Origin: Bacteroidota bacterium
GTDB taxonomy: Bacteria; Bacteroidota; Bacteroidia; Chitinophagales; Chitinophagaceae
Length of the DNA stretch: 64,000 nt
Direction of reading: 5' to 3'
Assembly: GCA_018970395.1 (NCBI GenBank)
Contig: JAGWWM010000002.1
Coordinates: forward strand, 1-64,000
The position numbers and the translations under genes are program-made. Under the pieces are notes generated by a model. That model searched no databases and was not told the origin of the DNA. It saw nothing but the letters and a program-made list of their open reading frames with translations. Below, piece by piece: positions 1-64,000 of the stretch; the stretch's first letter is position 1, and every line of letters begins with the position of its first letter.

Positions 1-1089
1 TATTACATCTTCACCACTGCTATTGCTTGTAAGAGATCCTTTCGATAATACGAAGCCGGCTTGTCCGTTTGGTGCCATGTGGTATAAGAAATGCTGAATC
101 CAGGCATAGTTGGCATTCCCTGCCGGGGGCTTTCCGTATTGCCAGCGAGCATCACTTTGCAAAAGATCTCCACTCCAATCGCTATCGTTAAAAGGAGGAT
201 TGGCAATAATGAAATCCGCTTTCAGGTCTTTATGTGCATCATTCAAAAAACTGCCTTCATTATTCCATTTCACATTGCTACTATCAATGCCTCTGATGGC
301 AAGATTCATTTTTGCCAATCGCCAGGTAGTCTGATTGCTTTCCTGTCCGTAAATAGAGATGTGATCGGCAGGATTTAACGAAAGTTTCTTTCCATTATTT
401 TTTTTATAATGATCTTGATGATGCTTAATAAATTTCTCACTCTGCACGAACATGCCGCCACTTCCGCAGCAAGGATCGAAAACTCGACCCTCATAAGGTT
501 CAAGCATTTCTACCAGTAATTTCACCACACTTTCAGGTGTGTAGAACTGACCGCCTTTCTTTCCCTCTGCCAATGCAAACTCACCCAGAAAATATTCAAA
601 TACTCGGCCTAAAATATCCTTGCTTTGCGCCTCTTTAGTTCCCAGTGTGGCCGTGCTAACTAAATCTACCAAACCACCCAAACTACCTTTATCCAATTTC
701 TCTTGTGCATACACTTTTGGCAAAACGCCTTTCAATGATGGATTATCTTTTTCAATAGCATCCATTGCATCGTCAATGTCTTTACCAATAGAAGGAAGTT
801 TTGCTCTGCCTTGAAGCCAATGCCAGCGTGCAGATGAAGGCACAAAGAAAACCTTCTCCGCAATGTATTCATTTTTATCTTCAGGATCGGCTCCTTCATA
901 ATCGCCTTTGCCTTCTTTTAATTTACTATACAGTTCTTCAAATGCATCAGAAATGTATTTAAGAAATATCAGCCCCAATGCAACATGCTTGTATTCTGCT
1001 GCATCCATATTCTTACGCAGCTTATCAGCGGCTTTCCAAAGTTTCTTTTCAAGCGGCTCTTCCTGTTCAACTTTTTTAGTTTTTGCCAT
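1..1089 (-). CDS. hsdM: Type I restriction-modification system DNA methyltransferase subunit HsdM (partial, runs off left edge)
   Basis: Reverse-strand reading from ATG at 1089 is open to position 1: [57 protein letters not shown]...[56 protein letters not shown]...[15 protein letters not shown]. It has the HsdM N-terminal domain, the [11 protein letters not shown] motif and the NPPF catalytic motif. Missing from the ORF track because no stop lies in the window. Confidence 0.95.
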
Positions 1090-1107
1090 TTTCTATATTC
1101 GCTTTGT

Positions 1108-1395
1108 TCAAGTTGTTTGTAAAATAAACTGTAATGATTCTTTCAAATAAGGTTCACCTCCATATTCCTGCATTATTTTTTGATTCAAAAACTGAATTTG
1201 GAGTTCCCTGTATTTTAAATTGAATAATTCAGCAATCGGTTTAATCATGTGAGTTTGCAGCTGCCTTTCCCCATGTTCAATTTTGCTGAGCAAGGAAATA
1301 TCAATCCCAATATGTTCTGCCACTTCTCTCAATGACATCTTCCTCTCTTTACGAAGTTTTTGCAAATAGCCCCCAATGTCGTTTACAGATTTCAT
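1108..1395 (-). CDS. XRE-family HTH transcriptional regulator next to hsdM
   Basis: MKSVNDIGGYLQKLRKERKMSLREVAEHIGIDISLLSKIEHGERQLQ is a canonical Cro/XRE HTH. The ORF track extends to 1428, but the internal Met at 1395 starts the domain. Confidence 0.85.
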   Translation of the reverse strand: MKSVNDIGGYLQKLRKERKMSLREVAEHIGIDISLLSKIEHGERQLQTHMIKPIAELFNLKYRELQIQFLNQKIMQEYGGEPYLKESLQFILQTT

Positions 1396-1526
1396 AAACC
1401 CAGTTTTTTGTTTAGACAAACATGTCAAAAGTAGCTTTTTTTATTATCTCTTTTTAAAATTGTGGGAAACTTTTCTGTCATTTGAGGTCAGAGTTCGGAG
1501 CATGGCGGTAAAAGCATGGTAAAAAT

Positions 1527-1555
1527 AAAGTCCCACAGTAAAAATGTGGGACTTT
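1527..1555 (-). terminator. Intrinsic terminator-like hairpin downstream of the primase/helicase-like gene
   Basis: AAAGTCCCAC-AGTAAAAAT-GTGGGACTTT: perfect 10-bp stem, followed on the minus strand by ATTTTT. Confidence 0.6.
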
Positions 1556-1613
1556 CACCGGAAAATGGAGGGATGAAACCGGCAATTTCGTGGTAATTAC
1601 CAGCGAAATATGT

Positions 1614-3689
1614 TTAGAAAGGCATGCCTGCAAGGCATAATTCAGCATTATTCGAGGGGTGCTTCTCGATGATTGAATGTTCTTTCATGTATTTGATGTA
1701 GTTTCTTGCCATGCGATCCTTTACATCCATGGCTTCCATAATGGCTTGTGTCAAATCAGCCATTGTCATAGATGATTTTCGATTGAAAATTTCTTTGGCA
1801 ACATCTGTAAGGTCGTTGAGCTTGCGTGTTTCAGAATCTTCCTTGCTCTTTTCTCCCATGAATACATGCCGTCCTTCATTGTTATCCCAGCCAAACTGAA
1901 TGAGAGGCACATCCAGGGGCGAGCCGTCTCGTACTTTGAGCGCTTTTACTACGCTGCATCTATTGTTGTCGTCTTTTTCAATGAGAATGATGCCGGCAGC
2001 TTTGCGCTGTACTTCCGATCCCAGGTGTCCACGCAGCTTCATACCGGACGGAGACATGTGCAACACACAAACAATGCAAGTATTGTAAATGGCGGCAAGC
2101 CTGAATAGTTCCTCAATGAGCTTCACAGAGCTTTCTTCATCATTCACACCACCCAGTAAATCTGCAATACCGTCAATCACCATGAGGTGAATGCCACCAT
2201 ACTCGTAATAAAACCTGTCCATGGATTCGAGTATAAGATTCATGCGCTCGTTTCGAGAAATACCAACCAGGCAAAAGGCTTTGAACCATGAAGGCGGTCG
2301 CTCCAGAGTAGAGCGTTTCATGATGTAGGTAAGATTCTTATAGAGCTGGTATTCTGATTGCTCTGTATCATAAAGTAGCACTGCTTTTTGGCTATCATTT
2401 TCCTGTACGGTTGTGCCCAGAGTATCAACCACAACATCTCCCGGTTTAATGCAGCCGGAAAGAATACCTCCCAAGTAATTAGTTTTTCCGCTTCCTTCTG
2501 AACCGGCAACACAGAGAAGATTTCCGGGTGATCCAATTGTAACATCATTGATTTTAATTACGGGATCGGGAGCTTTAGGCGGTTTATCAAAGTCAATCTC
2601 ACAGCTGCGTATAACAGACAATGTGTCCTCGTAAATCTGATCGAGCATTTCTACAAAGAGCATCATCAAATCATCGGCAGTGTGCCCCAGGCGAAAGAAA
2701 TCTGAAATATCTTTTTGTGTTTTCTCTCCGGTTAGCGGTAGTTTAAGACTTTGAAGCTGGTAGCTTTTCAAATCATGCGTGAGCTTCTCCATGGACTTCA
2801 ATCCGGTTTCATCCACATCATACAAAAGGGTGATGTGCTTAAACCGGTAGCTCAATCCTCGCAGCAAGTTCTTAGGTATGTGAGCTGTTTCACTGTTCAG
2901 GCAAATTGCATTGAATCCATGTGACACAAGGCTCAATACATCTTTTTCGCCACCGGTAATAAAAAGAATATCTCCTCTTACCGGCAGTTGTTCAATTCCA
3001 AATACATAGCTCTCGCTTATTTCACCGGTGTAGAGAAATCGTAATCTTGAATTTGGCAAGTAAAGTTTTGTGTATCTGCGCCCATGGTAACCGAAAATAG
3101 GCTCCTGATCTGTGGAAAGCAGGTCGTATTCTTTGCCTTCTTTGTTGATGCCATGAAAGGCTTCAACCGAGGAAACATGGTAACGCTCTAACACTTCCTT
3201 GGTGATTCCGTATTGTGCCCAAAAATCAAGCTCGGCATTGTTGAAATCTTTTGTCTTAATAGGCAGCTTTAACTTGGCTGTTTCAAATCCATCATGAATG
3301 GAAGAGATTTTACTTGCACGATTGAGCATGGGCGTATTTTCTCGTACTAGGCGATCCACCTTGTGTGGGTTATCTTCCAGGTTGAGATACATTTCACAGT
3401 CAATGATTTCAAGGATGCGAAGGAAATCGGTTCGGTCATCACATTCCAGGGCAAAGATTTTTCCCACCATGAAAAAACAGTCGCCGCTGTACTCCGAATC
3501 ACCAAAGTCTTTGAATTTGTAAATACCGGATTTGTTATCAAAGTAAACATAACAAGATGCCCGGCTATCCTGGTAAAAAGGGCTTTTGAATGATTTGCCC
3601 ACTTTGCTGAATCGGCTGCCGATAAAATGCTTGAATACATCCAGCCCTTTGTTGGTAGCGTTTATTACGCTGTCTTTGTTTAATGCCAT
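1614..3689 (-). CDS. Toprim-domain and RecA-like ATPase protein (primase-helicase-like) of an integrative element
   Basis: N-terminus resembles the DnaG zinc-finger region (KSPFYQDSRASCYVYFDNKSGIYKFKDFGDSEYSGDCFFMV). Toprim motifs: ILFITGGEKD and LLYDVDETG. Walker A: GSEGSGKT. Walker B: LMVIDGIADLL. Confidence 0.8.
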   Translation of the reverse strand: MALNKDSVINATNKGLDVFKHFIGSRFSKVGKSFKSPFYQDSRASCYVYFDNKSGIYKFKDFGDSEYSGDCFFMVGKIFALECDDRTDFLRILEIIDCEMYLNLEDNPHKVDRLVRENTPMLNRASKISSIHDGFETAKLKLPIKTKDFNNAELDFWAQYGITKEVLERYHVSSVEAFHGINKEGKEYDLLSTDQEPIFGYHGRRYTKLYLPNSRLRFLYTGEISESYVFGIEQLPVRGDILFITGGEKDVLSLVSHGFNAICLNSETAHIPKNLLRGLSYRFKHITLLYDVDETGLKSMEKLTHDLKSYQLQSLKLPLTGEKTQKDISDFFRLGHTADDLMMLFVEMLDQIYEDTLSVIRSCEIDFDKPPKAPDPVIKINDVTIGSPGNLLCVAGSEGSGKTNYLGGILSGCIKPGDVVVDTLGTTVQENDSQKAVLLYDTEQSEYQLYKNLTYIMKRSTLERPPSWFKAFCLVGISRNERMNLILESMDRFYYEYGGIHLMVIDGIADLLGGVNDEESSVKLIEELFRLAAIYNTCIVCVLHMSPSGMKLRGHLGSEVQRKAAGIILIEKDDNNRCSVVKALKVRDGSPLDVPLIQFGWDNNEGRHVFMGEKSKEDSETRKLNDLTDVAKEIFNRKSSMTMADLTQAIMEAMDVKDRMARNYIKYMKEHSIIEKHPSNNAELCLAGMPF

Positions 3690-3703
3690 ATTTAGTGATT
3701 TGG

Positions 3704-4024
3704 TTAGGGTTTCAGAATGGAAGGCTTTGCCTTTTTGTAATTCTTGCTCGCATAGTTTCGCAGATCGGAGAGCAGAATGCGTCTATGTCTGCCGACCTGT
3801 GTAAAGGCTAATTCGCCCGATTTCATGAGATCATAAATCAGTGTCTTGCCGCAATCAAGAAAGCGACAAGCACCGAGCAGATCTATGTATCGTTCATTCT
3901 TTCCCGGCTCCCTTACTACTGTCACTAAATGGTTCAGCTTTTTCTCAACTTGTTCAAGCCTGGTTTCGAGTTCCTGGATTTTCTTGTCTTTGGACTTATC
4001 TTCATTTAATTGCCACATAAGCAC
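3704..4024 (-). CDS. Helix-turn-helix / excisionase-family DNA-binding protein
   Basis: YIDLLGACRFLDCGKTLIYDLMKSGELAFTQVGRHRRILLSDLRNYA is an excisionase/MerR-like HTH, with an N-terminal coiled coil; it precedes the Toprim gene. Confidence 0.75.
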   Translation of the reverse strand: MLMWQLNEDKSKDKKIQELETRLEQVEKKLNHLVTVVREPGKNERYIDLLGACRFLDCGKTLIYDLMKSGELAFTQVGRHRRILLSDLRNYASKNYKKAKPSILKP

Positions 4025-4104
4025 TTGATTTTGAATTCGAGTGCAAGGCTACTGACAATCAAAAAAAATATTATTGTAGTTGAATTCAAGTTGAATAAGA
4101 TTTT

Positions 4105-4951
4105 CTACAAGCCTTTGGCGGCATAATCAGAAAAGGTCAGCAATAATTCATTCAGGTACGGACTTCCTTTTTCAATTTTTCGAGCTTTGGCAGCGTTTAG
4201 GGTTCCGTGCCAATGACCAATTCGGATATTGAAGAACCACATAAGGATTTCAAAAAAATCTTTCTTGGAAAGTTTCTTTTCATTAATTGCTTTTACGGAA
4301 TTGCTTTCATAGATGGCGACAAAGAGTTCAACGAAATCAACTTTTTCTTTTTGCCATTGAAGTAGTGTGTTGGTACTTCCGGGAGGGAATAAGCTGAGTT
4401 GACCATTGATGTGATCCTTTAAATCTTGCTTTGTAGGGAATGAATTTGCAGAAGTAGTTTGTTCCTCATGGGATGCGAAAAAACGCTCCAAATGGGTTAT
4501 TCTGTGCTGATACAGTTGCTCTAATGATTCAAGGTATCTGTTCTGAACAACAAAATAGTTAAGAATTTTTTTTTAAGCCTTCATCATTAAGGTATTCACT
4601 GCGAGATGCTTTTACTAGTTCAATCCGATCGAATAATGGGAAAGGATCATTTTTAGGAAAATACCGATGCCGAAATTCTCTGACTTCAAATTTATAGAGG
4701 TCAAACAGCCTTTTAAGACTATCCAATTCATCTAATCCCTTTGCAATATCAGCTCCGACCTGTTGCTTGCAATTGGCATAGAAGCTATCCAGGTGATGCT
4801 GGTAGGCTGTGGGATTAGTGAAGCCGTTAAAACTGATGTCTGATGTCATATCATCATCAAATAGGCTTATCTGCCTTCTAGCAGATTTTGGGAAAACATG
4901 GACTTTAGCGATTTTCGCTTGTTCCAAAGCGTTGTTAAGGATTTGATTCAT
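4105..4951 (-). pseudogene. RteC-like protein split into two ORFs (4559..4951 and 4105..4491) by a +1 frameshift at an A9 run
   Basis: The C-terminal part (WQKEKVDFVELFVAIYESNSVKAINEKKLSKKDFFEILMWFFNIRIGHWHGTLNAAKARKIEKGSPYLNELL) resembles RteC. Removing one A from the A9 run gives continuous ...LNDEGLKKILNYFVVQNRYLESLEQLYQHRITHLERFFASHEEQ.... It may be a true pseudogene, an assembly indel or recoding. Confidence 0.65.
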
Positions 4952-5050
4952 GAATGTTTGTTTTTAAAATCTAATATTAACAATCAATCACTGTCAAATC
5001 GAGTCAATAACAAGGGGAAAAATCTCCTGAAAAAAGGGTAAAATCACCGT

Positions 5051-5096
5051 TTGGCAATTGGCAATGGATATATATATACCATTGCCAAATTGCCAA
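5051..5096. repeat. Inverted pair of tandem TTGGCAA heptamers around an (AT)n centre
   Basis: TTGGCAATTGGCAATGG-ATATATATATA-CCATTGCCAAATTGCCAA; the arms are complementary apart from one extra base. Confidence 0.8.
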
Positions 5097-5370
5097 CAGA
5101 GATATGATTTTAAAAATTGCTGAAAAAACGATTCAATTATCGTTGCTGTAAGCTTGAAATAAAATTCATTTCAATTTATTTGTTTGCAAGAGGAAAAAAT
5201 GCATCGATATTTTTTAAATTCCGGAGGGTTCATTACATTTGTTTATCCAAAGAGGTGACTATATTGAAAGTCAAGTCCCCCAACTTTCGGACTTGGTTTC
5301 CTTTTGGTAACCCCTTTGGTTGAAGCTAGTTATAACATCAAGAGACTTAAATACTTAGGAGGTTAGGTTC

Positions 5371-5390
5371 ACAATCCTCTCTCTCCGCCA
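5371..5390 (+). other. tRNA-Ser 3'-end-like fragment, putative attachment-site duplicate
   Basis: ACAATCCTCTCTCTCCGCCA resembles a class II tRNA-Ser 3' end (acceptor TCTCTCC, G73, CCA). No GGAGAGA 5' acceptor strand or T-stem partner lies upstream. Confidence 0.6.
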
Positions 5391-5398
5391 TACTAATT

Positions 5399-5422
5399 TG
5401 CCCCTTTTTTAGGGGCATTTTT
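5399..5422 (+). terminator. Intrinsic terminator after the tRNA-like fragment
   Basis: TGCCCC-TTTTTTA-GGGGCA-TTTTT. Confidence 0.7.
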
Positions 5423-5490
5423 ATGTCCGTGAATGTTCTAAGCCATGCTTGTGCTAATAAACGAGCATAAAAAAATGGGAGGCACGGAGT

Positions 5491-5556
5491 GCCGGTACAT
5501 CCAATGTAAGAGCGATCTCTTTGTAATGAGTACAAGATATAGGCGTCATAGGTCAT
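5491..5556 (-). pseudogene. GIY-YIG nuclease N-terminal remnant
   Basis: MTYDAYILYSLQRDRSYIGCTG matches the start of the GIY-YIG domain (xYxYILYS...YYIGxTG); the expected R/E/N core does not follow. Confidence 0.55.
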
Positions 5557-5562
5557 AAATAC

Positions 5563-5589
5563 AAAACCTCGTCGATTGGACGAGGTTTT
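5563..5589 (-). terminator. Hairpin at the 3' side of tRNA-Val
   Basis: AAAACCTCGTC-GATTG-GACGAGGTTTT, perfect 11-bp stem, immediately 3' of the tRNA on the minus strand. Confidence 0.65.
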
Positions 5590-5590
5590 G

Positions 5591-5665
5591 TGGGAGCACA
5601 CGGGCTCGAACCGCGGACCCTCTGCTTGTAAGGCAGATGCTCTGAACCAACTGAGCTATGCTCCC
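5591..5665 (-). tRNA. tRNA-Val(UAC)
   Basis: GGGAGCATAGCTCAGTTGGTTCAGAGCATCTGCCTTACAAGCAGAGGGTCCGCGGTTCGAGCCCGTGTGCTCCCA; acceptor, D, anticodon (loop CTTACAA) and T arms all pair. Confidence 0.93.
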
Positions 5666-5740
5666 GAAATGGATTGCAAAGATAAGGGTATGATTATTTC
5701 TAAGAAATTTTTTTCAAAAATCTATTCTAAAAATACTTTC

Positions 5741-7018
5741 CTACCCCAACACCACATATCCCCAGGGATCCAAAGAGTGGAGATCTTTAAGTGTAACGGA
5801 TTTTCCGGTGAATAAATCCGTATAAGTTCCTTTCAACCGCTGATCATCTAATTGTATCCGCACCCGTTGATCGGAAAAGTTTAATAATACCACAAGATGA
5901 TGCGACAGATTGGTTCTTGCAAAAGCAAAAACAGAATGATTATCAGTGGTACTGATGCGCCAGGTCAATACATGATGATACGCTGTTTGAAAAACCGGAT
6001 GGGTCTTTCTTAGCGTCAATAACTTTTTATAAAAATCGTGCAGCGCGGGTTTACCCTTCCACGCAATTTCATCCTTATCAAAAAATAATAATCGCTTCTG
6101 ATTCGGCAATTCCTGTCCGCTATAAATCAACGGAATGCCTTTCCACATACTGCTGAAAACCGCTAAGGGCAATGCCATATTTCCATACTTCTCATATTCG
6201 GTTCCGTTCCAGCTGTTCTCATCATGGTTGGAAGTGAAAAAAGTTCTTAAATGATGGGCGGGCTTCTTATGATTATAACCCGTTAAAGCAGCATCCAGCG
6301 ATACGAGCTTCCACCGATGTTTATAATACTCCTGCGCCACGTGCATCCAGTGCCAGGTATAGCTGGCATCAAAAACTTTTCCATACGCCTCTTCTCCCCA
6401 CTGATCAAATTCTCCGTACCAGAATAATGTTTTGTGTGTATCAATATGGCGACGAGCAGCTGCCCAGAAATCAAGCGGCACGAGTGCAGCCATATCGCAC
6501 CTGAAGCCATCTATATCGCATTCCTTTACCCAAAACTCCATGTCTTGAATCATGGCTTTCCATAAATCTCCATTCATGTAATTCAAATGAATCACATCTT
6601 CCCAGGTTTCCACGGGAGGTTTAAAATTTCCGTGATGATCTTTGGTATAAAAATCAGGATTAGTATGCGTCCATTCATGATCCCATCCGGTATGATTCGC
6701 CACCCAGTCAATAATGACTTTCATCCCCAGCGAATGAATCTCTTTCACCATGGATTTAAAATCGTCCAGCGTACCGAATTCCGGATTGATGTCCACATAA
6801 CTGCTGCAAGCGTAATAACTTCCTAAAGAGCCCTTTCTATGCTTTTTTGAAATGGGCTGTACGGGCATGAACCACAGTACTTCTACGCCCATATCTTGTA
6901 GTCGGGGCAGGTGGGTTCTGAACGCGGCTATCGTTCCTTCGCGCGTGTATTGTCTGAGATTAACTTCATAGATATTGGTTGACCCGACCCATTCGGGTTG
7001 CTTGAAAACTTCCTGCAT
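5741..7018 (-). CDS. GH13 alpha-amylase-family glycosidase
   Basis: VIIDWVANHTGWDHEW, GFRCDMAALVP, WYGEF and TSNHDENSW match GH13 conserved regions. Confidence 0.92.
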   Translation of the reverse strand: MQEVFKQPEWVGSTNIYEVNLRQYTREGTIAAFRTHLPRLQDMGVEVLWFMPVQPISKKHRKGSLGSYYACSSYVDINPEFGTLDDFKSMVKEIHSLGMKVIIDWVANHTGWDHEWTHTNPDFYTKDHHGNFKPPVETWEDVIHLNYMNGDLWKAMIQDMEFWVKECDIDGFRCDMAALVPLDFWAAARRHIDTHKTLFWYGEFDQWGEEAYGKVFDASYTWHWMHVAQEYYKHRWKLVSLDAALTGYNHKKPAHHLRTFFTSNHDENSWNGTEYEKYGNMALPLAVFSSMWKGIPLIYSGQELPNQKRLLFFDKDEIAWKGKPALHDFYKKLLTLRKTHPVFQTAYHHVLTWRISTTDNHSVFAFARTNLSHHLVVLLNFSDQRVRIQLDDQRLKGTYTDLFTGKSVTLKDLHSLDPWGYVVLG

Positions 7019-7145
7019 CTGCGATCAATTAAACATCAATGTTACGAATGAAAAAGCTAACAAACGGCTTTAATTTTTCCGCCCATAAACCAACTACCTT
7101 TACATTTGTAATGCTATTAAGCGTTGCTATAATATCATAAAGCAG

Positions 7146-8378
7146 ATGAAAAAATTTAATGTCCCCAACATATATAGAAGCTCCCTCATCAGCGCCATTA
7201 AGGAGCGGAGAAAACAGGCAGATAAACTTAAAAAAGATTTTAGTCCAACCCTCCTCGATCTCGGACCGATTCAGTTTTATTTAGCCCGTCATTTTGGCTT
7301 TTGTTACGGGGTGGAAAACGCCATTGAAATCGCTTTCAACACGATTGAGCAAAATCCTGACAAGAACATTTTCCTGCTCAGCGAAATGATTCACAATCCG
7401 CAGGTAAATGCCACCTTACTGGAAAAGGGACTTCGTTTTTTACAGGATACCAAGGGAAAGGAACTGATTCCTCTTGACAGTCTACAGCCTGATGACATCG
7501 TAATTATTCCCGCATTTGGCACCACTTTGGAAATGGAAGCCACCTTGCGTGCTAAAGGGATTGCAGTAGAAAAATACAATACCACTTGTCCTTTTGTAGA
7601 AAAAGTATGGAATCGAAGCGCGCAGCTGGCAGAGAAAGGCTACTCGATTGTAGTGCATGGCAAGCCGGCGCACGAAGAAACCAGGGCTACCTTTTCGCAT
7701 GCCGGCGCCAATACACCTACGGTGGTGGTGAATGATATGCAGGAAGCCATTGTACTGGGGAAATATATTACGGGAGAAACCGAACCTGAAGGTTTTTACG
7801 AAACTTTTAAAGGACGATACTCGGATGGCTTTGATGTGAAACGCGATTTAAAAAGAATTGGAGTGGTCAATCAGACCACGCAGCTCGCCTCGGACACACA
7901 GGCCATTGCGGAATATCTTAGGCAGTTGATGACCCGTCATTATGCAGCACAAGGATTGGCTGATACTGATTTTTTTGCAGACACCCGCGATACGCTTTGT
8001 TATGCCACCAACGACAATCAAACTGCCGCCCTCGGCATGCTCGATACGCCGGCAGATTTTGCCGTTGTAATCGGCGGATACAACAGTTCGAATACGACCC
8101 ATCTGGTGGAGCTATGCGAACAAAAATTATCCACTTATTTCATTAATAGCCCTGAGAAAATAATTGATCGGAATACCATCGTTCATTACAATTTTCATCA
8201 GCATACGGAGTTGACCACCACCGGATTTTTCCCCGACAAGTCGCCCTTTAAAATCTTAATCACCAGCGGTGCATCCTGTCCGGACGCGCTGGTAGAAGCA
8301 GTTATGGAGAAGCTGGCATCTTTTGTGAATGCGTCTGAAGCGTGGGAGCAGCTACAGCTTGATTATGCGGGTGCGTAA
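7146..8378 (+). CDS. ispH: 4-hydroxy-3-methylbut-2-enyl diphosphate reductase (long form)
   Basis: ARHFGFCYGVENAIEIA, TTCPFVEKVW, VVIGGYNSSNTTHLVELC and ITSGASCPDALVE match LytB/IspH. Confidence 0.95.
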   Translation: MKKFNVPNIYRSSLISAIKERRKQADKLKKDFSPTLLDLGPIQFYLARHFGFCYGVENAIEIAFNTIEQNPDKNIFLLSEMIHNPQVNATLLEKGLRFLQDTKGKELIPLDSLQPDDIVIIPAFGTTLEMEATLRAKGIAVEKYNTTCPFVEKVWNRSAQLAEKGYSIVVHGKPAHEETRATFSHAGANTPTVVVNDMQEAIVLGKYITGETEPEGFYETFKGRYSDGFDVKRDLKRIGVVNQTTQLASDTQAIAEYLRQLMTRHYAAQGLADTDFFADTRDTLCYATNDNQTAALGMLDTPADFAVVIGGYNSSNTTHLVELCEQKLSTYFINSPEKIIDRNTIVHYNFHQHTELTTTGFFPDKSPFKILITSGASCPDALVEAVMEKLASFVNASEAWEQLQLDYAGA

Positions 8379-8443
8379 TGAAAGTAAAAAACTGAAATGC
8401 ACTTTATAATATGCATTTTTAGCCTATTTTTGCACAATATGAT

Positions 8444-9643
8444 GTGCAAATGAATCATTTACTTGAACAATCAGCATACCTTTTGAGGAATACATCGCTG
8501 CATTTTAAGCGGTATCTGTTTAGTAAAATAAAATGGAACAACCGCCTGATTGGAATTAAGGGTGCTCGTGGAACAGGGAAAACAACCCTGGTATTGCAAT
8601 GGTTAAAAGAGCAAGACTTACCGCCGGAAAAGGCAACTTATTTTTCCTTGGATGATTTATACTTTACAAATCACAACCTGAAAGAAACGGCGGCTCGTTT
8701 TCATCAATTAGGCGGACAAATACTGGTATTAGATGAAGTGCATAAATATAAAAACTGGTCAACAGAAGTAAAAAATTTGCATGATATCTATAAAGATTTG
8801 AAAATTATTTTCACCGGTTCATCCATTATTGACATCAGCAGGCAGGAGGCAGATTTGAGCAGGAGAGCGATCGTATATGAATTGCCCGGCTTATCGTATC
8901 GCGAATTTCTTTCCTTAAAATACGAAGTGCGACTCCCAGTAGTATCGCTGGAAGACATTCTACATCGTTCAAAAGAATTAAGCAAGTTATGGCCAACTGC
9001 TTTTCGTCCTTTGGAACATTTCAACGAATACTTGCAAATTGGCTATTATCCCTTTACGATGGAAGATGAAGAAACAGTACCTCAAAAAATCAATCAGCTG
9101 GTCAGAACCATTGTAGAGTATGATATGGCTGAGTTGAAAGATTTTGACATTCGTAATGCGAAAAAGGTTTTACAGTTGATGTATATTATCGCGCAACAGG
9201 TTCCCTTTAAGCCCAATTTAGTTGAGCTAGCAGAAAAAACTTCGATCCACAGAAATTCCCTTAACAATTATCTTCATTACCTGGAACAAGCCAAATTAAT
9301 CGCCGCTTTGCATCCTGCAGGAAGAAGCACTGCTTCCTTGCAAAAACCTGAAAAACTTTATTTAAACAACACCAATTTATTGTTTGCATTGGCAGAACAG
9401 CAAGTGGAGGTCGGCAATCTCAGAGAGACTTTTTTCTTGTCTCAAACAAGCGTTATTAGCAAGGTAAAGTTGCCGAAACAGGGTGACTTTTTAGTAAACA
9501 ATTCCTTCACTTTTGAGGTGGGTGGAAAGGGGAAGTCACCCAAACAAATAAGAGGGATCGGGAATGCCTGGATAGTAAAGGACAATCTGAAGCTGCCGGT
9601 TGGAAATGAATTGCCTTTATGGATGTTTGGATTATTGTATTAA
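8444..9643 (+). CDS. AAA ATPase with DUF4143-type C-terminus
   Basis: GIKGARGTGKTTLVLQW (Walker A), ILVLDEVHKYKNWSTEVKNLHD, FTGSS; DUF4143-like C-terminal half. Confidence 0.88.
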   Translation: MQMNHLLEQSAYLLRNTSLHFKRYLFSKIKWNNRLIGIKGARGTGKTTLVLQWLKEQDLPPEKATYFSLDDLYFTNHNLKETAARFHQLGGQILVLDEVHKYKNWSTEVKNLHDIYKDLKIIFTGSSIIDISRQEADLSRRAIVYELPGLSYREFLSLKYEVRLPVVSLEDILHRSKELSKLWPTAFRPLEHFNEYLQIGYYPFTMEDEETVPQKINQLVRTIVEYDMAELKDFDIRNAKKVLQLMYIIAQQVPFKPNLVELAEKTSIHRNSLNNYLHYLEQAKLIAALHPAGRSTASLQKPEKLYLNNTNLLFALAEQQVEVGNLRETFFLSQTSVISKVKLPKQGDFLVNNSFTFEVGGKGKSPKQIRGIGNAWIVKDNLKLPVGNELPLWMFGLLY

Positions 9644-9657
9644 GGCTACTACAAATT

Positions 9658-9685
9658 AAAGGCCATCTCCGGGGAGACAGCCTTT
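9658..9685 (+). terminator. Terminator-like hairpin
   Basis: AAAGGCCATCTCC-GG-GGAGACAGCCTTT just after the ATPase stop. Confidence 0.5.
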
Positions 9686-9776
9686 GCTTCTTTCAACAGG
9701 ACAGACGGGGGGTCTTCGGTTTTTCTGCAGGTTATAAATCCGACCCCAAAAAGGTTTAGTACGGATGCTTATCTGA

Positions 9777-10790
9777 TTATTGCACCATGATCTTTTCAAT
9801 CAGGGATTCTCCTTTCTGAGGAACATATACTTTTAGCAAATACATGCCTTTAGAAAGTGCATTGATAGTAAGCGTGGGAGCAGCATAATCGATCCAGCGA
9901 GACACTACTTCTCCTGTCAATTTTTTTAATTCAATATTCGATTTGCCGATGCCGGCGGGCAGGGTCACATTTAATTTGCCGGTGCTGGGGTTCGGATACG
10001 TGAGCAATTTCAGTATAGCGGAAGCGCCATTAGAAACCGCAACCACTTCACTATAGGAAGTAGTACCATCCCAGTCCACCTGACGCAGCCGATAAAAAAT
10101 GCGCCCGGCAGGAATTTTAGAGTCATTAAAACGATAAGTATGTCCACCACCGGTACCTCCTGCATGGGCTGATACCGCATAACCGATTGTGGCAAATTTC
10201 GTTTCCCCTTCAGCACGGCGCTCAATGTAGAAGCCGGCATTTTGGGACTCTGAAGCGGTAGTCCAATTAAGGAAAACTGTTTGATTGACTAACTCCGCTT
10301 TGATAGAAAGAAAATTGACAGGAAGCGTACCTGGTGCCCCTTGGCAAGTCTGTCTGTTTTCAGTAGAATCCCATAAATTATCATTATCTGTATCAATATA
10401 GAAACGAATACCAATCTGTGAAACTTTAGATAAAGCCGGCATGTTGGTTGTATCATAACACCAGGAATATTCTCTGTCTTTTTTACTTCCCGAACCGGTG
10501 ATATCTCTGCTAATAGGTAGCAATTCCGTTGGAAATAAAAGGGGAGGCCCACCTTGATTATCAGAATTTACGAATAAAGTGATAGCGGCCTGAGCCTGTA
10601 AAACGTTACTGGGGACAGCTGCGAATTCAAAGGTAAGTTCTCCACCATAGGTTCTGGATGCAGTGGAAAAGTTTCTGCAACGAGTGCTGTTTCCGGCATT
10701 TCTTTTAAAAGAAGCATTACAGGAAATCTGCTGGGCATGGAGGTGAATTCCTAAAAAAAGGAATGCAATAAAAAATCTTAAGCGTTTCAT
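9777..10790 (-). CDS. Secreted protein with T9SS type A sorting domain
   Basis: Signal peptide MKRLRFFIAFLFLGIHLHAQ; C-terminus LTYPNPSTGKLNVTLP...LTGEVV...GMYLLKVYVPQKGESLIEKIMVQ is a T9SS CTD. Confidence 0.85.
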   Translation of the reverse strand: MKRLRFFIAFLFLGIHLHAQQISCNASFKRNAGNSTRCRNFSTASRTYGGELTFEFAAVPSNVLQAQAAITLFVNSDNQGGPPLLFPTELLPISRDITGSGSKKDREYSWCYDTTNMPALSKVSQIGIRFYIDTDNDNLWDSTENRQTCQGAPGTLPVNFLSIKAELVNQTVFLNWTTASESQNAGFYIERRAEGETKFATIGYAVSAHAGGTGGGHTYRFNDSKIPAGRIFYRLRQVDWDGTTSYSEVVAVSNGASAILKLLTYPNPSTGKLNVTLPAGIGKSNIELKKLTGEVVSRWIDYAAPTLTINALSKGMYLLKVYVPQKGESLIEKIMVQ

Positions 10791-11026
10791 AATGAAGTGT
10801 AGTATAAATAATTCGGTGTTCAAAGGATCACTTCGAAGGATATTAAGGGGTATTCGGATTTAACTGAGCCCAATTGTTAAGGTAGACCGCAGCAGGATAG
10901 TACGCTATATTGTTGATTGATTATTGATATTATCAGGTATGGTTAAGGATAAAATATTGGAATAAATACACTAAAGTATAGTGCAAAAGTAGACATTAAT
11001 CTGACATCTCCAAATGATTTCAGTTA

Positions 11027-11704
11027 TTATTTAATATTTTTCTGAGCCCATCCCATGATTTGGGACAGTTGCTGCTCTCTGGTAAGGTAACTATTGTCGA
11101 GGAGAAGGGCATCTGCTGCCTGGCGAAGGGGACTAACGGCTCGGGAGGAATCAATGGCATCTCTTTCCATTAAATTCTGATAGACTTCTTCTAAGGTAAC
11201 GGAATGATTTTTTGATTTTAATTCTTCATATCTTCTTTGGGCTCTGATTTTAGGGTCGGCGGTCATGAAGATTTTCAATTCGGCATCGGGGAAAACGGTG
11301 GTGCCGATATCTCTGCCATCCATCACGATGCCCCGCGCCTTGCCCATTTCCTGCTGCTGATGGACAGCGAATGCGCGCACCATGGGCAAGGCGGCCACCG
11401 CACTCACTTTACCCGCCACTTCCTTCCCTCGTATGGGCTCCTCTACATTCACCCCGTTCAAATACATTTCCGGTATCCCGGTCTCCACATTTTTCACAAA
11501 ACGAAGCTGAATATGCTCCAATGCCCTCGCTACCTGCTCCTCCTCTTTCTCCTCAATCTGATGTTGTAAAAAATACAGCGCTATCGCCCGATACATGGCG
11601 CCGGTATCTATGTAAGTATAGCCCAATTTACGAGCAACCTCCTTCGCTACGGTACTTTTACCGCAGGAAGAATATCCGTCTATGGCGATGATGATGGGGG
11701 GCAA
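11027..11704 (-). CDS. cmk: (d)CMP kinase
   Basis: IAIDGYSSCGKSTVAKEVARKLGYTYIDTGAMYRAIAL; VMDGRDIGTTVFPDAELKIFMTA. Confidence 0.95.
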   Translation of the reverse strand: MPPIIIAIDGYSSCGKSTVAKEVARKLGYTYIDTGAMYRAIALYFLQHQIEEKEEEQVARALEHIQLRFVKNVETGIPEMYLNGVNVEEPIRGKEVAGKVSAVAALPMVRAFAVHQQQEMGKARGIVMDGRDIGTTVFPDAELKIFMTADPKIRAQRRYEELKSKNHSVTLEEVYQNLMERDAIDSSRAVSPLRQAADALLLDNSYLTREQQLSQIMGWAQKNIK

Positions 11705-11709
11705 GTGGG

Positions 11710-11808
11710 AATTAGTAATTAGTAATTAAGAATTAATAATAGGAAAACGGTTATATGTTGACGGTTAGCGGTTGACTGTTAACTGACAACTGATAACCGC
11801 TAACCGCT
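11710..11808. repeat. 7-nt-periodic composite repeat: TTAATTA/TAGTAAT module plus CGGTTAG palindrome
   Basis: CGGTTAGCGGTT (11762-11773) is the exact inverse of AACCGCTAACCG (11795-11806); flanked by AATTAGTAATTAGTAATTAAGAATTAATAAT. Confidence 0.8.
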
Positions 11809-14343
11809 TCACGCTTTACTCCGTTTCGACTCTTTGGTTTCTTTCTGAACGGTAAACGTAACCTTATCGGTTTCCTTGTCTAGTGCCGCTAACAATACAT
11901 CTCCTTCCTTCACCTTCATGTTCAATATCTCTTCTGCTAAAGGATCTTCGAGATATTTCTGTATGGCACGATGCAGAGGACGGGCGCCAAACTGCACGTC
12001 GTACCCTTTCTCGGCAATAAAATCTTTTACCTCTTCTGTCAGTTGTACAGAGAATCCGAGGGTCTTGATGCGCGCTAATACGCCTTTCATCAAAATATCT
12101 ATGATGCGGAAGATATGCTCTTTGGTAAGAGAATTGAAAATAATCACATCATCAATCCGGTTTAAAAACTCAGGAGAAAATGTTTTCTTCAATGCTTTCT
12201 CTATCACTGCCTTGCTGTTCTCTTCCTGATTCTGAATACGGGTGCTGGTAGCAAAACCAACGCCTTCTCCAAAATCTTTCAACTGTCGCACTCCAATATT
12301 GGAAGTCATGATGATCAAAGTATTTTTAAAATCCACTTTTCTTCCTAAACCATCAGTCAGTTGTCCGTCATCCAACACCTGCAACAAAATATTGTAAATA
12401 TCAGGATGCGCTTTTTCTATTTCATCCAACAATACTACTGAATACGGTTTCCTGCGAACGCGCTCGGTCAATTGTCCGCCTTCCTCATAACCCACATAGC
12501 CGGGAGGTGCGCCAATTAAACGACTCACGGTAAATTTCTCCATATATTCACTCATGTCAATCCGAATCAATGCATCTTCCGAATCAAACATGTGTCTTGC
12601 CAGCGAACGCGCGAGTTCTGTTTTACCTACGCCGGTTGGACCGAGAAATATGAATGTTCCGATGGGTTTTTTAGGATCTTTCAATCCTACTCGGTTGCGC
12701 TGAATAGATTTTACTACTTTGGTAATCGCTTCATCTTGTCCTATCACTGCACCTTGCAGATCGGCAGCCATACTGCGCAATTTTTCACTCTCCGCTTGCA
12801 CCATTCTTTTCACGGGAATGCCGGTCATCATGCTAATCACTTCCGCAATCGCTTCCTCATCAATCGGGTAGCGAGTATGCTTGCTTTCTTCCTCCCATTT
12901 CGCTTTCGCTTTTTCCAGCTCTACTTCCAGTTTCTTCTCTGAATCGCGCAGGGATGCGGCTTCTTCAAAACGCTGACTTTTCACCACTTTATTTTTCTCC
13001 TGCTTGATCTCTTCAATCTTTGCTTCAAGATCCAGCAGATCCTTGGGCACATTGATATTTTTCAGATGCACCCTTGCCCCTACTTCATCCATTACATCTA
13101 TCGCCTTATCGGGCAATAAGCGGTCGGTGATATAACGATCACTCAATTTCACACAGGCATCAATGGCATCATCGGCATAGGCTACGTTGTGAAAATCTTC
13201 GTATTTTGATTTGATATTATTCAATATCTGAATCGTTTCATCTACACTGGGTGGATCAATGATGACCTTTTGAAAACGACGATCCAGTGCTCCGTCTTTT
13301 TCAATATGCATGCGATATTCATCAAGGGTTGATGCGCCGATGCACTGCAATTCTCCTCTGGCAAGTGCGGGCTTGAAAATATTGGAAGCATCGAGTGAAC
13401 CGCTGGCACCTCCTGCGCCTACGAGCGTGTGTATTTCATCTATGAAAAGAATGACATCCCGGTTTTTTTCGAGTTCATTCATGATGGATTTCATGCGCTC
13501 TTCAAATTGTCCGCGGTACTTGGTACCGGCTACCAGTGCAGCGAGATCTAAAGACACTACTCTTTTATCATATAACACCCTGGATACTTTTCGCTGAATG
13601 ATGCGCAGTGCAAGACCTTCTACAATGGCTGTCTTCCCTACCCCCGGCTCTCCGATTAAAATCGGATTATTCTTTTTTCGTCGGGAAAGAATTTGCGATA
13701 CCCTTTCGATTTCCGCTTCTCTTCCTACAATCGGATCGAGGGAACCACTTTCAGCGAGCTTGGTAATATCTCTTCCGAAATTATCCAGCACCGGCGTTTT
13801 ACTTTTAGTGCCTGCCTGTCCTTTCGATTTGGCACCCGCATATCTTGATTTTTCTTCTTCCATTTCTTCTTCTCCGCTGTCTTCAAATTCGGCACGAGGA
13901 TCCATAGGCTTCACCAGTCCCAGTTCGTTGCGGAAAATATCGTAGTCCACATCATATTGCTGCAAGAGTTGCGTAGCGATATTTTCTTTGTTTTTTAAAA
14001 TGGATAACATCAGATGTTCAGTTTCAATTTGAGGGCTCTTGAGTGATTTTGCTTCCAGCAAGGTCACTCTGATTACTTTTTCGGCCTGACGGGTAAGGGG
14101 TACGCTGTTGACATTGGCGACAGTTTTGCCGGTATTGTCCTGCACAGCTACTTCAATCCCTTTTCTGAGTTCATAAAGATCTACTTTGAGGGTCTTTAGT
14201 ATTTTAACTGCCGTATTTTCGCCTTCTCGGATGATGCCCAACACCAAATGTTCTATGCTGATGTAGGCATTGCCCAAACGTATGGCTTCTTCCCTGCTGA
14301 AGGAAATGATTTCTTTGACTTGGGTGGAAAAATGCTGATCCAT
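11809..14343 (-). CDS. clpC: ATP-dependent Clp protease ATP-binding subunit ClpC
   Basis: Clp N domain, two AAA+ modules ([27 protein letters not shown]) and a UVR-like linker. The ORF track starts at 14421; Met at 14343 begins [20 protein letters not shown]. Confidence 0.95.
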
Positions 14344-14424
14344 AACGGATAATTGGTTTTTACAATGATAAGGAATATTTTTAAGAACTATATTTGAAAA
14401 ATCATACAATTCTGTTAACAAGAT

Positions 14425-14820
14425 ATGGAGTTCAAAATTGATACCAAAGAGAAATTCAGGGTCATCAGCCTGCTGGAGACTAATCTTACTGCTAATATGA
14501 CAGATGCGCTGCGTAAGTTACTCTCAGAATCGCCGGCAGATCAACCGCCGCATTTAGTATTAAAAATGGGCGCAGTGAAAAGTATCAGTGCGGAAGCAGC
14601 TTCTTGTATATTGGATGTACAACAGCAATTTTACGACCGAGGACATTCAATGGTCATTTGTGAGTTGGGGAATAACGTGGAACAATTGCTGGATGAAATT
14701 GAAATACTGGATTTGCTCAATGCCACTCCTACCGAATCGGAGGCATGGGATATTGTGCAGATGGAAGAAATAGAAAGGGAATTGCTGGGAGATGAAGATT
14801 CGGATCATCCCACCACTTAA
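14425..14820 (+). CDS. STAS-domain (anti-sigma factor antagonist-like) protein
   Basis: AADALRKLL...LVLKMGAVKSISAEAASCILDVQQQFYDRGHSMVICELGNNVEQLLDEIEIL-like STAS fold. Confidence 0.7.
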   Translation: MEFKIDTKEKFRVISLLETNLTANMTDALRKLLSESPADQPPHLVLKMGAVKSISAEAASCILDVQQQFYDRGHSMVICELGNNVEQLLDEIEILDLLNATPTESEAWDIVQMEEIERELLGDEDSDHPTT

Positions 14821-14836
14821 TTTAATCATTGAGCTG

Positions 14837-15619
14837 ATGTTAGGCGTAACCATCTTAGGAAACAATTCTGCCATTCCGGCCCACGGACGTCATCCGACGG
14901 CACAGGTGATTACTACGCCCGATGATTTGTTATTATTTGATTGCGGGGAGGGCACTCAAATACAGATTCTCAACTACAAAATCAGAAGAGGGCGCATCAA
15001 TCATATTTTCATTTCGCATTTGCACGGAGATCATTATTATGGACTGGTGGGATTACTCAGCAGTTTCGCATTGCTCGGACGCAACCAGCCGTTAACCGTA
15101 TATGGCCCGGCTCCTTTGAAAGAACTGATGGAGCGGCATTTTGCATTGTCTGATACAGATTTGCCCTACCCTTTACATTTTCACGCTATAGAAGGAGCAG
15201 GATTATTACTCGATGCGCCGCATTACACCGTTTCCTGTTTCAATACCAAACACCGGATTGAGTGCAGGGGATTTTTAATCCGGCAGAAGAAGGCGGAAAG
15301 AAGACGTTCTGATAAACCACGCTCGTATGCTTTTACAGCTGATACGCAATTTGATGAAGCGTTAATTGAGATTGTGAAAGGGGTTGATCTCTTGTATCAT
15401 GAAACCACCTATCCGCATGCGCTGGCAGATAAAGCTTATGCGCGTTTTCATTCTACCACGCATCAGGCAGCGGAGATTGCGAAAAGAGCGCAGGTAGGTA
15501 AATTATTGATTGGTCATTTCTCCGCGAAGTTTGAAGAGATCGAACCTTTTGAGGTGGAAGCACGGGAGATTTTTCCTGCAACGGAAGCGGCGAGAGAAGG
15601 GGTAACGTATTTGGTGTAG
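14837..15619 (+). CDS. rnz: Ribonuclease Z
   Basis: GRHPTAQVIT...LLFDCGEGTQIQIL...HIFISHLHGDHYYGLVGLLSS; AFTADTQFDEAL. The Met at 14837 avoids overlap with the upstream gene. Confidence 0.93.
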   Translation: MLGVTILGNNSAIPAHGRHPTAQVITTPDDLLLFDCGEGTQIQILNYKIRRGRINHIFISHLHGDHYYGLVGLLSSFALLGRNQPLTVYGPAPLKELMERHFALSDTDLPYPLHFHAIEGAGLLLDAPHYTVSCFNTKHRIECRGFLIRQKKAERRRSDKPRSYAFTADTQFDEALIEIVKGVDLLYHETTYPHALADKAYARFHSTTHQAAEIAKRAQVGKLLIGHFSAKFEEIEPFEVEAREIFPATEAAREGVTYLV

Positions 15620-15639
15620 GGGATGTCCTCGCCCTTAGT

Positions 15640-15659
15640 CCCCCTCCTACAGGAGAGGG
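15640..15659. repeat. CCCTCCT/AGGAGAGGG palindromic repeat between convergent genes
   Basis: TTAGTCCCCCTCCTACAGGAGAGGGAAAA between the rnz and dapA stops. Confidence 0.5.
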
Positions 15660-15676
15660 AAAAGATACTGATGTAT

Positions 15677-16573
15677 TTATTTGTTGAGTTCCTTCAGATA
15701 TTTTTTAACCGCTTCATGATAATTCGCACTTAAGGGCACGAGGGGAAGTCTGAGTACATTCTGCAATTGTTGCTGCTCGTACATAAAGGCTTTGATGCCG
15801 GCAGGATTGTTTTCGCAGAACATTAATTCGTAAGCAGGCAGCAGTACATCATTCAAACGCTTTGCAGTAGCGAAGTCACCCTTTAGTGCCGCTCCTATCA
15901 TTTGACTGAAAGTTTGTGGAAAGGCATTGGCTGCTACGCTGATTACTCCTTCCATGCCACAGGCAATTTGCGACATGGCTAGTGCATCGTCGCCGCTTAA
16001 TACCATAAAGTCTGCAGGTTTATCTTTCAGTAATTCCATACAATGCACCATATCGCCTCCGGCTTCTTTGATGCCAATGATATTGGGAATTTCGCGCGCG
16101 ATTCGAAGAATCGTTTCTGCAGTCATGCCTCTGCCCGTTCTGCCGGGCACATTATAGAGGAGGATTGGTTTGGGAGAGGCGGATGCCAATGCTTTATAAT
16201 GCTGGAAGATCCCTTCCTGGGAGGGTTTGCTGTAGTAGGGACTGGCACTTAGGATTGCGGCAGCGCCCTCCAGAGGAAAAGTTTGTAAATCTTCAATCAA
16301 TGCCGCTGTATTATTGCCGCCGATGCCCACTACAACAGGAATATTTCCTTTCGTCTCCTCATAAGCAATCTGAATCAGTTGAATTTTTTCCACTTTGGAA
16401 AGAACCGGAGTTTCACCGGTGGTACCGAGTACAACAAGATACTGGCAGCCCTTATTGATAACGTTATGAATTATTTTTTTGAAGGATGCCACGTCAATGG
16501 AACCATCCTGCTGAAAGGGGGTTACCAATGCCACCCCTGTACCTGTTAATTGTTTGCGTAATAGATCCGACAT
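15677..16573 (-). CDS. dapA: 4-hydroxy-tetrahydrodipicolinate synthase
   Basis: GTGVALVTPFQQDGSID, VVLGTTGETPVLS, YYSKPSQEGIFQHY, LYNVPGRTG, GIKEAGGD. Confidence 0.95.
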   Translation of the reverse strand: MSDLLRKQLTGTGVALVTPFQQDGSIDVASFKKIIHNVINKGCQYLVVLGTTGETPVLSKVEKIQLIQIAYEETKGNIPVVVGIGGNNTAALIEDLQTFPLEGAAAILSASPYYSKPSQEGIFQHYKALASASPKPILLYNVPGRTGRGMTAETILRIAREIPNIIGIKEAGGDMVHCMELLKDKPADFMVLSGDDALAMSQIACGMEGVISVAANAFPQTFSQMIGAALKGDFATAKRLNDVLLPAYELMFCENNPAGIKAFMYEQQQLQNVLRLPLVPLSANYHEAVKKYLKELNK

Positions 16574-16580
16574 GTATGAT

Positions 16581-16641
16581 TCGTTTGTCGTTTCTCGTTT
16601 GTCGTTTCTCGAACAACGATCAACGAACAACGAGCAACGAA
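16581..16641. repeat. Palindromic heptamer array (CGTTTNT)4-(NNCAACG)4
   Basis: TCGTTTGTCGTTTCTCGTTTGTCGTTTCTCGAACAACGATCAACGAACAACGAGCAACGAA. Confidence 0.9.
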
Positions 16642-16670
16642 TTTTGGTTTTGACATTTGAATTAAAATAT

Positions 16671-17648
16671 TCACTCCTCCGTCCAAAATCCCATTTTACA
16701 ATATTTTTCAATTCTGTTGTTGATTCTGGTATCCGGATCAATGGTTTTTAATTCCTGAAGGATAGGGAGCAATGCATTTTTCAGGTTTGCCGCGGCTTCA
16801 TCATAATCCCACTGTGCACCTCCTGCCGGTTCGGGGATGATCTGATCAACGAGACCGAAGCGGTGCATGTGCTCGGGGGTGAGTTTAAGTTGTTCTGCCG
16901 CCACTTCTTTTTTATCCCAGCTACGCCATAGGATGGAGCTGCAGCTTTCGGGAGAAATGACCGTGTACCAGGTATTTTCAAGCATGAGCACTTTATCGCC
17001 TACGCCGATGCCGAGCGCGCCTCCGCTGGCACCTTCACCGATGATGACGCAGATAACGGGTACGCGAAGACGGATCATTTCATAGATATTGCGCGCGATG
17101 GCTTCTCCCTGTCCACGCTCCTCCGCTTCCAGTCCGGGATAAGCACCGGGCGTATCAATCAATGTAATGATAGGCTTATTGAATTTCTCTGCCAGCTTCA
17201 TCAGGCGGAGCGCTTTTCTGTAGCCTTCCGGATTAGCCATCCCGAAATTGCGCAGCTGACGCATTTTGGTATTGGCACCCTTTTGCTGACCAATGATCAT
17301 GACGGTTTGTCCACCCAAATCGGCAAAACCGCCCACCATGGCTTTATCGTCTTTGACCCCGCGGTCTCCATGCAACTCGACAAAATCGGTGCACATTTTT
17401 TCAATATACTTAAGGGTATAAGGACGATCCGGGTGGCGACTCAATTGTACCTTTTGCCAGCTGGATATATTTTGGGTTACTTCCTTGCGTTTGGAATTGA
17501 TTTCCAATTCCAGCTTATGAATGGTTTCAGAATAATCTACTTTATTCTGATTCTTTTCAGCAAGTCGTTTAATTTCTTTCAACTGATCAGCCAGTTCTTT
17601 GATAGGCTGTTCCAGTTCGATGAATTGTCTGTTTTCAAGTAATGGCAT
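16671..17648 (-). CDS. accA: Acetyl-CoA carboxylase carboxyltransferase subunit alpha
   Basis: LSRHPDRPYTLKYIEKMCTDFVELHGDR; ITLIDTPGAYPGLEAEERGQGEAIARN. Confidence 0.96.
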   Translation of the reverse strand: MPLLENRQFIELEQPIKELADQLKEIKRLAEKNQNKVDYSETIHKLELEINSKRKEVTQNISSWQKVQLSRHPDRPYTLKYIEKMCTDFVELHGDRGVKDDKAMVGGFADLGGQTVMIIGQQKGANTKMRQLRNFGMANPEGYRKALRLMKLAEKFNKPIITLIDTPGAYPGLEAEERGQGEAIARNIYEMIRLRVPVICVIIGEGASGGALGIGVGDKVLMLENTWYTVISPESCSSILWRSWDKKEVAAEQLKLTPEHMHRFGLVDQIIPEPAGGAQWDYDEAAANLKNALLPILQELKTIDPDTRINNRIEKYCKMGFWTEE

Positions 17649-17717
17649 AAAAAAAAGTGGCGGTAAAAATACAACTTATGCCATAAATAGAAAAAGAACG
17701 AGTGTTTGTGAAAAAAA

Positions 17718-17746
17718 ATGAGGCTGTTGAAATTCAACAGCCTCAT
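17718..17746 (-). terminator. Intrinsic terminator downstream of susD-like gene 1
   Basis: ATGAGGCTGTTGA-AAT-TCAACAGCCTCAT, perfect 13-bp stem, followed on the minus strand by T8. Confidence 0.85.
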
Positions 17747-17767
17747 CGCAAATAATATAGAGGGGTA

Positions 17768-19117
17768 TCAATAACCTGAGTTTTGAACTAGATTAGGATT
17801 GGTATTTAGTTCTCTGAAAGGAATCGGGAAAACGAGTTTATCATCGTTGGCAGGTTTCCCGTTTACCACTTCATTTAAGCGCTTGGCATCATGAATTCTG
17901 AATCCTTCGTGTGCCAGTTCCAGTCTGCGCTCGAGGAGAATATCATCAAGCGTAACAATAGCTAAATCAGGGAGGCCGGCTCTGGCTCTGATGACATTTA
18001 TATCATTGACGGGCTTATCACCTACTTCAGTACCTGCTCTGAAATTCGCTTCAGCACGAATCAGGTATAATTCTGCCAGTCGAATGACTTTTACATTTTT
18101 ATAAATATTTTTCCATTTTCCACTTCTGGCTAATCCGTCGAAATTATAGAACAAGGCTTTTCTTGCATCTGCCGGATCATAGAGATCCAGGTGTTTTTTA
18201 AGAATCACGATATCACCATCTCTTCCTCCAAAATCAGGTACTGAGTAAAAGGTATGGCAGTTGTTCACTCCATCCTGATCAGTGACTACAATAGCTAATA
18301 AATCTTCGCTGGTGGTAGCTTCCTGATTGAAGGCATCCTGGTAATCAGCAACTAATTCGAAATTACCGGCAGCAGCAGCAATTAAACCCTGATTAGCGGC
18401 ATCTCTGGCTTCCGGAAATTTAGCCATTTGCAAATAGACTCTGGCAAGAATGGTATAAGCAGCAGCCTTATTCGCGAATACATCATTTTCTTCCGGCAAC
18501 AGATTAGCAGCTTCAGTAAGATCTTTAATGACTTGTTCATAACATTCAGCAACCGTATTTCTGGAAGGATAATCGACGCTGGTATACCCCTCTGTAGGCT
18601 TGGTTCGGATGACTACGCCGGGATTTTGTGCAGGGTTACCATCTGTATAAGCTTTTGCAAAAAACCGGGTTAATTCAAAAAGCATGGTACCCCTGATAAA
18701 CAAGGCTTCTCCTTTAACCTTGCCCCTGTCTGCTGCAGCCACTTTATCTACCTGAGCAATAACATTATTGGAAACATTGATGGCTCTGTAGCCGGCAGCC
18801 CATTGACCTAAAATAATCGGATTTGTAGTAAGGGTATTATTCCCAAAAACTTCGCGGTAGGTATTAAAGGTTCCTGCCCAGTTTAATTCTCCGGAAGCGG
18901 CCATCAGATCTCCAAAAATCTGTATGTCGCCACCGTACAAACTCCCCGAGCTCATAGCATCATAGGCTCCCAGCAGAATTTGTTTGATATTCGTTTCATT
19001 AGAAAAAGCGAGTCCGTTTCCAACAGCCTGAGGATTTTCCAGATCCAGTTGTTTGGTACAGGACTGCAGTACCAAAACAAGGCTTAAGGCAGTAATTATT
19101 TTATTGAAGCGTATCAT
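17768..19117 (-). CDS. RagB/SusD-family nutrient uptake outer membrane lipoprotein
   Basis: Lipobox LVLVLQSCTKQLDLENPQ; C-terminal ILLERRLELAHEGFRIHDAKR; directly downstream of a SusC. Confidence 0.92.
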   Translation of the reverse strand: MIRFNKIITALSLVLVLQSCTKQLDLENPQAVGNGLAFSNETNIKQILLGAYDAMSSGSLYGGDIQIFGDLMAASGELNWAGTFNTYREVFGNNTLTTNPIILGQWAAGYRAINVSNNVIAQVDKVAAADRGKVKGEALFIRGTMLFELTRFFAKAYTDGNPAQNPGVVIRTKPTEGYTSVDYPSRNTVAECYEQVIKDLTEAANLLPEENDVFANKAAAYTILARVYLQMAKFPEARDAANQGLIAAAAGNFELVADYQDAFNQEATTSEDLLAIVVTDQDGVNNCHTFYSVPDFGGRDGDIVILKKHLDLYDPADARKALFYNFDGLARSGKWKNIYKNVKVIRLAELYLIRAEANFRAGTEVGDKPVNDINVIRARAGLPDLAIVTLDDILLERRLELAHEGFRIHDAKRLNEVVNGKPANDDKLVFPIPFRELNTNPNLVQNSGY

Positions 19118-19142
19118 ATAAAGAGTTTTTTTGTTTGAACAA

Positions 19143-22100
19143 TTAGAATCCAAGGTTTACACCGAAAGCGTAACTGCGAATTTGAGGAGCCGCATAAAAA
19201 TCTCCTCCCTGGTTAATATTCGAAGAACGATAATCTGCATTTACTTCAGGATCCCATCCGGTATAATTTGTCCAGGTAAACAGATTCACTGCCGTAAAAT
19301 ATAATCTGCCGGATGACAAAGAGAGTTTATTTAACAACAGCTTTGGAAAGTTATAAGAGAAAGTAAGTTGTTTCAAACGAACATAACTCGCATCTTCCAT
19401 ATACTGAGTAGATACTCCGGGGGAAGGGAAATCACCAAAATAATTAAGTCTGGCCTGGGGCACATTGGTAATATCGCCCGGTTGCTTCCAGCCGTTTAAC
19501 TGATCACGGGTTTGATTATCAAACCAGTCTCCTCTTGCACTCATGAAACCACCGGCTCCATTCACGACTTCATAATCAAATACACCCTGGAACAAAACGC
19601 TTAATTCAAAACTTTTGTAGCTAATGGTATTGGTTACCCCGCCAAACCATTTCGGATTGGGGTCACCTACTACAAATCTTCCGGCAGCGTTGTAGTCGTT
19701 GGTAGTTGTTTTACCATCTTGCTGATAATACAATGCATCTCCGTTGTCCGGATCAACGCCTGCATAACGAGGACCATAATGCACTCCGATAGGCTGACCT
19801 ACAATCAAGGCATTCATGAAACGACCATCATTAAAAGAAAGGGTGTCTTGCTGTCCATCAATTTTCAAAACTTTGTTTCTGTTGAAACTAAGGTTCAGGC
19901 TGGTTGTCCATCTGAAATCTCTGCTACGAACATTGGTGGTATTCAGCGTAACTTCAATCCCTTTATTTTCAATTTCTCCAATATTTCTAACAATGCTGGA
20001 GAAACCTGAAGTAAGCGGCAGCGGATAGTTGTAAATAAATCCTGCTCCGCTTCCTGCAGAGCGCTTGTTATAATAATCCACTTCTAAAACGAGTCTGTTA
20101 TCGAGCATGCCTAATTCAAAACCGAGGTCTAACTGATTGGTAGTCTCCCAGGTGAGTAATTCATTTTCAAGTGTACCGGGAGCTAAACTCGGACCACCGG
20201 AATATCTGCCCGTACCGAATACGCCTCTCCAGGCATAGTTTCCGAAGCCTTGTTGATTACCCATACGACCATAGCTTCCTCTTAATTTCAGGAAACTAAT
20301 TTCTTTGGAATTCGCCAGAAAACTTTCTTCACTCACTACCCAGCCTGCAGAGACTGCTGGGAAAAAGCCAAATCTTTTCTCTTTCCCGAATACAGAAGAT
20401 CCATCTGTTCTTGCACTAAAGCCCAAAAGATATTTGTCTTTAAATTTATAATTCAGTCTTCCGAAATAAGAAACCAGTGCAAATTCAGAAAGAGAAGAAG
20501 AACCACCGGTTATTTTAGATGCGTTGGCAATATTTCTGAGATCATCATTGGCAAATTCCTGACCTTCTACTGAAGAAATATCATTCGTCAGCTTTTCAAA
20601 AGCAAAACCACCGGTTGCAGACACTTCATGATTTTGCCAGAAGTTTTTGGAATAGGAAAAGTAATTATTGGTAGTATATCTGAAAGAGCGAACAAAAGCG
20701 GCAACGCCTATTCCATTAGTTCCCTGACCCGTAATCGTTTTACGGCCTGCAAATTGTTTGTCGTATTGTGTGAGTAAATCCAATCCTAATTCAGAACGAA
20801 ATGAAAGCGCATCGGACAATTTCAACTGAGCGTAGGTAGAATTGACGAGCCTAAGAGTAGAAGAAGTATTGGAAGCGTTGACCGTTTCAATTAACGGGTT
20901 ATAGTAAGTAGTAACCGGTCTGTCAAAAAATTCTCCTTTATTATTTCTTACCGGCGTGATGGGAGCAAGAGCCACGATCTGCATGGGGGTAGCAAAGTCA
21001 TTATCTTCCGCCACTCTACGGGCATCGGTACGGGATACGCTGGTATTTAACCCGATATTAAACCCTTTTTGCAACTCCTGATCGAAATTAAAACGACCGG
21101 AGTATCTTTTAAAATTGTTGAAAAACAAAATACCATCCTGGTTATTGTAAGAGCCGCTTACAAAATATTTTGATTTATCGTTGCCACCGCTGGCGTTTAC
21201 TTCAATTAACTGCGTTTGTGCTTGCTGGAATGCCCAGTCCTGCCAGTTCGTATTTACCGTATCTTTTTTCCAGTCTGCTCCTCCTCTGGTTAAACCGCTG
21301 TATCTGTTGAAACGGGATTCCACAAAAGCCACCACTTCATCAATTGCTTCCTGTTCAGTAGCATATCCATTCCAGTTTCCTGCACGATTAAAATGATATT
21401 TGGCTGCATTAATACCTGCATTACGGAAATAATTGATAAATTCTCTTGAATTTAAAAATTCGCGTTTGTTGGTCGGACTATTCTGTCCAAACTGCATATT
21501 GACATTAAACTTAGCTTTACCTGCTTTTCCTTTTTTAGTAGTCAGGAGGATAACACCGTTTGCACCCCTTGATCCATAAATGGCGGTAGCGGCTGCATCT
21601 TTCAATACTTCAAAAGATTCAACATCATTAAAGTTAATATCCGCCAGCGCATTGCCGGATAACGAGCCGGTATTCATTACAATTCCATCAATGACATATA
21701 ACGGAGCATTGGAAGCGGAGATAGATGCCGCTCCTCTCACCCTTACTTTTATTCCCTCTCCGACTTTTCCGCTTTCGGATTCTACAAAAACACCTGCAGC
21801 CCTGCCCTGTATTCCTTGCACAAAATTAGGAACCGGCGTATTGGCTACCTCCGATCCTTTTACCTTAGCTACAGAGGAAGTGAGTTCTCTTTTTACTGCT
21901 TGGCCATACCCTACCACAACCACCTCACCTACCTGAGAAGCATTGGCTTTCAGCTGAATAGTCAAATTTTTGGAACTTACCGGTACTTCCTCAGTGGCTA
22001 ATCCAACATAGGAAATAATCAGCGTTTTCACTTTGTCATTAATGGATAAAGTGAATTTCCCGGCAGCATCGGTAACGGTAGAAGACTTGGAACCTTTAGC

Positions 22101-22226
22101 AGTTACCGTAGCACCCGCCAGCGGGGCACCATCTTCTCCTGCAACTTTTCCGGTAATTGTTTTCTGTTGGGCATACACAAACATGGATGCCACCAGCAAC
22201 AATAAGAGGGATGCGATTTTTCTCAT
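19143..22226 (-). CDS. SusC/RagA-family TonB-linked outer membrane protein
   Basis: Signal peptide, carboxypeptidase-like domain (ITGKVAGEDGAPLAGATV), plug (VVVVGYGQAVKRELTSSVAKV), IYGSRGANGVILLTTKKGK. Confidence 0.95.
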   Translation of the reverse strand: MRKIASLLLLLVASMFVYAQQKTITGKVAGEDGAPLAGATVTAKGSKSSTVTDAAGKFTLSINDKVKTLIISYVGLATEEVPVSSKNLTIQLKANASQVGEVVVVGYGQAVKRELTSSVAKVKGSEVANTPVPNFVQGIQGRAAGVFVESESGKVGEGIKVRVRGAASISASNAPLYVIDGIVMNTGSLSGNALADINFNDVESFEVLKDAAATAIYGSRGANGVILLTTKKGKAGKAKFNVNMQFGQNSPTNKREFLNSREFINYFRNAGINAAKYHFNRAGNWNGYATEQEAIDEVVAFVESRFNRYSGLTRGGADWKKDTVNTNWQDWAFQQAQTQLIEVNASGGNDKSKYFVSGSYNNQDGILFFNNFKRYSGRFNFDQELQKGFNIGLNTSVSRTDARRVAEDNDFATPMQIVALAPITPVRNNKGEFFDRPVTTYYNPLIETVNASNTSSTLRLVNSTYAQLKLSDALSFRSELGLDLLTQYDKQFAGRKTITGQGTNGIGVAAFVRSFRYTTNNYFSYSKNFWQNHEVSATGGFAFEKLTNDISSVEGQEFANDDLRNIANASKITGGSSSLSEFALVSYFGRLNYKFKDKYLLGFSARTDGSSVFGKEKRFGFFPAVSAGWVVSEESFLANSKEISFLKLRGSYGRMGNQQGFGNYAWRGVFGTGRYSGGPSLAPGTLENELLTWETTNQLDLGFELGMLDNRLVLEVDYYNKRSAGSGAGFIYNYPLPLTSGFSSIVRNIGEIENKGIEVTLNTTNVRSRDFRWTTSLNLSFNRNKVLKIDGQQDTLSFNDGRFMNALIVGQPIGVHYGPRYAGVDPDNGDALYYQQDGKTTTNDYNAAGRFVVGDPNPKWFGGVTNTISYKSFELSVLFQGVFDYEVVNGAGGFMSARGDWFDNQTRDQLNGWKQPGDITNVPQARLNYFGDFPSPGVSTQYMEDASYVRLKQLTFSYNFPKLLLNKLSLSSGRLYFTAVNLFTWTNYTGWDPEVNADYRSSNINQGGDFYAAPQIRSYAFGVNLGF

Positions 22227-22327
22227 TTGTTTGTAAATTTTATTTTAAGATTTGCTAATTTATTAACTTATTGTTAATTAACAAATTTTTTTGTTTAAAT
22301 TTTTCGGGATTATACTTAAACGCATAA

Positions 22328-22348
22328 AGCCCCCAAGCTATGGGGGCT
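22328..22348 (-). terminator. Terminator-like hairpin downstream of susD-like gene 2
   Basis: AGCCCCC-AAGCTAT-GGGGGCT. Confidence 0.55.
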
Positions 22349-22368
22349 ATGCAAAAACATGCTTTCTC

Positions 22369-23823
22369 CTACCTGTTGACCGATGTCACGGTAAATAAAT
22401 CACCGGGCTGCAACCTGGGGGTGTAATCATTGGTATTTATTTCCGTCTGCGGATAAAAAAACCGCTGGGGTAACTGCGTTCCTGTAACCGGTGCCAGTCC
22501 GATTAGATTTTTCGTTCGACGTACATCATTGAACTGCTCGATCTGGCCAATCAAAGTGATATACCGCTCTTCTACAATCTCCTTTAACAAGGCTTCATTT
22601 TGAGTTTCGCCATTATTTTCTTCCCCTCCAGTGTCGAAATCAGTGGCTGTATAGGGTTCATATTTTAAATCATAGGTAGTTTTGTAAAAAGTACCTATAT
22701 ATCCTCCGCCATTCATAAAAGAACGAAATACATTCAAAGCATTCAGCGCATTGCTGAAATCATTACTGCGGATATAAGCTTCGGCCAATATCAATTGATT
22801 CTCTTCAAAAGTGATGAGCGGGAAAGGCGTCACTCCACCAAAGAATCCATCTGCAGCTGCATTGTCCACCCAACCGTCAAACGCACATTGCACATTCAAT
22901 TCATTACCCCCATACAATAATCCGCCTCCGAGATAATATAAATACTTAGCACGAGCCTCTTCATTGGTCTTGCTGTTACCACGATATTGAGTAGCGGCAG
23001 GATCCAGTAATTTGGGTGCATAAGCTTCCTCTGCGCTCATGTAGGAGTCCCGATCATACACTCCAAAGGAATAATACAAATTGAAATCTACATTGTAGCT
23101 TGGTCCGTGTGGCGCCAGCATATTATCCGCTGCTGATGCAATCCCTTGTGTTGCCGCAGTAATCGTTTTTGCATATTCCTTCGTGTGCAGATAATATCTT
23201 GCCTTCAACGTATAAGCTGCTTTCTTCCATTTTAGCGCATCACCACCATAGAAAATATCTTTCGTGCCGGGTGAAACGCCAACACCGGATGATAAATTCA
23301 CTATTGCGGAGTCGAGTAGTTTTTGTACCCCTGCATACACAGTCGTCTGCTCATCGTACTTGGGAGCCGGATGCATTTCAGGATCTACCGCCTCGGTAAA
23401 AGGAATGTCTCCGAATAAAGAGGTAAGCGTGCCAAAGGTATGCGCCTGCATCACCTGTGCAATGCCCGTCAGTAATTTGTTGTTGATGGCGTTGCTCTTT
23501 TCAATGATAATCTGACAAGGAGCAATCACTCCCCTGTACGCTACACTCCAGGTATTGTCATAATCGCCGGATGTAGTAACATAGCTGTTCAGACTTAAAT
23601 ACTGACGATCTACGCCGGTAAATGATTGCGACCACATGCCTGCCAGTCGGGCAAAATCTCCTTCATGCAGAATGATGCTTGATACCTGTGCGCCGTTGAG
23701 CATAAGATTTGCAGGCGCATCGGTAGGACTGTTCGGGCTTACATTCACATCTTCCACTATTTTTTTACAGGCACTCTGCATTAGAACCATAATGATGATT
23801 AAAGTATATGAAATTTTTTTCAT
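22369..23823 (-). CDS. SusD/RagB-family lipoprotein (SusD-like 2)
   Basis: Lipobox MVLMQSACKKIVEDVNVSPNSPTDAPANLML; EIVEERYITLIGQIEQFNDVRRT; paired with the upstream SusC. Confidence 0.88.
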   Translation of the reverse strand: MKKISYTLIIIMVLMQSACKKIVEDVNVSPNSPTDAPANLMLNGAQVSSIILHEGDFARLAGMWSQSFTGVDRQYLSLNSYVTTSGDYDNTWSVAYRGVIAPCQIIIEKSNAINNKLLTGIAQVMQAHTFGTLTSLFGDIPFTEAVDPEMHPAPKYDEQTTVYAGVQKLLDSAIVNLSSGVGVSPGTKDIFYGGDALKWKKAAYTLKARYYLHTKEYAKTITAATQGIASAADNMLAPHGPSYNVDFNLYYSFGVYDRDSYMSAEEAYAPKLLDPAATQYRGNSKTNEEARAKYLYYLGGGLLYGGNELNVQCAFDGWVDNAAADGFFGGVTPFPLITFEENQLILAEAYIRSNDFSNALNALNVFRSFMNGGGYIGTFYKTTYDLKYEPYTATDFDTGGEENNGETQNEALLKEIVEERYITLIGQIEQFNDVRRTKNLIGLAPVTGTQLPQRFFYPQTEINTNDYTPRLQPGDLFTVTSVNR

Positions 23824-23955
23824 GTTTGAGTTTTTTTAGTTTGAATGATGAGGATTTGATAAACTATATTTTAAGTTCACCTATTTTGAATCAATACTTA
23901 ATAATGTTTAGTTGTTTCACGCAAAGCTCACAAGGAGGCAAAGACGCAAATGGGT

Positions 23956-24035
23956 GTCATGTTGAGCGACAGCGAAACATCTCATATTTCGAAACATTCC
24001 CCATAAGGAGATTCTTCGCTGACGCTCAGAATGAC
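23956..24035. repeat. Long inverted repeat GTCAT..TGAGCG..CAGCGAA..ATCTC
   Basis: Arm 23956-23983 GTCATGTTGAGCGACAGCGAAACATCTC against the inverse of 24008-24035 GTCATTCTGAGCGTCAGCGAAGAATCTC (23/28 identical), with a 24-nt loop. Confidence 0.85.
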
Positions 24036-24079
24036 GATAACCATAATTATTAATCATCCTTATAATTCTTAATTATTAA

Positions 24080-27000
24080 TTAATAATTGATCTTCACACT
24101 CATTAAATACGACCTCGTACTCGGGTTATTAAAATAATCCAATCCTCTTCCGTTAGACGGACCGGTCAGATTGGTTTCTGGATCAATGCCGGAGTAGTTT
24201 GTCCATAAAGCCAGGTTTCTTCCAGTGAATGAAAAGTCAATGGAATGTAGTCGCAACGGTTTTAAAATCTTCTGATCACTCAGTGTATAGGAGAGAGCAA
24301 TTTCTCTCAAACGCGTACGGGTACCGTCTTCTACAAATTGTGAACCCACCGGACCAAAACCTCCACCCAGATTTTCAAACCAGGATTGTGTCAGTGCAAC
24401 CGGCCCCGCTCCAAAATCTTTAATCATACCTCTGAAAGGTGTATTGGCTGCAATCACTGCTCCGGTAGATGTTTTTAATGCCTGACTTGATACAACTTCA
24501 TTCCCCACATCTTCATGGGTACCAAAAGTGTAGAGTGCTCCCTTCGTACCATTCCACACATCTCCTCCCTGCACATGATCAATCAGGAAGGATAAAGTAA
24601 AGCCTTTGAAGCTTACACTGGTATTAAAGGATCCGATCCAATCGGGATTGGGATTTCCGATAACCCCTTCCTCTGAATTAGCCACTGGAAAACCATTTGC
24701 ATCCAACACCAATGCTCCTTTAGGATCCCGTAAAAAATCTACGCCCCATAATGCACCCAGCGGTTGTCCCTCCACCGCTCTGGAAGAAGATCCGGTAAAG
24801 CCATTGAGGAAAACTGTTTTGGTGCCCCCCATATCTGTTACCTCATTCCGATTCATAGAGAAAATCAGGTTGCTGGTCAATTTGAGATCGCGCGTGTTCA
24901 ACCAATTGGCGCCGAGATCCAATTCAATCCCTCTGTTTTTAATGGTGCCAATATTATCCAATTTAGTATCAAAGCCGGTGCTCGGTGGAACCGCAACATT
25001 GAGAATCACATCTTTGGTCTGACTATTGTAATAAGTAGCCCCTAAGTTGATACGATCATTCCAGAATCGAAAATCGCCGCCTAATTCAAACTCGGTTTTA
25101 ATTTCAGGTTTGAGATCGGGATTGCCCTGTAACCCACTTCGCGCATAGCCGCCCCCATAGATGGCTGAAGATGCATCAAGTCCGGGTCCCCAGGATTCAA
25201 ATTCCCTGGCAGGACCAAAATAAGTATCCCAGGCATAAGCACCGGGCGGCACACCCACTTGTCCGAATGAAGCCCGTACTTTTCCGAATGAAAGAATGTT
25301 TTTGTTGCCATCCGTTTGTGCTGAACGAAACACGTATGCAACTGCAGCAGAAGGATAGAAAAAGGCGTCTTTCAAGGTGGAGTATCTTTCATAACGGCCG
25401 GACAGATCGACAAACAACATGTCTTTATACCCCATATTCCCCTGGGCATACAATCCATTTACACGAGTAGTAGTTTGGGCATTAAACGGCGTACGTTGTT
25501 CCTTGGCTGAATTACCAAGATCGAATGGGGCATCAGGAAGAATGAAACCTCTTACTGCCGCACCAATATTCTCTGAGTTTCTGTTGTTATAATTAAATCC
25601 GATGATGCCGGAAATATCCAAATCTTTGAAGCGACTTGTTTGTGCGCGCAACAAAACATCATTATTGATTTGTGCTTCACTGATGGTTTGTTCCGTCAAT
25701 TCACCTCCTGCTTTTGTAGCCGATGAAATGAAGGGGAAATTTTCTATTCTGCTGTCGAGATAATAATCCAGTCCGGTACGATTGACCAATGAAAGCCAGT
25801 TGGTGATTTTAGCATCTACTTCTACCGTTGGTATGAAGCGGTGCAATTTAGATTCATTGGTTATGTTATTAATAACCCAGAAAGGATTATCATAACCGGA
25901 AGCATTGGCTTTGCCAATCGCATTGCGATACGCTACCTGCTTATTAAAATATTTCACGCCGCCGGCATCCACATAAGTACCCTCATATACAGCGTTGTCA
26001 AAATCGGCAGGCGTACGGAGGCCTCCCAGAAAAATTCCGTTTAGATTACTACCCTGCTGCACCCGATTCGATTGCGAATAGGTGTAGGTGATTCCTGAAC
26101 GAATGGTGAGAAAATCAATTTTTCTTTCTGAACTAAAACGAATCGTTCTTCTTTTGTAATCACTCCCCGCTTTGAGGATACCCTGTTGTTCCATATTTCC
26201 AAGACTCAGGAAAAAATTTCCTTTTTCATCACCGCCTGTAAAAGAGATATTGTTATCCCAGAATGAACCATTGTGAAACAACTCTTTACTGTGATCATAA
26301 GTATCTCTGCTCCGTTTGCCACCGGATGGATTGGCTGCTGTGCCATTAGCAAGCGGATATCGCTTGGAACCGTCCGGCAACAAAAGATATTCACCGGAAG
26401 GATTGAGCGGTTCATCCGCGCCTCCGGCGCGGTCTGCAATTTTATCACCCCATGAGCGTGCATAATTGTAACGGAATAAACCATTATTCCCCTGTCCGTA
26501 ATTTCTTTGCAGCGGCACCGATTTATTGAGTTCATCAATCGAGTAAACAGACTGAAAAGAAATATTGACTTTTCCCTTTGTATTCTTCCCTTTTTTCGAG
26601 GTGACCACAATCACCCCGTTGGCAGCGCGTGCTCCCCATAATGCAGCAGCAGCCGCTCCTTTTAGAATCTCAACAGATTCAATATCTGCAGGATTTAAAT
26701 CATTTAATCGTGATTGTTGAGCCACCCCATCAGTAGCAGAGCCGATGGTTGAATTACTAATCGGTACACCATCCAGCACAATCAAAGGCTGCGTGCCTCC
26801 GCTGATGGTACTTTGTCCTCGAATGAGAATATAGGCGCCCGCACCCGGATCACCGCCGGTTCGGCTGATATTCACACCGGCAGCTTTGGAGGTAAGTCCG
26901 TTAATCAAATTCGCTTCCCCCGATTTTTGTACTGCGTTTCCTTTAACTGCCACATTACTGAAAGTAGAAACATCTTTGGCGCGTTTAAAACCTAAAGCAG

Positions 27001-27313
27001 TAATCGTAACAGGAGAAATAGTTCGCGCATCCGCACTCAAAACAACCGTCATCCCTTGGGAAACTTCAACTGTCATCGATTTAAAGCCAACGGCGGAAAT
27101 TTCAATAGTTCTTTCATTCGATGCCAAATCCAGACTGAATTGTCCGGCTTCATCGGAAGTTGTAATTTTTTTAGCTCCCTTGACTTTAATAGTGGCAAAA
27201 GGAACGGCATTCCCTTCGTTATCCATAACAGTTCCCTTGAGCATCATGCGTTGCGCAAATGACGCAACCATAAAGCATAACAGCATCATAATAAGCACAG
27301 ATTTCTTTCTCAT
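24080..27313 (-). CDS. SusC/RagA-family TonB-linked outer membrane protein (SusC-like 2)
   Basis: LKGTVMDNEGNAVPFATIKVKGAKK, plug domain, LWGARAANGVIVVTSKKGK; barrel ends in PSTRSYLMSVKINY. Confidence 0.95.
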   Translation of the reverse strand: MRKKSVLIMMLLCFMVASFAQRMMLKGTVMDNEGNAVPFATIKVKGAKKITTSDEAGQFSLDLASNERTIEISAVGFKSMTVEVSQGMTVVLSADARTISPVTITALGFKRAKDVSTFSNVAVKGNAVQKSGEANLINGLTSKAAGVNISRTGGDPGAGAYILIRGQSTISGGTQPLIVLDGVPISNSTIGSATDGVAQQSRLNDLNPADIESVEILKGAAAAALWGARAANGVIVVTSKKGKNTKGKVNISFQSVYSIDELNKSVPLQRNYGQGNNGLFRYNYARSWGDKIADRAGGADEPLNPSGEYLLLPDGSKRYPLANGTAANPSGGKRSRDTYDHSKELFHNGSFWDNNISFTGGDEKGNFFLSLGNMEQQGILKAGSDYKRRTIRFSSERKIDFLTIRSGITYTYSQSNRVQQGSNLNGIFLGGLRTPADFDNAVYEGTYVDAGGVKYFNKQVAYRNAIGKANASGYDNPFWVINNITNESKLHRFIPTVEVDAKITNWLSLVNRTGLDYYLDSRIENFPFISSATKAGGELTEQTISEAQINNDVLLRAQTSRFKDLDISGIIGFNYNNRNSENIGAAVRGFILPDAPFDLGNSAKEQRTPFNAQTTTRVNGLYAQGNMGYKDMLFVDLSGRYERYSTLKDAFFYPSAAVAYVFRSAQTDGNKNILSFGKVRASFGQVGVPPGAYAWDTYFGPAREFESWGPGLDASSAIYGGGYARSGLQGNPDLKPEIKTEFELGGDFRFWNDRINLGATYYNSQTKDVILNVAVPPSTGFDTKLDNIGTIKNRGIELDLGANWLNTRDLKLTSNLIFSMNRNEVTDMGGTKTVFLNGFTGSSSRAVEGQPLGALWGVDFLRDPKGALVLDANGFPVANSEEGVIGNPNPDWIGSFNTSVSFKGFTLSFLIDHVQGGDVWNGTKGALYTFGTHEDVGNEVVSSQALKTSTGAVIAANTPFRGMIKDFGAGPVALTQSWFENLGGGFGPVGSQFVEDGTRTRLREIALSYTLSDQKILKPLRLHSIDFSFTGRNLALWTNYSGIDPETNLTGPSNGRGLDYFNNPSTRSYLMSVKINY

Positions 27314-27417
27314 TGCAAATGGTTTGATGAATGATTTTTATCGCAAAGACAAAACTATCCGTTGCGGCTACTTTAAAATATGATGTCGTTAACGAACCTA
27401 ACTGATTCGAATCATGA

Positions 27418-29409
27418 CTACCACACATACTGCACTTGCAATTTGAATTCAATGTTGGTAAAGCGATTGTTCCATTGTCCTGCCGCTCTTGCCCACACTT
27501 GTAAACCTTTATTTATTTTAACGCGCATATTGGCATAACAACGATAGCCGGTACCATAAAAAGCAGGGACTGAAAACTGATACAACACATCTTTCTCATA
27601 TGCATAAATGCGCGTATCATAATTATCTGTATCTACATACTGCCAGCGCAGATTAAAAGCAACCGGTTGCATAAGTGGCTGGTAGATAAAATCCAATAAC
27701 AACAAAACTCCTTCTGTCGCCGGCTTGATTTCCGTTTGACACGTAATCATTTCAATTCTTTGCCGAATGGTTATGGCGCGATTCAATTTCATCTCCGCCT
27801 GAAAACGCCAGCTGTATTTGCGCTCCTGTTGCAAGCCCGACATTTTCCCATTCTCAGAAGGAGTATTAATCCACTTTTGTTCATCACGATAACGAAAACT
27901 GTAATTGATTTTTCTGCGGACGGTTCTGCTGATCTGAATCATTTTATCTGTACCATCGGAAGGCGCATCCACCCGATAGCGTAACCATGGAAACTGATAA
28001 AAATCATAATAGGAATTGATGAGCCAATCGTGCCGTGGGCGCAAACGAAGGGCAGAGAAAAAACCTTTCTCATTGGAAGGGAGGGTTTGTTCGGTGAAGG
28101 CATCGCCCATTAAAGACTGATAAGCAGGAGAAATGTTTCGGTACAGACAGGAAAAATCAACTTTAGAATGGAGACTCATCAGCATGCCTGCTACTACAGC
28201 CGGGTAACGAAACTGATGTAAGGCCATTTCATAAAATACATGCAGATTACTTCGGGTAAAACTGCCATCGGCACTGATATTAGTGTAACGATTCCCGTAA
28301 AAGGAATAAAGATTATACAACTTCGCAGCTTTGCGTTGTTCTACATTTCCCAAATCATAATGTACGCCATTCAATCCAATATTAAATGAACCAGTACGAT
28401 AGTTCACATTACCTCCGGCAGTAAATAAAGGCAACGAGCCTTTTATAGATTGTTCTGCTGGTGTACGGTGTAAACCTGAAGTATTGATGGCAGAAAAAAA
28501 TCGCACTTGCTGTATAGAGTCATCCGTTATGGAAGCATCTGTTTTACGAAACGAAAAAAATCCGGTCGCCGACCAATGTCCTTTTGAAAGCGTGAGTCCG
28601 ATACCGCGCTGAAATAAAAATTCTCCTGCAGAATGATAAGGTCGCAGGACGGAGCCTGCTCTTTTTATTTGCATGACTTCCGTTGTTTTACCAAATGCAA
28701 TCGTCTGCCGCATGAGGAGTCCTTGTCCTAAACTGACCGTATAATCACCCAATGCGAAAGATTCAATGATGCCATATTTTCGGATAAATAGATGTGCGGA
28801 ATAAAAATCAAATCCGTAACGCTGCGCTCCTTTAAACCAGGCTTCTCCAGCATCTTTTTCGCCCAATATGCCGTATTGCAAAAGATTTTTATACTGGTAC
28901 TTGTAGCGCATCATGCTGCGTTCGCTGCCTCCGGGATAAGCAGATTGCTTATTGGCAAAAACCGGGTCAACGGGAGCATAGGCCATTCTGAAAAGCAGCG
29001 TGTTAGTTCCCTCCCGCCACCGGGATTTCCACTCCTGTTTCCGATAGGAACGAATTCCAATAGTAACATAAGGCAGCAAGGCTTTGATCATTGTTATATC
29101 CCACAACGGAATACTTTGTAGTTCATAGATATCAATAAGCGATCCGTTTACCTGACGATATTGAAAAAAATTGGCTGATTGAAGCGGAGTAATCCAACTG
29201 AAATGACTGAGCGCTTCCGGATCGGCTTCATTTAGATCGAGCGGATGTTGAAGATACTCCTGATACTGTTGCAGCATTGATTCATCTTCTGTTGAAGCAG
29301 CTTCCCGCTCCGCCCATTGTTCTGCAGGCAGTTCAGCCAACTCCGTTTCCTGTGCCCATGCGCCGAAAACATAAAAGATACTGATACAAAAAAATAAAAG
29401 GTGTTTCAT
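27418..29409 (-). CDS. Exported helix-hairpin-helix domain protein with beta-rich C-terminal region
   Basis: Signal peptide MKHLLFFCISIFYVFGAWAQ; HHH-like LNEADPEALSHFSWITPLQSANFFQYRQVNGSLIDIYELQSIPLWDITMIKALLPYV. Confidence 0.72.
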   Translation of the reverse strand: MKHLLFFCISIFYVFGAWAQETELAELPAEQWAEREAASTEDESMLQQYQEYLQHPLDLNEADPEALSHFSWITPLQSANFFQYRQVNGSLIDIYELQSIPLWDITMIKALLPYVTIGIRSYRKQEWKSRWREGTNTLLFRMAYAPVDPVFANKQSAYPGGSERSMMRYKYQYKNLLQYGILGEKDAGEAWFKGAQRYGFDFYSAHLFIRKYGIIESFALGDYTVSLGQGLLMRQTIAFGKTTEVMQIKRAGSVLRPYHSAGEFLFQRGIGLTLSKGHWSATGFFSFRKTDASITDDSIQQVRFFSAINTSGLHRTPAEQSIKGSLPLFTAGGNVNYRTGSFNIGLNGVHYDLGNVEQRKAAKLYNLYSFYGNRYTNISADGSFTRSNLHVFYEMALHQFRYPAVVAGMLMSLHSKVDFSCLYRNISPAYQSLMGDAFTEQTLPSNEKGFFSALRLRPRHDWLINSYYDFYQFPWLRYRVDAPSDGTDKMIQISRTVRRKINYSFRYRDEQKWINTPSENGKMSGLQQERKYSWRFQAEMKLNRAITIRQRIEMITCQTEIKPATEGVLLLLDFIYQPLMQPVAFNLRWQYVDTDNYDTRIYAYEKDVLYQFSVPAFYGTGYRCYANMRVKINKGLQVWARAAGQWNNRFTNIEFKLQVQYVW

Positions 29410-29439
29410 CGGTGATGTTTAAAAGGTTTTGATTATTCA

Positions 29440-30255
29440 TTAATGTTTTACATAAGGCGCATACAACAACTGAATGCCGGTTGAATAGCCGAGGTAAGGA
29501 TGTCTGGCAAGATTAATATCAAGCCAGGTGGCGTGACGAAAAATGCCTGCGCTGAAAAGCCATTGCGCCGAAAAACTTTGCCACCCTCCCCGCAGGCGAA
29601 ATCCTTCCGCAAAAGCATATTGTATCATCACGCAGCTGTGCATCTTCCTTCCCGCCTCTTTCCACGTATCCACCATCAGATACAACCGATCAGATGGCTG
29701 ATATCCCAACCCAAACTGATACAAGGAGCGCAACGATTCATGCCCTTTTCCCAATTGTCTGCGCGTTGGCAAACGAACGGATATGCCGCTGATCAATTCT
29801 TCCGTCAAACGAAATAAAAAACCACCCTCCGCTATCAAAGACGAAGTACTCAAATACCCCCGCGCATTGAAATGATAATAATTGAGTGCAATGCCGCTGC
29901 TTACCTGCGAAGTGAGTTTTTTTCCATACACCAATCCAACACTGCTTTCATTCAAATATGAAGAACCAAAATATTGTGTCTTAAATCCAATCGCATCGTT
30001 CGCAAATGGGAACTGCATGACAGTCGTTACTTGTTGTAAAGCAGACAAAAGGAATCGGCGCTCTCCATACACACCCGCACTAAACTTACCGGAAGCCGTG
30101 CGTGCGGCAGGATTCATCAGCAGTGAAAAAGGATCGGCAAAATCAGCACTGTAAACGCCGGAAGCGACAGGGTGAGGCAGCATCAGTTGAGGAAATTGTT
30201 GCGCAGAAGCGGCGCATGTGTATCCGAAGACACACAGCAAAAAGAGGTGTTTCAT
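29440..30255 (-). CDS. Predicted outer membrane beta-barrel protein (PorV/PorQ-like)
   Basis: Signal peptide; ADPFSLLMNPAARTASGKFSAGVYGERRFLLSALQQVTTVMQFPF; repeated amphipathic strands. Confidence 0.55.
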   Translation of the reverse strand: MKHLFLLCVFGYTCAASAQQFPQLMLPHPVASGVYSADFADPFSLLMNPAARTASGKFSAGVYGERRFLLSALQQVTTVMQFPFANDAIGFKTQYFGSSYLNESSVGLVYGKKLTSQVSSGIALNYYHFNARGYLSTSSLIAEGGFLFRLTEELISGISVRLPTRRQLGKGHESLRSLYQFGLGYQPSDRLYLMVDTWKEAGRKMHSCVMIQYAFAEGFRLRGGWQSFSAQWLFSAGIFRHATWLDINLARHPYLGYSTGIQLLYAPYVKH

Positions 30256-30339
30256 AAAAGTGTATTTTTGTTAGCGTAGGGCGAAGTTAAAAAAGGCTGC
30301 TTTACGAATAAAAAATAATTTTAATACTCAACACTTCTT

Positions 30340-31074
30340 ATGCAGAGAGAAATCCATAGCTGGTATAGTCCGGCTTTACAAAAAGAAATGCCGGCAGTGG
30401 TGTACGGTCATTACGGCTATGCTTTATTGCTTATCCCGACTGCAGCAGCTGATTTTTTAGAGTATGAAAGGTTTCAGCTTATTGAAACCATGCGACCCTG
30501 GATTGAAGCGGGGAAATTAAAAGTGTATAGTGTCAACAGCATCAATACAGAGAGCTGGATGAACTATCAGATGGAAGGCGCGCACAAAGCGATTCGGCAC
30601 AACCAGTTCAATGATTATATCTACAACGAGGTGGTTCCTTTTATCCGCAACACATCGAGTCAAGACACCCTCATCTACACCTGCGGTGCTTCTTTCGGAG
30701 CGCTGCACAGCATGAATTTATTTTTGAAAAGACCCGATATCATCAATGGCGTATTAGCCATGAGCGGCGTATATGAACTCACAGAATACACGCGCGGCTA
30801 CTGGGATGAACAGGTATATTTCAACAGTCCCATGCACTATATCCCTAATCTGGCAGATCACCACACACTCGAACAAATCCGGCGCAGCCGTCAGATTCAT
30901 ATCGTAACGGGGAGCGGTGCTTTTGAAGACCCTTCCAGCAGTGGCCGTTTTGCCAAAGTCTTATACGACAAAGGCATTCATTATAACCTGGATATCTGGG
31001 GAGAAGAATGGCCGCACGACTGGCAGACCTGGAGGACGATGATGCCGGTGTATCTGGAATATAAGTTGAATTAA
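30340..31074 (+). CDS. Esterase/alpha-beta hydrolase family protein
   Basis: MPAVVYGHYGYALLLIPTA; LIYTCGASFGALHSMNLFLKRPD (GxSxG-like); WGEEWPHDWQTWRTMMP. Confidence 0.78.
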   Translation: MQREIHSWYSPALQKEMPAVVYGHYGYALLLIPTAAADFLEYERFQLIETMRPWIEAGKLKVYSVNSINTESWMNYQMEGAHKAIRHNQFNDYIYNEVVPFIRNTSSQDTLIYTCGASFGALHSMNLFLKRPDIINGVLAMSGVYELTEYTRGYWDEQVYFNSPMHYIPNLADHHTLEQIRRSRQIHIVTGSGAFEDPSSSGRFAKVLYDKGIHYNLDIWGEEWPHDWQTWRTMMPVYLEYKLN

Positions 31075-31227
31075 TTAGTAATTAGTAATTAAAAATTAAT
31101 AACTACTAATTACACACGAAAAACTTGACAGTTACTAATTACTAATTATTAATTACTAATTATTAATTGCTAATTATTAATTACTAATTATTAATTACTA
31201 ATTATTAATTGCTAATTCTTAATTAAG
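31071..31227. repeat. TAATTAN heptamer repeat array
   Basis: TTAATTACTAATTATTAATTACTAATTATTAATTGCTAATTATT..., 7-nt register held over more than 80 nt, in a convergent intergenic gap. Confidence 0.88.
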
Positions 31228-31635
31228 AATACCCTCCACCGCCAACCCATACCCCTTCAGTCCCAACCCGCTGATGGTACCCTTGCATTTGGCAGATACA
31301 TGGGAAATCTTTCTGAAATCTTCGCGTGCATGCACATTTGAAATATGTACTTCAATCACCGGCGTTTTGATGGCAGCAATGGCATCGCCAATAGCGACAG
31401 AAGTATGTGTATAGCCCCCGGGATTGAAAATGATACCATCGTAATCAAAACCCACCCGCTGTAATTCATTGATAAGTTCGCCTTCCACATTGCTTTGAAA
31501 ATAAGAGAAACTAATCTGCGGATATCGTTGCTGCAATTCAGCAAAGTATTGCTCGAAAGATTGGTGGCCATATACGTCGGGCTCTCGCTTTCCGAGCAAA
31601 TTCAAATTAGGTCCGTTGATGATGGCTATCTTCAT
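31219..31635 (-). CDS. aroQ: Type II 3-dehydroquinate dehydratase
   Basis: IINGPNLNLLGKREPDVYG; IIFNPGGYTHTSVAIGDAI; EVHISNVHAREDFRKIS. Confidence 0.95.
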   Translation of the reverse strand: MKIAIINGPNLNLLGKREPDVYGHQSFEQYFAELQQRYPQISFSYFQSNVEGELINELQRVGFDYDGIIFNPGGYTHTSVAIGDAIAAIKTPVIEVHISNVHAREDFRKISHVSAKCKGTISGLGLKGYGLAVEGILN

Positions 31636-31657
31636 GAATTAAAATTAAAATTAAAAT

Positions 31658-33640
31658 TTATTCCTCTTCCCTGAAAACCCTTTTCAATTTCAATGTACTG
31701 ATGGGTGCTACAATGAGCGGGAATTTCTCTACCGCCACATTGCTTTGATCCAAACCAAAACCGCGTTCCTCACTCAGTCCGGCTTTCTTTATCAGGAAAT
31801 ACAAACGCATCAGCAATCGCTCGGAGAATGGCAATTCATTGTCGTTGCTCAGGAATTTTTCCATCACAATAAATTGAAAATCGCCTACGACATTATTGCG
31901 TTGCAAACTCTCATACTTACTGACAATATTCAGTTCTTTATTGGCCACCATATCTTCCACCACTTTTCGGAACATCAGATTGATACGTGGTTGTATTCTG
32001 AAACCCAATCTGAATTCAACGCGCACGACTTCATTGGGAATAATCGTATTGACTTCATACTCGCAAGTATAAGGGTCATCCAATGTATCCACGTGCACAA
32101 ACCAGTAAATATCCGCTCTTTTAGGTTTTCGGTTCAGAATAGAATAAATGACTTTATGTTCAATTTCATTGGGATTAGTAGAGCCGGTCAGATATACCAG
32201 GTGGGTGGCATATTTATTCACCGCCATATCATTGCTCAATTCCTGGAGATAGGGCAGGTAATGCTCAAGCCGAACAAGCTCAACAAAGCGTTGCTTGATC
32301 TGTCTTGCTTTCAGCCATACGTACATGACGAGAAACATCAAGGCGCCAATGATTAAAGTAATATAGCCACCGTGTGTAAATTTATCCATCAAAGCAACAA
32401 GATAGGCGGCCTCGATCAGTAAATACCCAATCAGAAAAATATAGATGAGCAAAGGTTTTACACGATGCATCACGAGATAATTGGCAAAGAGGATGGTAGT
32501 AGTAATCATGGTTACAATGATGGCCAATCCGTAAGCCGCTTCCATTTTGGAAGACTCCCGAAAATGAAGCACCACAAATACACAGCCGGCATACATGAAC
32601 ATATTCATGAAGGGAATAAAAAGCTGTCCTCTTTCTTCCGAAGGATAATTAATTTTCAAGCGAGGCCATAAATTCAAACGCATGGATTCACTGATGAGGG
32701 TAAACGCACCGGCAATCATGGCCTGACTGGCAATAATGGCAGCCGCCGTTGCAATCATTACGCCCGGAATGATAAACCAGGAAGGCATCAGATCGTAAAA
32801 TGCATGTACGCCTGCCTGTGCTTTAAATTGATCGGTAATAGCAACTCCTTTATAGGTAGTAAGCAATGATGCTCCCTGTCCAAAATAATTGATCAGCAAA
32901 GCAGTTTTTACAAAAGTCCAGGAGACACGTATATTGCCTCTACCGCAATGACCCAAATCACTGTACAAAGCCTCACCCCCTGTTGTACATAAAAAAACAG
33001 CCCCCAACAACCAGAAACCCTCAGGATAATTTTTTAGAAAATCTACCGCATAATAAGGATTGATGGCTTTGAAAATGGAGAGATCATCAAAAACATGAAT
33101 GCCTCCCAATATCGCAAGCATGGAAAACCAAACCAACATGATGGGACCAAACCATACACCGATCGAGCCCGTGCCAAATTGTTGTGCGAAGAAAAACAGA
33201 GTAAGGATGCCAATGACAATCCAAACAATCGTATTCGTAGGTAAGGTCCTTAATTCAGGCAACATTTTCAATCCCTCTACAGCGGAAGTAATGGAAATCG
33301 GCGGCGTAATGATGCCGTCAGCCAACAGAGAAGCTCCTCCTATCATGGCGGGTATGACCAACCATTTTTTTCTTCTCCTCACTAAAGCGTAAAGAGAAAA
33401 AATTCCTCCTTCCCCCCTGTTATCTGCCCGCAAAACCATCAGTACATATTTTACAGTGGTTTGAAGAGTAAGTGTCCAAATGACTAGAGAAAGTGTGCCC
33501 AGTATGAGTGACTCACTCACTACCCGATTGCCAATAATGGCGTTAAAAACATATAAGGGAGAGGTACCGATATCTCCGTAGATAATTCCCAAAGCAATCA
33601 GCAAACCCGCAGGGGTTACTTTAGAAGTATGCTTGCCCAC
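31658..33640 (-). CDS. kup: KUP-family potassium transporter
   Basis: ALGIIYGDIGTSPLYVF; GGEALYSDLGHCGRGNIRVSWTFVKTALLINYFGQGA. Confidence 0.95.
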   Translation of the reverse strand: MGKHTSKVTPAGLLIALGIIYGDIGTSPLYVFNAIIGNRVVSESLILGTLSLVIWTLTLQTTVKYVLMVLRADNRGEGGIFSLYALVRRRKKWLVIPAMIGGASLLADGIITPPISITSAVEGLKMLPELRTLPTNTIVWIVIGILTLFFFAQQFGTGSIGVWFGPIMLVWFSMLAILGGIHVFDDLSIFKAINPYYAVDFLKNYPEGFWLLGAVFLCTTGGEALYSDLGHCGRGNIRVSWTFVKTALLINYFGQGASLLTTYKGVAITDQFKAQAGVHAFYDLMPSWFIIPGVMIATAAAIIASQAMIAGAFTLISESMRLNLWPRLKINYPSEERGQLFIPFMNMFMYAGCVFVVLHFRESSKMEAAYGLAIIVTMITTTILFANYLVMHRVKPLLIYIFLIGYLLIEAAYLVALMDKFTHGGYITLIIGALMFLVMYVWLKARQIKQRFVELVRLEHYLPYLQELSNDMAVNKYATHLVYLTGSTNPNEIEHKVIYSILNRKPKRADIYWFVHVDTLDDPYTCEYEVNTIIPNEVVRVEFRLGFRIQPRINLMFRKVVEDMVANKELNIVSKYESLQRNNVVGDFQFIVMEKFLSNDNELPFSERLLMRLYFLIKKAGLSEERGFGLDQSNVAVEKFPLIVAPISTLKLKRVFREEE

Positions 33641-33762
33641 AATGTAAATTTAAAGAACGACCCATCAGGCATCGTATTGGTTGAAGAATGAGAAGTCAAA
33701 GGTATAAAACCTGCGAAGATTCGGAGAAAAATATTCTGTAATGGACACCCCGCCGCAGGCGG

Positions 33763-34989
33763 TTATCTCTCCCTCCAAAGCAGACTCCCGTCTCCGTAAC
33801 TGAGAAAACGATACTCATTGTTGAGCGCGTACTCGTACACCTTTCGCCAGTTTTCTCCAATGAATGCTGCTACGAGCAATAACAAAGTAGAGCCGGGCTG
33901 GTGAAAATTGGTGAGTAGCGCATCCGCCAGACGAATCGTATAACCCGGCGCAATGAGCAGTTGCGTTTTGCAAACCAATTCATCTGCACCTCGTTGAAGC
34001 AACCATGTTTTCAATGCCTGCAATGCCTGAGCCGGCGAGATATTTTCAGCAGAAATTTCATAGGGATCCCACTGCTGAATTTCGAGTGCCTCCAATTCAA
34101 GATCAGGTTGGCGGATTAACTTAACGCCCATCCAGTAAAGGGTCTCCAGGGTTCGTAAAGAAGTGGTGCCTAAAGCAATAATTGGTTGGTTGTTTTGAGC
34201 AATCAACTGTTCCAGCAAATTCGATGACACCCGGATCCATTCGCGGTGCATTTCATGACCCGACATGGTTGCTGATTTCACCGGCAGAAAAGTACCTGCC
34301 CCCACATGCAGCGTAAGTTGTGCCGTTTGGATACCCTTGGCACCCAGCCGCGCCAAAAGTGCATCGGTAAAATGAAGACCCGCGGTTGGCGCGGCTACGC
34401 TTCCTTCCTTCTTTGCATATACCGTTTGATAACGAGTAGCATCCTCCTCATTCGCCTCCCGCTGCATATAAGGCGGCAACGGAATCACCCCTGCATAAGG
34501 CATAATCTCCCCGAATGTAAATGCAGCCGGCGTCCACTCAAATTCAATGGTGCAGTATTCTCCATGACGCGCTACCAATCTGGCAGTAATACTCAAAGAA
34601 GTATCCCCAATGGAGATGGTTTTTGTGAGTAAAGGCTGCTTCCATTTAGCGACTCCGCCTACCAAACAATTCCAGACAACGTTTCCGGTAGCAATCAACC
34701 CTTCTTCAATCAACTGATTAGCGGCAGGCTCCAGACAAAAGATCTCTATCAACCCTCCTGTCTCTTTTTGAAAAACAAAACGCGCTTCAATCACCCGGGT
34801 ATCATTCATCACCAATAAACTTTCTGCAGGTAAATGCTCCGCCAGATTGCGATACACATCAGACTGAATATTGCCATTTTGATAAACCAGCAACTTACTC
34901 GCATCCCGCTCCTCCAGCGGAAAAGCAGCAATGCGATCGGCCGGCAACTCGTATTGATAATCGGATATGCTTATATTTTTAGAAAACAT
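33763..34989 (-). CDS. queA: tRNA preQ1(34) S-adenosylmethionine ribosyltransferase-isomerase
   Basis: YELPADRIAAFPLEERDASKLLVY; AAPTAGLHFTDALL; TNFHQPGSTLLLLVAAFIG. The ORF-track extension to 35043 is encoded by a heptamer repeat and is probably not translated. Confidence 0.95.
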   Translation of the reverse strand: MFSKNISISDYQYELPADRIAAFPLEERDASKLLVYQNGNIQSDVYRNLAEHLPAESLLVMNDTRVIEARFVFQKETGGLIEIFCLEPAANQLIEEGLIATGNVVWNCLVGGVAKWKQPLLTKTISIGDTSLSITARLVARHGEYCTIEFEWTPAAFTFGEIMPYAGVIPLPPYMQREANEEDATRYQTVYAKKEGSVAAPTAGLHFTDALLARLGAKGIQTAQLTLHVGAGTFLPVKSATMSGHEMHREWIRVSSNLLEQLIAQNNQPIIALGTTSLRTLETLYWMGVKLIRQPDLELEALEIQQWDPYEISAENISPAQALQALKTWLLQRGADELVCKTQLLIAPGYTIRLADALLTNFHQPGSTLLLLVAAFIGENWRKVYEYALNNEYRFLSYGDGSLLWRER

Positions 34990-35180
34990 GATAAAGGTTG
35001 TAGGTTGTAGGTTGTAGGTTGTGGGTTGGAAGCTCAAACTCAAAGGTCAAAGGTCAAAAGCAATAAAACATTTTGTTTTTGACTTTTGATGATTTCAATT
35101 TCCTAAAACTCTAAACCCTAAACCTCTCAACAACTATTCTTAATTATTAATTACTAATTATTAATTGTTAATTACTAATT
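34990..35180. repeat. Composite heptamer repeat A: GGTTGTA array, AAGGTCA, CTAAACC, TTAATTA modules
   Basis: GGTTGTAGGTTGTAGGTTGTAGGTTGTGGGTTGG; CAAAGGTCAAAGGTCAAAAGC; CTAAACCCTAAACC; TTAATTATTAATTACTAATTATTAATTG. Confidence 0.85.
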
Positions 35181-35189
35181 AACACCATC

Positions 35190-35840
35190 TCACTGTTGTT
35201 TCTTCGACCCATACGCAAGATCACCTGCATCACCGAGACCGGGAACGATATAACTTTTTGCTGTGAGTTCATCATCTATATCGCCGCACCAGATTTTTAC
35301 ATGAGGTTCGTTGCGGTGAACATATTCGATGCCGACCGTACAGGCAATGGCACACACAATATGAATTTCAGAAGGGGCGCCTTCGTCGCGTAAGTGCTGA
35401 ATGGTTTTTACGAGCGAACTTCCCGTCGCCAGCATGGGATCCGCTAATATCAGCACCCTTCCTTCGAGGTTGGGACAGCTGACATATTCCAGACTGATTT
35501 CAAAGCTGCCATCGCGGTGATGCTTTCGGTAGGCAGAAATGAATGCATTATCGGCCTGATCAAAATAATTCAGTAAGCCCTGATGCATAGGAATGCCCGC
35601 ACGTAAAATATTACCCAGCACCGGTTGGTTCGCCAATACTTTCATCACCGACACGCCCATGGGCGTTGTGATTTCTTTTTCAGTCCACGCAAGCGTTTTG
35701 CTGATTTCATACGCAGCTACTTCTGCAATGCGTTCGAGGTTTTTCCGGAAGCGCATGCGATCCTGTTGTATGTCCACGTCTCTTAATTCAGCAACCCAGT
35801 TGCTGATGAGTGAATGTTGTGTACTTAGATTAATGACCAT
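35190..35840 (-). CDS. upp: Uracil phosphoribosyltransferase
   Basis: GNILRAGIPMHQGLLNYFD; VLILADPMLATGSSLVKTI; PGLGDAGDLAYGSK. Confidence 0.95.
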   Translation of the reverse strand: MVINLSTQHSLISNWVAELRDVDIQQDRMRFRKNLERIAEVAAYEISKTLAWTEKEITTPMGVSVMKVLANQPVLGNILRAGIPMHQGLLNYFDQADNAFISAYRKHHRDGSFEISLEYVSCPNLEGRVLILADPMLATGSSLVKTIQHLRDEGAPSEIHIVCAIACTVGIEYVHRNEPHVKIWCGDIDDELTAKSYIVPGLGDAGDLAYGSKKQQ

Positions 35841-35947
35841 ATAAAAAAATTAAATAATGCTGCCGATGGCCCTCAAGCCATAATTTTACAAAACTAATTG
35901 AAAGCAATCCTACAGGATAAAAATATTTTTAACATAACCGGCAACAG

Positions 35948-37036
35948 ATGATTTACCGTGCGATTGGAATCATGAGCGGCAGCTCTCTCGATGGGGTTGA
36001 TTTGGTTTTTGTACAACTGGAATCGAAAGGGAAAGAATGGCAGTACGACATACAGGCAAGTACCTGCATTCCTTATGAAGAAAACTGGAAGGAAAGATTA
36101 AGAAAGGCAGAAACCTGTTCTTTGAGGGATTATCTGGAGCTGGATCGAGCCTATGGAGATTGGCTGGGGAATTTAGTGAATGGGTTTATTGAGAAAAATC
36201 AATTGCAATACAGGGTGCAGCTGATTGCGGTGCATGGGCATACGGTGTTTCATCATCCGGAGCGAGGCTTTACCCATCAGCTGGGACATGGTGCTGCTAT
36301 AGCAGCAAGAACAGGTTTACCTGTGGTAAATGATTTGCGAGCGATGGATATTGCGTTGGGCGGTCAGGGTGCACCGCTGGTGCCATTGGGAGAAAAATTG
36401 CTTTTCCCCGGGTATGATTATTTCCTGAATATCGGCGGCATTGCGAATATATCGGTGCATACGCAGCAGGGTATTATTGGTTTCGATGTTTGTGCGGCGA
36501 ATGCCATACTGGATGCAAGCGCGCGCGCAACCGGACTTCCGTTCGATGATGAGGGCCGATGCGCGCGCGCGGGTTCACTGCACTCCCAACTACTTCAAAC
36601 CCTCAACAATCTGCCCTACTACCAACTCCCTCACCCTAAATCACTCTCCAATCAATTCGGTCGCGATATCATGCTACCCCTCGTTGAAGCAGTGAATATC
36701 TCCGTCAACGATGCACTTCGCACTTATACTGAACATATCGCCGTGCAAATCAGTAAAGCCATCGAATCGGTTGGCGAAAAAAATTCCGAGATTCAAGCTT
36801 CCCTTTTCATTACGGGCGGTGGCGCATTCAATACTTTTCTGATTGAAAGGATTCAACATTACCTGCCACATATCAATCTCATCTTACCCGACAAAACCAT
36901 CATTCAATTCAAAGAAGCTCTCATCATGGCACTGCTGGGCGTACTTCGCTGGCGGGAAGAGCCTACGGTAATCGCCGGCGTTACAGGTGCCACCAAAGAA
37001 AGTATCGGGGGCGCTGTTTGGGCCGGTCATCTTTAA
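35948..37036 (+). CDS. anmK: Anhydro-N-acetylmuramic acid kinase
   Basis: IGIMSGSSLDGVDLVF; HGHTVFHHP; NIGGIANIS; ITGGGAFN; KEALIMALLGVLR. Confidence 0.93.
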   Translation: MIYRAIGIMSGSSLDGVDLVFVQLESKGKEWQYDIQASTCIPYEENWKERLRKAETCSLRDYLELDRAYGDWLGNLVNGFIEKNQLQYRVQLIAVHGHTVFHHPERGFTHQLGHGAAIAARTGLPVVNDLRAMDIALGGQGAPLVPLGEKLLFPGYDYFLNIGGIANISVHTQQGIIGFDVCAANAILDASARATGLPFDDEGRCARAGSLHSQLLQTLNNLPYYQLPHPKSLSNQFGRDIMLPLVEAVNISVNDALRTYTEHIAVQISKAIESVGEKNSEIQASLFITGGGAFNTFLIERIQHYLPHINLILPDKTIIQFKEALIMALLGVLRWREEPTVIAGVTGATKESIGGAVWAGHL

Positions 37037-37055
37037 CTAAAAAAATCTTTGCTTT

Positions 37056-38180
37056 ATGAACATAGGAATTGTTTGCTACCCAACTTTCGGAGGAAGCGGC
37101 GTAATGGCAACAGAACTCGGGAAAGCTCTGGCGGAGAAAGGTCACATGGTGCATTTTATCACCTACCAGCAACCGGTTCGACTCAGCGGATTCTATACCA
37201 ATATCTTTTATCATGAAGTGCGTATTCCGCATTATCCTTTGTTCGACTACCCGCCCTACGAAACCACCCTGGCAAGCACGATGGTGGATGTGGCGCTCAA
37301 TCACCAACTTGATTTACTGCATGTACACTATGCTATACCCCATGCATCAGCAGCTTATATGGCTAAACAAATACTTCGTAAAAAAGGAAAAAATATTCCG
37401 GTTATCACGACCCTTCACGGTACTGATATCACCCTTGTTGGGAAAGATAAAACCTTTGAGCCGGTGGTTACTTTCTCCATCAATGAAAGTGATGCTATTA
37501 CCGCAGTATCAAACCATTTGCAAAAAGAAACTTTTAAATATTTCAATATCGAAAAAGAGATCCATGTGATCTACAATTTTGTGGACATTCAGCGATTCAA
37601 TAAAAAACCCCTCGAAGCTTTTCGAAAAGCCATCGCACCCAACGATGAAAAAATCATTACCCACGCGTCCAACTTCAGAAAAGTAAAAAGAATCAAAGAT
37701 GTCATTGATGTTTTTCATCTCATTCAACAAAAAATTCCTGCTAAACTACTCATGGTAGGTGATGGGCCCGATCGTCCGGAGGCGGAAGAACAATGTCGCC
37801 TGCTCGGACTGATGGAGTCGGTTCGATTTCTTGGAAAGCAACAAGAGATAGAAGAGATACTTGCCATATCGGATCTTTTTCTTTTACCCTCCGAATATGA
37901 AAGCTTTGGATTATCCGCCCTTGAAGCAATGGCATCAGGGGTGCCTGTATTATCCACCAATGCAGGTGGACTTACCGAAATCAATCGCGATGGCATTACA
38001 GGCTATTTGGCCAATGTGGGCGATGTGAATGGCATGGCAAAAATAGGCAGTGAATTATTAGGGAATAAATCTCTGCTGCTGCAAATGAAAACAGCAGCTG
38101 CAGAACATGCACTTCAATTTGATATTGAAAAGATTGTGCCGGAATATGAAGCCTTGTATCGGCAGTGTGTGGCGAAATAA
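37056..38180 (+). CDS. bshA: N-acetyl-alpha-D-glucosaminyl L-malate synthase
   Basis: MNIGIVCYPTFGGSGVMATELGKALAEKGH; TTLHGTDITLVG; LPSEYESFGLSALEAMASGVPVL. Confidence 0.94.
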   Translation: MNIGIVCYPTFGGSGVMATELGKALAEKGHMVHFITYQQPVRLSGFYTNIFYHEVRIPHYPLFDYPPYETTLASTMVDVALNHQLDLLHVHYAIPHASAAYMAKQILRKKGKNIPVITTLHGTDITLVGKDKTFEPVVTFSINESDAITAVSNHLQKETFKYFNIEKEIHVIYNFVDIQRFNKKPLEAFRKAIAPNDEKIITHASNFRKVKRIKDVIDVFHLIQQKIPAKLLMVGDGPDRPEAEEQCRLLGLMESVRFLGKQQEIEEILAISDLFLLPSEYESFGLSALEAMASGVPVLSTNAGGLTEINRDGITGYLANVGDVNGMAKIGSELLGNKSLLLQMKTAAAEHALQFDIEKIVPEYEALYRQCVAK

Positions 38181-38184
38181 AATA

Positions 38185-39498
38185 TCAGCGTCCTCTTAAC
38201 CAAAACTGAGGATTCAGCATCAGCGCTTCGCGGGTTAAAATAAAATCAAGCTGACCCTCTCCTTCCAGATTCTCGCCAACCTTTCCCAATGCTTGACCTA
38301 CCTTCACATTTTGTCCTTTTGACACAGAAGCAGATGCAAGATTACTGTAGGTAGTAAAATATTTTCCATGCTTCAGCATCACAGCAGTCATGCCTCCTAC
38401 ATCAAACACGCTCACCACTTCTCCTTCAAATACCGCTTTTACGGTAGTGCCAATGGGTGAAGCAATAGTTATGAAATCCTGGTTTCCTTTAATGTTGGTA
38501 CCGGGAACAGTATAAGCTCCAAATGGAATGGCGATATAACCATTATCAACCGGGAAAGGCAAACGACCTCTGTTGCTTTCAAAATTATTGCCCAGCTCGA
38601 GATCCTCTTTGTTATACTCCAGATAACTTTCCTGCCGTTTGGCACCTTCTTCTTTTTTAGCCGTTGTTTTCTCGGCAGGCGCTGTTGTTCCGCCTGTTTT
38701 GGTTTTAGCTTCTTTTTCCTCTTTGGCTTTCCTTTCTTTTTCTTCCTTTGCTTTTCTTTCCGCTTCTTTTTTGGCCAGTTCGATTTCTCTGCGCACCACT
38801 GCTTTGATAGCCGCTTCCAGCTGTGCAGCCTGTTTGCGCTTCGCAGCAATATTTTTATTCACCTCTTTTTCTCTCTTCTGCAATTGCTTCACTACATTAT
38901 CTTGTTCATTCCGATCTTTCTCCAGTTCCACTTTCTCTTGTTTCTCATCCTGCAACACCAATGATTTTTCTTTTCTGTTTTCCGTGAGCTCATTGATTTT
39001 ATTGCGGTAGAGCACCTGCGTTTTTTCAATAGCTTCCACTTGTGTAGTACGGTAGGCGCGGTATGCCCTCATATAAGCAATCCTTCGAATGGCATCATTA
39101 AAATTGGAAGAAGAGAAAAGAAAATTCAGAAAATCATAGCGACTACGATTCTTGTAAGCGTACACCACATTGTGGGCATAATTCATTTTAAGCGTATCCA
39201 GATCTTTTTTCAGTCGAATCACTTCTCTGTAAGAATCATCAATATCTTTATTGATGACACGCACCTGCTTGTTGATGTTTTCGATTACCTGATTGCGTAA
39301 ACGGATTTTATTCTGAATCAAGGTCAACTGGCTCAAACTTTGTTTCTTGCTGTTCTTGATGTCATTGTACTGCTGATTCAATTGCTCGATCTCCTGGAGC
39401 GTTTGCTTTTTCTTCTTCTCCAGCTCGATTCTTTCATTGCTTTGCGCCCATAACTGAACGCTGCAAAAAAACAATATGATCAGTCCGTAAAAACGCAT
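38185..39498 (-). CDS. EnvC-like murein hydrolase activator / M23-family protein
   Basis: Signal peptide, long coiled coil, K/E-rich linker, C-terminal LytM-like domain (GNQDFITIASPIGTTVKAVFEGEVVSVFDVGGMTAVMLKHG). Confidence 0.88.
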   Translation of the reverse strand: MRFYGLIILFFCSVQLWAQSNERIELEKKKKQTLQEIEQLNQQYNDIKNSKKQSLSQLTLIQNKIRLRNQVIENINKQVRVINKDIDDSYREVIRLKKDLDTLKMNYAHNVVYAYKNRSRYDFLNFLFSSSNFNDAIRRIAYMRAYRAYRTTQVEAIEKTQVLYRNKINELTENRKEKSLVLQDEKQEKVELEKDRNEQDNVVKQLQKREKEVNKNIAAKRKQAAQLEAAIKAVVRREIELAKKEAERKAKEEKERKAKEEKEAKTKTGGTTAPAEKTTAKKEEGAKRQESYLEYNKEDLELGNNFESNRGRLPFPVDNGYIAIPFGAYTVPGTNIKGNQDFITIASPIGTTVKAVFEGEVVSVFDVGGMTAVMLKHGKYFTTYSNLASASVSKGQNVKVGQALGKVGENLEGEGQLDFILTREALMLNPQFWLRGR

Positions 39499-39575
39499 TT
39501 AAAAAAGTTGATGATTGCAAAGGTAGGTATTCAGCAAAGAGTGAGCACCAAACATGCCTTTCGAAAGTCTTAAAA

Positions 39576-40406
39576 TCAAGGAATAATTGTAAATTTTTTA
39601 GGGATCGTAAACGGGAATGTCAGCGGCTGATCAAAAAAATATTCTTTGAACCGAAGCTGAACATCCATGCGCTCTTTGTAGGTAATCAGCAGTTCTCTTA
39701 GCTTGGAAAAAAAGATACCATTCTTCAGCTCATAATCTTTGTAATTCACATCCACTCTTCGGTTCAAAGCCGGATTTACATCATCAATGGTACTTTTTTC
39801 AGGCAAATAGTCCTTGTTCAGCAAAAGTACATGACGGAGCGGGCCTGCTTTCCCTGCGAGTAAAAACTGATCAGGTTTGGTAGCGTAAGAATAGATGCTG
39901 TCTTTTTCAAAAAGGATAGCTCTCCCCAGCAACAAGTGCTGAATATCGCTGAATGAAAAAGGGATTTGGCTGATCTCCTGCAATGCACTCAGGGGTCGCT
40001 CCTGAATGGTTTTCGCGAGTTTGTCCATCACTTTTATACTATCCGGTGTAATCAATAATCGAATCCCTTCTATTCCGAGGTCGCTTGCGAGGGATATCCA
40101 AATCAGGCTGTCTCTTTTCATCCGCACATACGCGGTGAAATCAGGTTGTTTCCCTTTTTGATTGGCATAGTCCACTTTCATTTTAGCCATGAACGTATTA
40201 AACTCGAAATGATGCAGTTCCATACTATCCACCAGTTTTACCGCCCTATTGAGCGTATCCTCTGTTAGCGAACTTGCCGTTACAGGCGTAACGATCATTG
40301 ATGCTGTAGTATCTTTTTTTACGATGGCTTTGTGAATCACCCGGGTTGATTTGCAGGAATACAAGCAAGAAGCAAGTAAGAAAATTATGATTGATATGTG
40401 ATGCAT
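39576..40406 (-). CDS. DUF4292-family lipoprotein
   Basis: Lipobox FLLASCLYSCKSTR; KMKVDYANQKGKQPDFTAYVRMKRDSLIWISLASDLGIEGIRLLITPDSIKVMDK. Confidence 0.82.
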   Translation of the reverse strand: MHHISIIIFLLASCLYSCKSTRVIHKAIVKKDTTASMIVTPVTASSLTEDTLNRAVKLVDSMELHHFEFNTFMAKMKVDYANQKGKQPDFTAYVRMKRDSLIWISLASDLGIEGIRLLITPDSIKVMDKLAKTIQERPLSALQEISQIPFSFSDIQHLLLGRAILFEKDSIYSYATKPDQFLLAGKAGPLRHVLLLNKDYLPEKSTIDDVNPALNRRVDVNYKDYELKNGIFFSKLRELLITYKERMDVQLRFKEYFFDQPLTFPFTIPKKFTIIP

Positions 40407-40508
40407 TTTAATTAGTAATTAATAATTAAAAATTAAGAATAGTTATTGAGATGTTTATAGTTTAGAAAAACGTACAACTTGTAACCTTCAACCCACAACC
40501 TACAACCT
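40407..40508. repeat. Composite heptamer repeat B, diverged inverted relative of repeat A
   Basis: Inverse of 40431-40465 matches 35111-35145 at 31/35; CTTCAACCCACAACCTACAACC is the inverse of the GGTTGTAGGTTGTGGGTTG module. Confidence 0.85.
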
Positions 40509-40934
40509 CCCCGTACTCCCGAAACCGGCTGTATTTCTTTCCGTTGTTTCAATATCCGATACCGGTTGCCATGCTATTTGTGTGACCTGCTGAATCACCA
40601 TTTGCGCGATGCGATCGCCGTCGGCGATCGTTTGTGGTTCTGCACTCAGATTAATCAGGATCACCTTGATTTCTCCGCGGTAATCGGCATCAATGGTACC
40701 CGGCGTATTCAAACAGGTAATCCCTTGCTTGATGGCCATTCCGCTGCGTGGACGAATCTGAGCTTCGTATCCTGCCGGCAATTCGATGAACAGACCGGTA
40801 GGAATCAAAGCACGTTCCATGGGCTGCAGTACTACCGAATTGTCCAGCGCTGCCCTAAGATCCATGCCGCTGGAGCCGGGTGTGGCATATTGGGGCAGCG
40901 CGTGACGGGAACGATTGATAACTTTTACCTGCAT
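40500..40934 (-). CDS. dut: dUTP diphosphatase
   Basis: [64 protein letters not shown]. Confidence 0.96.
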
Positions 40935-40936
40935 GA

Positions 40937-41416
40937 TTATTTTTTTTCAAGCAACACTACCGCTTGTGCAAAAAGCCCTTCCTCTCTTCCCGCAAATCCC
41001 ATCTTTTCTGTCGTGGTTGCCTTGATGGAAACATCCGACACATTAAGCCGCAACCGCTTTGCAATCTCTTCCTGCATTGCGGGAATATAGGGTTTGATTT
41101 TAGGAACTTCCAGACAAAGGGTCGCATCCAAATTGACGACAGCATAACCCTTCTCCTGAATTTTTGTATAGCATTGATCGAGTAAAATCTTACTGTCAAT
41201 ATTGTGATAAGCCGGATCGGTATTGGGAAAATGAACCCCGATATCTCCCAACGCCAGCGCACCCAACAAAGCATCACAAATGGCGTGAAGCAGCACATCT
41301 GCATCGCTATGCCCAAGTGCCCCTTTAGTATGCGGAATTTCAACACCGCCTATCATCAGTTTACGACCAATAGACAGCTGATGAAAATCTATCCCCTGAC
41401 CGATGCGAAAAGACAT
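40937..41416 (-). CDS. ispF: 2-C-methyl-D-erythritol 2,4-cyclodiphosphate synthase
   Basis: [50 protein letters not shown]. Confidence 0.96.
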
Positions 41417-41428
41417 TTAATTATTCGA

Positions 41429-42595
41429 TTAATTGGATGAGCCTGACGGTACCGTTTCCCTGCTGTTGCTCAAATCAAAGATAATTCCAAAACGGGTAGT
41501 ATTGCTGAGCGGATTTTGATTGATACCTTGTCCGGAGGGAATCAGATAAGAAAAATTGAATCCAAGTTTATTGTAATTGATCCCTACTCCTGCCGAGAAG
41601 AAACGGCGGTTGCCTTTGTATCTGCCTTCATGAAAATATCCTGCTCTTACAAAAAACATCCCATCGTAGGCGTATTCAGCTCCGGCTGAAATTTGAAATT
41701 CTTCCAGCTCTTCTCCAAAACCACCGGGTGCATCGCCAAAAGAGGAGAACCAACTGCTCACTACACTTTTACGTCGATAATCCGCTAATGATTGCGCAGT
41801 GGTATCGGGCGTAGGTACCATCAATTTATTAACATCAAGTCCGAAACTGATTTTGCTGGTTTCGTCCAATATGGAATGATAAAGCGCACCAATACCCAGA
41901 TTCGCAGGTATGAAATCGCCGCCATCTGCCGCATTGGTATAATTGATTTTGCTGCCCAAATTACTCATCACTAATCCGGCAGTAATTCCGCGCCCTTCAG
42001 GACTCAACCCATTATAATACATAGAAATATCGCCCGAAACGGCAGTACCGGGTTTGTATTGTGCGCCGGCGGCATTGTTTCCGCTGGCAAGATTGGAGAA
42101 GATGTATCGTAAACTGATTCCTACCCCTAATTTCTGGCTCAAAGCCCTGCTATATCCGGCATCCAGCGCCCACTCACGCGGACGGAATTGATTGAGCTCG
42201 TTTCCTGCAAAATCAGTAAACTGAATCGTACCCAAATTAAAATAGCGTAATGAAGCGGAGATCGCCTGATTGTCGGCAAATTTATAATTGCCTGCAGCCG
42301 TAACAATATACACATCATTCAATCCTAAGGCTCTCAACCAAGGAGTATAATTGATTCCAAAAGCAGATTTTGTAGAAGAAAAAGGAATTTTTGCCGCATT
42401 CCAAAAAGAAGCATTGGCATCGGGAGTCGTGGCAATACCCATATCCCCCATACCACCCGAACGGGCATCGGGAGAAATGCGAAGCATCGGAACGGCAGTG
42501 GTAACAACGTTGATTCTTCTGGTAGTATTTTGAGCGAAAAGCAAGGCAGATTGAATCATTAATCCTCCGATCAAAACAAACGAAATTTTTCTCAT
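41429..42595 (-). CDS. porV: T9SS outer membrane protein PorV
   Basis: VPMLRISPDARSGGMGDMGIATTPDANASFWNAAKIPFSSTKSAFGINYTPWLRAL. Confidence 0.92.
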   Translation of the reverse strand: MRKISFVLIGGLMIQSALLFAQNTTRRINVVTTAVPMLRISPDARSGGMGDMGIATTPDANASFWNAAKIPFSSTKSAFGINYTPWLRALGLNDVYIVTAAGNYKFADNQAISASLRYFNLGTIQFTDFAGNELNQFRPREWALDAGYSRALSQKLGVGISLRYIFSNLASGNNAAGAQYKPGTAVSGDISMYYNGLSPEGRGITAGLVMSNLGSKINYTNAADGGDFIPANLGIGALYHSILDETSKISFGLDVNKLMVPTPDTTAQSLADYRRKSVVSSWFSSFGDAPGGFGEELEEFQISAGAEYAYDGMFFVRAGYFHEGRYKGNRRFFSAGVGINYNKLGFNFSYLIPSGQGINQNPLSNTTRFGIIFDLSNSRETVPSGSSN

Positions 42596-42618
42596 TGATT
42601 GATTACTTTATTTTAAAA

Positions 42619-45600
42619 TTACAAAAGCACTAATTTCTGACGAACCGACTTTTTTTTGCCGGCACTATCGGTAATTTCCAATTGGTAAATATACACTCCA
42701 CGTCCGATTTTCCTGCCAAAATGATCCGTTCCATCCCAATTAATTTCAAAAGAACGATTTCCTTTACTATTTATTGCTTGGCGGATATTTTTCACCAACA
42801 TACCTGAGATGGTGTAAATATTCACGGATGCCTGCAATAAATCGCCCGGACGATTATGCTCAAACATGAATGTGGTAGAGGAAGTGAAAGGATTCGGATA
42901 GTTATACACATTCGAAATATTCAACTCCTCATCTTTCGCCACTCTGAAATCTATTGTCGCTTCACTACTGTTGTTCAATACATCCCAGGCCTTAATGCGC
43001 AAAAAATGATTGCCCTCTGAAAGGGAAGGCAACTGAAAGCGCAGACTGCCCCGCTGAAAGCTACCCGACTCAGCCACATAAAAATCATTCAACACAAAAA
43101 ACTGCTGCGGATCATCATCAAGGGTTGCAGTAATATCATGACCAATGCCCCCTCCGGAAGCATTCACTCCGCTCGAGTCAAAAAATTTCAAGAGTAGCTG
43201 AGGCGTTTGATTGACCAGTCCTCCATTCACAAATTTTTCATCATTCATCCAGGCACGGATTAATGGTCCCTGGTCGTCTGTTACAGGCGCATTGCTTAAA
43301 CCTCCTACCACAATCGATTTTTCATTGACAGCTGCAGCGCGTTTCCCATCTTCCGCATAATAACTGATTAAGCCGTTTCCGAAATTGTAATTAATATCCT
43401 TGGGCACAATAAAGCTGTAGGTAAAACGGCCATTGGTCACTTGGGTTTTCCCTTTGAAAAGGACATTATTTTGTACCTGAAAATCCACCGCCTGGCTCGA
43501 AGGATCGTTGCCTCTTGTGCGGAGCGTTTGTATTTTATCATATATCACCGGATAAACATTGCCGTTAAAATCCGTTATTCGTTGATCGTTTGCGTCTATT
43601 ATCTCCCCGTTGATTTCATATTTTTCAAGCGCCTTCAAAGTGTCTGTGCCAACCGACTTACCATTGATTAAAGTCGTACGCACCTTCAAATTTGCAAGAC
43701 CGATGCGCATGGCAGGATCTCCGAGCAACATGAATTTTCGGTTATTGACAATATCTCCGAAGGTGGAATAAGTAAGATTTTTGGTCTGCCGAATAGACTC
43801 CCCAAGCGTCGGATAATTTCCGGTTGCATCGAGTTCTAATGCTTTTTTGAAAAAATTATGGTTGATGATTTTATTGCTGAAAGCAAATACCACGCGGGTG
43901 GTAGTCATCAGGGCAATAGCACCGATTCTTTCGCGCAGCAAGAGCGACTCTCCCAGTGAATTGACAGAAGGATTATCGTAAGGTGCAAAATCGCAGGTAG
44001 CTGTTACGAACAAGGGCAGTTTGTCGCCGTTATTCCATTTATTAACCATATCATTATCAAGAATCACTTCTTCCGCCAGTCTTCTGAATCCGCCATGACC
44101 GCTGTAATTCCAGATAAGGGTGCCGGATAGAATGCGGTTATTGACTGCAATGGTTGCCTCGGGGTAGCGACTACCTCCGCTGCCGCTCTGCTGACGAAAA
44201 GCATCGAGGTATATTTTGTTAGGAATCTTGTCGGTCATGGTTTGAATCAAACCGGCATGGTATTCTGCATCTTCCAGATGAAGGTTATTGTCTTCATCGT
44301 CAGCCACCAGCGTTATTTCATTTCTCCAGCCGCCCATGGAGGAAGGTTCATGATAGCGGATGATTTTATCAACCACCGCTTTGGCTTCTGTAGCATTCCG
44401 GGCCGGGATTCTGCCGATACCTATGTCGAGTAGAGAAGGCTTGCTGAGGTTCACATCTTCCTCTTCATCGAGCAATCCGAAAAAATCATCGGAGGCATAA
44501 GTAGCGAGGGGATTAAAAGAGTCGAAGCTTTCAAAACAGGGCACTAGATTAGTGTTGTCGGGAATACGGTCTTGATAATCGTAGGATGCGTCTCCCAATA
44601 AAAGGAGGTAGCGAGGTGGGAGCATACCGGCAGCGATGGCGGTATCTCTGAGAAATCTTACGTAGTCGCGGATGGCACTTGGGTCGGGCGTGCCGGAGGA
44701 GAATTCGTGATAAATTTCTTCGGTTGTAACGACTGCGGAATTGAGGTTGTTGTTGGTGCGATGCCATTCTGCCAATCGCTGCCCCTCCGCGCGCAGTGTG
44801 GGGTGGCTTACGATGAGGTAGTCGATCGCGCGGAGGGTGCGTAACTGCTGATTCGAAATCTGCCTGCCTCCCTTTACCGTCAAATACCCCTGCACACCAA
44901 AAGCAATATATGTTTTCCCTTCCCCGGAAAAGTCTTTTGCCAATATATTGTTGCCTTCCGATACTGTTGCTAACCCTACAGGTCGAAGAGGATTTGTTAC
45001 CTCCCAAACCTGTAACGATTTCTCCGCATTCTTCAAACTAAACACCAGCGGCAAGCCGGCAGATGCAGCACTATGATAAAAATGCAACTGATTCAAACCG
45101 GACATATCCAACTTTCTTTTTGCCATTACTTCAAACCAGTTCAACCAACCTGTTGCTCCAACACTGCCGGGAGAAAAATCATAGCGAACGGTGATGCTGC
45201 TCTGATTCAATGGAAATTCAACCTCCGACTCTTCCAGATTGGCAGCCGATGCATACTGGTCATTGCTGACCGGAAAAATAGTTTGCCGCAATACGGAAAT
45301 CCCATTTACCGTCGCATTAAATGAACTGCTTGCACCCACCGAACGGGCGGCTACATTAGATCTAAAAAAGACGGACTCGCCGGACAAGAGCTGTGGCATT
45401 GGAACAGTAAATTCATAACTCGTTTTCTTGCCGGGTAAATTGGCAAATTCCTCCCCCAACCATTGCTTCCCGCTCTTCAGCAGATTGACCAAGTCATTTT
45501 CGTAAAAATAACGGTCTTCAAAAGCATCAATGGTTTCAGTAGCCAAACCTGTTACCTCGCGCCGTCCAATACGAAGACCGGCTCCTCCTATAGTCAGATA

Positions 45601-46017
45601 ATAATAAGCCTCATTGGCATATAAATTTTTTTGGTGGCGAAGCGTTTGCTCAACGGATTTTCCGGACCAGCGATGGGGACCCGGCGCATAAAAAAGAAAA
45701 AAATCATTCTCATTAAAAAAACCATCGCCACCATCTACTACCTGTATGGCATTTTCCTGCAATCCGACCACGCGTTCCACACTATTTGATTCAGGCAACA
45801 TAGCTCCGCCATTGCCATAAAGCCTTATAGTATTCGATGCCAATGCATTCAAAGTAACACCCCATTTTTTTAAAGTAAGTCCATCTATCTTGTAAACGCC
45901 TGCTTCGCTGACTGAAACCTGATACCAGGAGCCAACAGAAAAGTTTGCGGACTGACTTTTTGCCGGTATGGAATGAGATAAGATAAATAATATAGCTATA
46001 AGTACAAATGGCTTCAT
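42619..46017 (-). CDS. porU: T9SS sortase PorU
   Basis: Gingipain-like C25 peptidase core (YLLLLGDASYDYQDR, WNYSGHGGFRRLAEE, FVTATCDFAPYDNP) and a C-terminal FlgD-like region; upstream of porV. Confidence 0.92.
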   Translation of the reverse strand: MKPFVLIAILFILSHSIPAKSQSANFSVGSWYQVSVSEAGVYKIDGLTLKKWGVTLNALASNTIRLYGNGGAMLPESNSVERVVGLQENAIQVVDGGDGFFNENDFFLFYAPGPHRWSGKSVEQTLRHQKNLYANEAYYYLTIGGAGLRIGRREVTGLATETIDAFEDRYFYENDLVNLLKSGKQWLGEEFANLPGKKTSYEFTVPMPQLLSGESVFFRSNVAARSVGASSSFNATVNGISVLRQTIFPVSNDQYASAANLEESEVEFPLNQSSITVRYDFSPGSVGATGWLNWFEVMAKRKLDMSGLNQLHFYHSAASAGLPLVFSLKNAEKSLQVWEVTNPLRPVGLATVSEGNNILAKDFSGEGKTYIAFGVQGYLTVKGGRQISNQQLRTLRAIDYLIVSHPTLRAEGQRLAEWHRTNNNLNSAVVTTEEIYHEFSSGTPDPSAIRDYVRFLRDTAIAAGMLPPRYLLLLGDASYDYQDRIPDNTNLVPCFESFDSFNPLATYASDDFFGLLDEEEDVNLSKPSLLDIGIGRIPARNATEAKAVVDKIIRYHEPSSMGGWRNEITLVADDEDNNLHLEDAEYHAGLIQTMTDKIPNKIYLDAFRQQSGSGGSRYPEATIAVNNRILSGTLIWNYSGHGGFRRLAEEVILDNDMVNKWNNGDKLPLFVTATCDFAPYDNPSVNSLGESLLLRERIGAIALMTTTRVVFAFSNKIINHNFFKKALELDATGNYPTLGESIRQTKNLTYSTFGDIVNNRKFMLLGDPAMRIGLANLKVRTTLINGKSVGTDTLKALEKYEINGEIIDANDQRITDFNGNVYPVIYDKIQTLRTRGNDPSSQAVDFQVQNNVLFKGKTQVTNGRFTYSFIVPKDINYNFGNGLISYYAEDGKRAAAVNEKSIVVGGLSNAPVTDDQGPLIRAWMNDEKFVNGGLVNQTPQLLLKFFDSSGVNASGGGIGHDITATLDDDPQQFFVLNDFYVAESGSFQRGSLRFQLPSLSEGNHFLRIKAWDVLNNSSEATIDFRVAKDEELNISNVYNYPNPFTSSTTFMFEHNRPGDLLQASVNIYTISGMLVKNIRQAINSKGNRSFEINWDGTDHFGRKIGRGVYIYQLEITDSAGKKKSVRQKLVLL

Positions 46018-46251
46018 GTGTTATACAAAATTACCCTTCTACTTCTTACAATCCATTGAACTGCAGGTTTATTCCTGTAAATGGTAGATTAAAAAGGAAA
46101 AACGAATGAGTTCGGAAAAAAGTCGAACAAACCCCTAATTTTTTAAAAAAATCAAAATAATAATTTTTATATGATGGCAAAAATCTATATTTGTCGGCAT
46201 ATTTTTATACAATATTTAAATGTATTGCTCGTTTACTCAAAAAAAGAAAAG

Positions 46252-47808
46252 ATGAAAAACCTTTTTCATTCAAAATTTTCTATCGGTATCCTGCTGACAA
46301 GTTTAGTTGTTTTTAACTCCTGTCAAGATGGAGGTCTGTTTAAACCCAGGCCAGAAAAGTCTTCCAATACCGGTTGGATTTACAATGACCCTGCCGGAAG
46401 CGGGTTCAGGGTTTCTAAGGAAAAAGAACAAAAAACCGGACCAGGTCTCATCTTCATTCAAGGGGGTACTTTCATGATGGGTGCACGTGATGAAGATGTG
46501 ATGCGCGACTGGAATAATGTGCCGAAAAGAGCAACGGTAGCCTCCTTTTACATGGATGAGACCGAAGTGGCAAACGTTCACTACAGAGAATATCTCTTTT
46601 GGTTGAACAGAGTTTTCAATGATACTGCCATTACCAATAAAGCATTGCCGGATACTCTATGCTGGAGAAGCGAACTGGCTTACAATGAACCTTACGTGGA
46701 ATATTATTTCCGTCATCCTTCTTACAATCTTTATCCTGTAGTGGGTGTAACCTGGAAACAGGCATCCGATTATTGCATGTGGAGAACAGACAGGGTTAAC
46801 GAAAAGATTCTGCAGGATAATGGCATTACCAATAAAAAAGCGGAAATGCAAAAACAAATGCAGGGTGGCGGACAGGATAACTTCAATACAAAAGCTTATT
46901 TATTGGGTGAATATCAAGCAACTCCGGGTAGAGATATCAAAAAATTCCGCGACCCGGTTACCAGACAGGTTCCTACCAATATCAGTTTTGAAGAAGGCAT
47001 CATTATGCCTGATTACAGATTACCCACAGAGGCCGAATGGGAATATGCAGCATACGGAAATATTGAACAAAACCCTGATCCCAGAGAAAAAGAAAACAAG
47101 CGTGGGGAAGAATTATTAGCAAATTCACAAGTATACCCCTGGGCTCAGAATGTAAACGGACTCAGAAATGCCCGTCAGGGTGAGTGGCAAGGTCAGTTTC
47201 TCGCCAACTTTAAAAGAGGATCGGGAGACAACATGGGTCTTGCCGGAGGTCTGAACGATCGCTCTGCTATCCCGGGCCCCATCAAAGCCTTCTACCCGAA
47301 CGGTTTCGGATTATACAACATGGCGGGCAACGTAAGCGAATGGGTATCCGATGTTTATCGCCCGCTTACTCCATCCGATGGAGATGACTTTAACTATTAC
47401 AGAGGGAATAAGTTCCAAAGAATAGATTTAAGCAGTGGAAAACCTGAAAGAGACTCCATGGGTCGCATCAAATACAGAGACGAAACAAGTGAAGAATTAA
47501 AAGGCAGAAGAAATTATCAAAATGCCAATGCCGTGAATTATGTGGATGGTGATTCACTCAGCGCTGTACAATATGCCTATGGTGTCAACACGCTCATCAG
47601 CGACAAAACACGGGTTTATAAAGGAGGCAGCTGGAATGACAGAGCATACTGGTTAAGTCCTGGTTCTCGCCGATATCTGGAAGAAGATCAATCCAGCTCC
47701 ACCATCGGATTCCGCTGCGCAATGATTCGCTACGGCAGCCAAGAAGGAAATGGCATGAATACCGGAAACTGGTTTAAGGAAAGAAGACAAAAAACGAGAA
47801 GAAAATAA
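46252..47808 (+). CDS. gldJ: Gliding-motility/T9SS lipoprotein GldJ (SUMF1-like)
   Basis: Lipobox SLVVFNSCQDGG; GTFMMGARDEDVMRDWNNVPKRATVASFYMDETEVANVHYREYLFW; YRLPTEAEWEYAAYG; context porV-porU-gldJ-murF. Confidence 0.88.
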   Translation: MKNLFHSKFSIGILLTSLVVFNSCQDGGLFKPRPEKSSNTGWIYNDPAGSGFRVSKEKEQKTGPGLIFIQGGTFMMGARDEDVMRDWNNVPKRATVASFYMDETEVANVHYREYLFWLNRVFNDTAITNKALPDTLCWRSELAYNEPYVEYYFRHPSYNLYPVVGVTWKQASDYCMWRTDRVNEKILQDNGITNKKAEMQKQMQGGGQDNFNTKAYLLGEYQATPGRDIKKFRDPVTRQVPTNISFEEGIIMPDYRLPTEAEWEYAAYGNIEQNPDPREKENKRGEELLANSQVYPWAQNVNGLRNARQGEWQGQFLANFKRGSGDNMGLAGGLNDRSAIPGPIKAFYPNGFGLYNMAGNVSEWVSDVYRPLTPSDGDDFNYYRGNKFQRIDLSSGKPERDSMGRIKYRDETSEELKGRRNYQNANAVNYVDGDSLSAVQYAYGVNTLISDKTRVYKGGSWNDRAYWLSPGSRRYLEEDQSSSTIGFRCAMIRYGSQEGNGMNTGNWFKERRQKTRRK

Positions 47809-47827
47809 TTTCCTTTCTAAACTTTTT

Positions 47828-47854
47828 AAGAGCCCTGAAATTCAGGGCTCTTTT
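47828..47854 (+). terminator. Intrinsic terminator after gldJ
   Basis: AAGAGCCCTG-AAATT-CAGGGCTCTT-TTA, perfect 10-bp stem. Confidence 0.85.
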
Positions 47855-47892
47855 ATTTTAGTTTGTATTTTTGAATGCTTCCAACTTCCGAT

Positions 47893-49191
47893 ATGACAAT
47901 CGAACAACTTTATCAACGCTATCTACAGCATCCCAATATTCAAACCGATACCCGTAAGCTCGTAGCAGGATCTTTGTTTTTTGCCCTGAAGGGGGAAAAC
48001 TTTAACGGCAACGAGTACGCGCAACAGGCATTGGAAAAAGGTGCTGCAGCAGTAATTGTAGATGAAGCAGTTGCCATTTCAAACCCCTCTGTTATTCGCG
48101 TTAATAATACGCTTGAAACCCTGCAGCAACTGGCTTATCATCATCGCAAACAATTCCAAATTCCCTTCGTTGCCATTACCGGAAGCAACGGAAAAACAAC
48201 GACCAAAGAATTGATACATGCTGTACTTTCCACCACCTATAAAACCTATACAACCGAAGGCAATTTGAATAATCATATTGGTATTCCCCTTACCATTTTA
48301 AAGGTCAAACCTGATGCAGAAATCGCGGTCATAGAGATGGGAGCCAATCACCAAGAGGAAATTGCCGGTTATTGTAAATATGCTTTACCGACCCATGGCC
48401 TGATAACCAATATCGGAAAAGCGCATCTGGAAGGTTTTGGGGGAATTGAAGGCGTTAAAAAAGGGAAAGGTGAATTATTTGATTTTATTCGTCACGAAAA
48501 CGGCACAATCTTTCTGAATACCGACCAGCCGCACCTGATGGATATCAGTAAAAATATTTCCCGTCAATTTCAATATGGCAGCCATACCGGAGAAGTGACC
48601 GGAACAATTTTAAGTGCTCATCCTTTTCTGAGTATTCAAATCACTCAACCAGTATCAGCCGAACTCCAAAACATCCATACACAATTAGTGGGAGATTATA
48701 ACCTGCCGAATGTACTGGCAGCGGTTGCAGTTGGTCTCTATTTCAAAGTACCGCCGGCCGCTATCAAATCTGCTATCGAAAGATATACTCCATCCAACAG
48801 TCGCTCTCAGCTCATCGAAACAGGAAGCAACCGTATCATACTGGATGCTTACAACGCGAATCCATCGAGTATGCAGGTTGCTATACAGAATTTTGCATCC
48901 TTTCCTGCCGATCATAAAATATTAATGCTGGGCGCTATGGCTGAAATGGGAGAAGCCAGCAGAACAGAACATCAAAAAATTGTAGAACTGATTCAATCTT
49001 ACTCCTGGGATAAAGTAGTCTTGGTGGGAGAAGAGTTTAAAACCATTCAACACCCCTATCATCAATTTGACACTTCTTCTTCAGCAGCAGCGTGGATTAA
49101 AAATAACAAACCGGCTAATGCCGCAATCCTGCTCAAGGGCTCGAGAAGTACAAAGATGGAACTGGTACTTGAAGCACTGCGCCACGACTAA
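47893..49191 (+). CDS. murF: UDP-N-acetylmuramoyl-tripeptide-D-alanyl-D-alanine ligase
   Basis: DTRKLVAGSLFFALKGENFNGNEYA; AITGSNGKTTTKELI; VIEMGANHQEEIAGYC. Confidence 0.95.
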   Translation: MTIEQLYQRYLQHPNIQTDTRKLVAGSLFFALKGENFNGNEYAQQALEKGAAAVIVDEAVAISNPSVIRVNNTLETLQQLAYHHRKQFQIPFVAITGSNGKTTTKELIHAVLSTTYKTYTTEGNLNNHIGIPLTILKVKPDAEIAVIEMGANHQEEIAGYCKYALPTHGLITNIGKAHLEGFGGIEGVKKGKGELFDFIRHENGTIFLNTDQPHLMDISKNISRQFQYGSHTGEVTGTILSAHPFLSIQITQPVSAELQNIHTQLVGDYNLPNVLAAVAVGLYFKVPPAAIKSAIERYTPSNSRSQLIETGSNRIILDAYNANPSSMQVAIQNFASFPADHKILMLGAMAEMGEASRTEHQKIVELIQSYSWDKVVLVGEEFKTIQHPYHQFDTSSSAAAWIKNNKPANAAILLKGSRSTKMELVLEALRHD

Positions 49192-49195
49192 ACAA

Positions 49196-49597
49196 TCATT
49201 TTTTTTCCTGACACAATTCTATCAAAACGCCATTGGTGTGACGAGGATGCAGGAAACAAATCCATTTATTATCCGCTCCTTCTTTGGGAGCGCTATTTAA
49301 CAACTCAAAGCCGGCTGCTTCCAGTCGTTTCATTTCCGACTCAATATCATTTACCTCAAAAGCAATATGATGCATCCCCTCTCCCTTCTTCTCAATATAC
49401 TTTGCAATCACTCCTCCAGGTTCAGTGCTCTGCAACAATTCAATTTTGGTTTCTCCGGTTTGAAAAAAGGCAGTTTGTACTTTTTCTGATGCCACCAATT
49501 CCGTTTTGTAACAGGATGTGTTCAATAATGTTTCGAACAAAGGAATGGAAATAGCAAGATCCTTAACGGCAATGCCGATATGTTCTATCTTTTGCAT
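49196..49597 (-). CDS. mce: Methylmalonyl-CoA epimerase
   Basis: MQKIEHIGIAVKDLAISIPLFETLL; GEGMHHIAFEVNDIESEMKRL; FLHPRHTNGVLIEL. Confidence 0.93.
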   Translation of the reverse strand: MQKIEHIGIAVKDLAISIPLFETLLNTSCYKTELVASEKVQTAFFQTGETKIELLQSTEPGGVIAKYIEKKGEGMHHIAFEVNDIESEMKRLEAAGFELLNSAPKEGADNKWICFLHPRHTNGVLIELCQEKK

Positions 49598-49646
49598 GCG
49601 ATTGATTTAAAAGCAATATAAGTTATTATCAGCTGTTATCAGATCA

Positions 49647-50198
49647 TCAGTAGCAAAACGAATCTACAAACGCGATCGCTTTACGAAGCCGCTCCTCATA
49701 AGCACCCTCAATTTCAATCCATGGCAGGTGCTGATGCATCAGCAGGTCTTTGTAATAATGATATAAAGATTGACGGATTAACGGATCCGGATACTCACGC
49801 AGACCATCTTGTTCCCATTGAATATCCGGCTTACACAATAAATAAGCATCATATTTTCTGATAGCAATCTGGTCTAGAATGTATTGGTGACATTGCTGAA
49901 AAACAAATACACTCCATACTTTCATCACATACATGTCTGTATCAATGAACAACAAGTCGGAAGAAGATTGATTCGACAGGCGGTGGAGATATTCTTCCTC
50001 AAGTGCAACTTGTCCTTTTGCAATATGCAATAAGTCTTCATACTCGTAATTTGTTCCTTTCTCCGTGAGATAGGTACGCGCATATTCCGGGCACCAGATG
50101 GTACGGTAGTGCTCACTGAGCATGGCACCTAAGGTTGACTTGCCCGTGCTTTCCGGTCCGATAATGACAATTTTTTTAATTTTAAAATTACTATTCAC
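49647..50198 (-). CDS. NadR-like ribosylnicotinamide kinase (AAA_28-type ATPase)
   Basis: KIVIIGPESTGKSTLGAMLSEHY...CPEYARTYL...LLFIDTDMYVMKVWSVFVF; no NMN adenylyltransferase domain; next to pnuC. Confidence 0.85.
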   Translation of the reverse strand: MNSNFKIKKIVIIGPESTGKSTLGAMLSEHYRTIWCPEYARTYLTEKGTNYEYEDLLHIAKGQVALEEEYLHRLSNQSSSDLLFIDTDMYVMKVWSVFVFQQCHQYILDQIAIRKYDAYLLCKPDIQWEQDGLREYPDPLIRQSLYHYYKDLLMHQHLPWIEIEGAYEERLRKAIAFVDSFCY

Positions 50199-50257
50199 TG
50201 CTTTCTTCTTTCTCTCTTTTCAACATTATAATCTTTGCCGCTTTGTGTGAAAAAAAA

Positions 50258-50899
50258 TCATCTGTCAAGATTTATCTTGTATGCTAAGCCTGACTTTATT
50301 TTTTTATCCCAGCTTCTTAGTCCGGCAATCGCCAAACCCAATAAAATAAAATAATAGACCCCTGTAAGCGCATAGCCTTTATAAATATAGAGCGGAATAG
50401 AAACCAGATTGGTCAGTATCCACCAGTACCAGCTCTCCAGTTTTTTTCGCGTCATCAGCCACATGCCGGTGAAAGCAGCTGCCGTGGCCAGACTATCCGC
50501 CCATGGAACAGTACCCGGATAAAAATTTGATTTCAGGTAAGTCAAAATAAGAATTAAGCCAAGGAAAATCAAACCAAAAAAAAGCAACTGAAGCGCAATC
50601 AACCCTGAAGAAGACTTACTGATATGAAGTATCGGCTTTTTTGTATCCCGGTCTCTTGCGGTCCAGCACCACCAGCCATATAAGCTCATTATGGTGTAAA
50701 AAAGATTGACGGCACTTTCTCCGAATAAGGAGGCATTGGCTGACAAATAAATGTATAACAGCGTATTAATAAGACCAATCGGATACACCCACACTGATTC
50801 TTTTTTGCTGTACCAAACACTAACAATTCCGGTGATAACCGCCATGTATTCAATCAATGAAGCATTCAAAAGGGCTTCAAGAAAAGAAGGGATAGACAT
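50258..50899 (-). CDS. pnuC: Nicotinamide riboside transporter PnuC
   Basis: YMAVITGIVSVWYSKKESVWVYPIGLINTLLYIYLSANASLFGESAVNLFYTIMSLYGWWCW; multi-TM. Confidence 0.93.
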   Translation of the reverse strand: MSIPSFLEALLNASLIEYMAVITGIVSVWYSKKESVWVYPIGLINTLLYIYLSANASLFGESAVNLFYTIMSLYGWWCWTARDRDTKKPILHISKSSSGLIALQLLFFGLIFLGLILILTYLKSNFYPGTVPWADSLATAAAFTGMWLMTRKKLESWYWWILTNLVSIPLYIYKGYALTGVYYFILLGLAIAGLRSWDKKIKSGLAYKINLDR

Positions 50900-50902
50900 G
50901 AA

Positions 50903-51499
50903 TTATTCAGCTTCGGCAACCACCTCCTGAACTTCAGGGATCATGCGTTTCATCATGCCTTCAATACCCGCTTTGAGGGTAATCATGGAGGACGGACATC
51001 CGCTGCAGCTTCCCTGTAGCATGAGGTTTACTTTGCCATCTTTGTAGCTTTTGAACTGAATGGCGCCACCATCCATTTCTACAGCAGGCTTCACATAGTT
51101 TTCTAAAATATCCTGAATACGTTTAATAATATCGCCTTCATCTCCGCTGAGTACCACTTCTTCTTTTGGAGTTTGCGGAATTAGTGTTTCATCAATAACC
51201 GTTTTGCCCGCTTCCAGATAATCTTTTAAAAATTGGCGGATGGCGGGAATTACCTCCTGCCAGTCAGTATCTGCATTGCTACGAGTGAGGGTCACAAAAT
51301 TGCTGGCGATAAAAACCGCTTTTACGAATGGGAAGCCAAATAATTCCTGGGCTAGCGGAGAAGCTTCCGCAGCGCTAACTTCCGGAAAATCAATACTCTT
51401 TCCCGGGTACAAAAGTTTGTTGGCGACAAACTTCATCGTTTCGGGATTAGGGGTCATTTCTGTGTAAATACTAATGACCGGATTTCCTGTTTGTATCAT
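50903..51499 (-). CDS. NifU-family Fe-S scaffold protein (Nfu-type)
   Basis: N-terminal Nfu_N domain (TEMTPNPETMKFVANKLL) and C-terminal VEMDGGAIQFKSYKDGKVNLMLQGSCSGCPSSMITLKAGIE. Confidence 0.93.
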   Translation of the reverse strand: MIQTGNPVISIYTEMTPNPETMKFVANKLLYPGKSIDFPEVSAAEASPLAQELFGFPFVKAVFIASNFVTLTRSNADTDWQEVIPAIRQFLKDYLEAGKTVIDETLIPQTPKEEVVLSGDEGDIIKRIQDILENYVKPAVEMDGGAIQFKSYKDGKVNLMLQGSCSGCPSSMITLKAGIEGMMKRMIPEVQEVVAEAE

Positions 51500-51717
51500 A
51501 GCGCAAGTATTTAAAGTAAAATTGAATAGTTACAAATTTACTAAGATTTTGATACCCAACTGCAATCTGTTGAAGGTGCATGAAAGTCTCAAGAATGATG
51601 CCTGCGTCGATATTGAAATAATCATGATTCTTTTTCAAAAGAAATCCATTTACATACAGGAATTGCTTTGTGGCCTTATCAAAGCTAGTGGGCGGATGTT
51701 TGGATAGGATTTTTTGG

Positions 51718-51788
51718 TAGCCTCGTCAGGAATCGAACCTGAATCTGGAGCTTCGGAAACTCTTATACTATCCATTGTACTACGAGGC
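51718..51788 (-). tRNA. tRNA-Arg(CCG)
   Basis: GGCCTCGTAGTACAATGGATAGTATAAGAGTTTCCGAAGCTCCAGATTCAGGTTCGATTCCTGACGAGGCTA; anticodon loop TTCCGAA. Confidence 0.9.
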
Positions 51789-51904
51789 CGTTGTCAATAA
51801 TCATGACATTTGCAAATGTAATTCAAAACGGGCAACTGCTTTCTTGTGAAGGTTTTTGCTTTGATAAATAATTTTTTGTAAAACATAACGCTTCCCCTAC
51901 TTTT

Positions 51905-52083
51905 GTTCCGTATTGGTTTCCAGAAATGGAATTAAAAGGGAAGTCCGGTGCAAATCCGGCGCTATCCCCGTAGCTGTAAGCCCGATGCTGTCAAAAGCTT
52001 TTCAACCACTGCATCCACTGTCCCGATACCAAGGGATGGGAAGGAAGTTGAAAAGTCGGGTAAAGCCAGAAGACCTGCCTCTA
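51905..52083 (+). promoter_or_regulatory. Cobalamin riboswitch
   Basis: AAAAGGGAAGTCCGGTGCAAATCCGGCGCTATCCCCGTAGCTGTAAGCC ... GTAAAGCCAGAAGACCTGCC; directly upstream of a BtuB-like receptor and cob genes. Confidence 0.93.
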
Positions 52084-52203
52084 CAGATTCATTATTTTGC
52101 TTTCGGGTGAAAGGCAGGAAATGTTGGGCTTCTCTCCTTAACAGGAACAGATCGTTTTACATTTCTCTTTTTTCGAAAGCAGTCACTTCTAACCCTTTTC
52201 AAC

Positions 52204-54135
52204 TTGAAAAAGAAATTGTTATTGGTGGCTGCTCTGATATTCAGCAGCTACGCACGGGCACAACAAGACAGTGCCGTCAAATCTCTCGATGAAATAATCA
52301 TCACCGCCAACCGAATCGAACAAAAACAATCGCAAACCGGTAAAGTCATTACAGTAATCGGTAAAGAAACACTGAACAAAAGCCAGGGCAAATCGCTCGC
52401 GCAGGTATTGAATGAACAAGCGGGCATCACCGTCAACGGAGCGCTCAACAATCCGGGCACGGTGCAAACGGTTTATATGCGCGGTGCCAATAGCGGAAGG
52501 GTTTTGATCATGATTGACGGAATGCCTATCAACGATCCCTCCCAGATCAACAATGAATTTGATCTCAACCTCATACAACTTAATGAAGTCGAAAGAATAG
52601 AAATTGCCCGAGGCGCTCAATCTACTTTATACGGCAGCGATGCGGTAACGGGTGTAATCAATATCATTACGACCAAAACAGATATTAAAAAACCTGTCAA
52701 TATCAAAGCGGGTGTTACCAGTGGAAATCTGGGAATTTTTCGGAGCAACGTACAAGTTTTCGGAAAAGCCAACAAACTGGAATATCAGTTGAAGACTGCT
52801 CAATTTCGTGCAAACGGATTTTCCACTGCTCAAGATGAAAAACAAACAGGTCAGTTCGATCAGGATGGATTTAACGGAAAAAATATCAGCGCCTCTTTAA
52901 AATATCACATCGCTCCGGATTTGTCTATTCGCGGATTCATTCAGAACAATGACTATAAAACAGATCTGGACAACGGAGCTTTTACAGATGATAAAGACTT
53001 CACTCAAAAAAGCACCAATCTGAATACGGGAGGCAGCATCAACTGGAAAAATAAAATCGTCAACCTCACTGCCAACTTCATGTACTCGCAGTCTCGCCGA
53101 AATTTTCTGGATGACAGCACCAGCATTGGAGGATTTTCAAAATTTGTAAAAGATGATTATTACAGCCAAAGCCGATTCGGAGAAATCTTCGCTTCCTTCA
53201 ATATTCATCCACAACTCGTATTGCTGACCGGCTATGATATGCGAATATCTTCCTTTAACAACCAATTTCTTTCCATCAGTTCCTTCGGTCCTTTCAACAG
53301 TGAGTTTAAAGACACTTCCATTCGTCAGGAGTCTTTGTATGCTTCGCTTATTTTCAATTCAGCCGATAAAAAATTCAATATGGAGCTGGGGGGAAGAATT
53401 AATGTGAATAGCAAATACGGAAGCAATTATACCTACACGCTCAATCCGTCTTACCATATCAGCAAGAACATTCAAGTATTTGGAAGCATTGCAACCGGAT
53501 TTAAAGTGCCGAGTCTGTTTCAACTGTATTCAGGATTTGCCGGCAACGATCGGCTGCGTCCGGAAGAGAGCATCAATTATGAAGGAGGAGTAGGATATAC
53601 CGGAAAACAACTCCGTCACCGATTCGTTTTCTTCCATCGTAAGGTGAACAGAGGAATTGATTTTGACTATGTGAATTTCAAATATTACAATATACCCAAT
53701 CAGCGCGCGAATGGATTGGAATATGAAATCGCCTGGCAGCCATTCAAAAATATTGATGTCAATGCAAACGCTACTTGGATAGGTGGACAAGAATTTGTGC
53801 AAAGCAGAATTACCACCAAAGACAGCAGTTATGCTTATTTATTGAGAAGACCAGCGCTGCAAGCCAATCTGCAACTGGGTTATCGTTTTAAAGAAGCCTG
53901 GTATTTTTCAGTAAGTGCAAGATATGTGAGCGCACGCTATGATGTCGGCGGATTTCAGATGCCGGATGTGCGGCTGAATGATTATTTCATTGCCAATGCT
54001 TATTTATCTTATACTAAAAAGTATGGTAAAATATTTATTGACCTGCAAAACTTTACCAATACTGTTTTTTATGATATCAGAGGATTTAACAGCATTCCGA
54101 TGATCGCACAGGCAGGACTGCAACTGGAATGGTAA
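52204..54135 (+). CDS. btuB: TonB-dependent receptor, BtuB-like (cobalamin uptake)
   Basis: DEIIITANRIEQKQSQTGKVITVIGKE...VYMRGANSGRVLIMIDGMPINDPS; TLYGSDAVTGVINIIT; downstream of a cobalamin riboswitch. TTG start. Confidence 0.9.
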   Translation: MKKKLLLVAALIFSSYARAQQDSAVKSLDEIIITANRIEQKQSQTGKVITVIGKETLNKSQGKSLAQVLNEQAGITVNGALNNPGTVQTVYMRGANSGRVLIMIDGMPINDPSQINNEFDLNLIQLNEVERIEIARGAQSTLYGSDAVTGVINIITTKTDIKKPVNIKAGVTSGNLGIFRSNVQVFGKANKLEYQLKTAQFRANGFSTAQDEKQTGQFDQDGFNGKNISASLKYHIAPDLSIRGFIQNNDYKTDLDNGAFTDDKDFTQKSTNLNTGGSINWKNKIVNLTANFMYSQSRRNFLDDSTSIGGFSKFVKDDYYSQSRFGEIFASFNIHPQLVLLTGYDMRISSFNNQFLSISSFGPFNSEFKDTSIRQESLYASLIFNSADKKFNMELGGRINVNSKYGSNYTYTLNPSYHISKNIQVFGSIATGFKVPSLFQLYSGFAGNDRLRPEESINYEGGVGYTGKQLRHRFVFFHRKVNRGIDFDYVNFKYYNIPNQRANGLEYEIAWQPFKNIDVNANATWIGGQEFVQSRITTKDSSYAYLLRRPALQANLQLGYRFKEAWYFSVSARYVSARYDVGGFQMPDVRLNDYFIANAYLSYTKKYGKIFIDLQNFTNTVFYDIRGFNSIPMIAQAGLQLEW

Positions 54136-54157
54136 TTTTTCAGTAACACTTACTATC

Positions 54158-55180
54158 ATGACGCTCAGCGAACAACTACAACATAAAATCAATCAGAAGA
54201 CCAAGCCACTCGGTTCACTGGGCAGGTTGGAGAAGATTGCATTACAGGTTGGACTCATTCAGCAAAGTTTGGCTCCGGTTATCAACCATCCGCATATCAT
54301 TGTATTTGCTGCAGATCATGGCATTGCTGAACATGGCGTTGTGAATCCTTACCCACAATCGGTCACCGCACAGATGGTGCTGAACTTTATCAACGGAGGC
54401 GCTGCGATCAATGTATTTTGTAAACAGTCGGGCATTCAATTGAAAGTAGTGGATGCAGGCGTGAAATATGATTTTGATCCTGCGCTTCCCATTATACATG
54501 CATCAGTGGGCAAAGGCACATCAGATTACAGCAAGGGCAATGCGATGCAAGCACAGCAAGTGCATGAGTGTATTGATAAGGGAAGAAAGATTGTTGCAGA
54601 TCTTCATAAAACCGGATGCAATTGCGTGGGCTTTGGAGAAATGGGCATCGGCAACAGTTCTGCTGCAGCACTGATTCTTCATCACTATACCGGTTTACCC
54701 ATCCATGAATGCGTGGGAAGAGGAACGGGCGCAGATGACACGCTGCTTTTACAAAAACAAAAAGTGCTGCAAGAAGTGAGTGTCTTTCATCATTTATCAA
54801 AGGGAACGCACAACGCAGAAGAACTTTTATCAAGAATCGGCGGCTTTGAAATAGCGATGATGGTTGGCGCTTATCTGGAAGCGAAAGAAAGAAATATGGT
54901 GATTGCCGTGGACGGATTCATTGCCACTGCGGCGCTGATGACCGCTCATGCCTTAGATGAAAAGGTCATTGATTATTGCATTTTTGCGCATTGCAGTGAG
55001 GAGCAAGGTCACCAGCACATGCTCCAATATTTCAATGCAACGCCGCTGTTGCAGTTAGGACTTCGTTTGGGAGAGGGTACAGGTGCGGCATTAGCCATAC
55101 CTTTGATTCAGCAGGCTGTTGCTTTTTTAAACCAGATGGCAAGTTTTGAAAGTGCCGGTGTGGATACAAAAAAAATATGA
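54158..55180 (+). CDS. cobT: Nicotinate-nucleotide-dimethylbenzimidazole phosphoribosyltransferase
   Basis: INQKTKPLGSLGRLEKIALQVG; VFAADHGIAEHGVVNPYPQSVTAQMVLNF; GFGEMGIGNSSAAALI. Confidence 0.96.
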   Translation: MTLSEQLQHKINQKTKPLGSLGRLEKIALQVGLIQQSLAPVINHPHIIVFAADHGIAEHGVVNPYPQSVTAQMVLNFINGGAAINVFCKQSGIQLKVVDAGVKYDFDPALPIIHASVGKGTSDYSKGNAMQAQQVHECIDKGRKIVADLHKTGCNCVGFGEMGIGNSSAAALILHHYTGLPIHECVGRGTGADDTLLLQKQKVLQEVSVFHHLSKGTHNAEELLSRIGGFEIAMMVGAYLEAKERNMVIAVDGFIATAALMTAHALDEKVIDYCIFAHCSEEQGHQHMLQYFNATPLLQLGLRLGEGTGAALAIPLIQQAVAFLNQMASFESAGVDTKKI

Positions 55181-55932
55181 AAAAAGAAATCGACATATTC
55201 TTTACGGCGCTCATGTTTTACACGCGGATACCTTGTCCGCCCAACATCACCCATGATCCGGAATATTTAAATAAAGCCACGAGATATTTCCCTTTGATGG
55301 GATGGGTTGTAGGCGGCATTTGTGCGTTGGTCTATTGGTTATCTGCTCATATATTCAGTATTCCAATTGCGCTGTTACTATCCATGGTTGCAGGTATTAT
55401 CACTACCGGTGCTTTTCATGAGGACGGATTTGCAGATGTTTGTGATGGGTTTGGAGGCGGATGGACAAAAGAAAAGATTCTGGAGATCATGAAAGACAGT
55501 CGCACCGGAGCCTATGGTGCGATTGGTATCGGCCTTTTATTATTATTCAAATTTGTTGCGCTTACTGAAATACCGATTTCCCAATTATTTATTGTTATTA
55601 TTGCTGCCCACAGCTTCAGCAGACTCTGTGCGGTGGGAATGATAGCATCCAGTGTTTATGTGCGGGAGAATGAAGATGCGAAGGCAAAGCCCTTGGCGAA
55701 AACAATTACAGTAAAAGAAATTGTTCCGGCAACCATTTTGGGAATCGCTCCTCTTTTTTTATTGGGAAAATTCAGCATTGCTATTCTTTTACCCATTGCA
55801 ATTCTCATTTACATGCGCTCTTATTTTCATAAATGGATTGGGGGTTACACAGGAGATTGTCTGGGTGCCATTCAACAAGTAACAGAACTGGCCTTTTATC
55901 TTGGTATTCTTGCAGCATGGAAATTTATCTGA
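55177..55932 (+). CDS. cobS: Adenosylcobinamide-GDP ribazoletransferase
   Basis: FYTRIPCPPNITH; GAFHEDGFADVCDGFGGGWTKEKILEIMKDSRTGAYGAIGIGL; GGYTGDCLGA. Confidence 0.96.
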   Translation: MKKEIDIFFTALMFYTRIPCPPNITHDPEYLNKATRYFPLMGWVVGGICALVYWLSAHIFSIPIALLLSMVAGIITTGAFHEDGFADVCDGFGGGWTKEKILEIMKDSRTGAYGAIGIGLLLLFKFVALTEIPISQLFIVIIAAHSFSRLCAVGMIASSVYVRENEDAKAKPLAKTITVKEIVPATILGIAPLFLLGKFSIAILLPIAILIYMRSYFHKWIGGYTGDCLGAIQQVTELAFYLGILAAWKFI

Positions 55933-56444
55933 TTCGTCATACCACCCCTGCCATTGCTACCGGAATCTGTTACGGACAGGCGGATATTGAGGTGGCAGAG
56001 AGTTTTAAAGAAGAAGCAGCCCACATTCAGGAGCAACTTCCCAATGAAATTATTTGTTACAGCAGTCCATTGAAACGATGCAGTCAGCTTGCTAAGCATA
56101 TTTATCCCAATGCAGCAATAGTATATGCAGATGAATTGAAAGAAATGTATTTCGGTGAGTGGGAGTTGCAGTCATGGGATCATATTCCGAATGAACCACT
56201 GAATGTTTGGATGAAAGATTTTGTCAATGTGCGTGTGCCCGGGGGAGAAAATTATCTGGATTTATACAGTCGTACCATTTCATTCTATAATCAAGTAATC
56301 ATTAAAAATCAGCCTGCTGCCATCTTCACGCATAGCGGCAATATCCGAAGTATTTTATCCTACACCAACAAGGTTCCGCTGGAGGAATCTTTCTCTAAGT
56401 TTAAGATCGGGTATGGGGAGGTGGTGAAGTTACCGCTTCGCTAG
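55917..56444 (+). CDS. cobC: Alpha-ribazole phosphatase (histidine phosphatase family)
   Basis: MEIYLIRHTTPAIATGICYGQADIEV; SSPLKRCSQLAKHIYP; FTHSGNIRSIL; overlaps the cobS 3' end. Confidence 0.9.
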   Translation: MEIYLIRHTTPAIATGICYGQADIEVAESFKEEAAHIQEQLPNEIICYSSPLKRCSQLAKHIYPNAAIVYADELKEMYFGEWELQSWDHIPNEPLNVWMKDFVNVRVPGGENYLDLYSRTISFYNQVIIKNQPAAIFTHSGNIRSILSYTNKVPLEESFSKFKIGYGEVVKLPLR

Positions 56445-57851
56445 CTGCCCCACCATTTCAAATAAATCCTTCGCCGGTTTCTTGACACTGTTCAGTCGGA
56501 TATCGGTTGTACCGGATTTTAGTTTTCGAAGAATTTCGTCGTGTGTAACCGTAGCGACTGATCCGTCATTCAATACCGCAACTATCTGGTATTTTTTATC
56601 CGCGGGGAACGGAAATTTTTCCCAATCTTTTCTGTGAATCGTGATCACGGTATTGTTCTCTTCAAAAATCAGATAGGCATAATGATCTTTCTGAGAACCT
56701 TTTAAATCAGATTCAAAATCAAAAATTGCATGGGTAATGATTGTTTCTGTTTTAAGAATCCGGTCAATATTCCACACTCCCATATTGTTGGCTTCAAAAG
56801 AATTGACCAGGTCGGCTTGTAATTTTACCCTTTCCAATTCTTCCTCATTTTGTTTCACCAGCAATTCATACGCTTTCATCTTTTCAGAAAAGGCCAGACG
56901 ATTTTGTCGCCTGTTTTTTTCATTCATAATAGGTTGTGCGATGATCTCAAAAGGCTTTATCATTCCTTTTTCTGTACTATCAAATTGCTCGTAACTAAAG
57001 GTAATGCGGTATTCCATTTTACGCCTGTTCTTCACTTTGATATCCACCTTGCTCCAGTTTTGCCGCAAGGCAGTTTTGGCCGCTTCCAGTTTATCGTTTT
57101 CCAACAACATCCACTCCTGATTGACAAAGGGCGCTAACTCCGGATTCATTTTAAAATCGGCATCAATAAAAAAAACAAAATCCTGTTCCTGCAAACTATC
57201 ATTATACTGCTCTATTTTTTCAGAAAGCAGATTGATTTTGTTTTGCTTTCTTTCATTCTTCCGGGGAATAAAAGTGTCTTCTACCATCCAGGCAGCATCT
57301 TGCTGAAGATAATACAGATCGAAATTTTCTCCTCCTGAAAAAGCCGCCAATTCAACCTTAACGGATTGACCTTCTTTAAGCTTGAGTTCTTGATCATTTT
57401 CATAGGCTCTCATCTCAATCATTCCTCCCGACTCCAGGTGTTGGCCGTTTGAGCCTGCTATTTCCATAGGAATACCAGACATTAAAATAGCATAAGGATC
57501 ATGAATCTCTCTTACTTTGACGGTGACGGGCTGCTGTGGTTCGCTACCGTCGGCTCTTTTAAAACAACGTGCAGGAAAGATCAGTTGCGTACCCGTTGGT
57601 CGTTCCACTACCAAACTGCTATCCGGATAAATGACATATTGCTCAAAGGGTACATTCATTCCTTCCACCGGCGGACGAATCGCAATATTTTTTTCAGTTT
57701 GATTTCTAAGCGTGAACCAATAAATTCCGGCTATTGCAATTCCAACGATTGAAATTCCGGCAATAAAGGGAGTGGCTTTCATTTCGATACCATTTAGAAG
57801 TGAATGAATAATTTTATCTGTTATATTTTCGGACGGGATAGATCGTAACAA
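56430..57851 (-). CDS. Membrane-anchored protein of unknown function
   Basis: Single TM near the N-terminus (FIAGISIVGIAIAGIYWFTL) and a large extracytoplasmic region; Met at 57782 is an alternative start. Confidence 0.65.
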   Translation of the reverse strand: MLRSIPSENITDKIIHSLLNGIEMKATPFIAGISIVGIAIAGIYWFTLRNQTEKNIAIRPPVEGMNVPFEQYVIYPDSSLVVERPTGTQLIFPARCFKRADGSEPQQPVTVKVREIHDPYAILMSGIPMEIAGSNGQHLESGGMIEMRAYENDQELKLKEGQSVKVELAAFSGGENFDLYYLQQDAAWMVEDTFIPRKNERKQNKINLLSEKIEQYNDSLQEQDFVFFIDADFKMNPELAPFVNQEWMLLENDKLEAAKTALRQNWSKVDIKVKNRRKMEYRITFSYEQFDSTEKGMIKPFEIIAQPIMNEKNRRQNRLAFSEKMKAYELLVKQNEEELERVKLQADLVNSFEANNMGVWNIDRILKTETIITHAIFDFESDLKGSQKDHYAYLIFEENNTVITIHRKDWEKFPFPADKKYQIVAVLNDGSVATVTHDEILRKLKSGTTDIRLNSVKKPAKDLFEMVGQLAKR

Positions 57852-59167
57852 TAGAGATTCCCATCAGAGCAATTAATCAGTAGATCCGGGGAACCGTCTT
57901 TATTAAAATCCTCAATCCTGGGTTGCATTTCAGATCTGCCGGGGAGCTTTAAACGCTCTACAATTTGTTTGTCTTTGAGTGCAATAATTTCAATGAAACC
58001 ATTGGAATAACCTCTTAAATCATACTGAACAAGATTGACGATACATTGTCCGTATTTTTTGTAAAAAAAAGATTGATTACCAAAAAGCATATCTGAATCA
58101 TAGATATTGAATTGCTCCATAGTATCTAACCAAAAATGTTTTCTGGGTACGGTTACAGCTCTTGGAGTAGAATCCGTAATCATATTTTTAGAAATCGTGT
58201 ACAAATATTCGCGGTTATTAAGGAGCAGCTCATTGCCATTTTTACATAGATTCAACCCTGTGGAATAGTATGCATTAAAATGATGAATGAGTTGATATTG
58301 CCCATTCGGTTTTATTTTAATTAAATCAGAACCGGTATAATGATCAGCTTTGGGTGCACCTACTGCCCAAAAACCATCGCTGCCTTTAGCGCTCGGAGCA
58401 GCTTGAATAGCATAAATCGTAAGTTTATCATTCTTCCATAAGAGCGAACCATTGCTCCCATTAATAGCATACAAGGTACCTGAAAGAGTGAGATAAAGAA
58501 GATCCTCAGTACCATCACGGTTAAGATCACATTGAATAGGTTTTATAAAGAAAAATCCCGTGTTGCTGAAAAAAGCTTTCACCTTAAAAACATATCTGTT
58601 ATCCGTCGGTTTCCAACCATAAAAACCAGGAGCATAGTAAGTCCAGATGGTTTTCCCCTTTTCGGGTTCAACCGCTCTTACTTCTCCGCTCTCGGTAGCA
58701 TATACAATCATCGGTTTCCCTTGATGATAAAGTAATACAGGTTCATGTTCTACATCTCCCGAAACAGGTTTAATCCAAATGATTTTACCGTCCATTGAAG
58801 CGCAAATCAGCTCCTCATTATCATTGGTATAATAGAGCTTCTGATTCAATTCAAGCAAGCCATTTACATCCATATCTCCAATCATTTCGTTTCCGAAACG
58901 TTGTACAATTTTCCCGTTTTTTCGGTTGATCTTATAAACACCTGATTGGGGGTCCGATAATGAGTAATCCTTGTATTGCTCGCCATTGGAACCAATAATG
59001 ATTTCATTGGGCGTTAGCAACAAATTTTCTCTGAAGCTGACATTTCCGATTGATGCTTTCCAGTGTATCGGAAAGATCTTTTCAATGGGCGTAAATTGAA
59101 TTTCTTCTTCGGAAGCGGAGGGCGTCAGGAAGAGAGCAGTAAAGCCGATGAGAAGGAGTCGTAACAT
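57821..59167 (-). CDS. Exported PQQ-like/VCBS-type beta-propeller repeat protein
   Basis: MLRLLLIGFTALFLTPSAS signal; repeated GVYKINRKNGKIVQRFG / VRAVEPEKGKTIWTYY / LYAINGSNGSLLWKND; FNKDGSPDLLINCSDGNLYCYD. Confidence 0.75.
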   Translation of the reverse strand: MLRLLLIGFTALFLTPSASEEEIQFTPIEKIFPIHWKASIGNVSFRENLLLTPNEIIIGSNGEQYKDYSLSDPQSGVYKINRKNGKIVQRFGNEMIGDMDVNGLLELNQKLYYTNDNEELICASMDGKIIWIKPVSGDVEHEPVLLYHQGKPMIVYATESGEVRAVEPEKGKTIWTYYAPGFYGWKPTDNRYVFKVKAFFSNTGFFFIKPIQCDLNRDGTEDLLYLTLSGTLYAINGSNGSLLWKNDKLTIYAIQAAPSAKGSDGFWAVGAPKADHYTGSDLIKIKPNGQYQLIHHFNAYYSTGLNLCKNGNELLLNNREYLYTISKNMITDSTPRAVTVPRKHFWLDTMEQFNIYDSDMLFGNQSFFYKKYGQCIVNLVQYDLRGYSNGFIEIIALKDKQIVERLKLPGRSEMQPRIEDFNKDGSPDLLINCSDGNLYCYDLSRPKI

Positions 59168-59287
59168 GGCAGTAGATTTAGGATTAATAAAAGCGTTCTG
59201 CTTATAAGTAACGAGCCGGTAAAAAGGTTCTTACAAATCAACTGCCAATGTTGTGTTAAGGTTGATGTTTGTTGTAAATTTGTAAAG

Positions 59288-61525
59288 TTGAGTCAACTTG
59301 CCACCATACCACCTTATACGCTGAATGCGGAGCAGGAAAAAAAAGAAATCCTGCGGCAGTATCGTTCGCTGCTGCGATTGCTGAAATCCAAACTCAAAAA
59401 GGGAGACAAAGAATTATTACGCGTGGCATTTGAAATAGCAGCGGACGCACATCGTACCATGCGTAGAAAAACCGGAGAGCCTTATATCCTTCATCCGTTG
59501 GCTGTGGCGCAAATTTGTGTAGAAGAAATCGGTCTGGGTGTTCGGTCCACCATCTGCGCGCTGCTGCACGATACCGTGGAAGACACGGATGTAACGCTCG
59601 ACGATCTGGAACATGAATTTGGCAGTGAAATCGCAAGAATCATTGACGGACTGACGAAAATCTCGAATGTGGTGGACACCAATTCCACACAACAGGCAGA
59701 GAACTTCAAGAAAATATTGCTTACCCTTACCGATGATCCGAGGGTCATTCTGATTAAACTAGCGGATCGCTTGCACAATATGCGAACGCTCGACGGCATG
59801 CGCCGTGAAAAGCAACTCAAAATTGCAAGTGAAACGATTTATATCTACGCGCCACTGGCACATCGACTGGGCTTATACAATATCAAAACGGAAATGGAAG
59901 ATCTCTCCATGAAATACATGGAGCCCGATATTTACCGAGACATCGCAAAAAAACTGGCTGAAACCAAAAGAGAAAGGAGTCGTTACATCAATGAATTTAT
60001 CAAGCCGGTAAAAGAACGCATGGAAAAAGCGGGCTTTACCACTTTCGACATTTACGGTCGGCCGAAATCCATCCATTCCATTTCCAATAAAATCAAAAAA
60101 AAGGGCGTATCCTTCGAAGAAGTGTATGACCTTTTTGCTATCCGCATTATCATTGATGCCCCTCAGGAAAAAGAAAAAGAAGAGTGCTGGAAAGCTTATT
60201 CGATTGTTACGGATATGTACACGCCTTCTCCCGAAAGAATGCGAGACTGGCTGAGCAATCCGAAGAACAACGGCTATGAGGCCTTGCATACCACCGTAAT
60301 GGGGCCTCAAGGCAAATGGGTGGAGGTACAGATACGCAGTCGGCGGATGAATGAAATTGCGGAGAAAGGATTGGCAGCGCACTGGAAATACAAGGAAGGC
60401 AGCGGAGATGAAGATCGTTTTGATAAATGGTTTCAGAATATCCGGGAAGTGCTCAACAATCAGGAGAGCAGCTCTCTAGATTTTTTACAGGATTTTAAAA
60501 GCTCATTCCTTGCGGAAGAAATTTATGTCTATACTCCAAAGGGAGATGTGAAAATGTTGCCTGTAGGTGCGACTGCGCTCGATTTTGCATTCCATGTGCA
60601 CTCCGATGTGGGCAGTCATTGCATCGGCGCGAAAGTGAATCATAAGCTGGTGCCCATTGCCCATAAACTTCGCAGCGGAGATCAGGTTGAAATCATCACG
60701 AGCAGCAAACAAAAACCCGGAGAAGACTGGCTGAATATCGTGGTTACCGCTAAAGCAAGAAACCGTATTAAGGATGCGCTGAAAGAAGAAAAAAGAAAGA
60801 TCGCCGATGAAGGGAAATACATTATCCAGCGTAAGCTGGAACAAATGGGGGTTGCTTATGATCTTACCAATATAGAAGTGTTGACCCATTTTTTCAAACA
60901 ACCTTCCCATCTTGAATTTTATTACAAGGTGGCCAACAAGTACATTGATCTGAAGGAATTAAAAGAAGTGCCTGTACACGGAGATCGCTTTGAATTACCT
61001 AAGCCTGTTAAACCTGCTGAAACACGAATACCTTATGACCCCTCCAAAGCATTGCCGGGAAAAGACAGTGAACTCATCATATTTGGAGAAAGCAGTGATA
61101 AAATTGTTTACACGCTCGCCAATTGTTGCAAGCCGATTCCGGGAGATGATGTGTTTGGCTTTGTCTCTATGGGAAAAGGACTCATCATTCACCGAACGAA
61201 TTGTCCGAACGCTACGCGACTGCTTTCCAATTTTGGGCATCGGGTGGTCAAAACAAAATGGGCTAAACACAAAGAGATTTCCTTTCTTACCGGCATTAAA
61301 ATCATCGGAGTGGATGATGTGGGAGCCGTAAGTAAAATACTCAGTCTGGTTTCCGGTGAAATGAAACTTAATATCAGCGCCATCACTATCGAAGCCAAAG
61401 AAGGCGTATTTGAAGGGAATATCCGCTTATTTGTACGAGATAAAGATGAACTTGATCGTCTGGTTTCAGGTCTGCTTAAATTACCGGGCATTGATAAAGT
61501 AGAGCGATACGATACCGAACAATAA
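59288..61525 (+). CDS. spoT: RelA/SpoT-family bifunctional (p)ppGpp synthetase/hydrolase
   Basis: HD domain (YILHPLAVAQI...LLHDTVEDTDV), synthetase (KSIHSISNKIKKKGVSFEEVYDLFAIRIII...NGYEALHTTVMGP), TGS and ACT domains. Confidence 0.96.
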   Translation: MSQLATIPPYTLNAEQEKKEILRQYRSLLRLLKSKLKKGDKELLRVAFEIAADAHRTMRRKTGEPYILHPLAVAQICVEEIGLGVRSTICALLHDTVEDTDVTLDDLEHEFGSEIARIIDGLTKISNVVDTNSTQQAENFKKILLTLTDDPRVILIKLADRLHNMRTLDGMRREKQLKIASETIYIYAPLAHRLGLYNIKTEMEDLSMKYMEPDIYRDIAKKLAETKRERSRYINEFIKPVKERMEKAGFTTFDIYGRPKSIHSISNKIKKKGVSFEEVYDLFAIRIIIDAPQEKEKEECWKAYSIVTDMYTPSPERMRDWLSNPKNNGYEALHTTVMGPQGKWVEVQIRSRRMNEIAEKGLAAHWKYKEGSGDEDRFDKWFQNIREVLNNQESSSLDFLQDFKSSFLAEEIYVYTPKGDVKMLPVGATALDFAFHVHSDVGSHCIGAKVNHKLVPIAHKLRSGDQVEIITSSKQKPGEDWLNIVVTAKARNRIKDALKEEKRKIADEGKYIIQRKLEQMGVAYDLTNIEVLTHFFKQPSHLEFYYKVANKYIDLKELKEVPVHGDRFELPKPVKPAETRIPYDPSKALPGKDSELIIFGESSDKIVYTLANCCKPIPGDDVFGFVSMGKGLIIHRTNCPNATRLLSNFGHRVVKTKWAKHKEISFLTGIKIIGVDDVGAVSKILSLVSGEMKLNISAITIEAKEGVFEGNIRLFVRDKDELDRLVSGLLKLPGIDKVERYDTEQ

Positions 61526-61590
61526 TTTTTCCTTTTTCTACCGCAAGGCTTTCACTTAATTTTGCCACTGCAATTTAAATAATCAAAAAT

Positions 61591-62871
61591 ATGGTAGATG
61601 TTTTATTAGGGCTTCAATGGGGAGATGAAGGGAAAGGGAAGGTCGTGGATTTTTTTGCCCCTCGCTATCAGGTAATCGCCCGATTTCAGGGAGGGCCAAA
61701 TGCCGGACACACCTTGTATGTTAAAGGAGAAAAAGTAGTATTGCACCAAATTCCGAGTGGTATTTTCCATGAAGAGATTACCAACCTCATCGGGAACGGA
61801 GTCGTACTCGATCCGGTAACCCTAAAAAAAGAATGCGAGAAAGTAGCTGCCTTCGGCGTAGATGTAAGAAAAAATCTGTTCATTGCCGAGCGCACAAATA
61901 TCATTGTGCCCACCCACCGGGCACTCGATAAAGCATCTGAATTGTCGAAGGGGGCAGAAAAGATTGGTTCAACCCTCAAAGGAATCGGCCCTGCTTATAT
62001 GGATAAAACCGGCAGAAATGCGCTACGTGTAGGGGATTTGTTGCGAAGTGATTTCAACACCCTGTATGAAAAACTGCGCACCAAGCATTTGCAGATGCTG
62101 GGCGTATATCAGTTTGAAGAAGATATTGCGGCCTGGGAAGCAGAATTCTTTGAAGCTGTTGCTTTTCTCAAGACCCTCAATATTGTGAATGGCGAATACT
62201 TTATTAATCAACAAATCAAAGCAGGGAAAAAAATACTGGCTGAAGGTGCGCAAGGAAGCATGCTGGATGTGGACTTCGGCACGTTTCCTTTTGTTACTTC
62301 TTCCAATACTATTTCCGCCGGTGTATGCACAGGTCTCGGTATTGCTCCTCAGCATATTGGTGAAGTAATCGGCGTTACAAAAGCGTATTGTACCCGAGTA
62401 GGTGGCGGCCCCTTCCCTACAGAATTATTCGATGAGACGGGAGAAGAACTTCGAAAAATCGGACATGAATTCGGAGCCACTACCGGACGTCCGCGCCGGT
62501 GCGGCTGGATGGATCTGGTTGCTCTTCATTACGCTTGCATGATCAATGGGGTTACACAGATTGTAATGACAAAGTCGGATGTACTGGATCATTTTAAACT
62601 ACTGCAAATTTGCAAATCGTATCGGGTGAATGGTCAGGAAACCCAACAAATGCCTTATCAGTTGTCCGATACAGATATCTCGCCTGTTTATGAAAATTTT
62701 GAAGGATGGGATAAACCGATTGCAAGTTGCGATAGCATGGATGATTTACCGGAGGCTTTCAACAAATACCTCCGATATATTACCGATTATCTCGACATAC
62801 CAATCACCTATATTTCCAATGGACCCGGAAGAGAACAAATTATTCATGAAAAGACAACCGCTACGGCATAA
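61591..62871 (+). CDS. purA: Adenylosuccinate synthase
   Basis: MVDVLLGLQWGDEGKGKVVDFFAPRYQVIARFQGGPNAGHTL; TTGRPRRCGWMDLVALHYA. Confidence 0.97.
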   Translation: MVDVLLGLQWGDEGKGKVVDFFAPRYQVIARFQGGPNAGHTLYVKGEKVVLHQIPSGIFHEEITNLIGNGVVLDPVTLKKECEKVAAFGVDVRKNLFIAERTNIIVPTHRALDKASELSKGAEKIGSTLKGIGPAYMDKTGRNALRVGDLLRSDFNTLYEKLRTKHLQMLGVYQFEEDIAAWEAEFFEAVAFLKTLNIVNGEYFINQQIKAGKKILAEGAQGSMLDVDFGTFPFVTSSNTISAGVCTGLGIAPQHIGEVIGVTKAYCTRVGGGPFPTELFDETGEELRKIGHEFGATTGRPRRCGWMDLVALHYACMINGVTQIVMTKSDVLDHFKLLQICKSYRVNGQETQQMPYQLSDTDISPVYENFEGWDKPIASCDSMDDLPEAFNKYLRYITDYLDIPITYISNGPGREQIIHEKTTATA

Positions 62872-62939
62872 AAAAAGACTACTAAAAATTTGGCTATTTA
62901 AAAAACTCGCTGAAATTTTACATATAAGAACGTTGTACC

Positions 62940-63356
62940 ATGGCAAAGTCAACTAAAAAAACAAATCCGAAAGCAAAAGAAAAACCGGCCGAAACCAAAA
63001 AGGCTTCTACTCGTTCCAAAAAACAAGAGGAAGATGATTTGGAGGAAGACGAGGAAACGAATGAATCGGAAGCCGGTTTAAAAAAACGCGGCAAAGCATC
63101 AGGATCCTCCAAAAAGAAATCGAATGATGACGATGAGGAGGACGATGATGATCTTCCCGAGGAAGAAGATGACTGGAATAAGGACGATGAAGATTATGAT
63201 CCTGATTTCGAAGAATTCGATCTGCCGAAATCATCTGCAAAAAAAGGGAAGAAAGGAAAGGGGGACGATGACGATTTGGGACTTGATGATGACTTCTCTG
63301 AATTTGATATGATGGGCGGCGGTAATGACTTTGATGATGACGATGATGATTTCTAA
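62940..63356 (+). CDS. Low-complexity Lys-rich/Asp-Glu-rich protein of unknown function
   Basis: MAKSTKKTNPKAKEKPAETKKASTRSKKQEEDDLEEDEE...NDFDDDDDDF; basic N-terminal half, very acidic C-terminal half, ordinary gene spacing after purA. Confidence 0.75.
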   Translation: MAKSTKKTNPKAKEKPAETKKASTRSKKQEEDDLEEDEETNESEAGLKKRGKASGSSKKKSNDDDEEDDDDLPEEEDDWNKDDEDYDPDFEEFDLPKSSAKKGKKGKGDDDDLGLDDDFSEFDMMGGGNDFDDDDDDF

Positions 63357-63364
63357 ATGAGGAT

Positions 63365-64000
63365 GTGAAAAGAATTTTTCAGTCTTTCCCGATACAAGAT
63401 ATTGCTTCTATTCAACAACAAGTGCTGTACTGGAGTCAACAGTCCGGCACTTGTGTTTTTTTAGACAATCACCAATATCAATCCCCCTATCATCAGTACG
63501 AATGCATGGCGGGCGCAGGCATACATCGGATGATCAGTGCCAATGCCGGCAATGCGCTGGATCAATTGCAACAGGCGATAGATGAACAGCCGGAATGGTG
63601 GATGGGGCATCTGGGCTACGGCCTCACTGCAGAAACTTCAGGTTTACCAACCTCCAACTCGTTTATCGTTTCTCGTTTTTCGACTATCGCAACACAACGA
63701 ATAACGAACAACGAACAACAAATAACCAGCCCCAACCGCTTCCCCGATGTCTTCTTCTTCATACCAAAAGTATTGATTCAAATTCAGGGGCATACGCTTT
63801 CCATTGGGAGTTTTCAAGCGAATCATGCGGAATTATATCAGGAAATTCTAGCCGCACGATATGATGCGACTTCTGCCTCTACACTACAGCTGCAAGAAAG
63901 AATCAGTCGTGCTGCCTATTTGGATAAAATTGAAACGATTCAGCACCATATTCGAAGAGGGGATTGTTATGAATTGAATTATTGTATGGAGTTCTATGCT
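63365..64000 (+). CDS. pabB: Aminodeoxychorismate synthase component I-like (partial, runs off right edge)
   Basis: GTG-initiated frame open to 64000 (212 codons): MKRIFQSFPIQDIASIQQQVLYWSQQSGTCVFLDN...WWMGHLGYGLTAE...FPDVFFFIPKVLIQIQGHTLSIGS...YLDKIETIQHHIRRGDCYELNYCMEFYA. Not in the ORF track because no stop lies in the window. Confidence 0.88.
   Translation, partial: MKRIFQSFPIQDIASIQQQVLYWSQQSGTCVFLDNHQYQSPYHQYECMAGAGIHRMISANAGNALDQLQQAIDEQPEWWMGHLGYGLTAETSGLPTSNSFIVSRFSTIATQRITNNEQQITSPNRFPDVFFFIPKVLIQIQGHTLSIGSFQANHAELYQEILAARYDATSASTLQLQERISRAAYLDKIETIQHHIRRGDCYELNYCMEFYA
63658..63728. repeat. Palindromic CGTTTNT/NAACGAA heptamer repeat inside pabB
   Basis: CTCGTTTATCGTTTCTCGTTTTTCGACTATCGCAACACAACGAATAACGAACAACGAACAACAAATAACC; same family as 16581-16641. 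Confidence 0.85.

Follow-up and report, generated by a model that had tools for sequence, protein, structure and literature searches.

Mirrored heptamer arrays in intergenic spacers of Bacteroidota, possibly shaped by copying errors at DNA hairpins

Between the genes of a 64,000-nt stretch of a Chitinophagaceae genome (contig JAGWWM010000002.1, positions 1 to 64,000; hereafter the window), tandem arrays recur that share a unit length of 7 nt and differ in motif, which raises the question of what process could impose one period on different sequences. The initial annotation named six such loci, and period-7 arrays were found at 6 of 6 with coordinates that held; two of the motifs listed as arrays, AAGGTCA and CTAAACC, reach merely ∼2.7 copies apiece, and a further array at 24044-24091 had been overlooked. 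The arrays of the window are as follows (no strand is assigned).

11710..11740, TAATTAG-type array of 4.4 units, between the genes for cytidylate kinase and a ClpC-like protein
11762..11819, mirrored CGGTTAG / CTAACCG arms with TAACTGA-like units at the centre
16581..16611, left arm (TCGTTTN)n
16610..16641, right arm (CGANCAA)n, the inverse of the left arm at 16581..16611 at 5/7 positions
24044..24091, TAATTAT-type array
31072..31113, left arm (TAATTAG)n in a convergent spacer, where it lies at the stop of an esterase-like gene
31132..31230, right arm (CTAATTA/TTAATTA)n, which carries higher-order repeats of 14 and 28 nt and lies at the aroQ (dehydroquinase II) stop
34995..35028, (AGGTTGT)n directly upstream of the queA start, reading CAACCTA in queA sense
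35040..35058, (TCAAAGG)2.7
35102..35131, imperfect CCTAAAC units
35136..35181, (TAATTAT/C)n, at the stop codon of the gene for uracil phosphoribosyltransferase
40409..40440, (TAATTAG/A)n
40483..40508, (CAACCTA)n right arm; the module order is that of the 35 kb element reversed
63659..63682, left arm (TCGTTTN)n
63694..63726, right arm (CAACGAN)n

An Rfam search of the window returned nothing beyond one cobalamin riboswitch and two tRNAs, and known RNA families were rejected as an explanation of the arrays. A run-scoring scan found 10 period-7 segments in the window, at most one at any period outside the multiples of 7, and zero period-7 segments in shuffles. Over 1.30 Mb of the same genome there were 117 period-7 arrays (motifs TAATTAN, AACCTAC, CGTTTNT, AAAAGTC and others), against 2, 2, 7, 4 and 3 at periods 4, 5, 6, 10 and 11, while the harmonics 14, 21 and 28 gave 90, 59 and 28 arrays; in 100 kb of E. 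coli zero such arrays were seen. When only intergenic arrays were counted in the 1.30 Mb, 108 had period 7, 22 had period 8 and at most 6 fell at any of periods 4-6 and 9-12. Period 8 forms a smaller second class of 17 arrays, nearly all of which share one CGTTGATT-like type, and most period-9 matches come from coding collagen-like repeats that follow one another on a single contig. Period 7 is hence dominant without being exclusive, since period-8 arrays exist. Moreover, 102 of the 117 arrays are intergenic though 91% of the sequence is coding; 7-nt tandem units beyond chance and a mostly intergenic location are both features of the heptameric LSSR/STRR class.

The simplest account is plain simple-sequence slippage, the classic view of heptamer repeats, with a mirrored layout that plays no role. 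In many bacteria no other repeat unit of 5-11 nt is as common as the heptamer, and a polymerase contact of 7 nt has been suggested (PMC4679880, PMC4692102). Adjacent units in the arrays do resemble each other beyond shuffled order (lag 1 z 6.6, lag 2 z 4.7), a signature of duplication at the level of the unit. However, slippage does not predict that neighbouring arrays with the same motif are mirrored in 22 cases and direct in 3, as is seen in this genome and as had been proposed from the window, and it is already strained by this pairing; nor does it predict the fixed polarity, arm co-variation and core inversion described below. We therefore give slippage by itself little probability. The outcomes that would have refuted the initial annotation, an absent 7-nt excess or loci that are no more than homopolymer slippage, did not arise. 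Module combinations recur as had been claimed: at 5 loci a TAATTAN arm and an AAC-type arm meet in a TAATT-GGA(G)-AAC junction, and the 35 kb and 40.4 kb elements have a common order. Many arrays stand single. The asymmetry between the arms at 16581-16641 is seen again at other loci of the window's genome, and the mismatch between CGTTT and CAACG arms is conserved there.

The position of the arrays relative to genes could suggest that they are functional RNA stem-loops, acting as bidirectional intrinsic terminators or mRNA 3′-end stabilisers and selected for RNA pairing. Arrays are present in 18 of 66 convergent, 54 of 399 codirectional and 6 of 140 divergent spacers of the window's genome, an enrichment in the convergent and a depletion in the divergent class, and in codirectional spacers they lie at a median of 15 nt from the upstream stop and 50 nt from the downstream start. 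GC-rich hairpin cores also occur between A-rich and T-rich arms, for example AAAATTCAAAA-gggtcgccaagcttcggggaccc-TTTTGAATTTTT in an orthologous spacer (10,11). Within the window, the fold z was -3.8 (best strand) for the 11710-11819 element and -6.6 for the pair of arms at 31072..31113 and 31132..31230. However, the median best-strand fold z was only -1.5 for single arrays and -1.9 for multi-array elements compared with -0.8 for array-free spacers, slightly beyond shuffled sequence; many arrays are unpaired, and in the window's genome they show no strand preference with respect to gene transcription (24:19).

Instead, the arrays have a polarity of another kind. Read from gene into spacer, G exceeds C in 63 arrays against 12 in the window's genome independently of the gene's strand, and in 84 against 7 in another genus of the same family. 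Because neither 7 nor 8 is a multiple of 3, arrays could supply stop codons in all frames, and stop codons are indeed richer in the gene-to-spacer reading; this explanation was rejected because start codons show almost the same enrichment on their antisense side, where stops cannot matter. General base composition was also rejected as the cause: it fits the start sides, where array-free sequence has G>C against C>G at 241:86, but fails the stop sides, where the ratio is 97:107 without arrays and 46:11 in arrays.

The turnover of the arrays was followed in another genus of the same family, g11, by comparing three congeneric species in which whole spacers are bounded by mirrored arms. In 49 orthologous mirrored-spacer comparisons, arms were closer to their own partner than to that of the orthologue in 29 cases and less close in 8 (Wilcoxon p 4e-5), and between different loci within genome G023 the own partner was the better match in 32 of 44. 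Arm lengths differ between the species. At locus 79 a core of 116 nt is inverted, scoring 0.81 as the reverse complement and 0.53 directly (z 19.8), and at locus 67 a 20-nt core is inverted (score 0.70-0.75, z 7); these are the two clear cases. The closer likeness of arms inside one genome than between orthologues, together with an inverted inter-arm spacer, agrees with what has been published on polymerase template switching at inverted repeats, which is reported to homogenise the arms and invert the spacer (PMC8604942). Arms that co-vary would also suit RNA stem-loops, but mismatches between arms show no excess of G-U over A-C on the sense strand (31:24), which fits a process at the DNA rather than the RNA level. 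With this and the weak folding, RNA structure was rejected as the main constraint, and we consider stem-loops selected as RNA an unlikely general explanation. The template-switching signature is shown for the sister genus only. In the window's genome 9 strictly mirrored pairs qualify, just 4 of them informative through same-family mates, and similarity to the own partner was higher in 0 of these 4, which together with the conserved mismatch of the CGTTT/CAACG arms speaks against template switching there; the congeners of the window's genome that were examined are distant (QueA 55-59% identical) and array-poor.

At two loci (G023b 45/46 and G023a 13/14) one motif family is replaced by another in both arms at the same spacer. 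Such swaps, together with the mirrored arms, the inverted cores, the recurring composite junctions and the uniform polarity with the G-rich strand toward the core, could be produced by mobile or invertible elements if a dedicated enzyme recognises the arrays as directional end sites in iterated form, comparable to MITE terminal inverted repeats or invertase sites. However, the core is not conserved: few cross-locus matches were found among 77 g11 cores, and for two cores, taken from loci whose arms are of different types in different species, the three genomes contain no second full copy. Copies that share both arms and core, as MITEs would, are thus not seen in these sets, and whole-element transposition was rejected for the swaps on the two cores tested. 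Target duplications were not obvious in spacers inspected by eye, and the many motifs would demand many enzymes or one indifferent to motif. A REP-associated transposase (TnpA_REP/Y1), which the initial annotation proposed to look for, is unsupported: Y1_Tnp has 1 match in the window's genome, one broken copy and weak fragments in array-rich G023, and at most 12 matches in array-poor congeners, so that its numbers do not track array load and RAYT/Y1 was rejected. Mobile or invertible elements are therefore, in our judgement, quite improbable. REP/BIME sequences with RAYT (Y1) resemble the arrays in being intergenic, palindromic and dispersed, but the arrays have no shared palindromic consensus, consist of tandem 7/8-nt units in arms of many motifs with g11 cores not shared between loci, and show no association with Y1_Tnp numbers. 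Loss of SbcCD was also rejected as the reason that palindromes survive, as the window's genome encodes full-length SbcC; only weak SbcC matches were found in its array-poor congeners.

Taken with one dominant unit length across motifs, mirrored arms and one polarity, the co-varying arms and core inversion of g11 support the common generating process that had been proposed, though seven is not a strict recognition length because 8-mers behave alike. On balance, the elements are probably a Bacteroidota variety of the heptamer repeats already known in bacteria, arising from unit slippage plus template switching. They are intergenic 7-/8-nt tandem arrays, commonly mirrored arms that bound a spacer, and their origin and turnover would take place at the DNA level. 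Slippage would add or remove units, as the similarity of neighbouring units and the 14/28-nt higher-order repeats suggest. Once an array is mirrored, the polymerase may switch template between the arms, so that one arm is copied onto the other and the core is sometimes inverted; the pattern is that of g11 and the mechanism is our inference. Selection would exclude arrays from coding sequence and divergent promoter regions, judging from their location. Where a core contains a GC-rich hairpin, it may in some cases serve as a bidirectional terminator. Slippage and template switching alone leave unexplained the single polarity across all families, the same motifs at dozens of loci, and the motif replacement in both arms. 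There is a small chance that some Bacteroidota possess a dedicated, motif-tolerant system that reads period and polarity instead of sequence, in which mirrored 7/8-nt arrays would mark spacer boundaries and the DNA between them would be flipped, exchanged or re-templated.

The origin of heptamer over-representation in bacteria has so far been a matter of guesses, and with mirrored arms, a polarity shared by unrelated motifs, arms that co-vary and cores that invert, it becomes a process measurable between close species. Our observations suggest that copying errors at DNA hairpins keep rewriting intergenic spaces, and that in some Bacteroidota much of the DNA between genes changes block by block rather than by point mutation. 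If so, the inference of promoters, terminators and small RNAs from conservation in Bacteroidota would be affected.

The nearest precedent had been taken to be the STRR sequences of heterocystous cyanobacteria, heptanucleotide repeats described as direct repeats. Closer cases are published, with heptamer repeats described in five Bacteroidetes (PMC4679880) and over-representation of heptamers across many bacterial genomes noted in a 2007 survey, as cited in PMC4692102. The TAACTGA repeats of Beggiatoaceae, Cyanobacteria and some Bacteroidetes (MacGregor 2015, PMC4679880) are likewise intergenic 7-nt tandem units with patchy phylogeny; in Bacteroidetes other heptamer motifs occur in the same spacers, as here, and TAACTGA itself is present in the window element at 11.8 kb. 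However, a single motif predominates in those repeats, usually in forward orientation immediately upstream of start codons, with few copies per set and one indirect repeat, whereas the arrays of the window's genome have many motifs and mirrored arms at both gene ends, and also period 8; a regulatory repeat of TAACTGA units forward of starts does not describe arrays of other motifs on both strands and nearer to stops. The GGGNATC repeats of Xanthomonas and Nostoc (Rehm 2015, PMC4692102) are ∼90% intergenic and near gene ends like the arrays here, with the same tendency in Xanthomonas (16% convergent versus 7-8% divergent), extensive length and sequence variation between species, and some Xanthomonas copies paired as inverted repeats. 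They are built on a single G-rich, quadruplex-capable motif, whereas the arrays here are mostly AT-rich with many motifs, spacer-bounding mirrored arms and, in g11, core inversion. Quasipalindrome template-switch mutations and small hairpin inversions in E. coli, yeast and plastids show arm homogenisation and spacer inversion as in g11 (PMC8604942), and intraspecific inversions at palindromes are mentioned for plastid spacers in PMC2903610; in those systems the inverted repeats that act as mutational hot spots are isolated, whereas here the arms are 7/8-nt tandem arrays in very many spacers. The STRR class, which PMC4692102 mentions, is represented in Calothrix. Several 7-nt motifs occur in one STRR genome, as here, and a Richelia-titled contig (L042) carries heptamer arrays with AAGTCAA-like units.

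Tandem Repeats Finder and direct reading of the sequence recovered arrays of tandem 7-nt units at all six loci of the window where the initial annotation had placed them. Scoring of self-match runs at a given lag gave ten period-7 segments in the window; apart from multiples of 7, no other period gave more than one, and the same scan of the shuffled window gave none at period 7. The window opens contig C2 of a genome that comprises 2.42 Mb in 74 contigs; in the 1.30 Mb analysed, about half of it, 117 period-7 arrays were present versus 2–7 at periods 4, 5, 6, 10 and 11, and harmonics appeared at 14, 21 and 28. When only gene gaps were counted, arrays numbered 108 for 7-nt and 22 for 8-nt units, with no more than 6 at periods 4–6 and 9–12; a Markov model of these gaps predicted 0–3, and 100 kb of E. 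coli K-12 contained no arrays when all periods between 3 and 16 were scanned. Because counts at 7 exceed those at other periods, in shuffles, under the Markov model and in E. coli, period 7 is real and dominant in this genome. Seven is not the sole unit length, however: 8-nt arrays of similar style also occur (CGTTGATT in this genome; TCAGTTAT and AATTTTCA in G023, a species of g11, another genus of the same family). A long coding repeat of 9/18-nt periodicity, like that of a collagen-like protein, lies at 22824-24920 of contig C4 of this genome.

The leading motif families are TAATTAN (∼50 arrays), AACCTAC-like, CGTTTNT/CAACGAN, AAAAGTY and AACCGAT-like, and within arrays unit variation falls at fixed positions. 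Adjacent units are more similar than chance (z 6.6 at a lag of one unit, 4.7 at two) and some arrays carry higher-order repeats of 14 and 28 nt; both features point to arrays that grow as single units, or a few together, are duplicated. As had been suggested, arrays are often paired with their own inverse (same-motif neighbours were mirrored in 22 cases and direct in 3), and module combinations do recur: a TAATTAN arm, a loop GGA(G) and an AAC-type arm occur together at five loci, and CGTTTNT arms lie opposite CAACGAN arms at several, with identical arm asymmetry each time. A second dispersed palindrome family of the same genome, GTCAT..TGAGCG..CGAAGGATCT / AGATCCTTCGCT..CGCTCAGGATGAC, is frequently joined to CGTTTNT arrays and was found at the following places:

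Window 23823-24080, second palindrome family
Contig C1, ∼67.6 kb and 158 kb, second palindrome family
Contigs C11, C30 and C44, second palindrome family

By our own simple hexamer-based gene calls, which are approximate, 102 of the 117 arrays are mostly intergenic, though 91% of the 1.30 Mb is coding. Arrays were present in 18 of 66 convergent spacers, in 54 of 399 codirectional ones and in 6 of 140 divergent ones, similar to the heptamers of Xanthomonas, which also favour convergent over divergent spacers (Rehm 2015, PMC4692102). In codirectional spacers the array lies a median of 15 nt after the upstream stop and 50 nt before the downstream start, and array strand showed no preference relative to gene strand in this genome. 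An Rfam search of the window also returned:

5591-5665, minus strand, tRNA
51718-51789, minus strand, tRNA
51897-52096, plus strand, cobalamin riboswitch (RF00174, 105.7 bits), upstream of the ORF at 52204-54135

Relative to the spacer, arrays have a strong polarity: read from the adjoining gene inwards, they hold more G than C in 63 of 75 cases in this genome and in 84 of 91 in g11, where pooling orthologues of three species overstates independence. Array-free spacers have this bias at start sides (241:86) and lack it at stop sides (97:107), whereas arrays of the window's genome show it at stop sides as well (46:11); in convergent spacers, which have two stop sides, the inward polarity was 15:3 and 19:1.

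In g11 we compared 88 orthologous spacers of G023, G305 and G306 (orthologous proteins ∼95–97% identical) in two syntenic blocks of ∼60 kb per species; at 50 of these spacers, one or more of the species had an array. Here mirrored arms abut the genes and bound entire spacers, each spacer with its own motif, around cores of mostly 20–320 nt. The two arms of a spacer co-vary: among 49 same-family comparisons, an arm was closer to its own partner than to the orthologue's partner in 29 versus 8 (p 4e-5); at spacer (10,11), for example, both arms consist of AAGTCAAAAGTAAAAATTC units in G023 and of AGTAAAAAGTCAAAATTC units in G305. When loci within G023 were compared with one another, arms matched their own partner better in 32 of 44. 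Whole arm pairs also change motif, with AAAAGTA-type arms at G023a(13,14) in G023 versus AATTAAT-type in G305 and G306, and a 7-nt TTGAAAA pair at G023b(45,46) in G023 versus an 8-nt AATAACTG pair in G305. Cores are inverted at two loci: the 116-nt core of locus 79 aligns to its orthologue at 0.81 as reverse complement versus 0.53 direct, and the 20-nt core of locus 67 is inverted in G023 relative to both other species; a third candidate, locus 6, was weak (z 5.4) and left out of the count. Cores are locus-specific, with few matches between loci among 77, and for two cores from spacers that have different arm types in different species, the three genomes contained no second full copy.

Template switching between inverted-repeat arms is reported to homogenise the arms and invert the intervening spacer (PMC8604942), and both signatures are seen in g11. 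We infer a mechanism in which switching between mirrored arms would copy arm onto arm and could invert the core, while unit slippage would supply changes in array length. Selection on RNA structure fits less well than such a DNA-level process, because arm mismatches on the sense strand show no G-U excess (31:24) and RNA folding of arrays is barely above shuffled. By extension the same mechanism would operate in the window's genome, where none of the four informative pairs supported template switching by own-partner arm similarity. On its own this account does not explain the lengths 7 and 8, the single polarity of all motifs and the spread of the same motifs to many loci.

Heptamer repeats themselves are known from bacteria (Rehm 2015, PMC4692102), five Bacteroidetes included (MacGregor 2015, PMC4679880), and the papers open to search held no report of the mirrored spacer-bounding layout in which arms co-vary, cores invert and motifs are swapped. 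Our best reading of the present arrays is a Bacteroidota form of these heptamer repeats. TAATTAN triplets number 136 in the window's genome, 33 in G023 and zero in 13 congeners, and of 248 Bacteroidota genomes sampled, 15 contain the CAACNTN pattern, with the window's genome far in the lead (51 matches). Samples of other genomes gave 4 period-7 arrays per 200 kb (G003, a congener), 2 per 120 kb (G018), 1 per 120 kb (G248), 11 per 160 kb (G089) and 42 per 200 kb (G023), and motifs vary from genome to genome; from these uneven counts and genome-specific motifs, the load looks like a lineage-specific burst. The window's genome has an estimated completeness of 100%, and 12 of the 13 congeners measure 3.9–5.1 Mb. 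Genome reduction and array load may go together, but G005, the only congener of similar size, is without TAATTAN triplets. Full-length SbcC is encoded at 3437-6685 of contig C46 and has weak or no matches in the 13 congeners, so it was possibly gained here or lost in the rest of the genus. Heptamer arrays are also abundant in a cyanobacterial MAG contig titled Richelia sp. UBA3308 (at 2734-2846 and 16387-16423), with units that include an AAGTCAA type like those of the window's genome.
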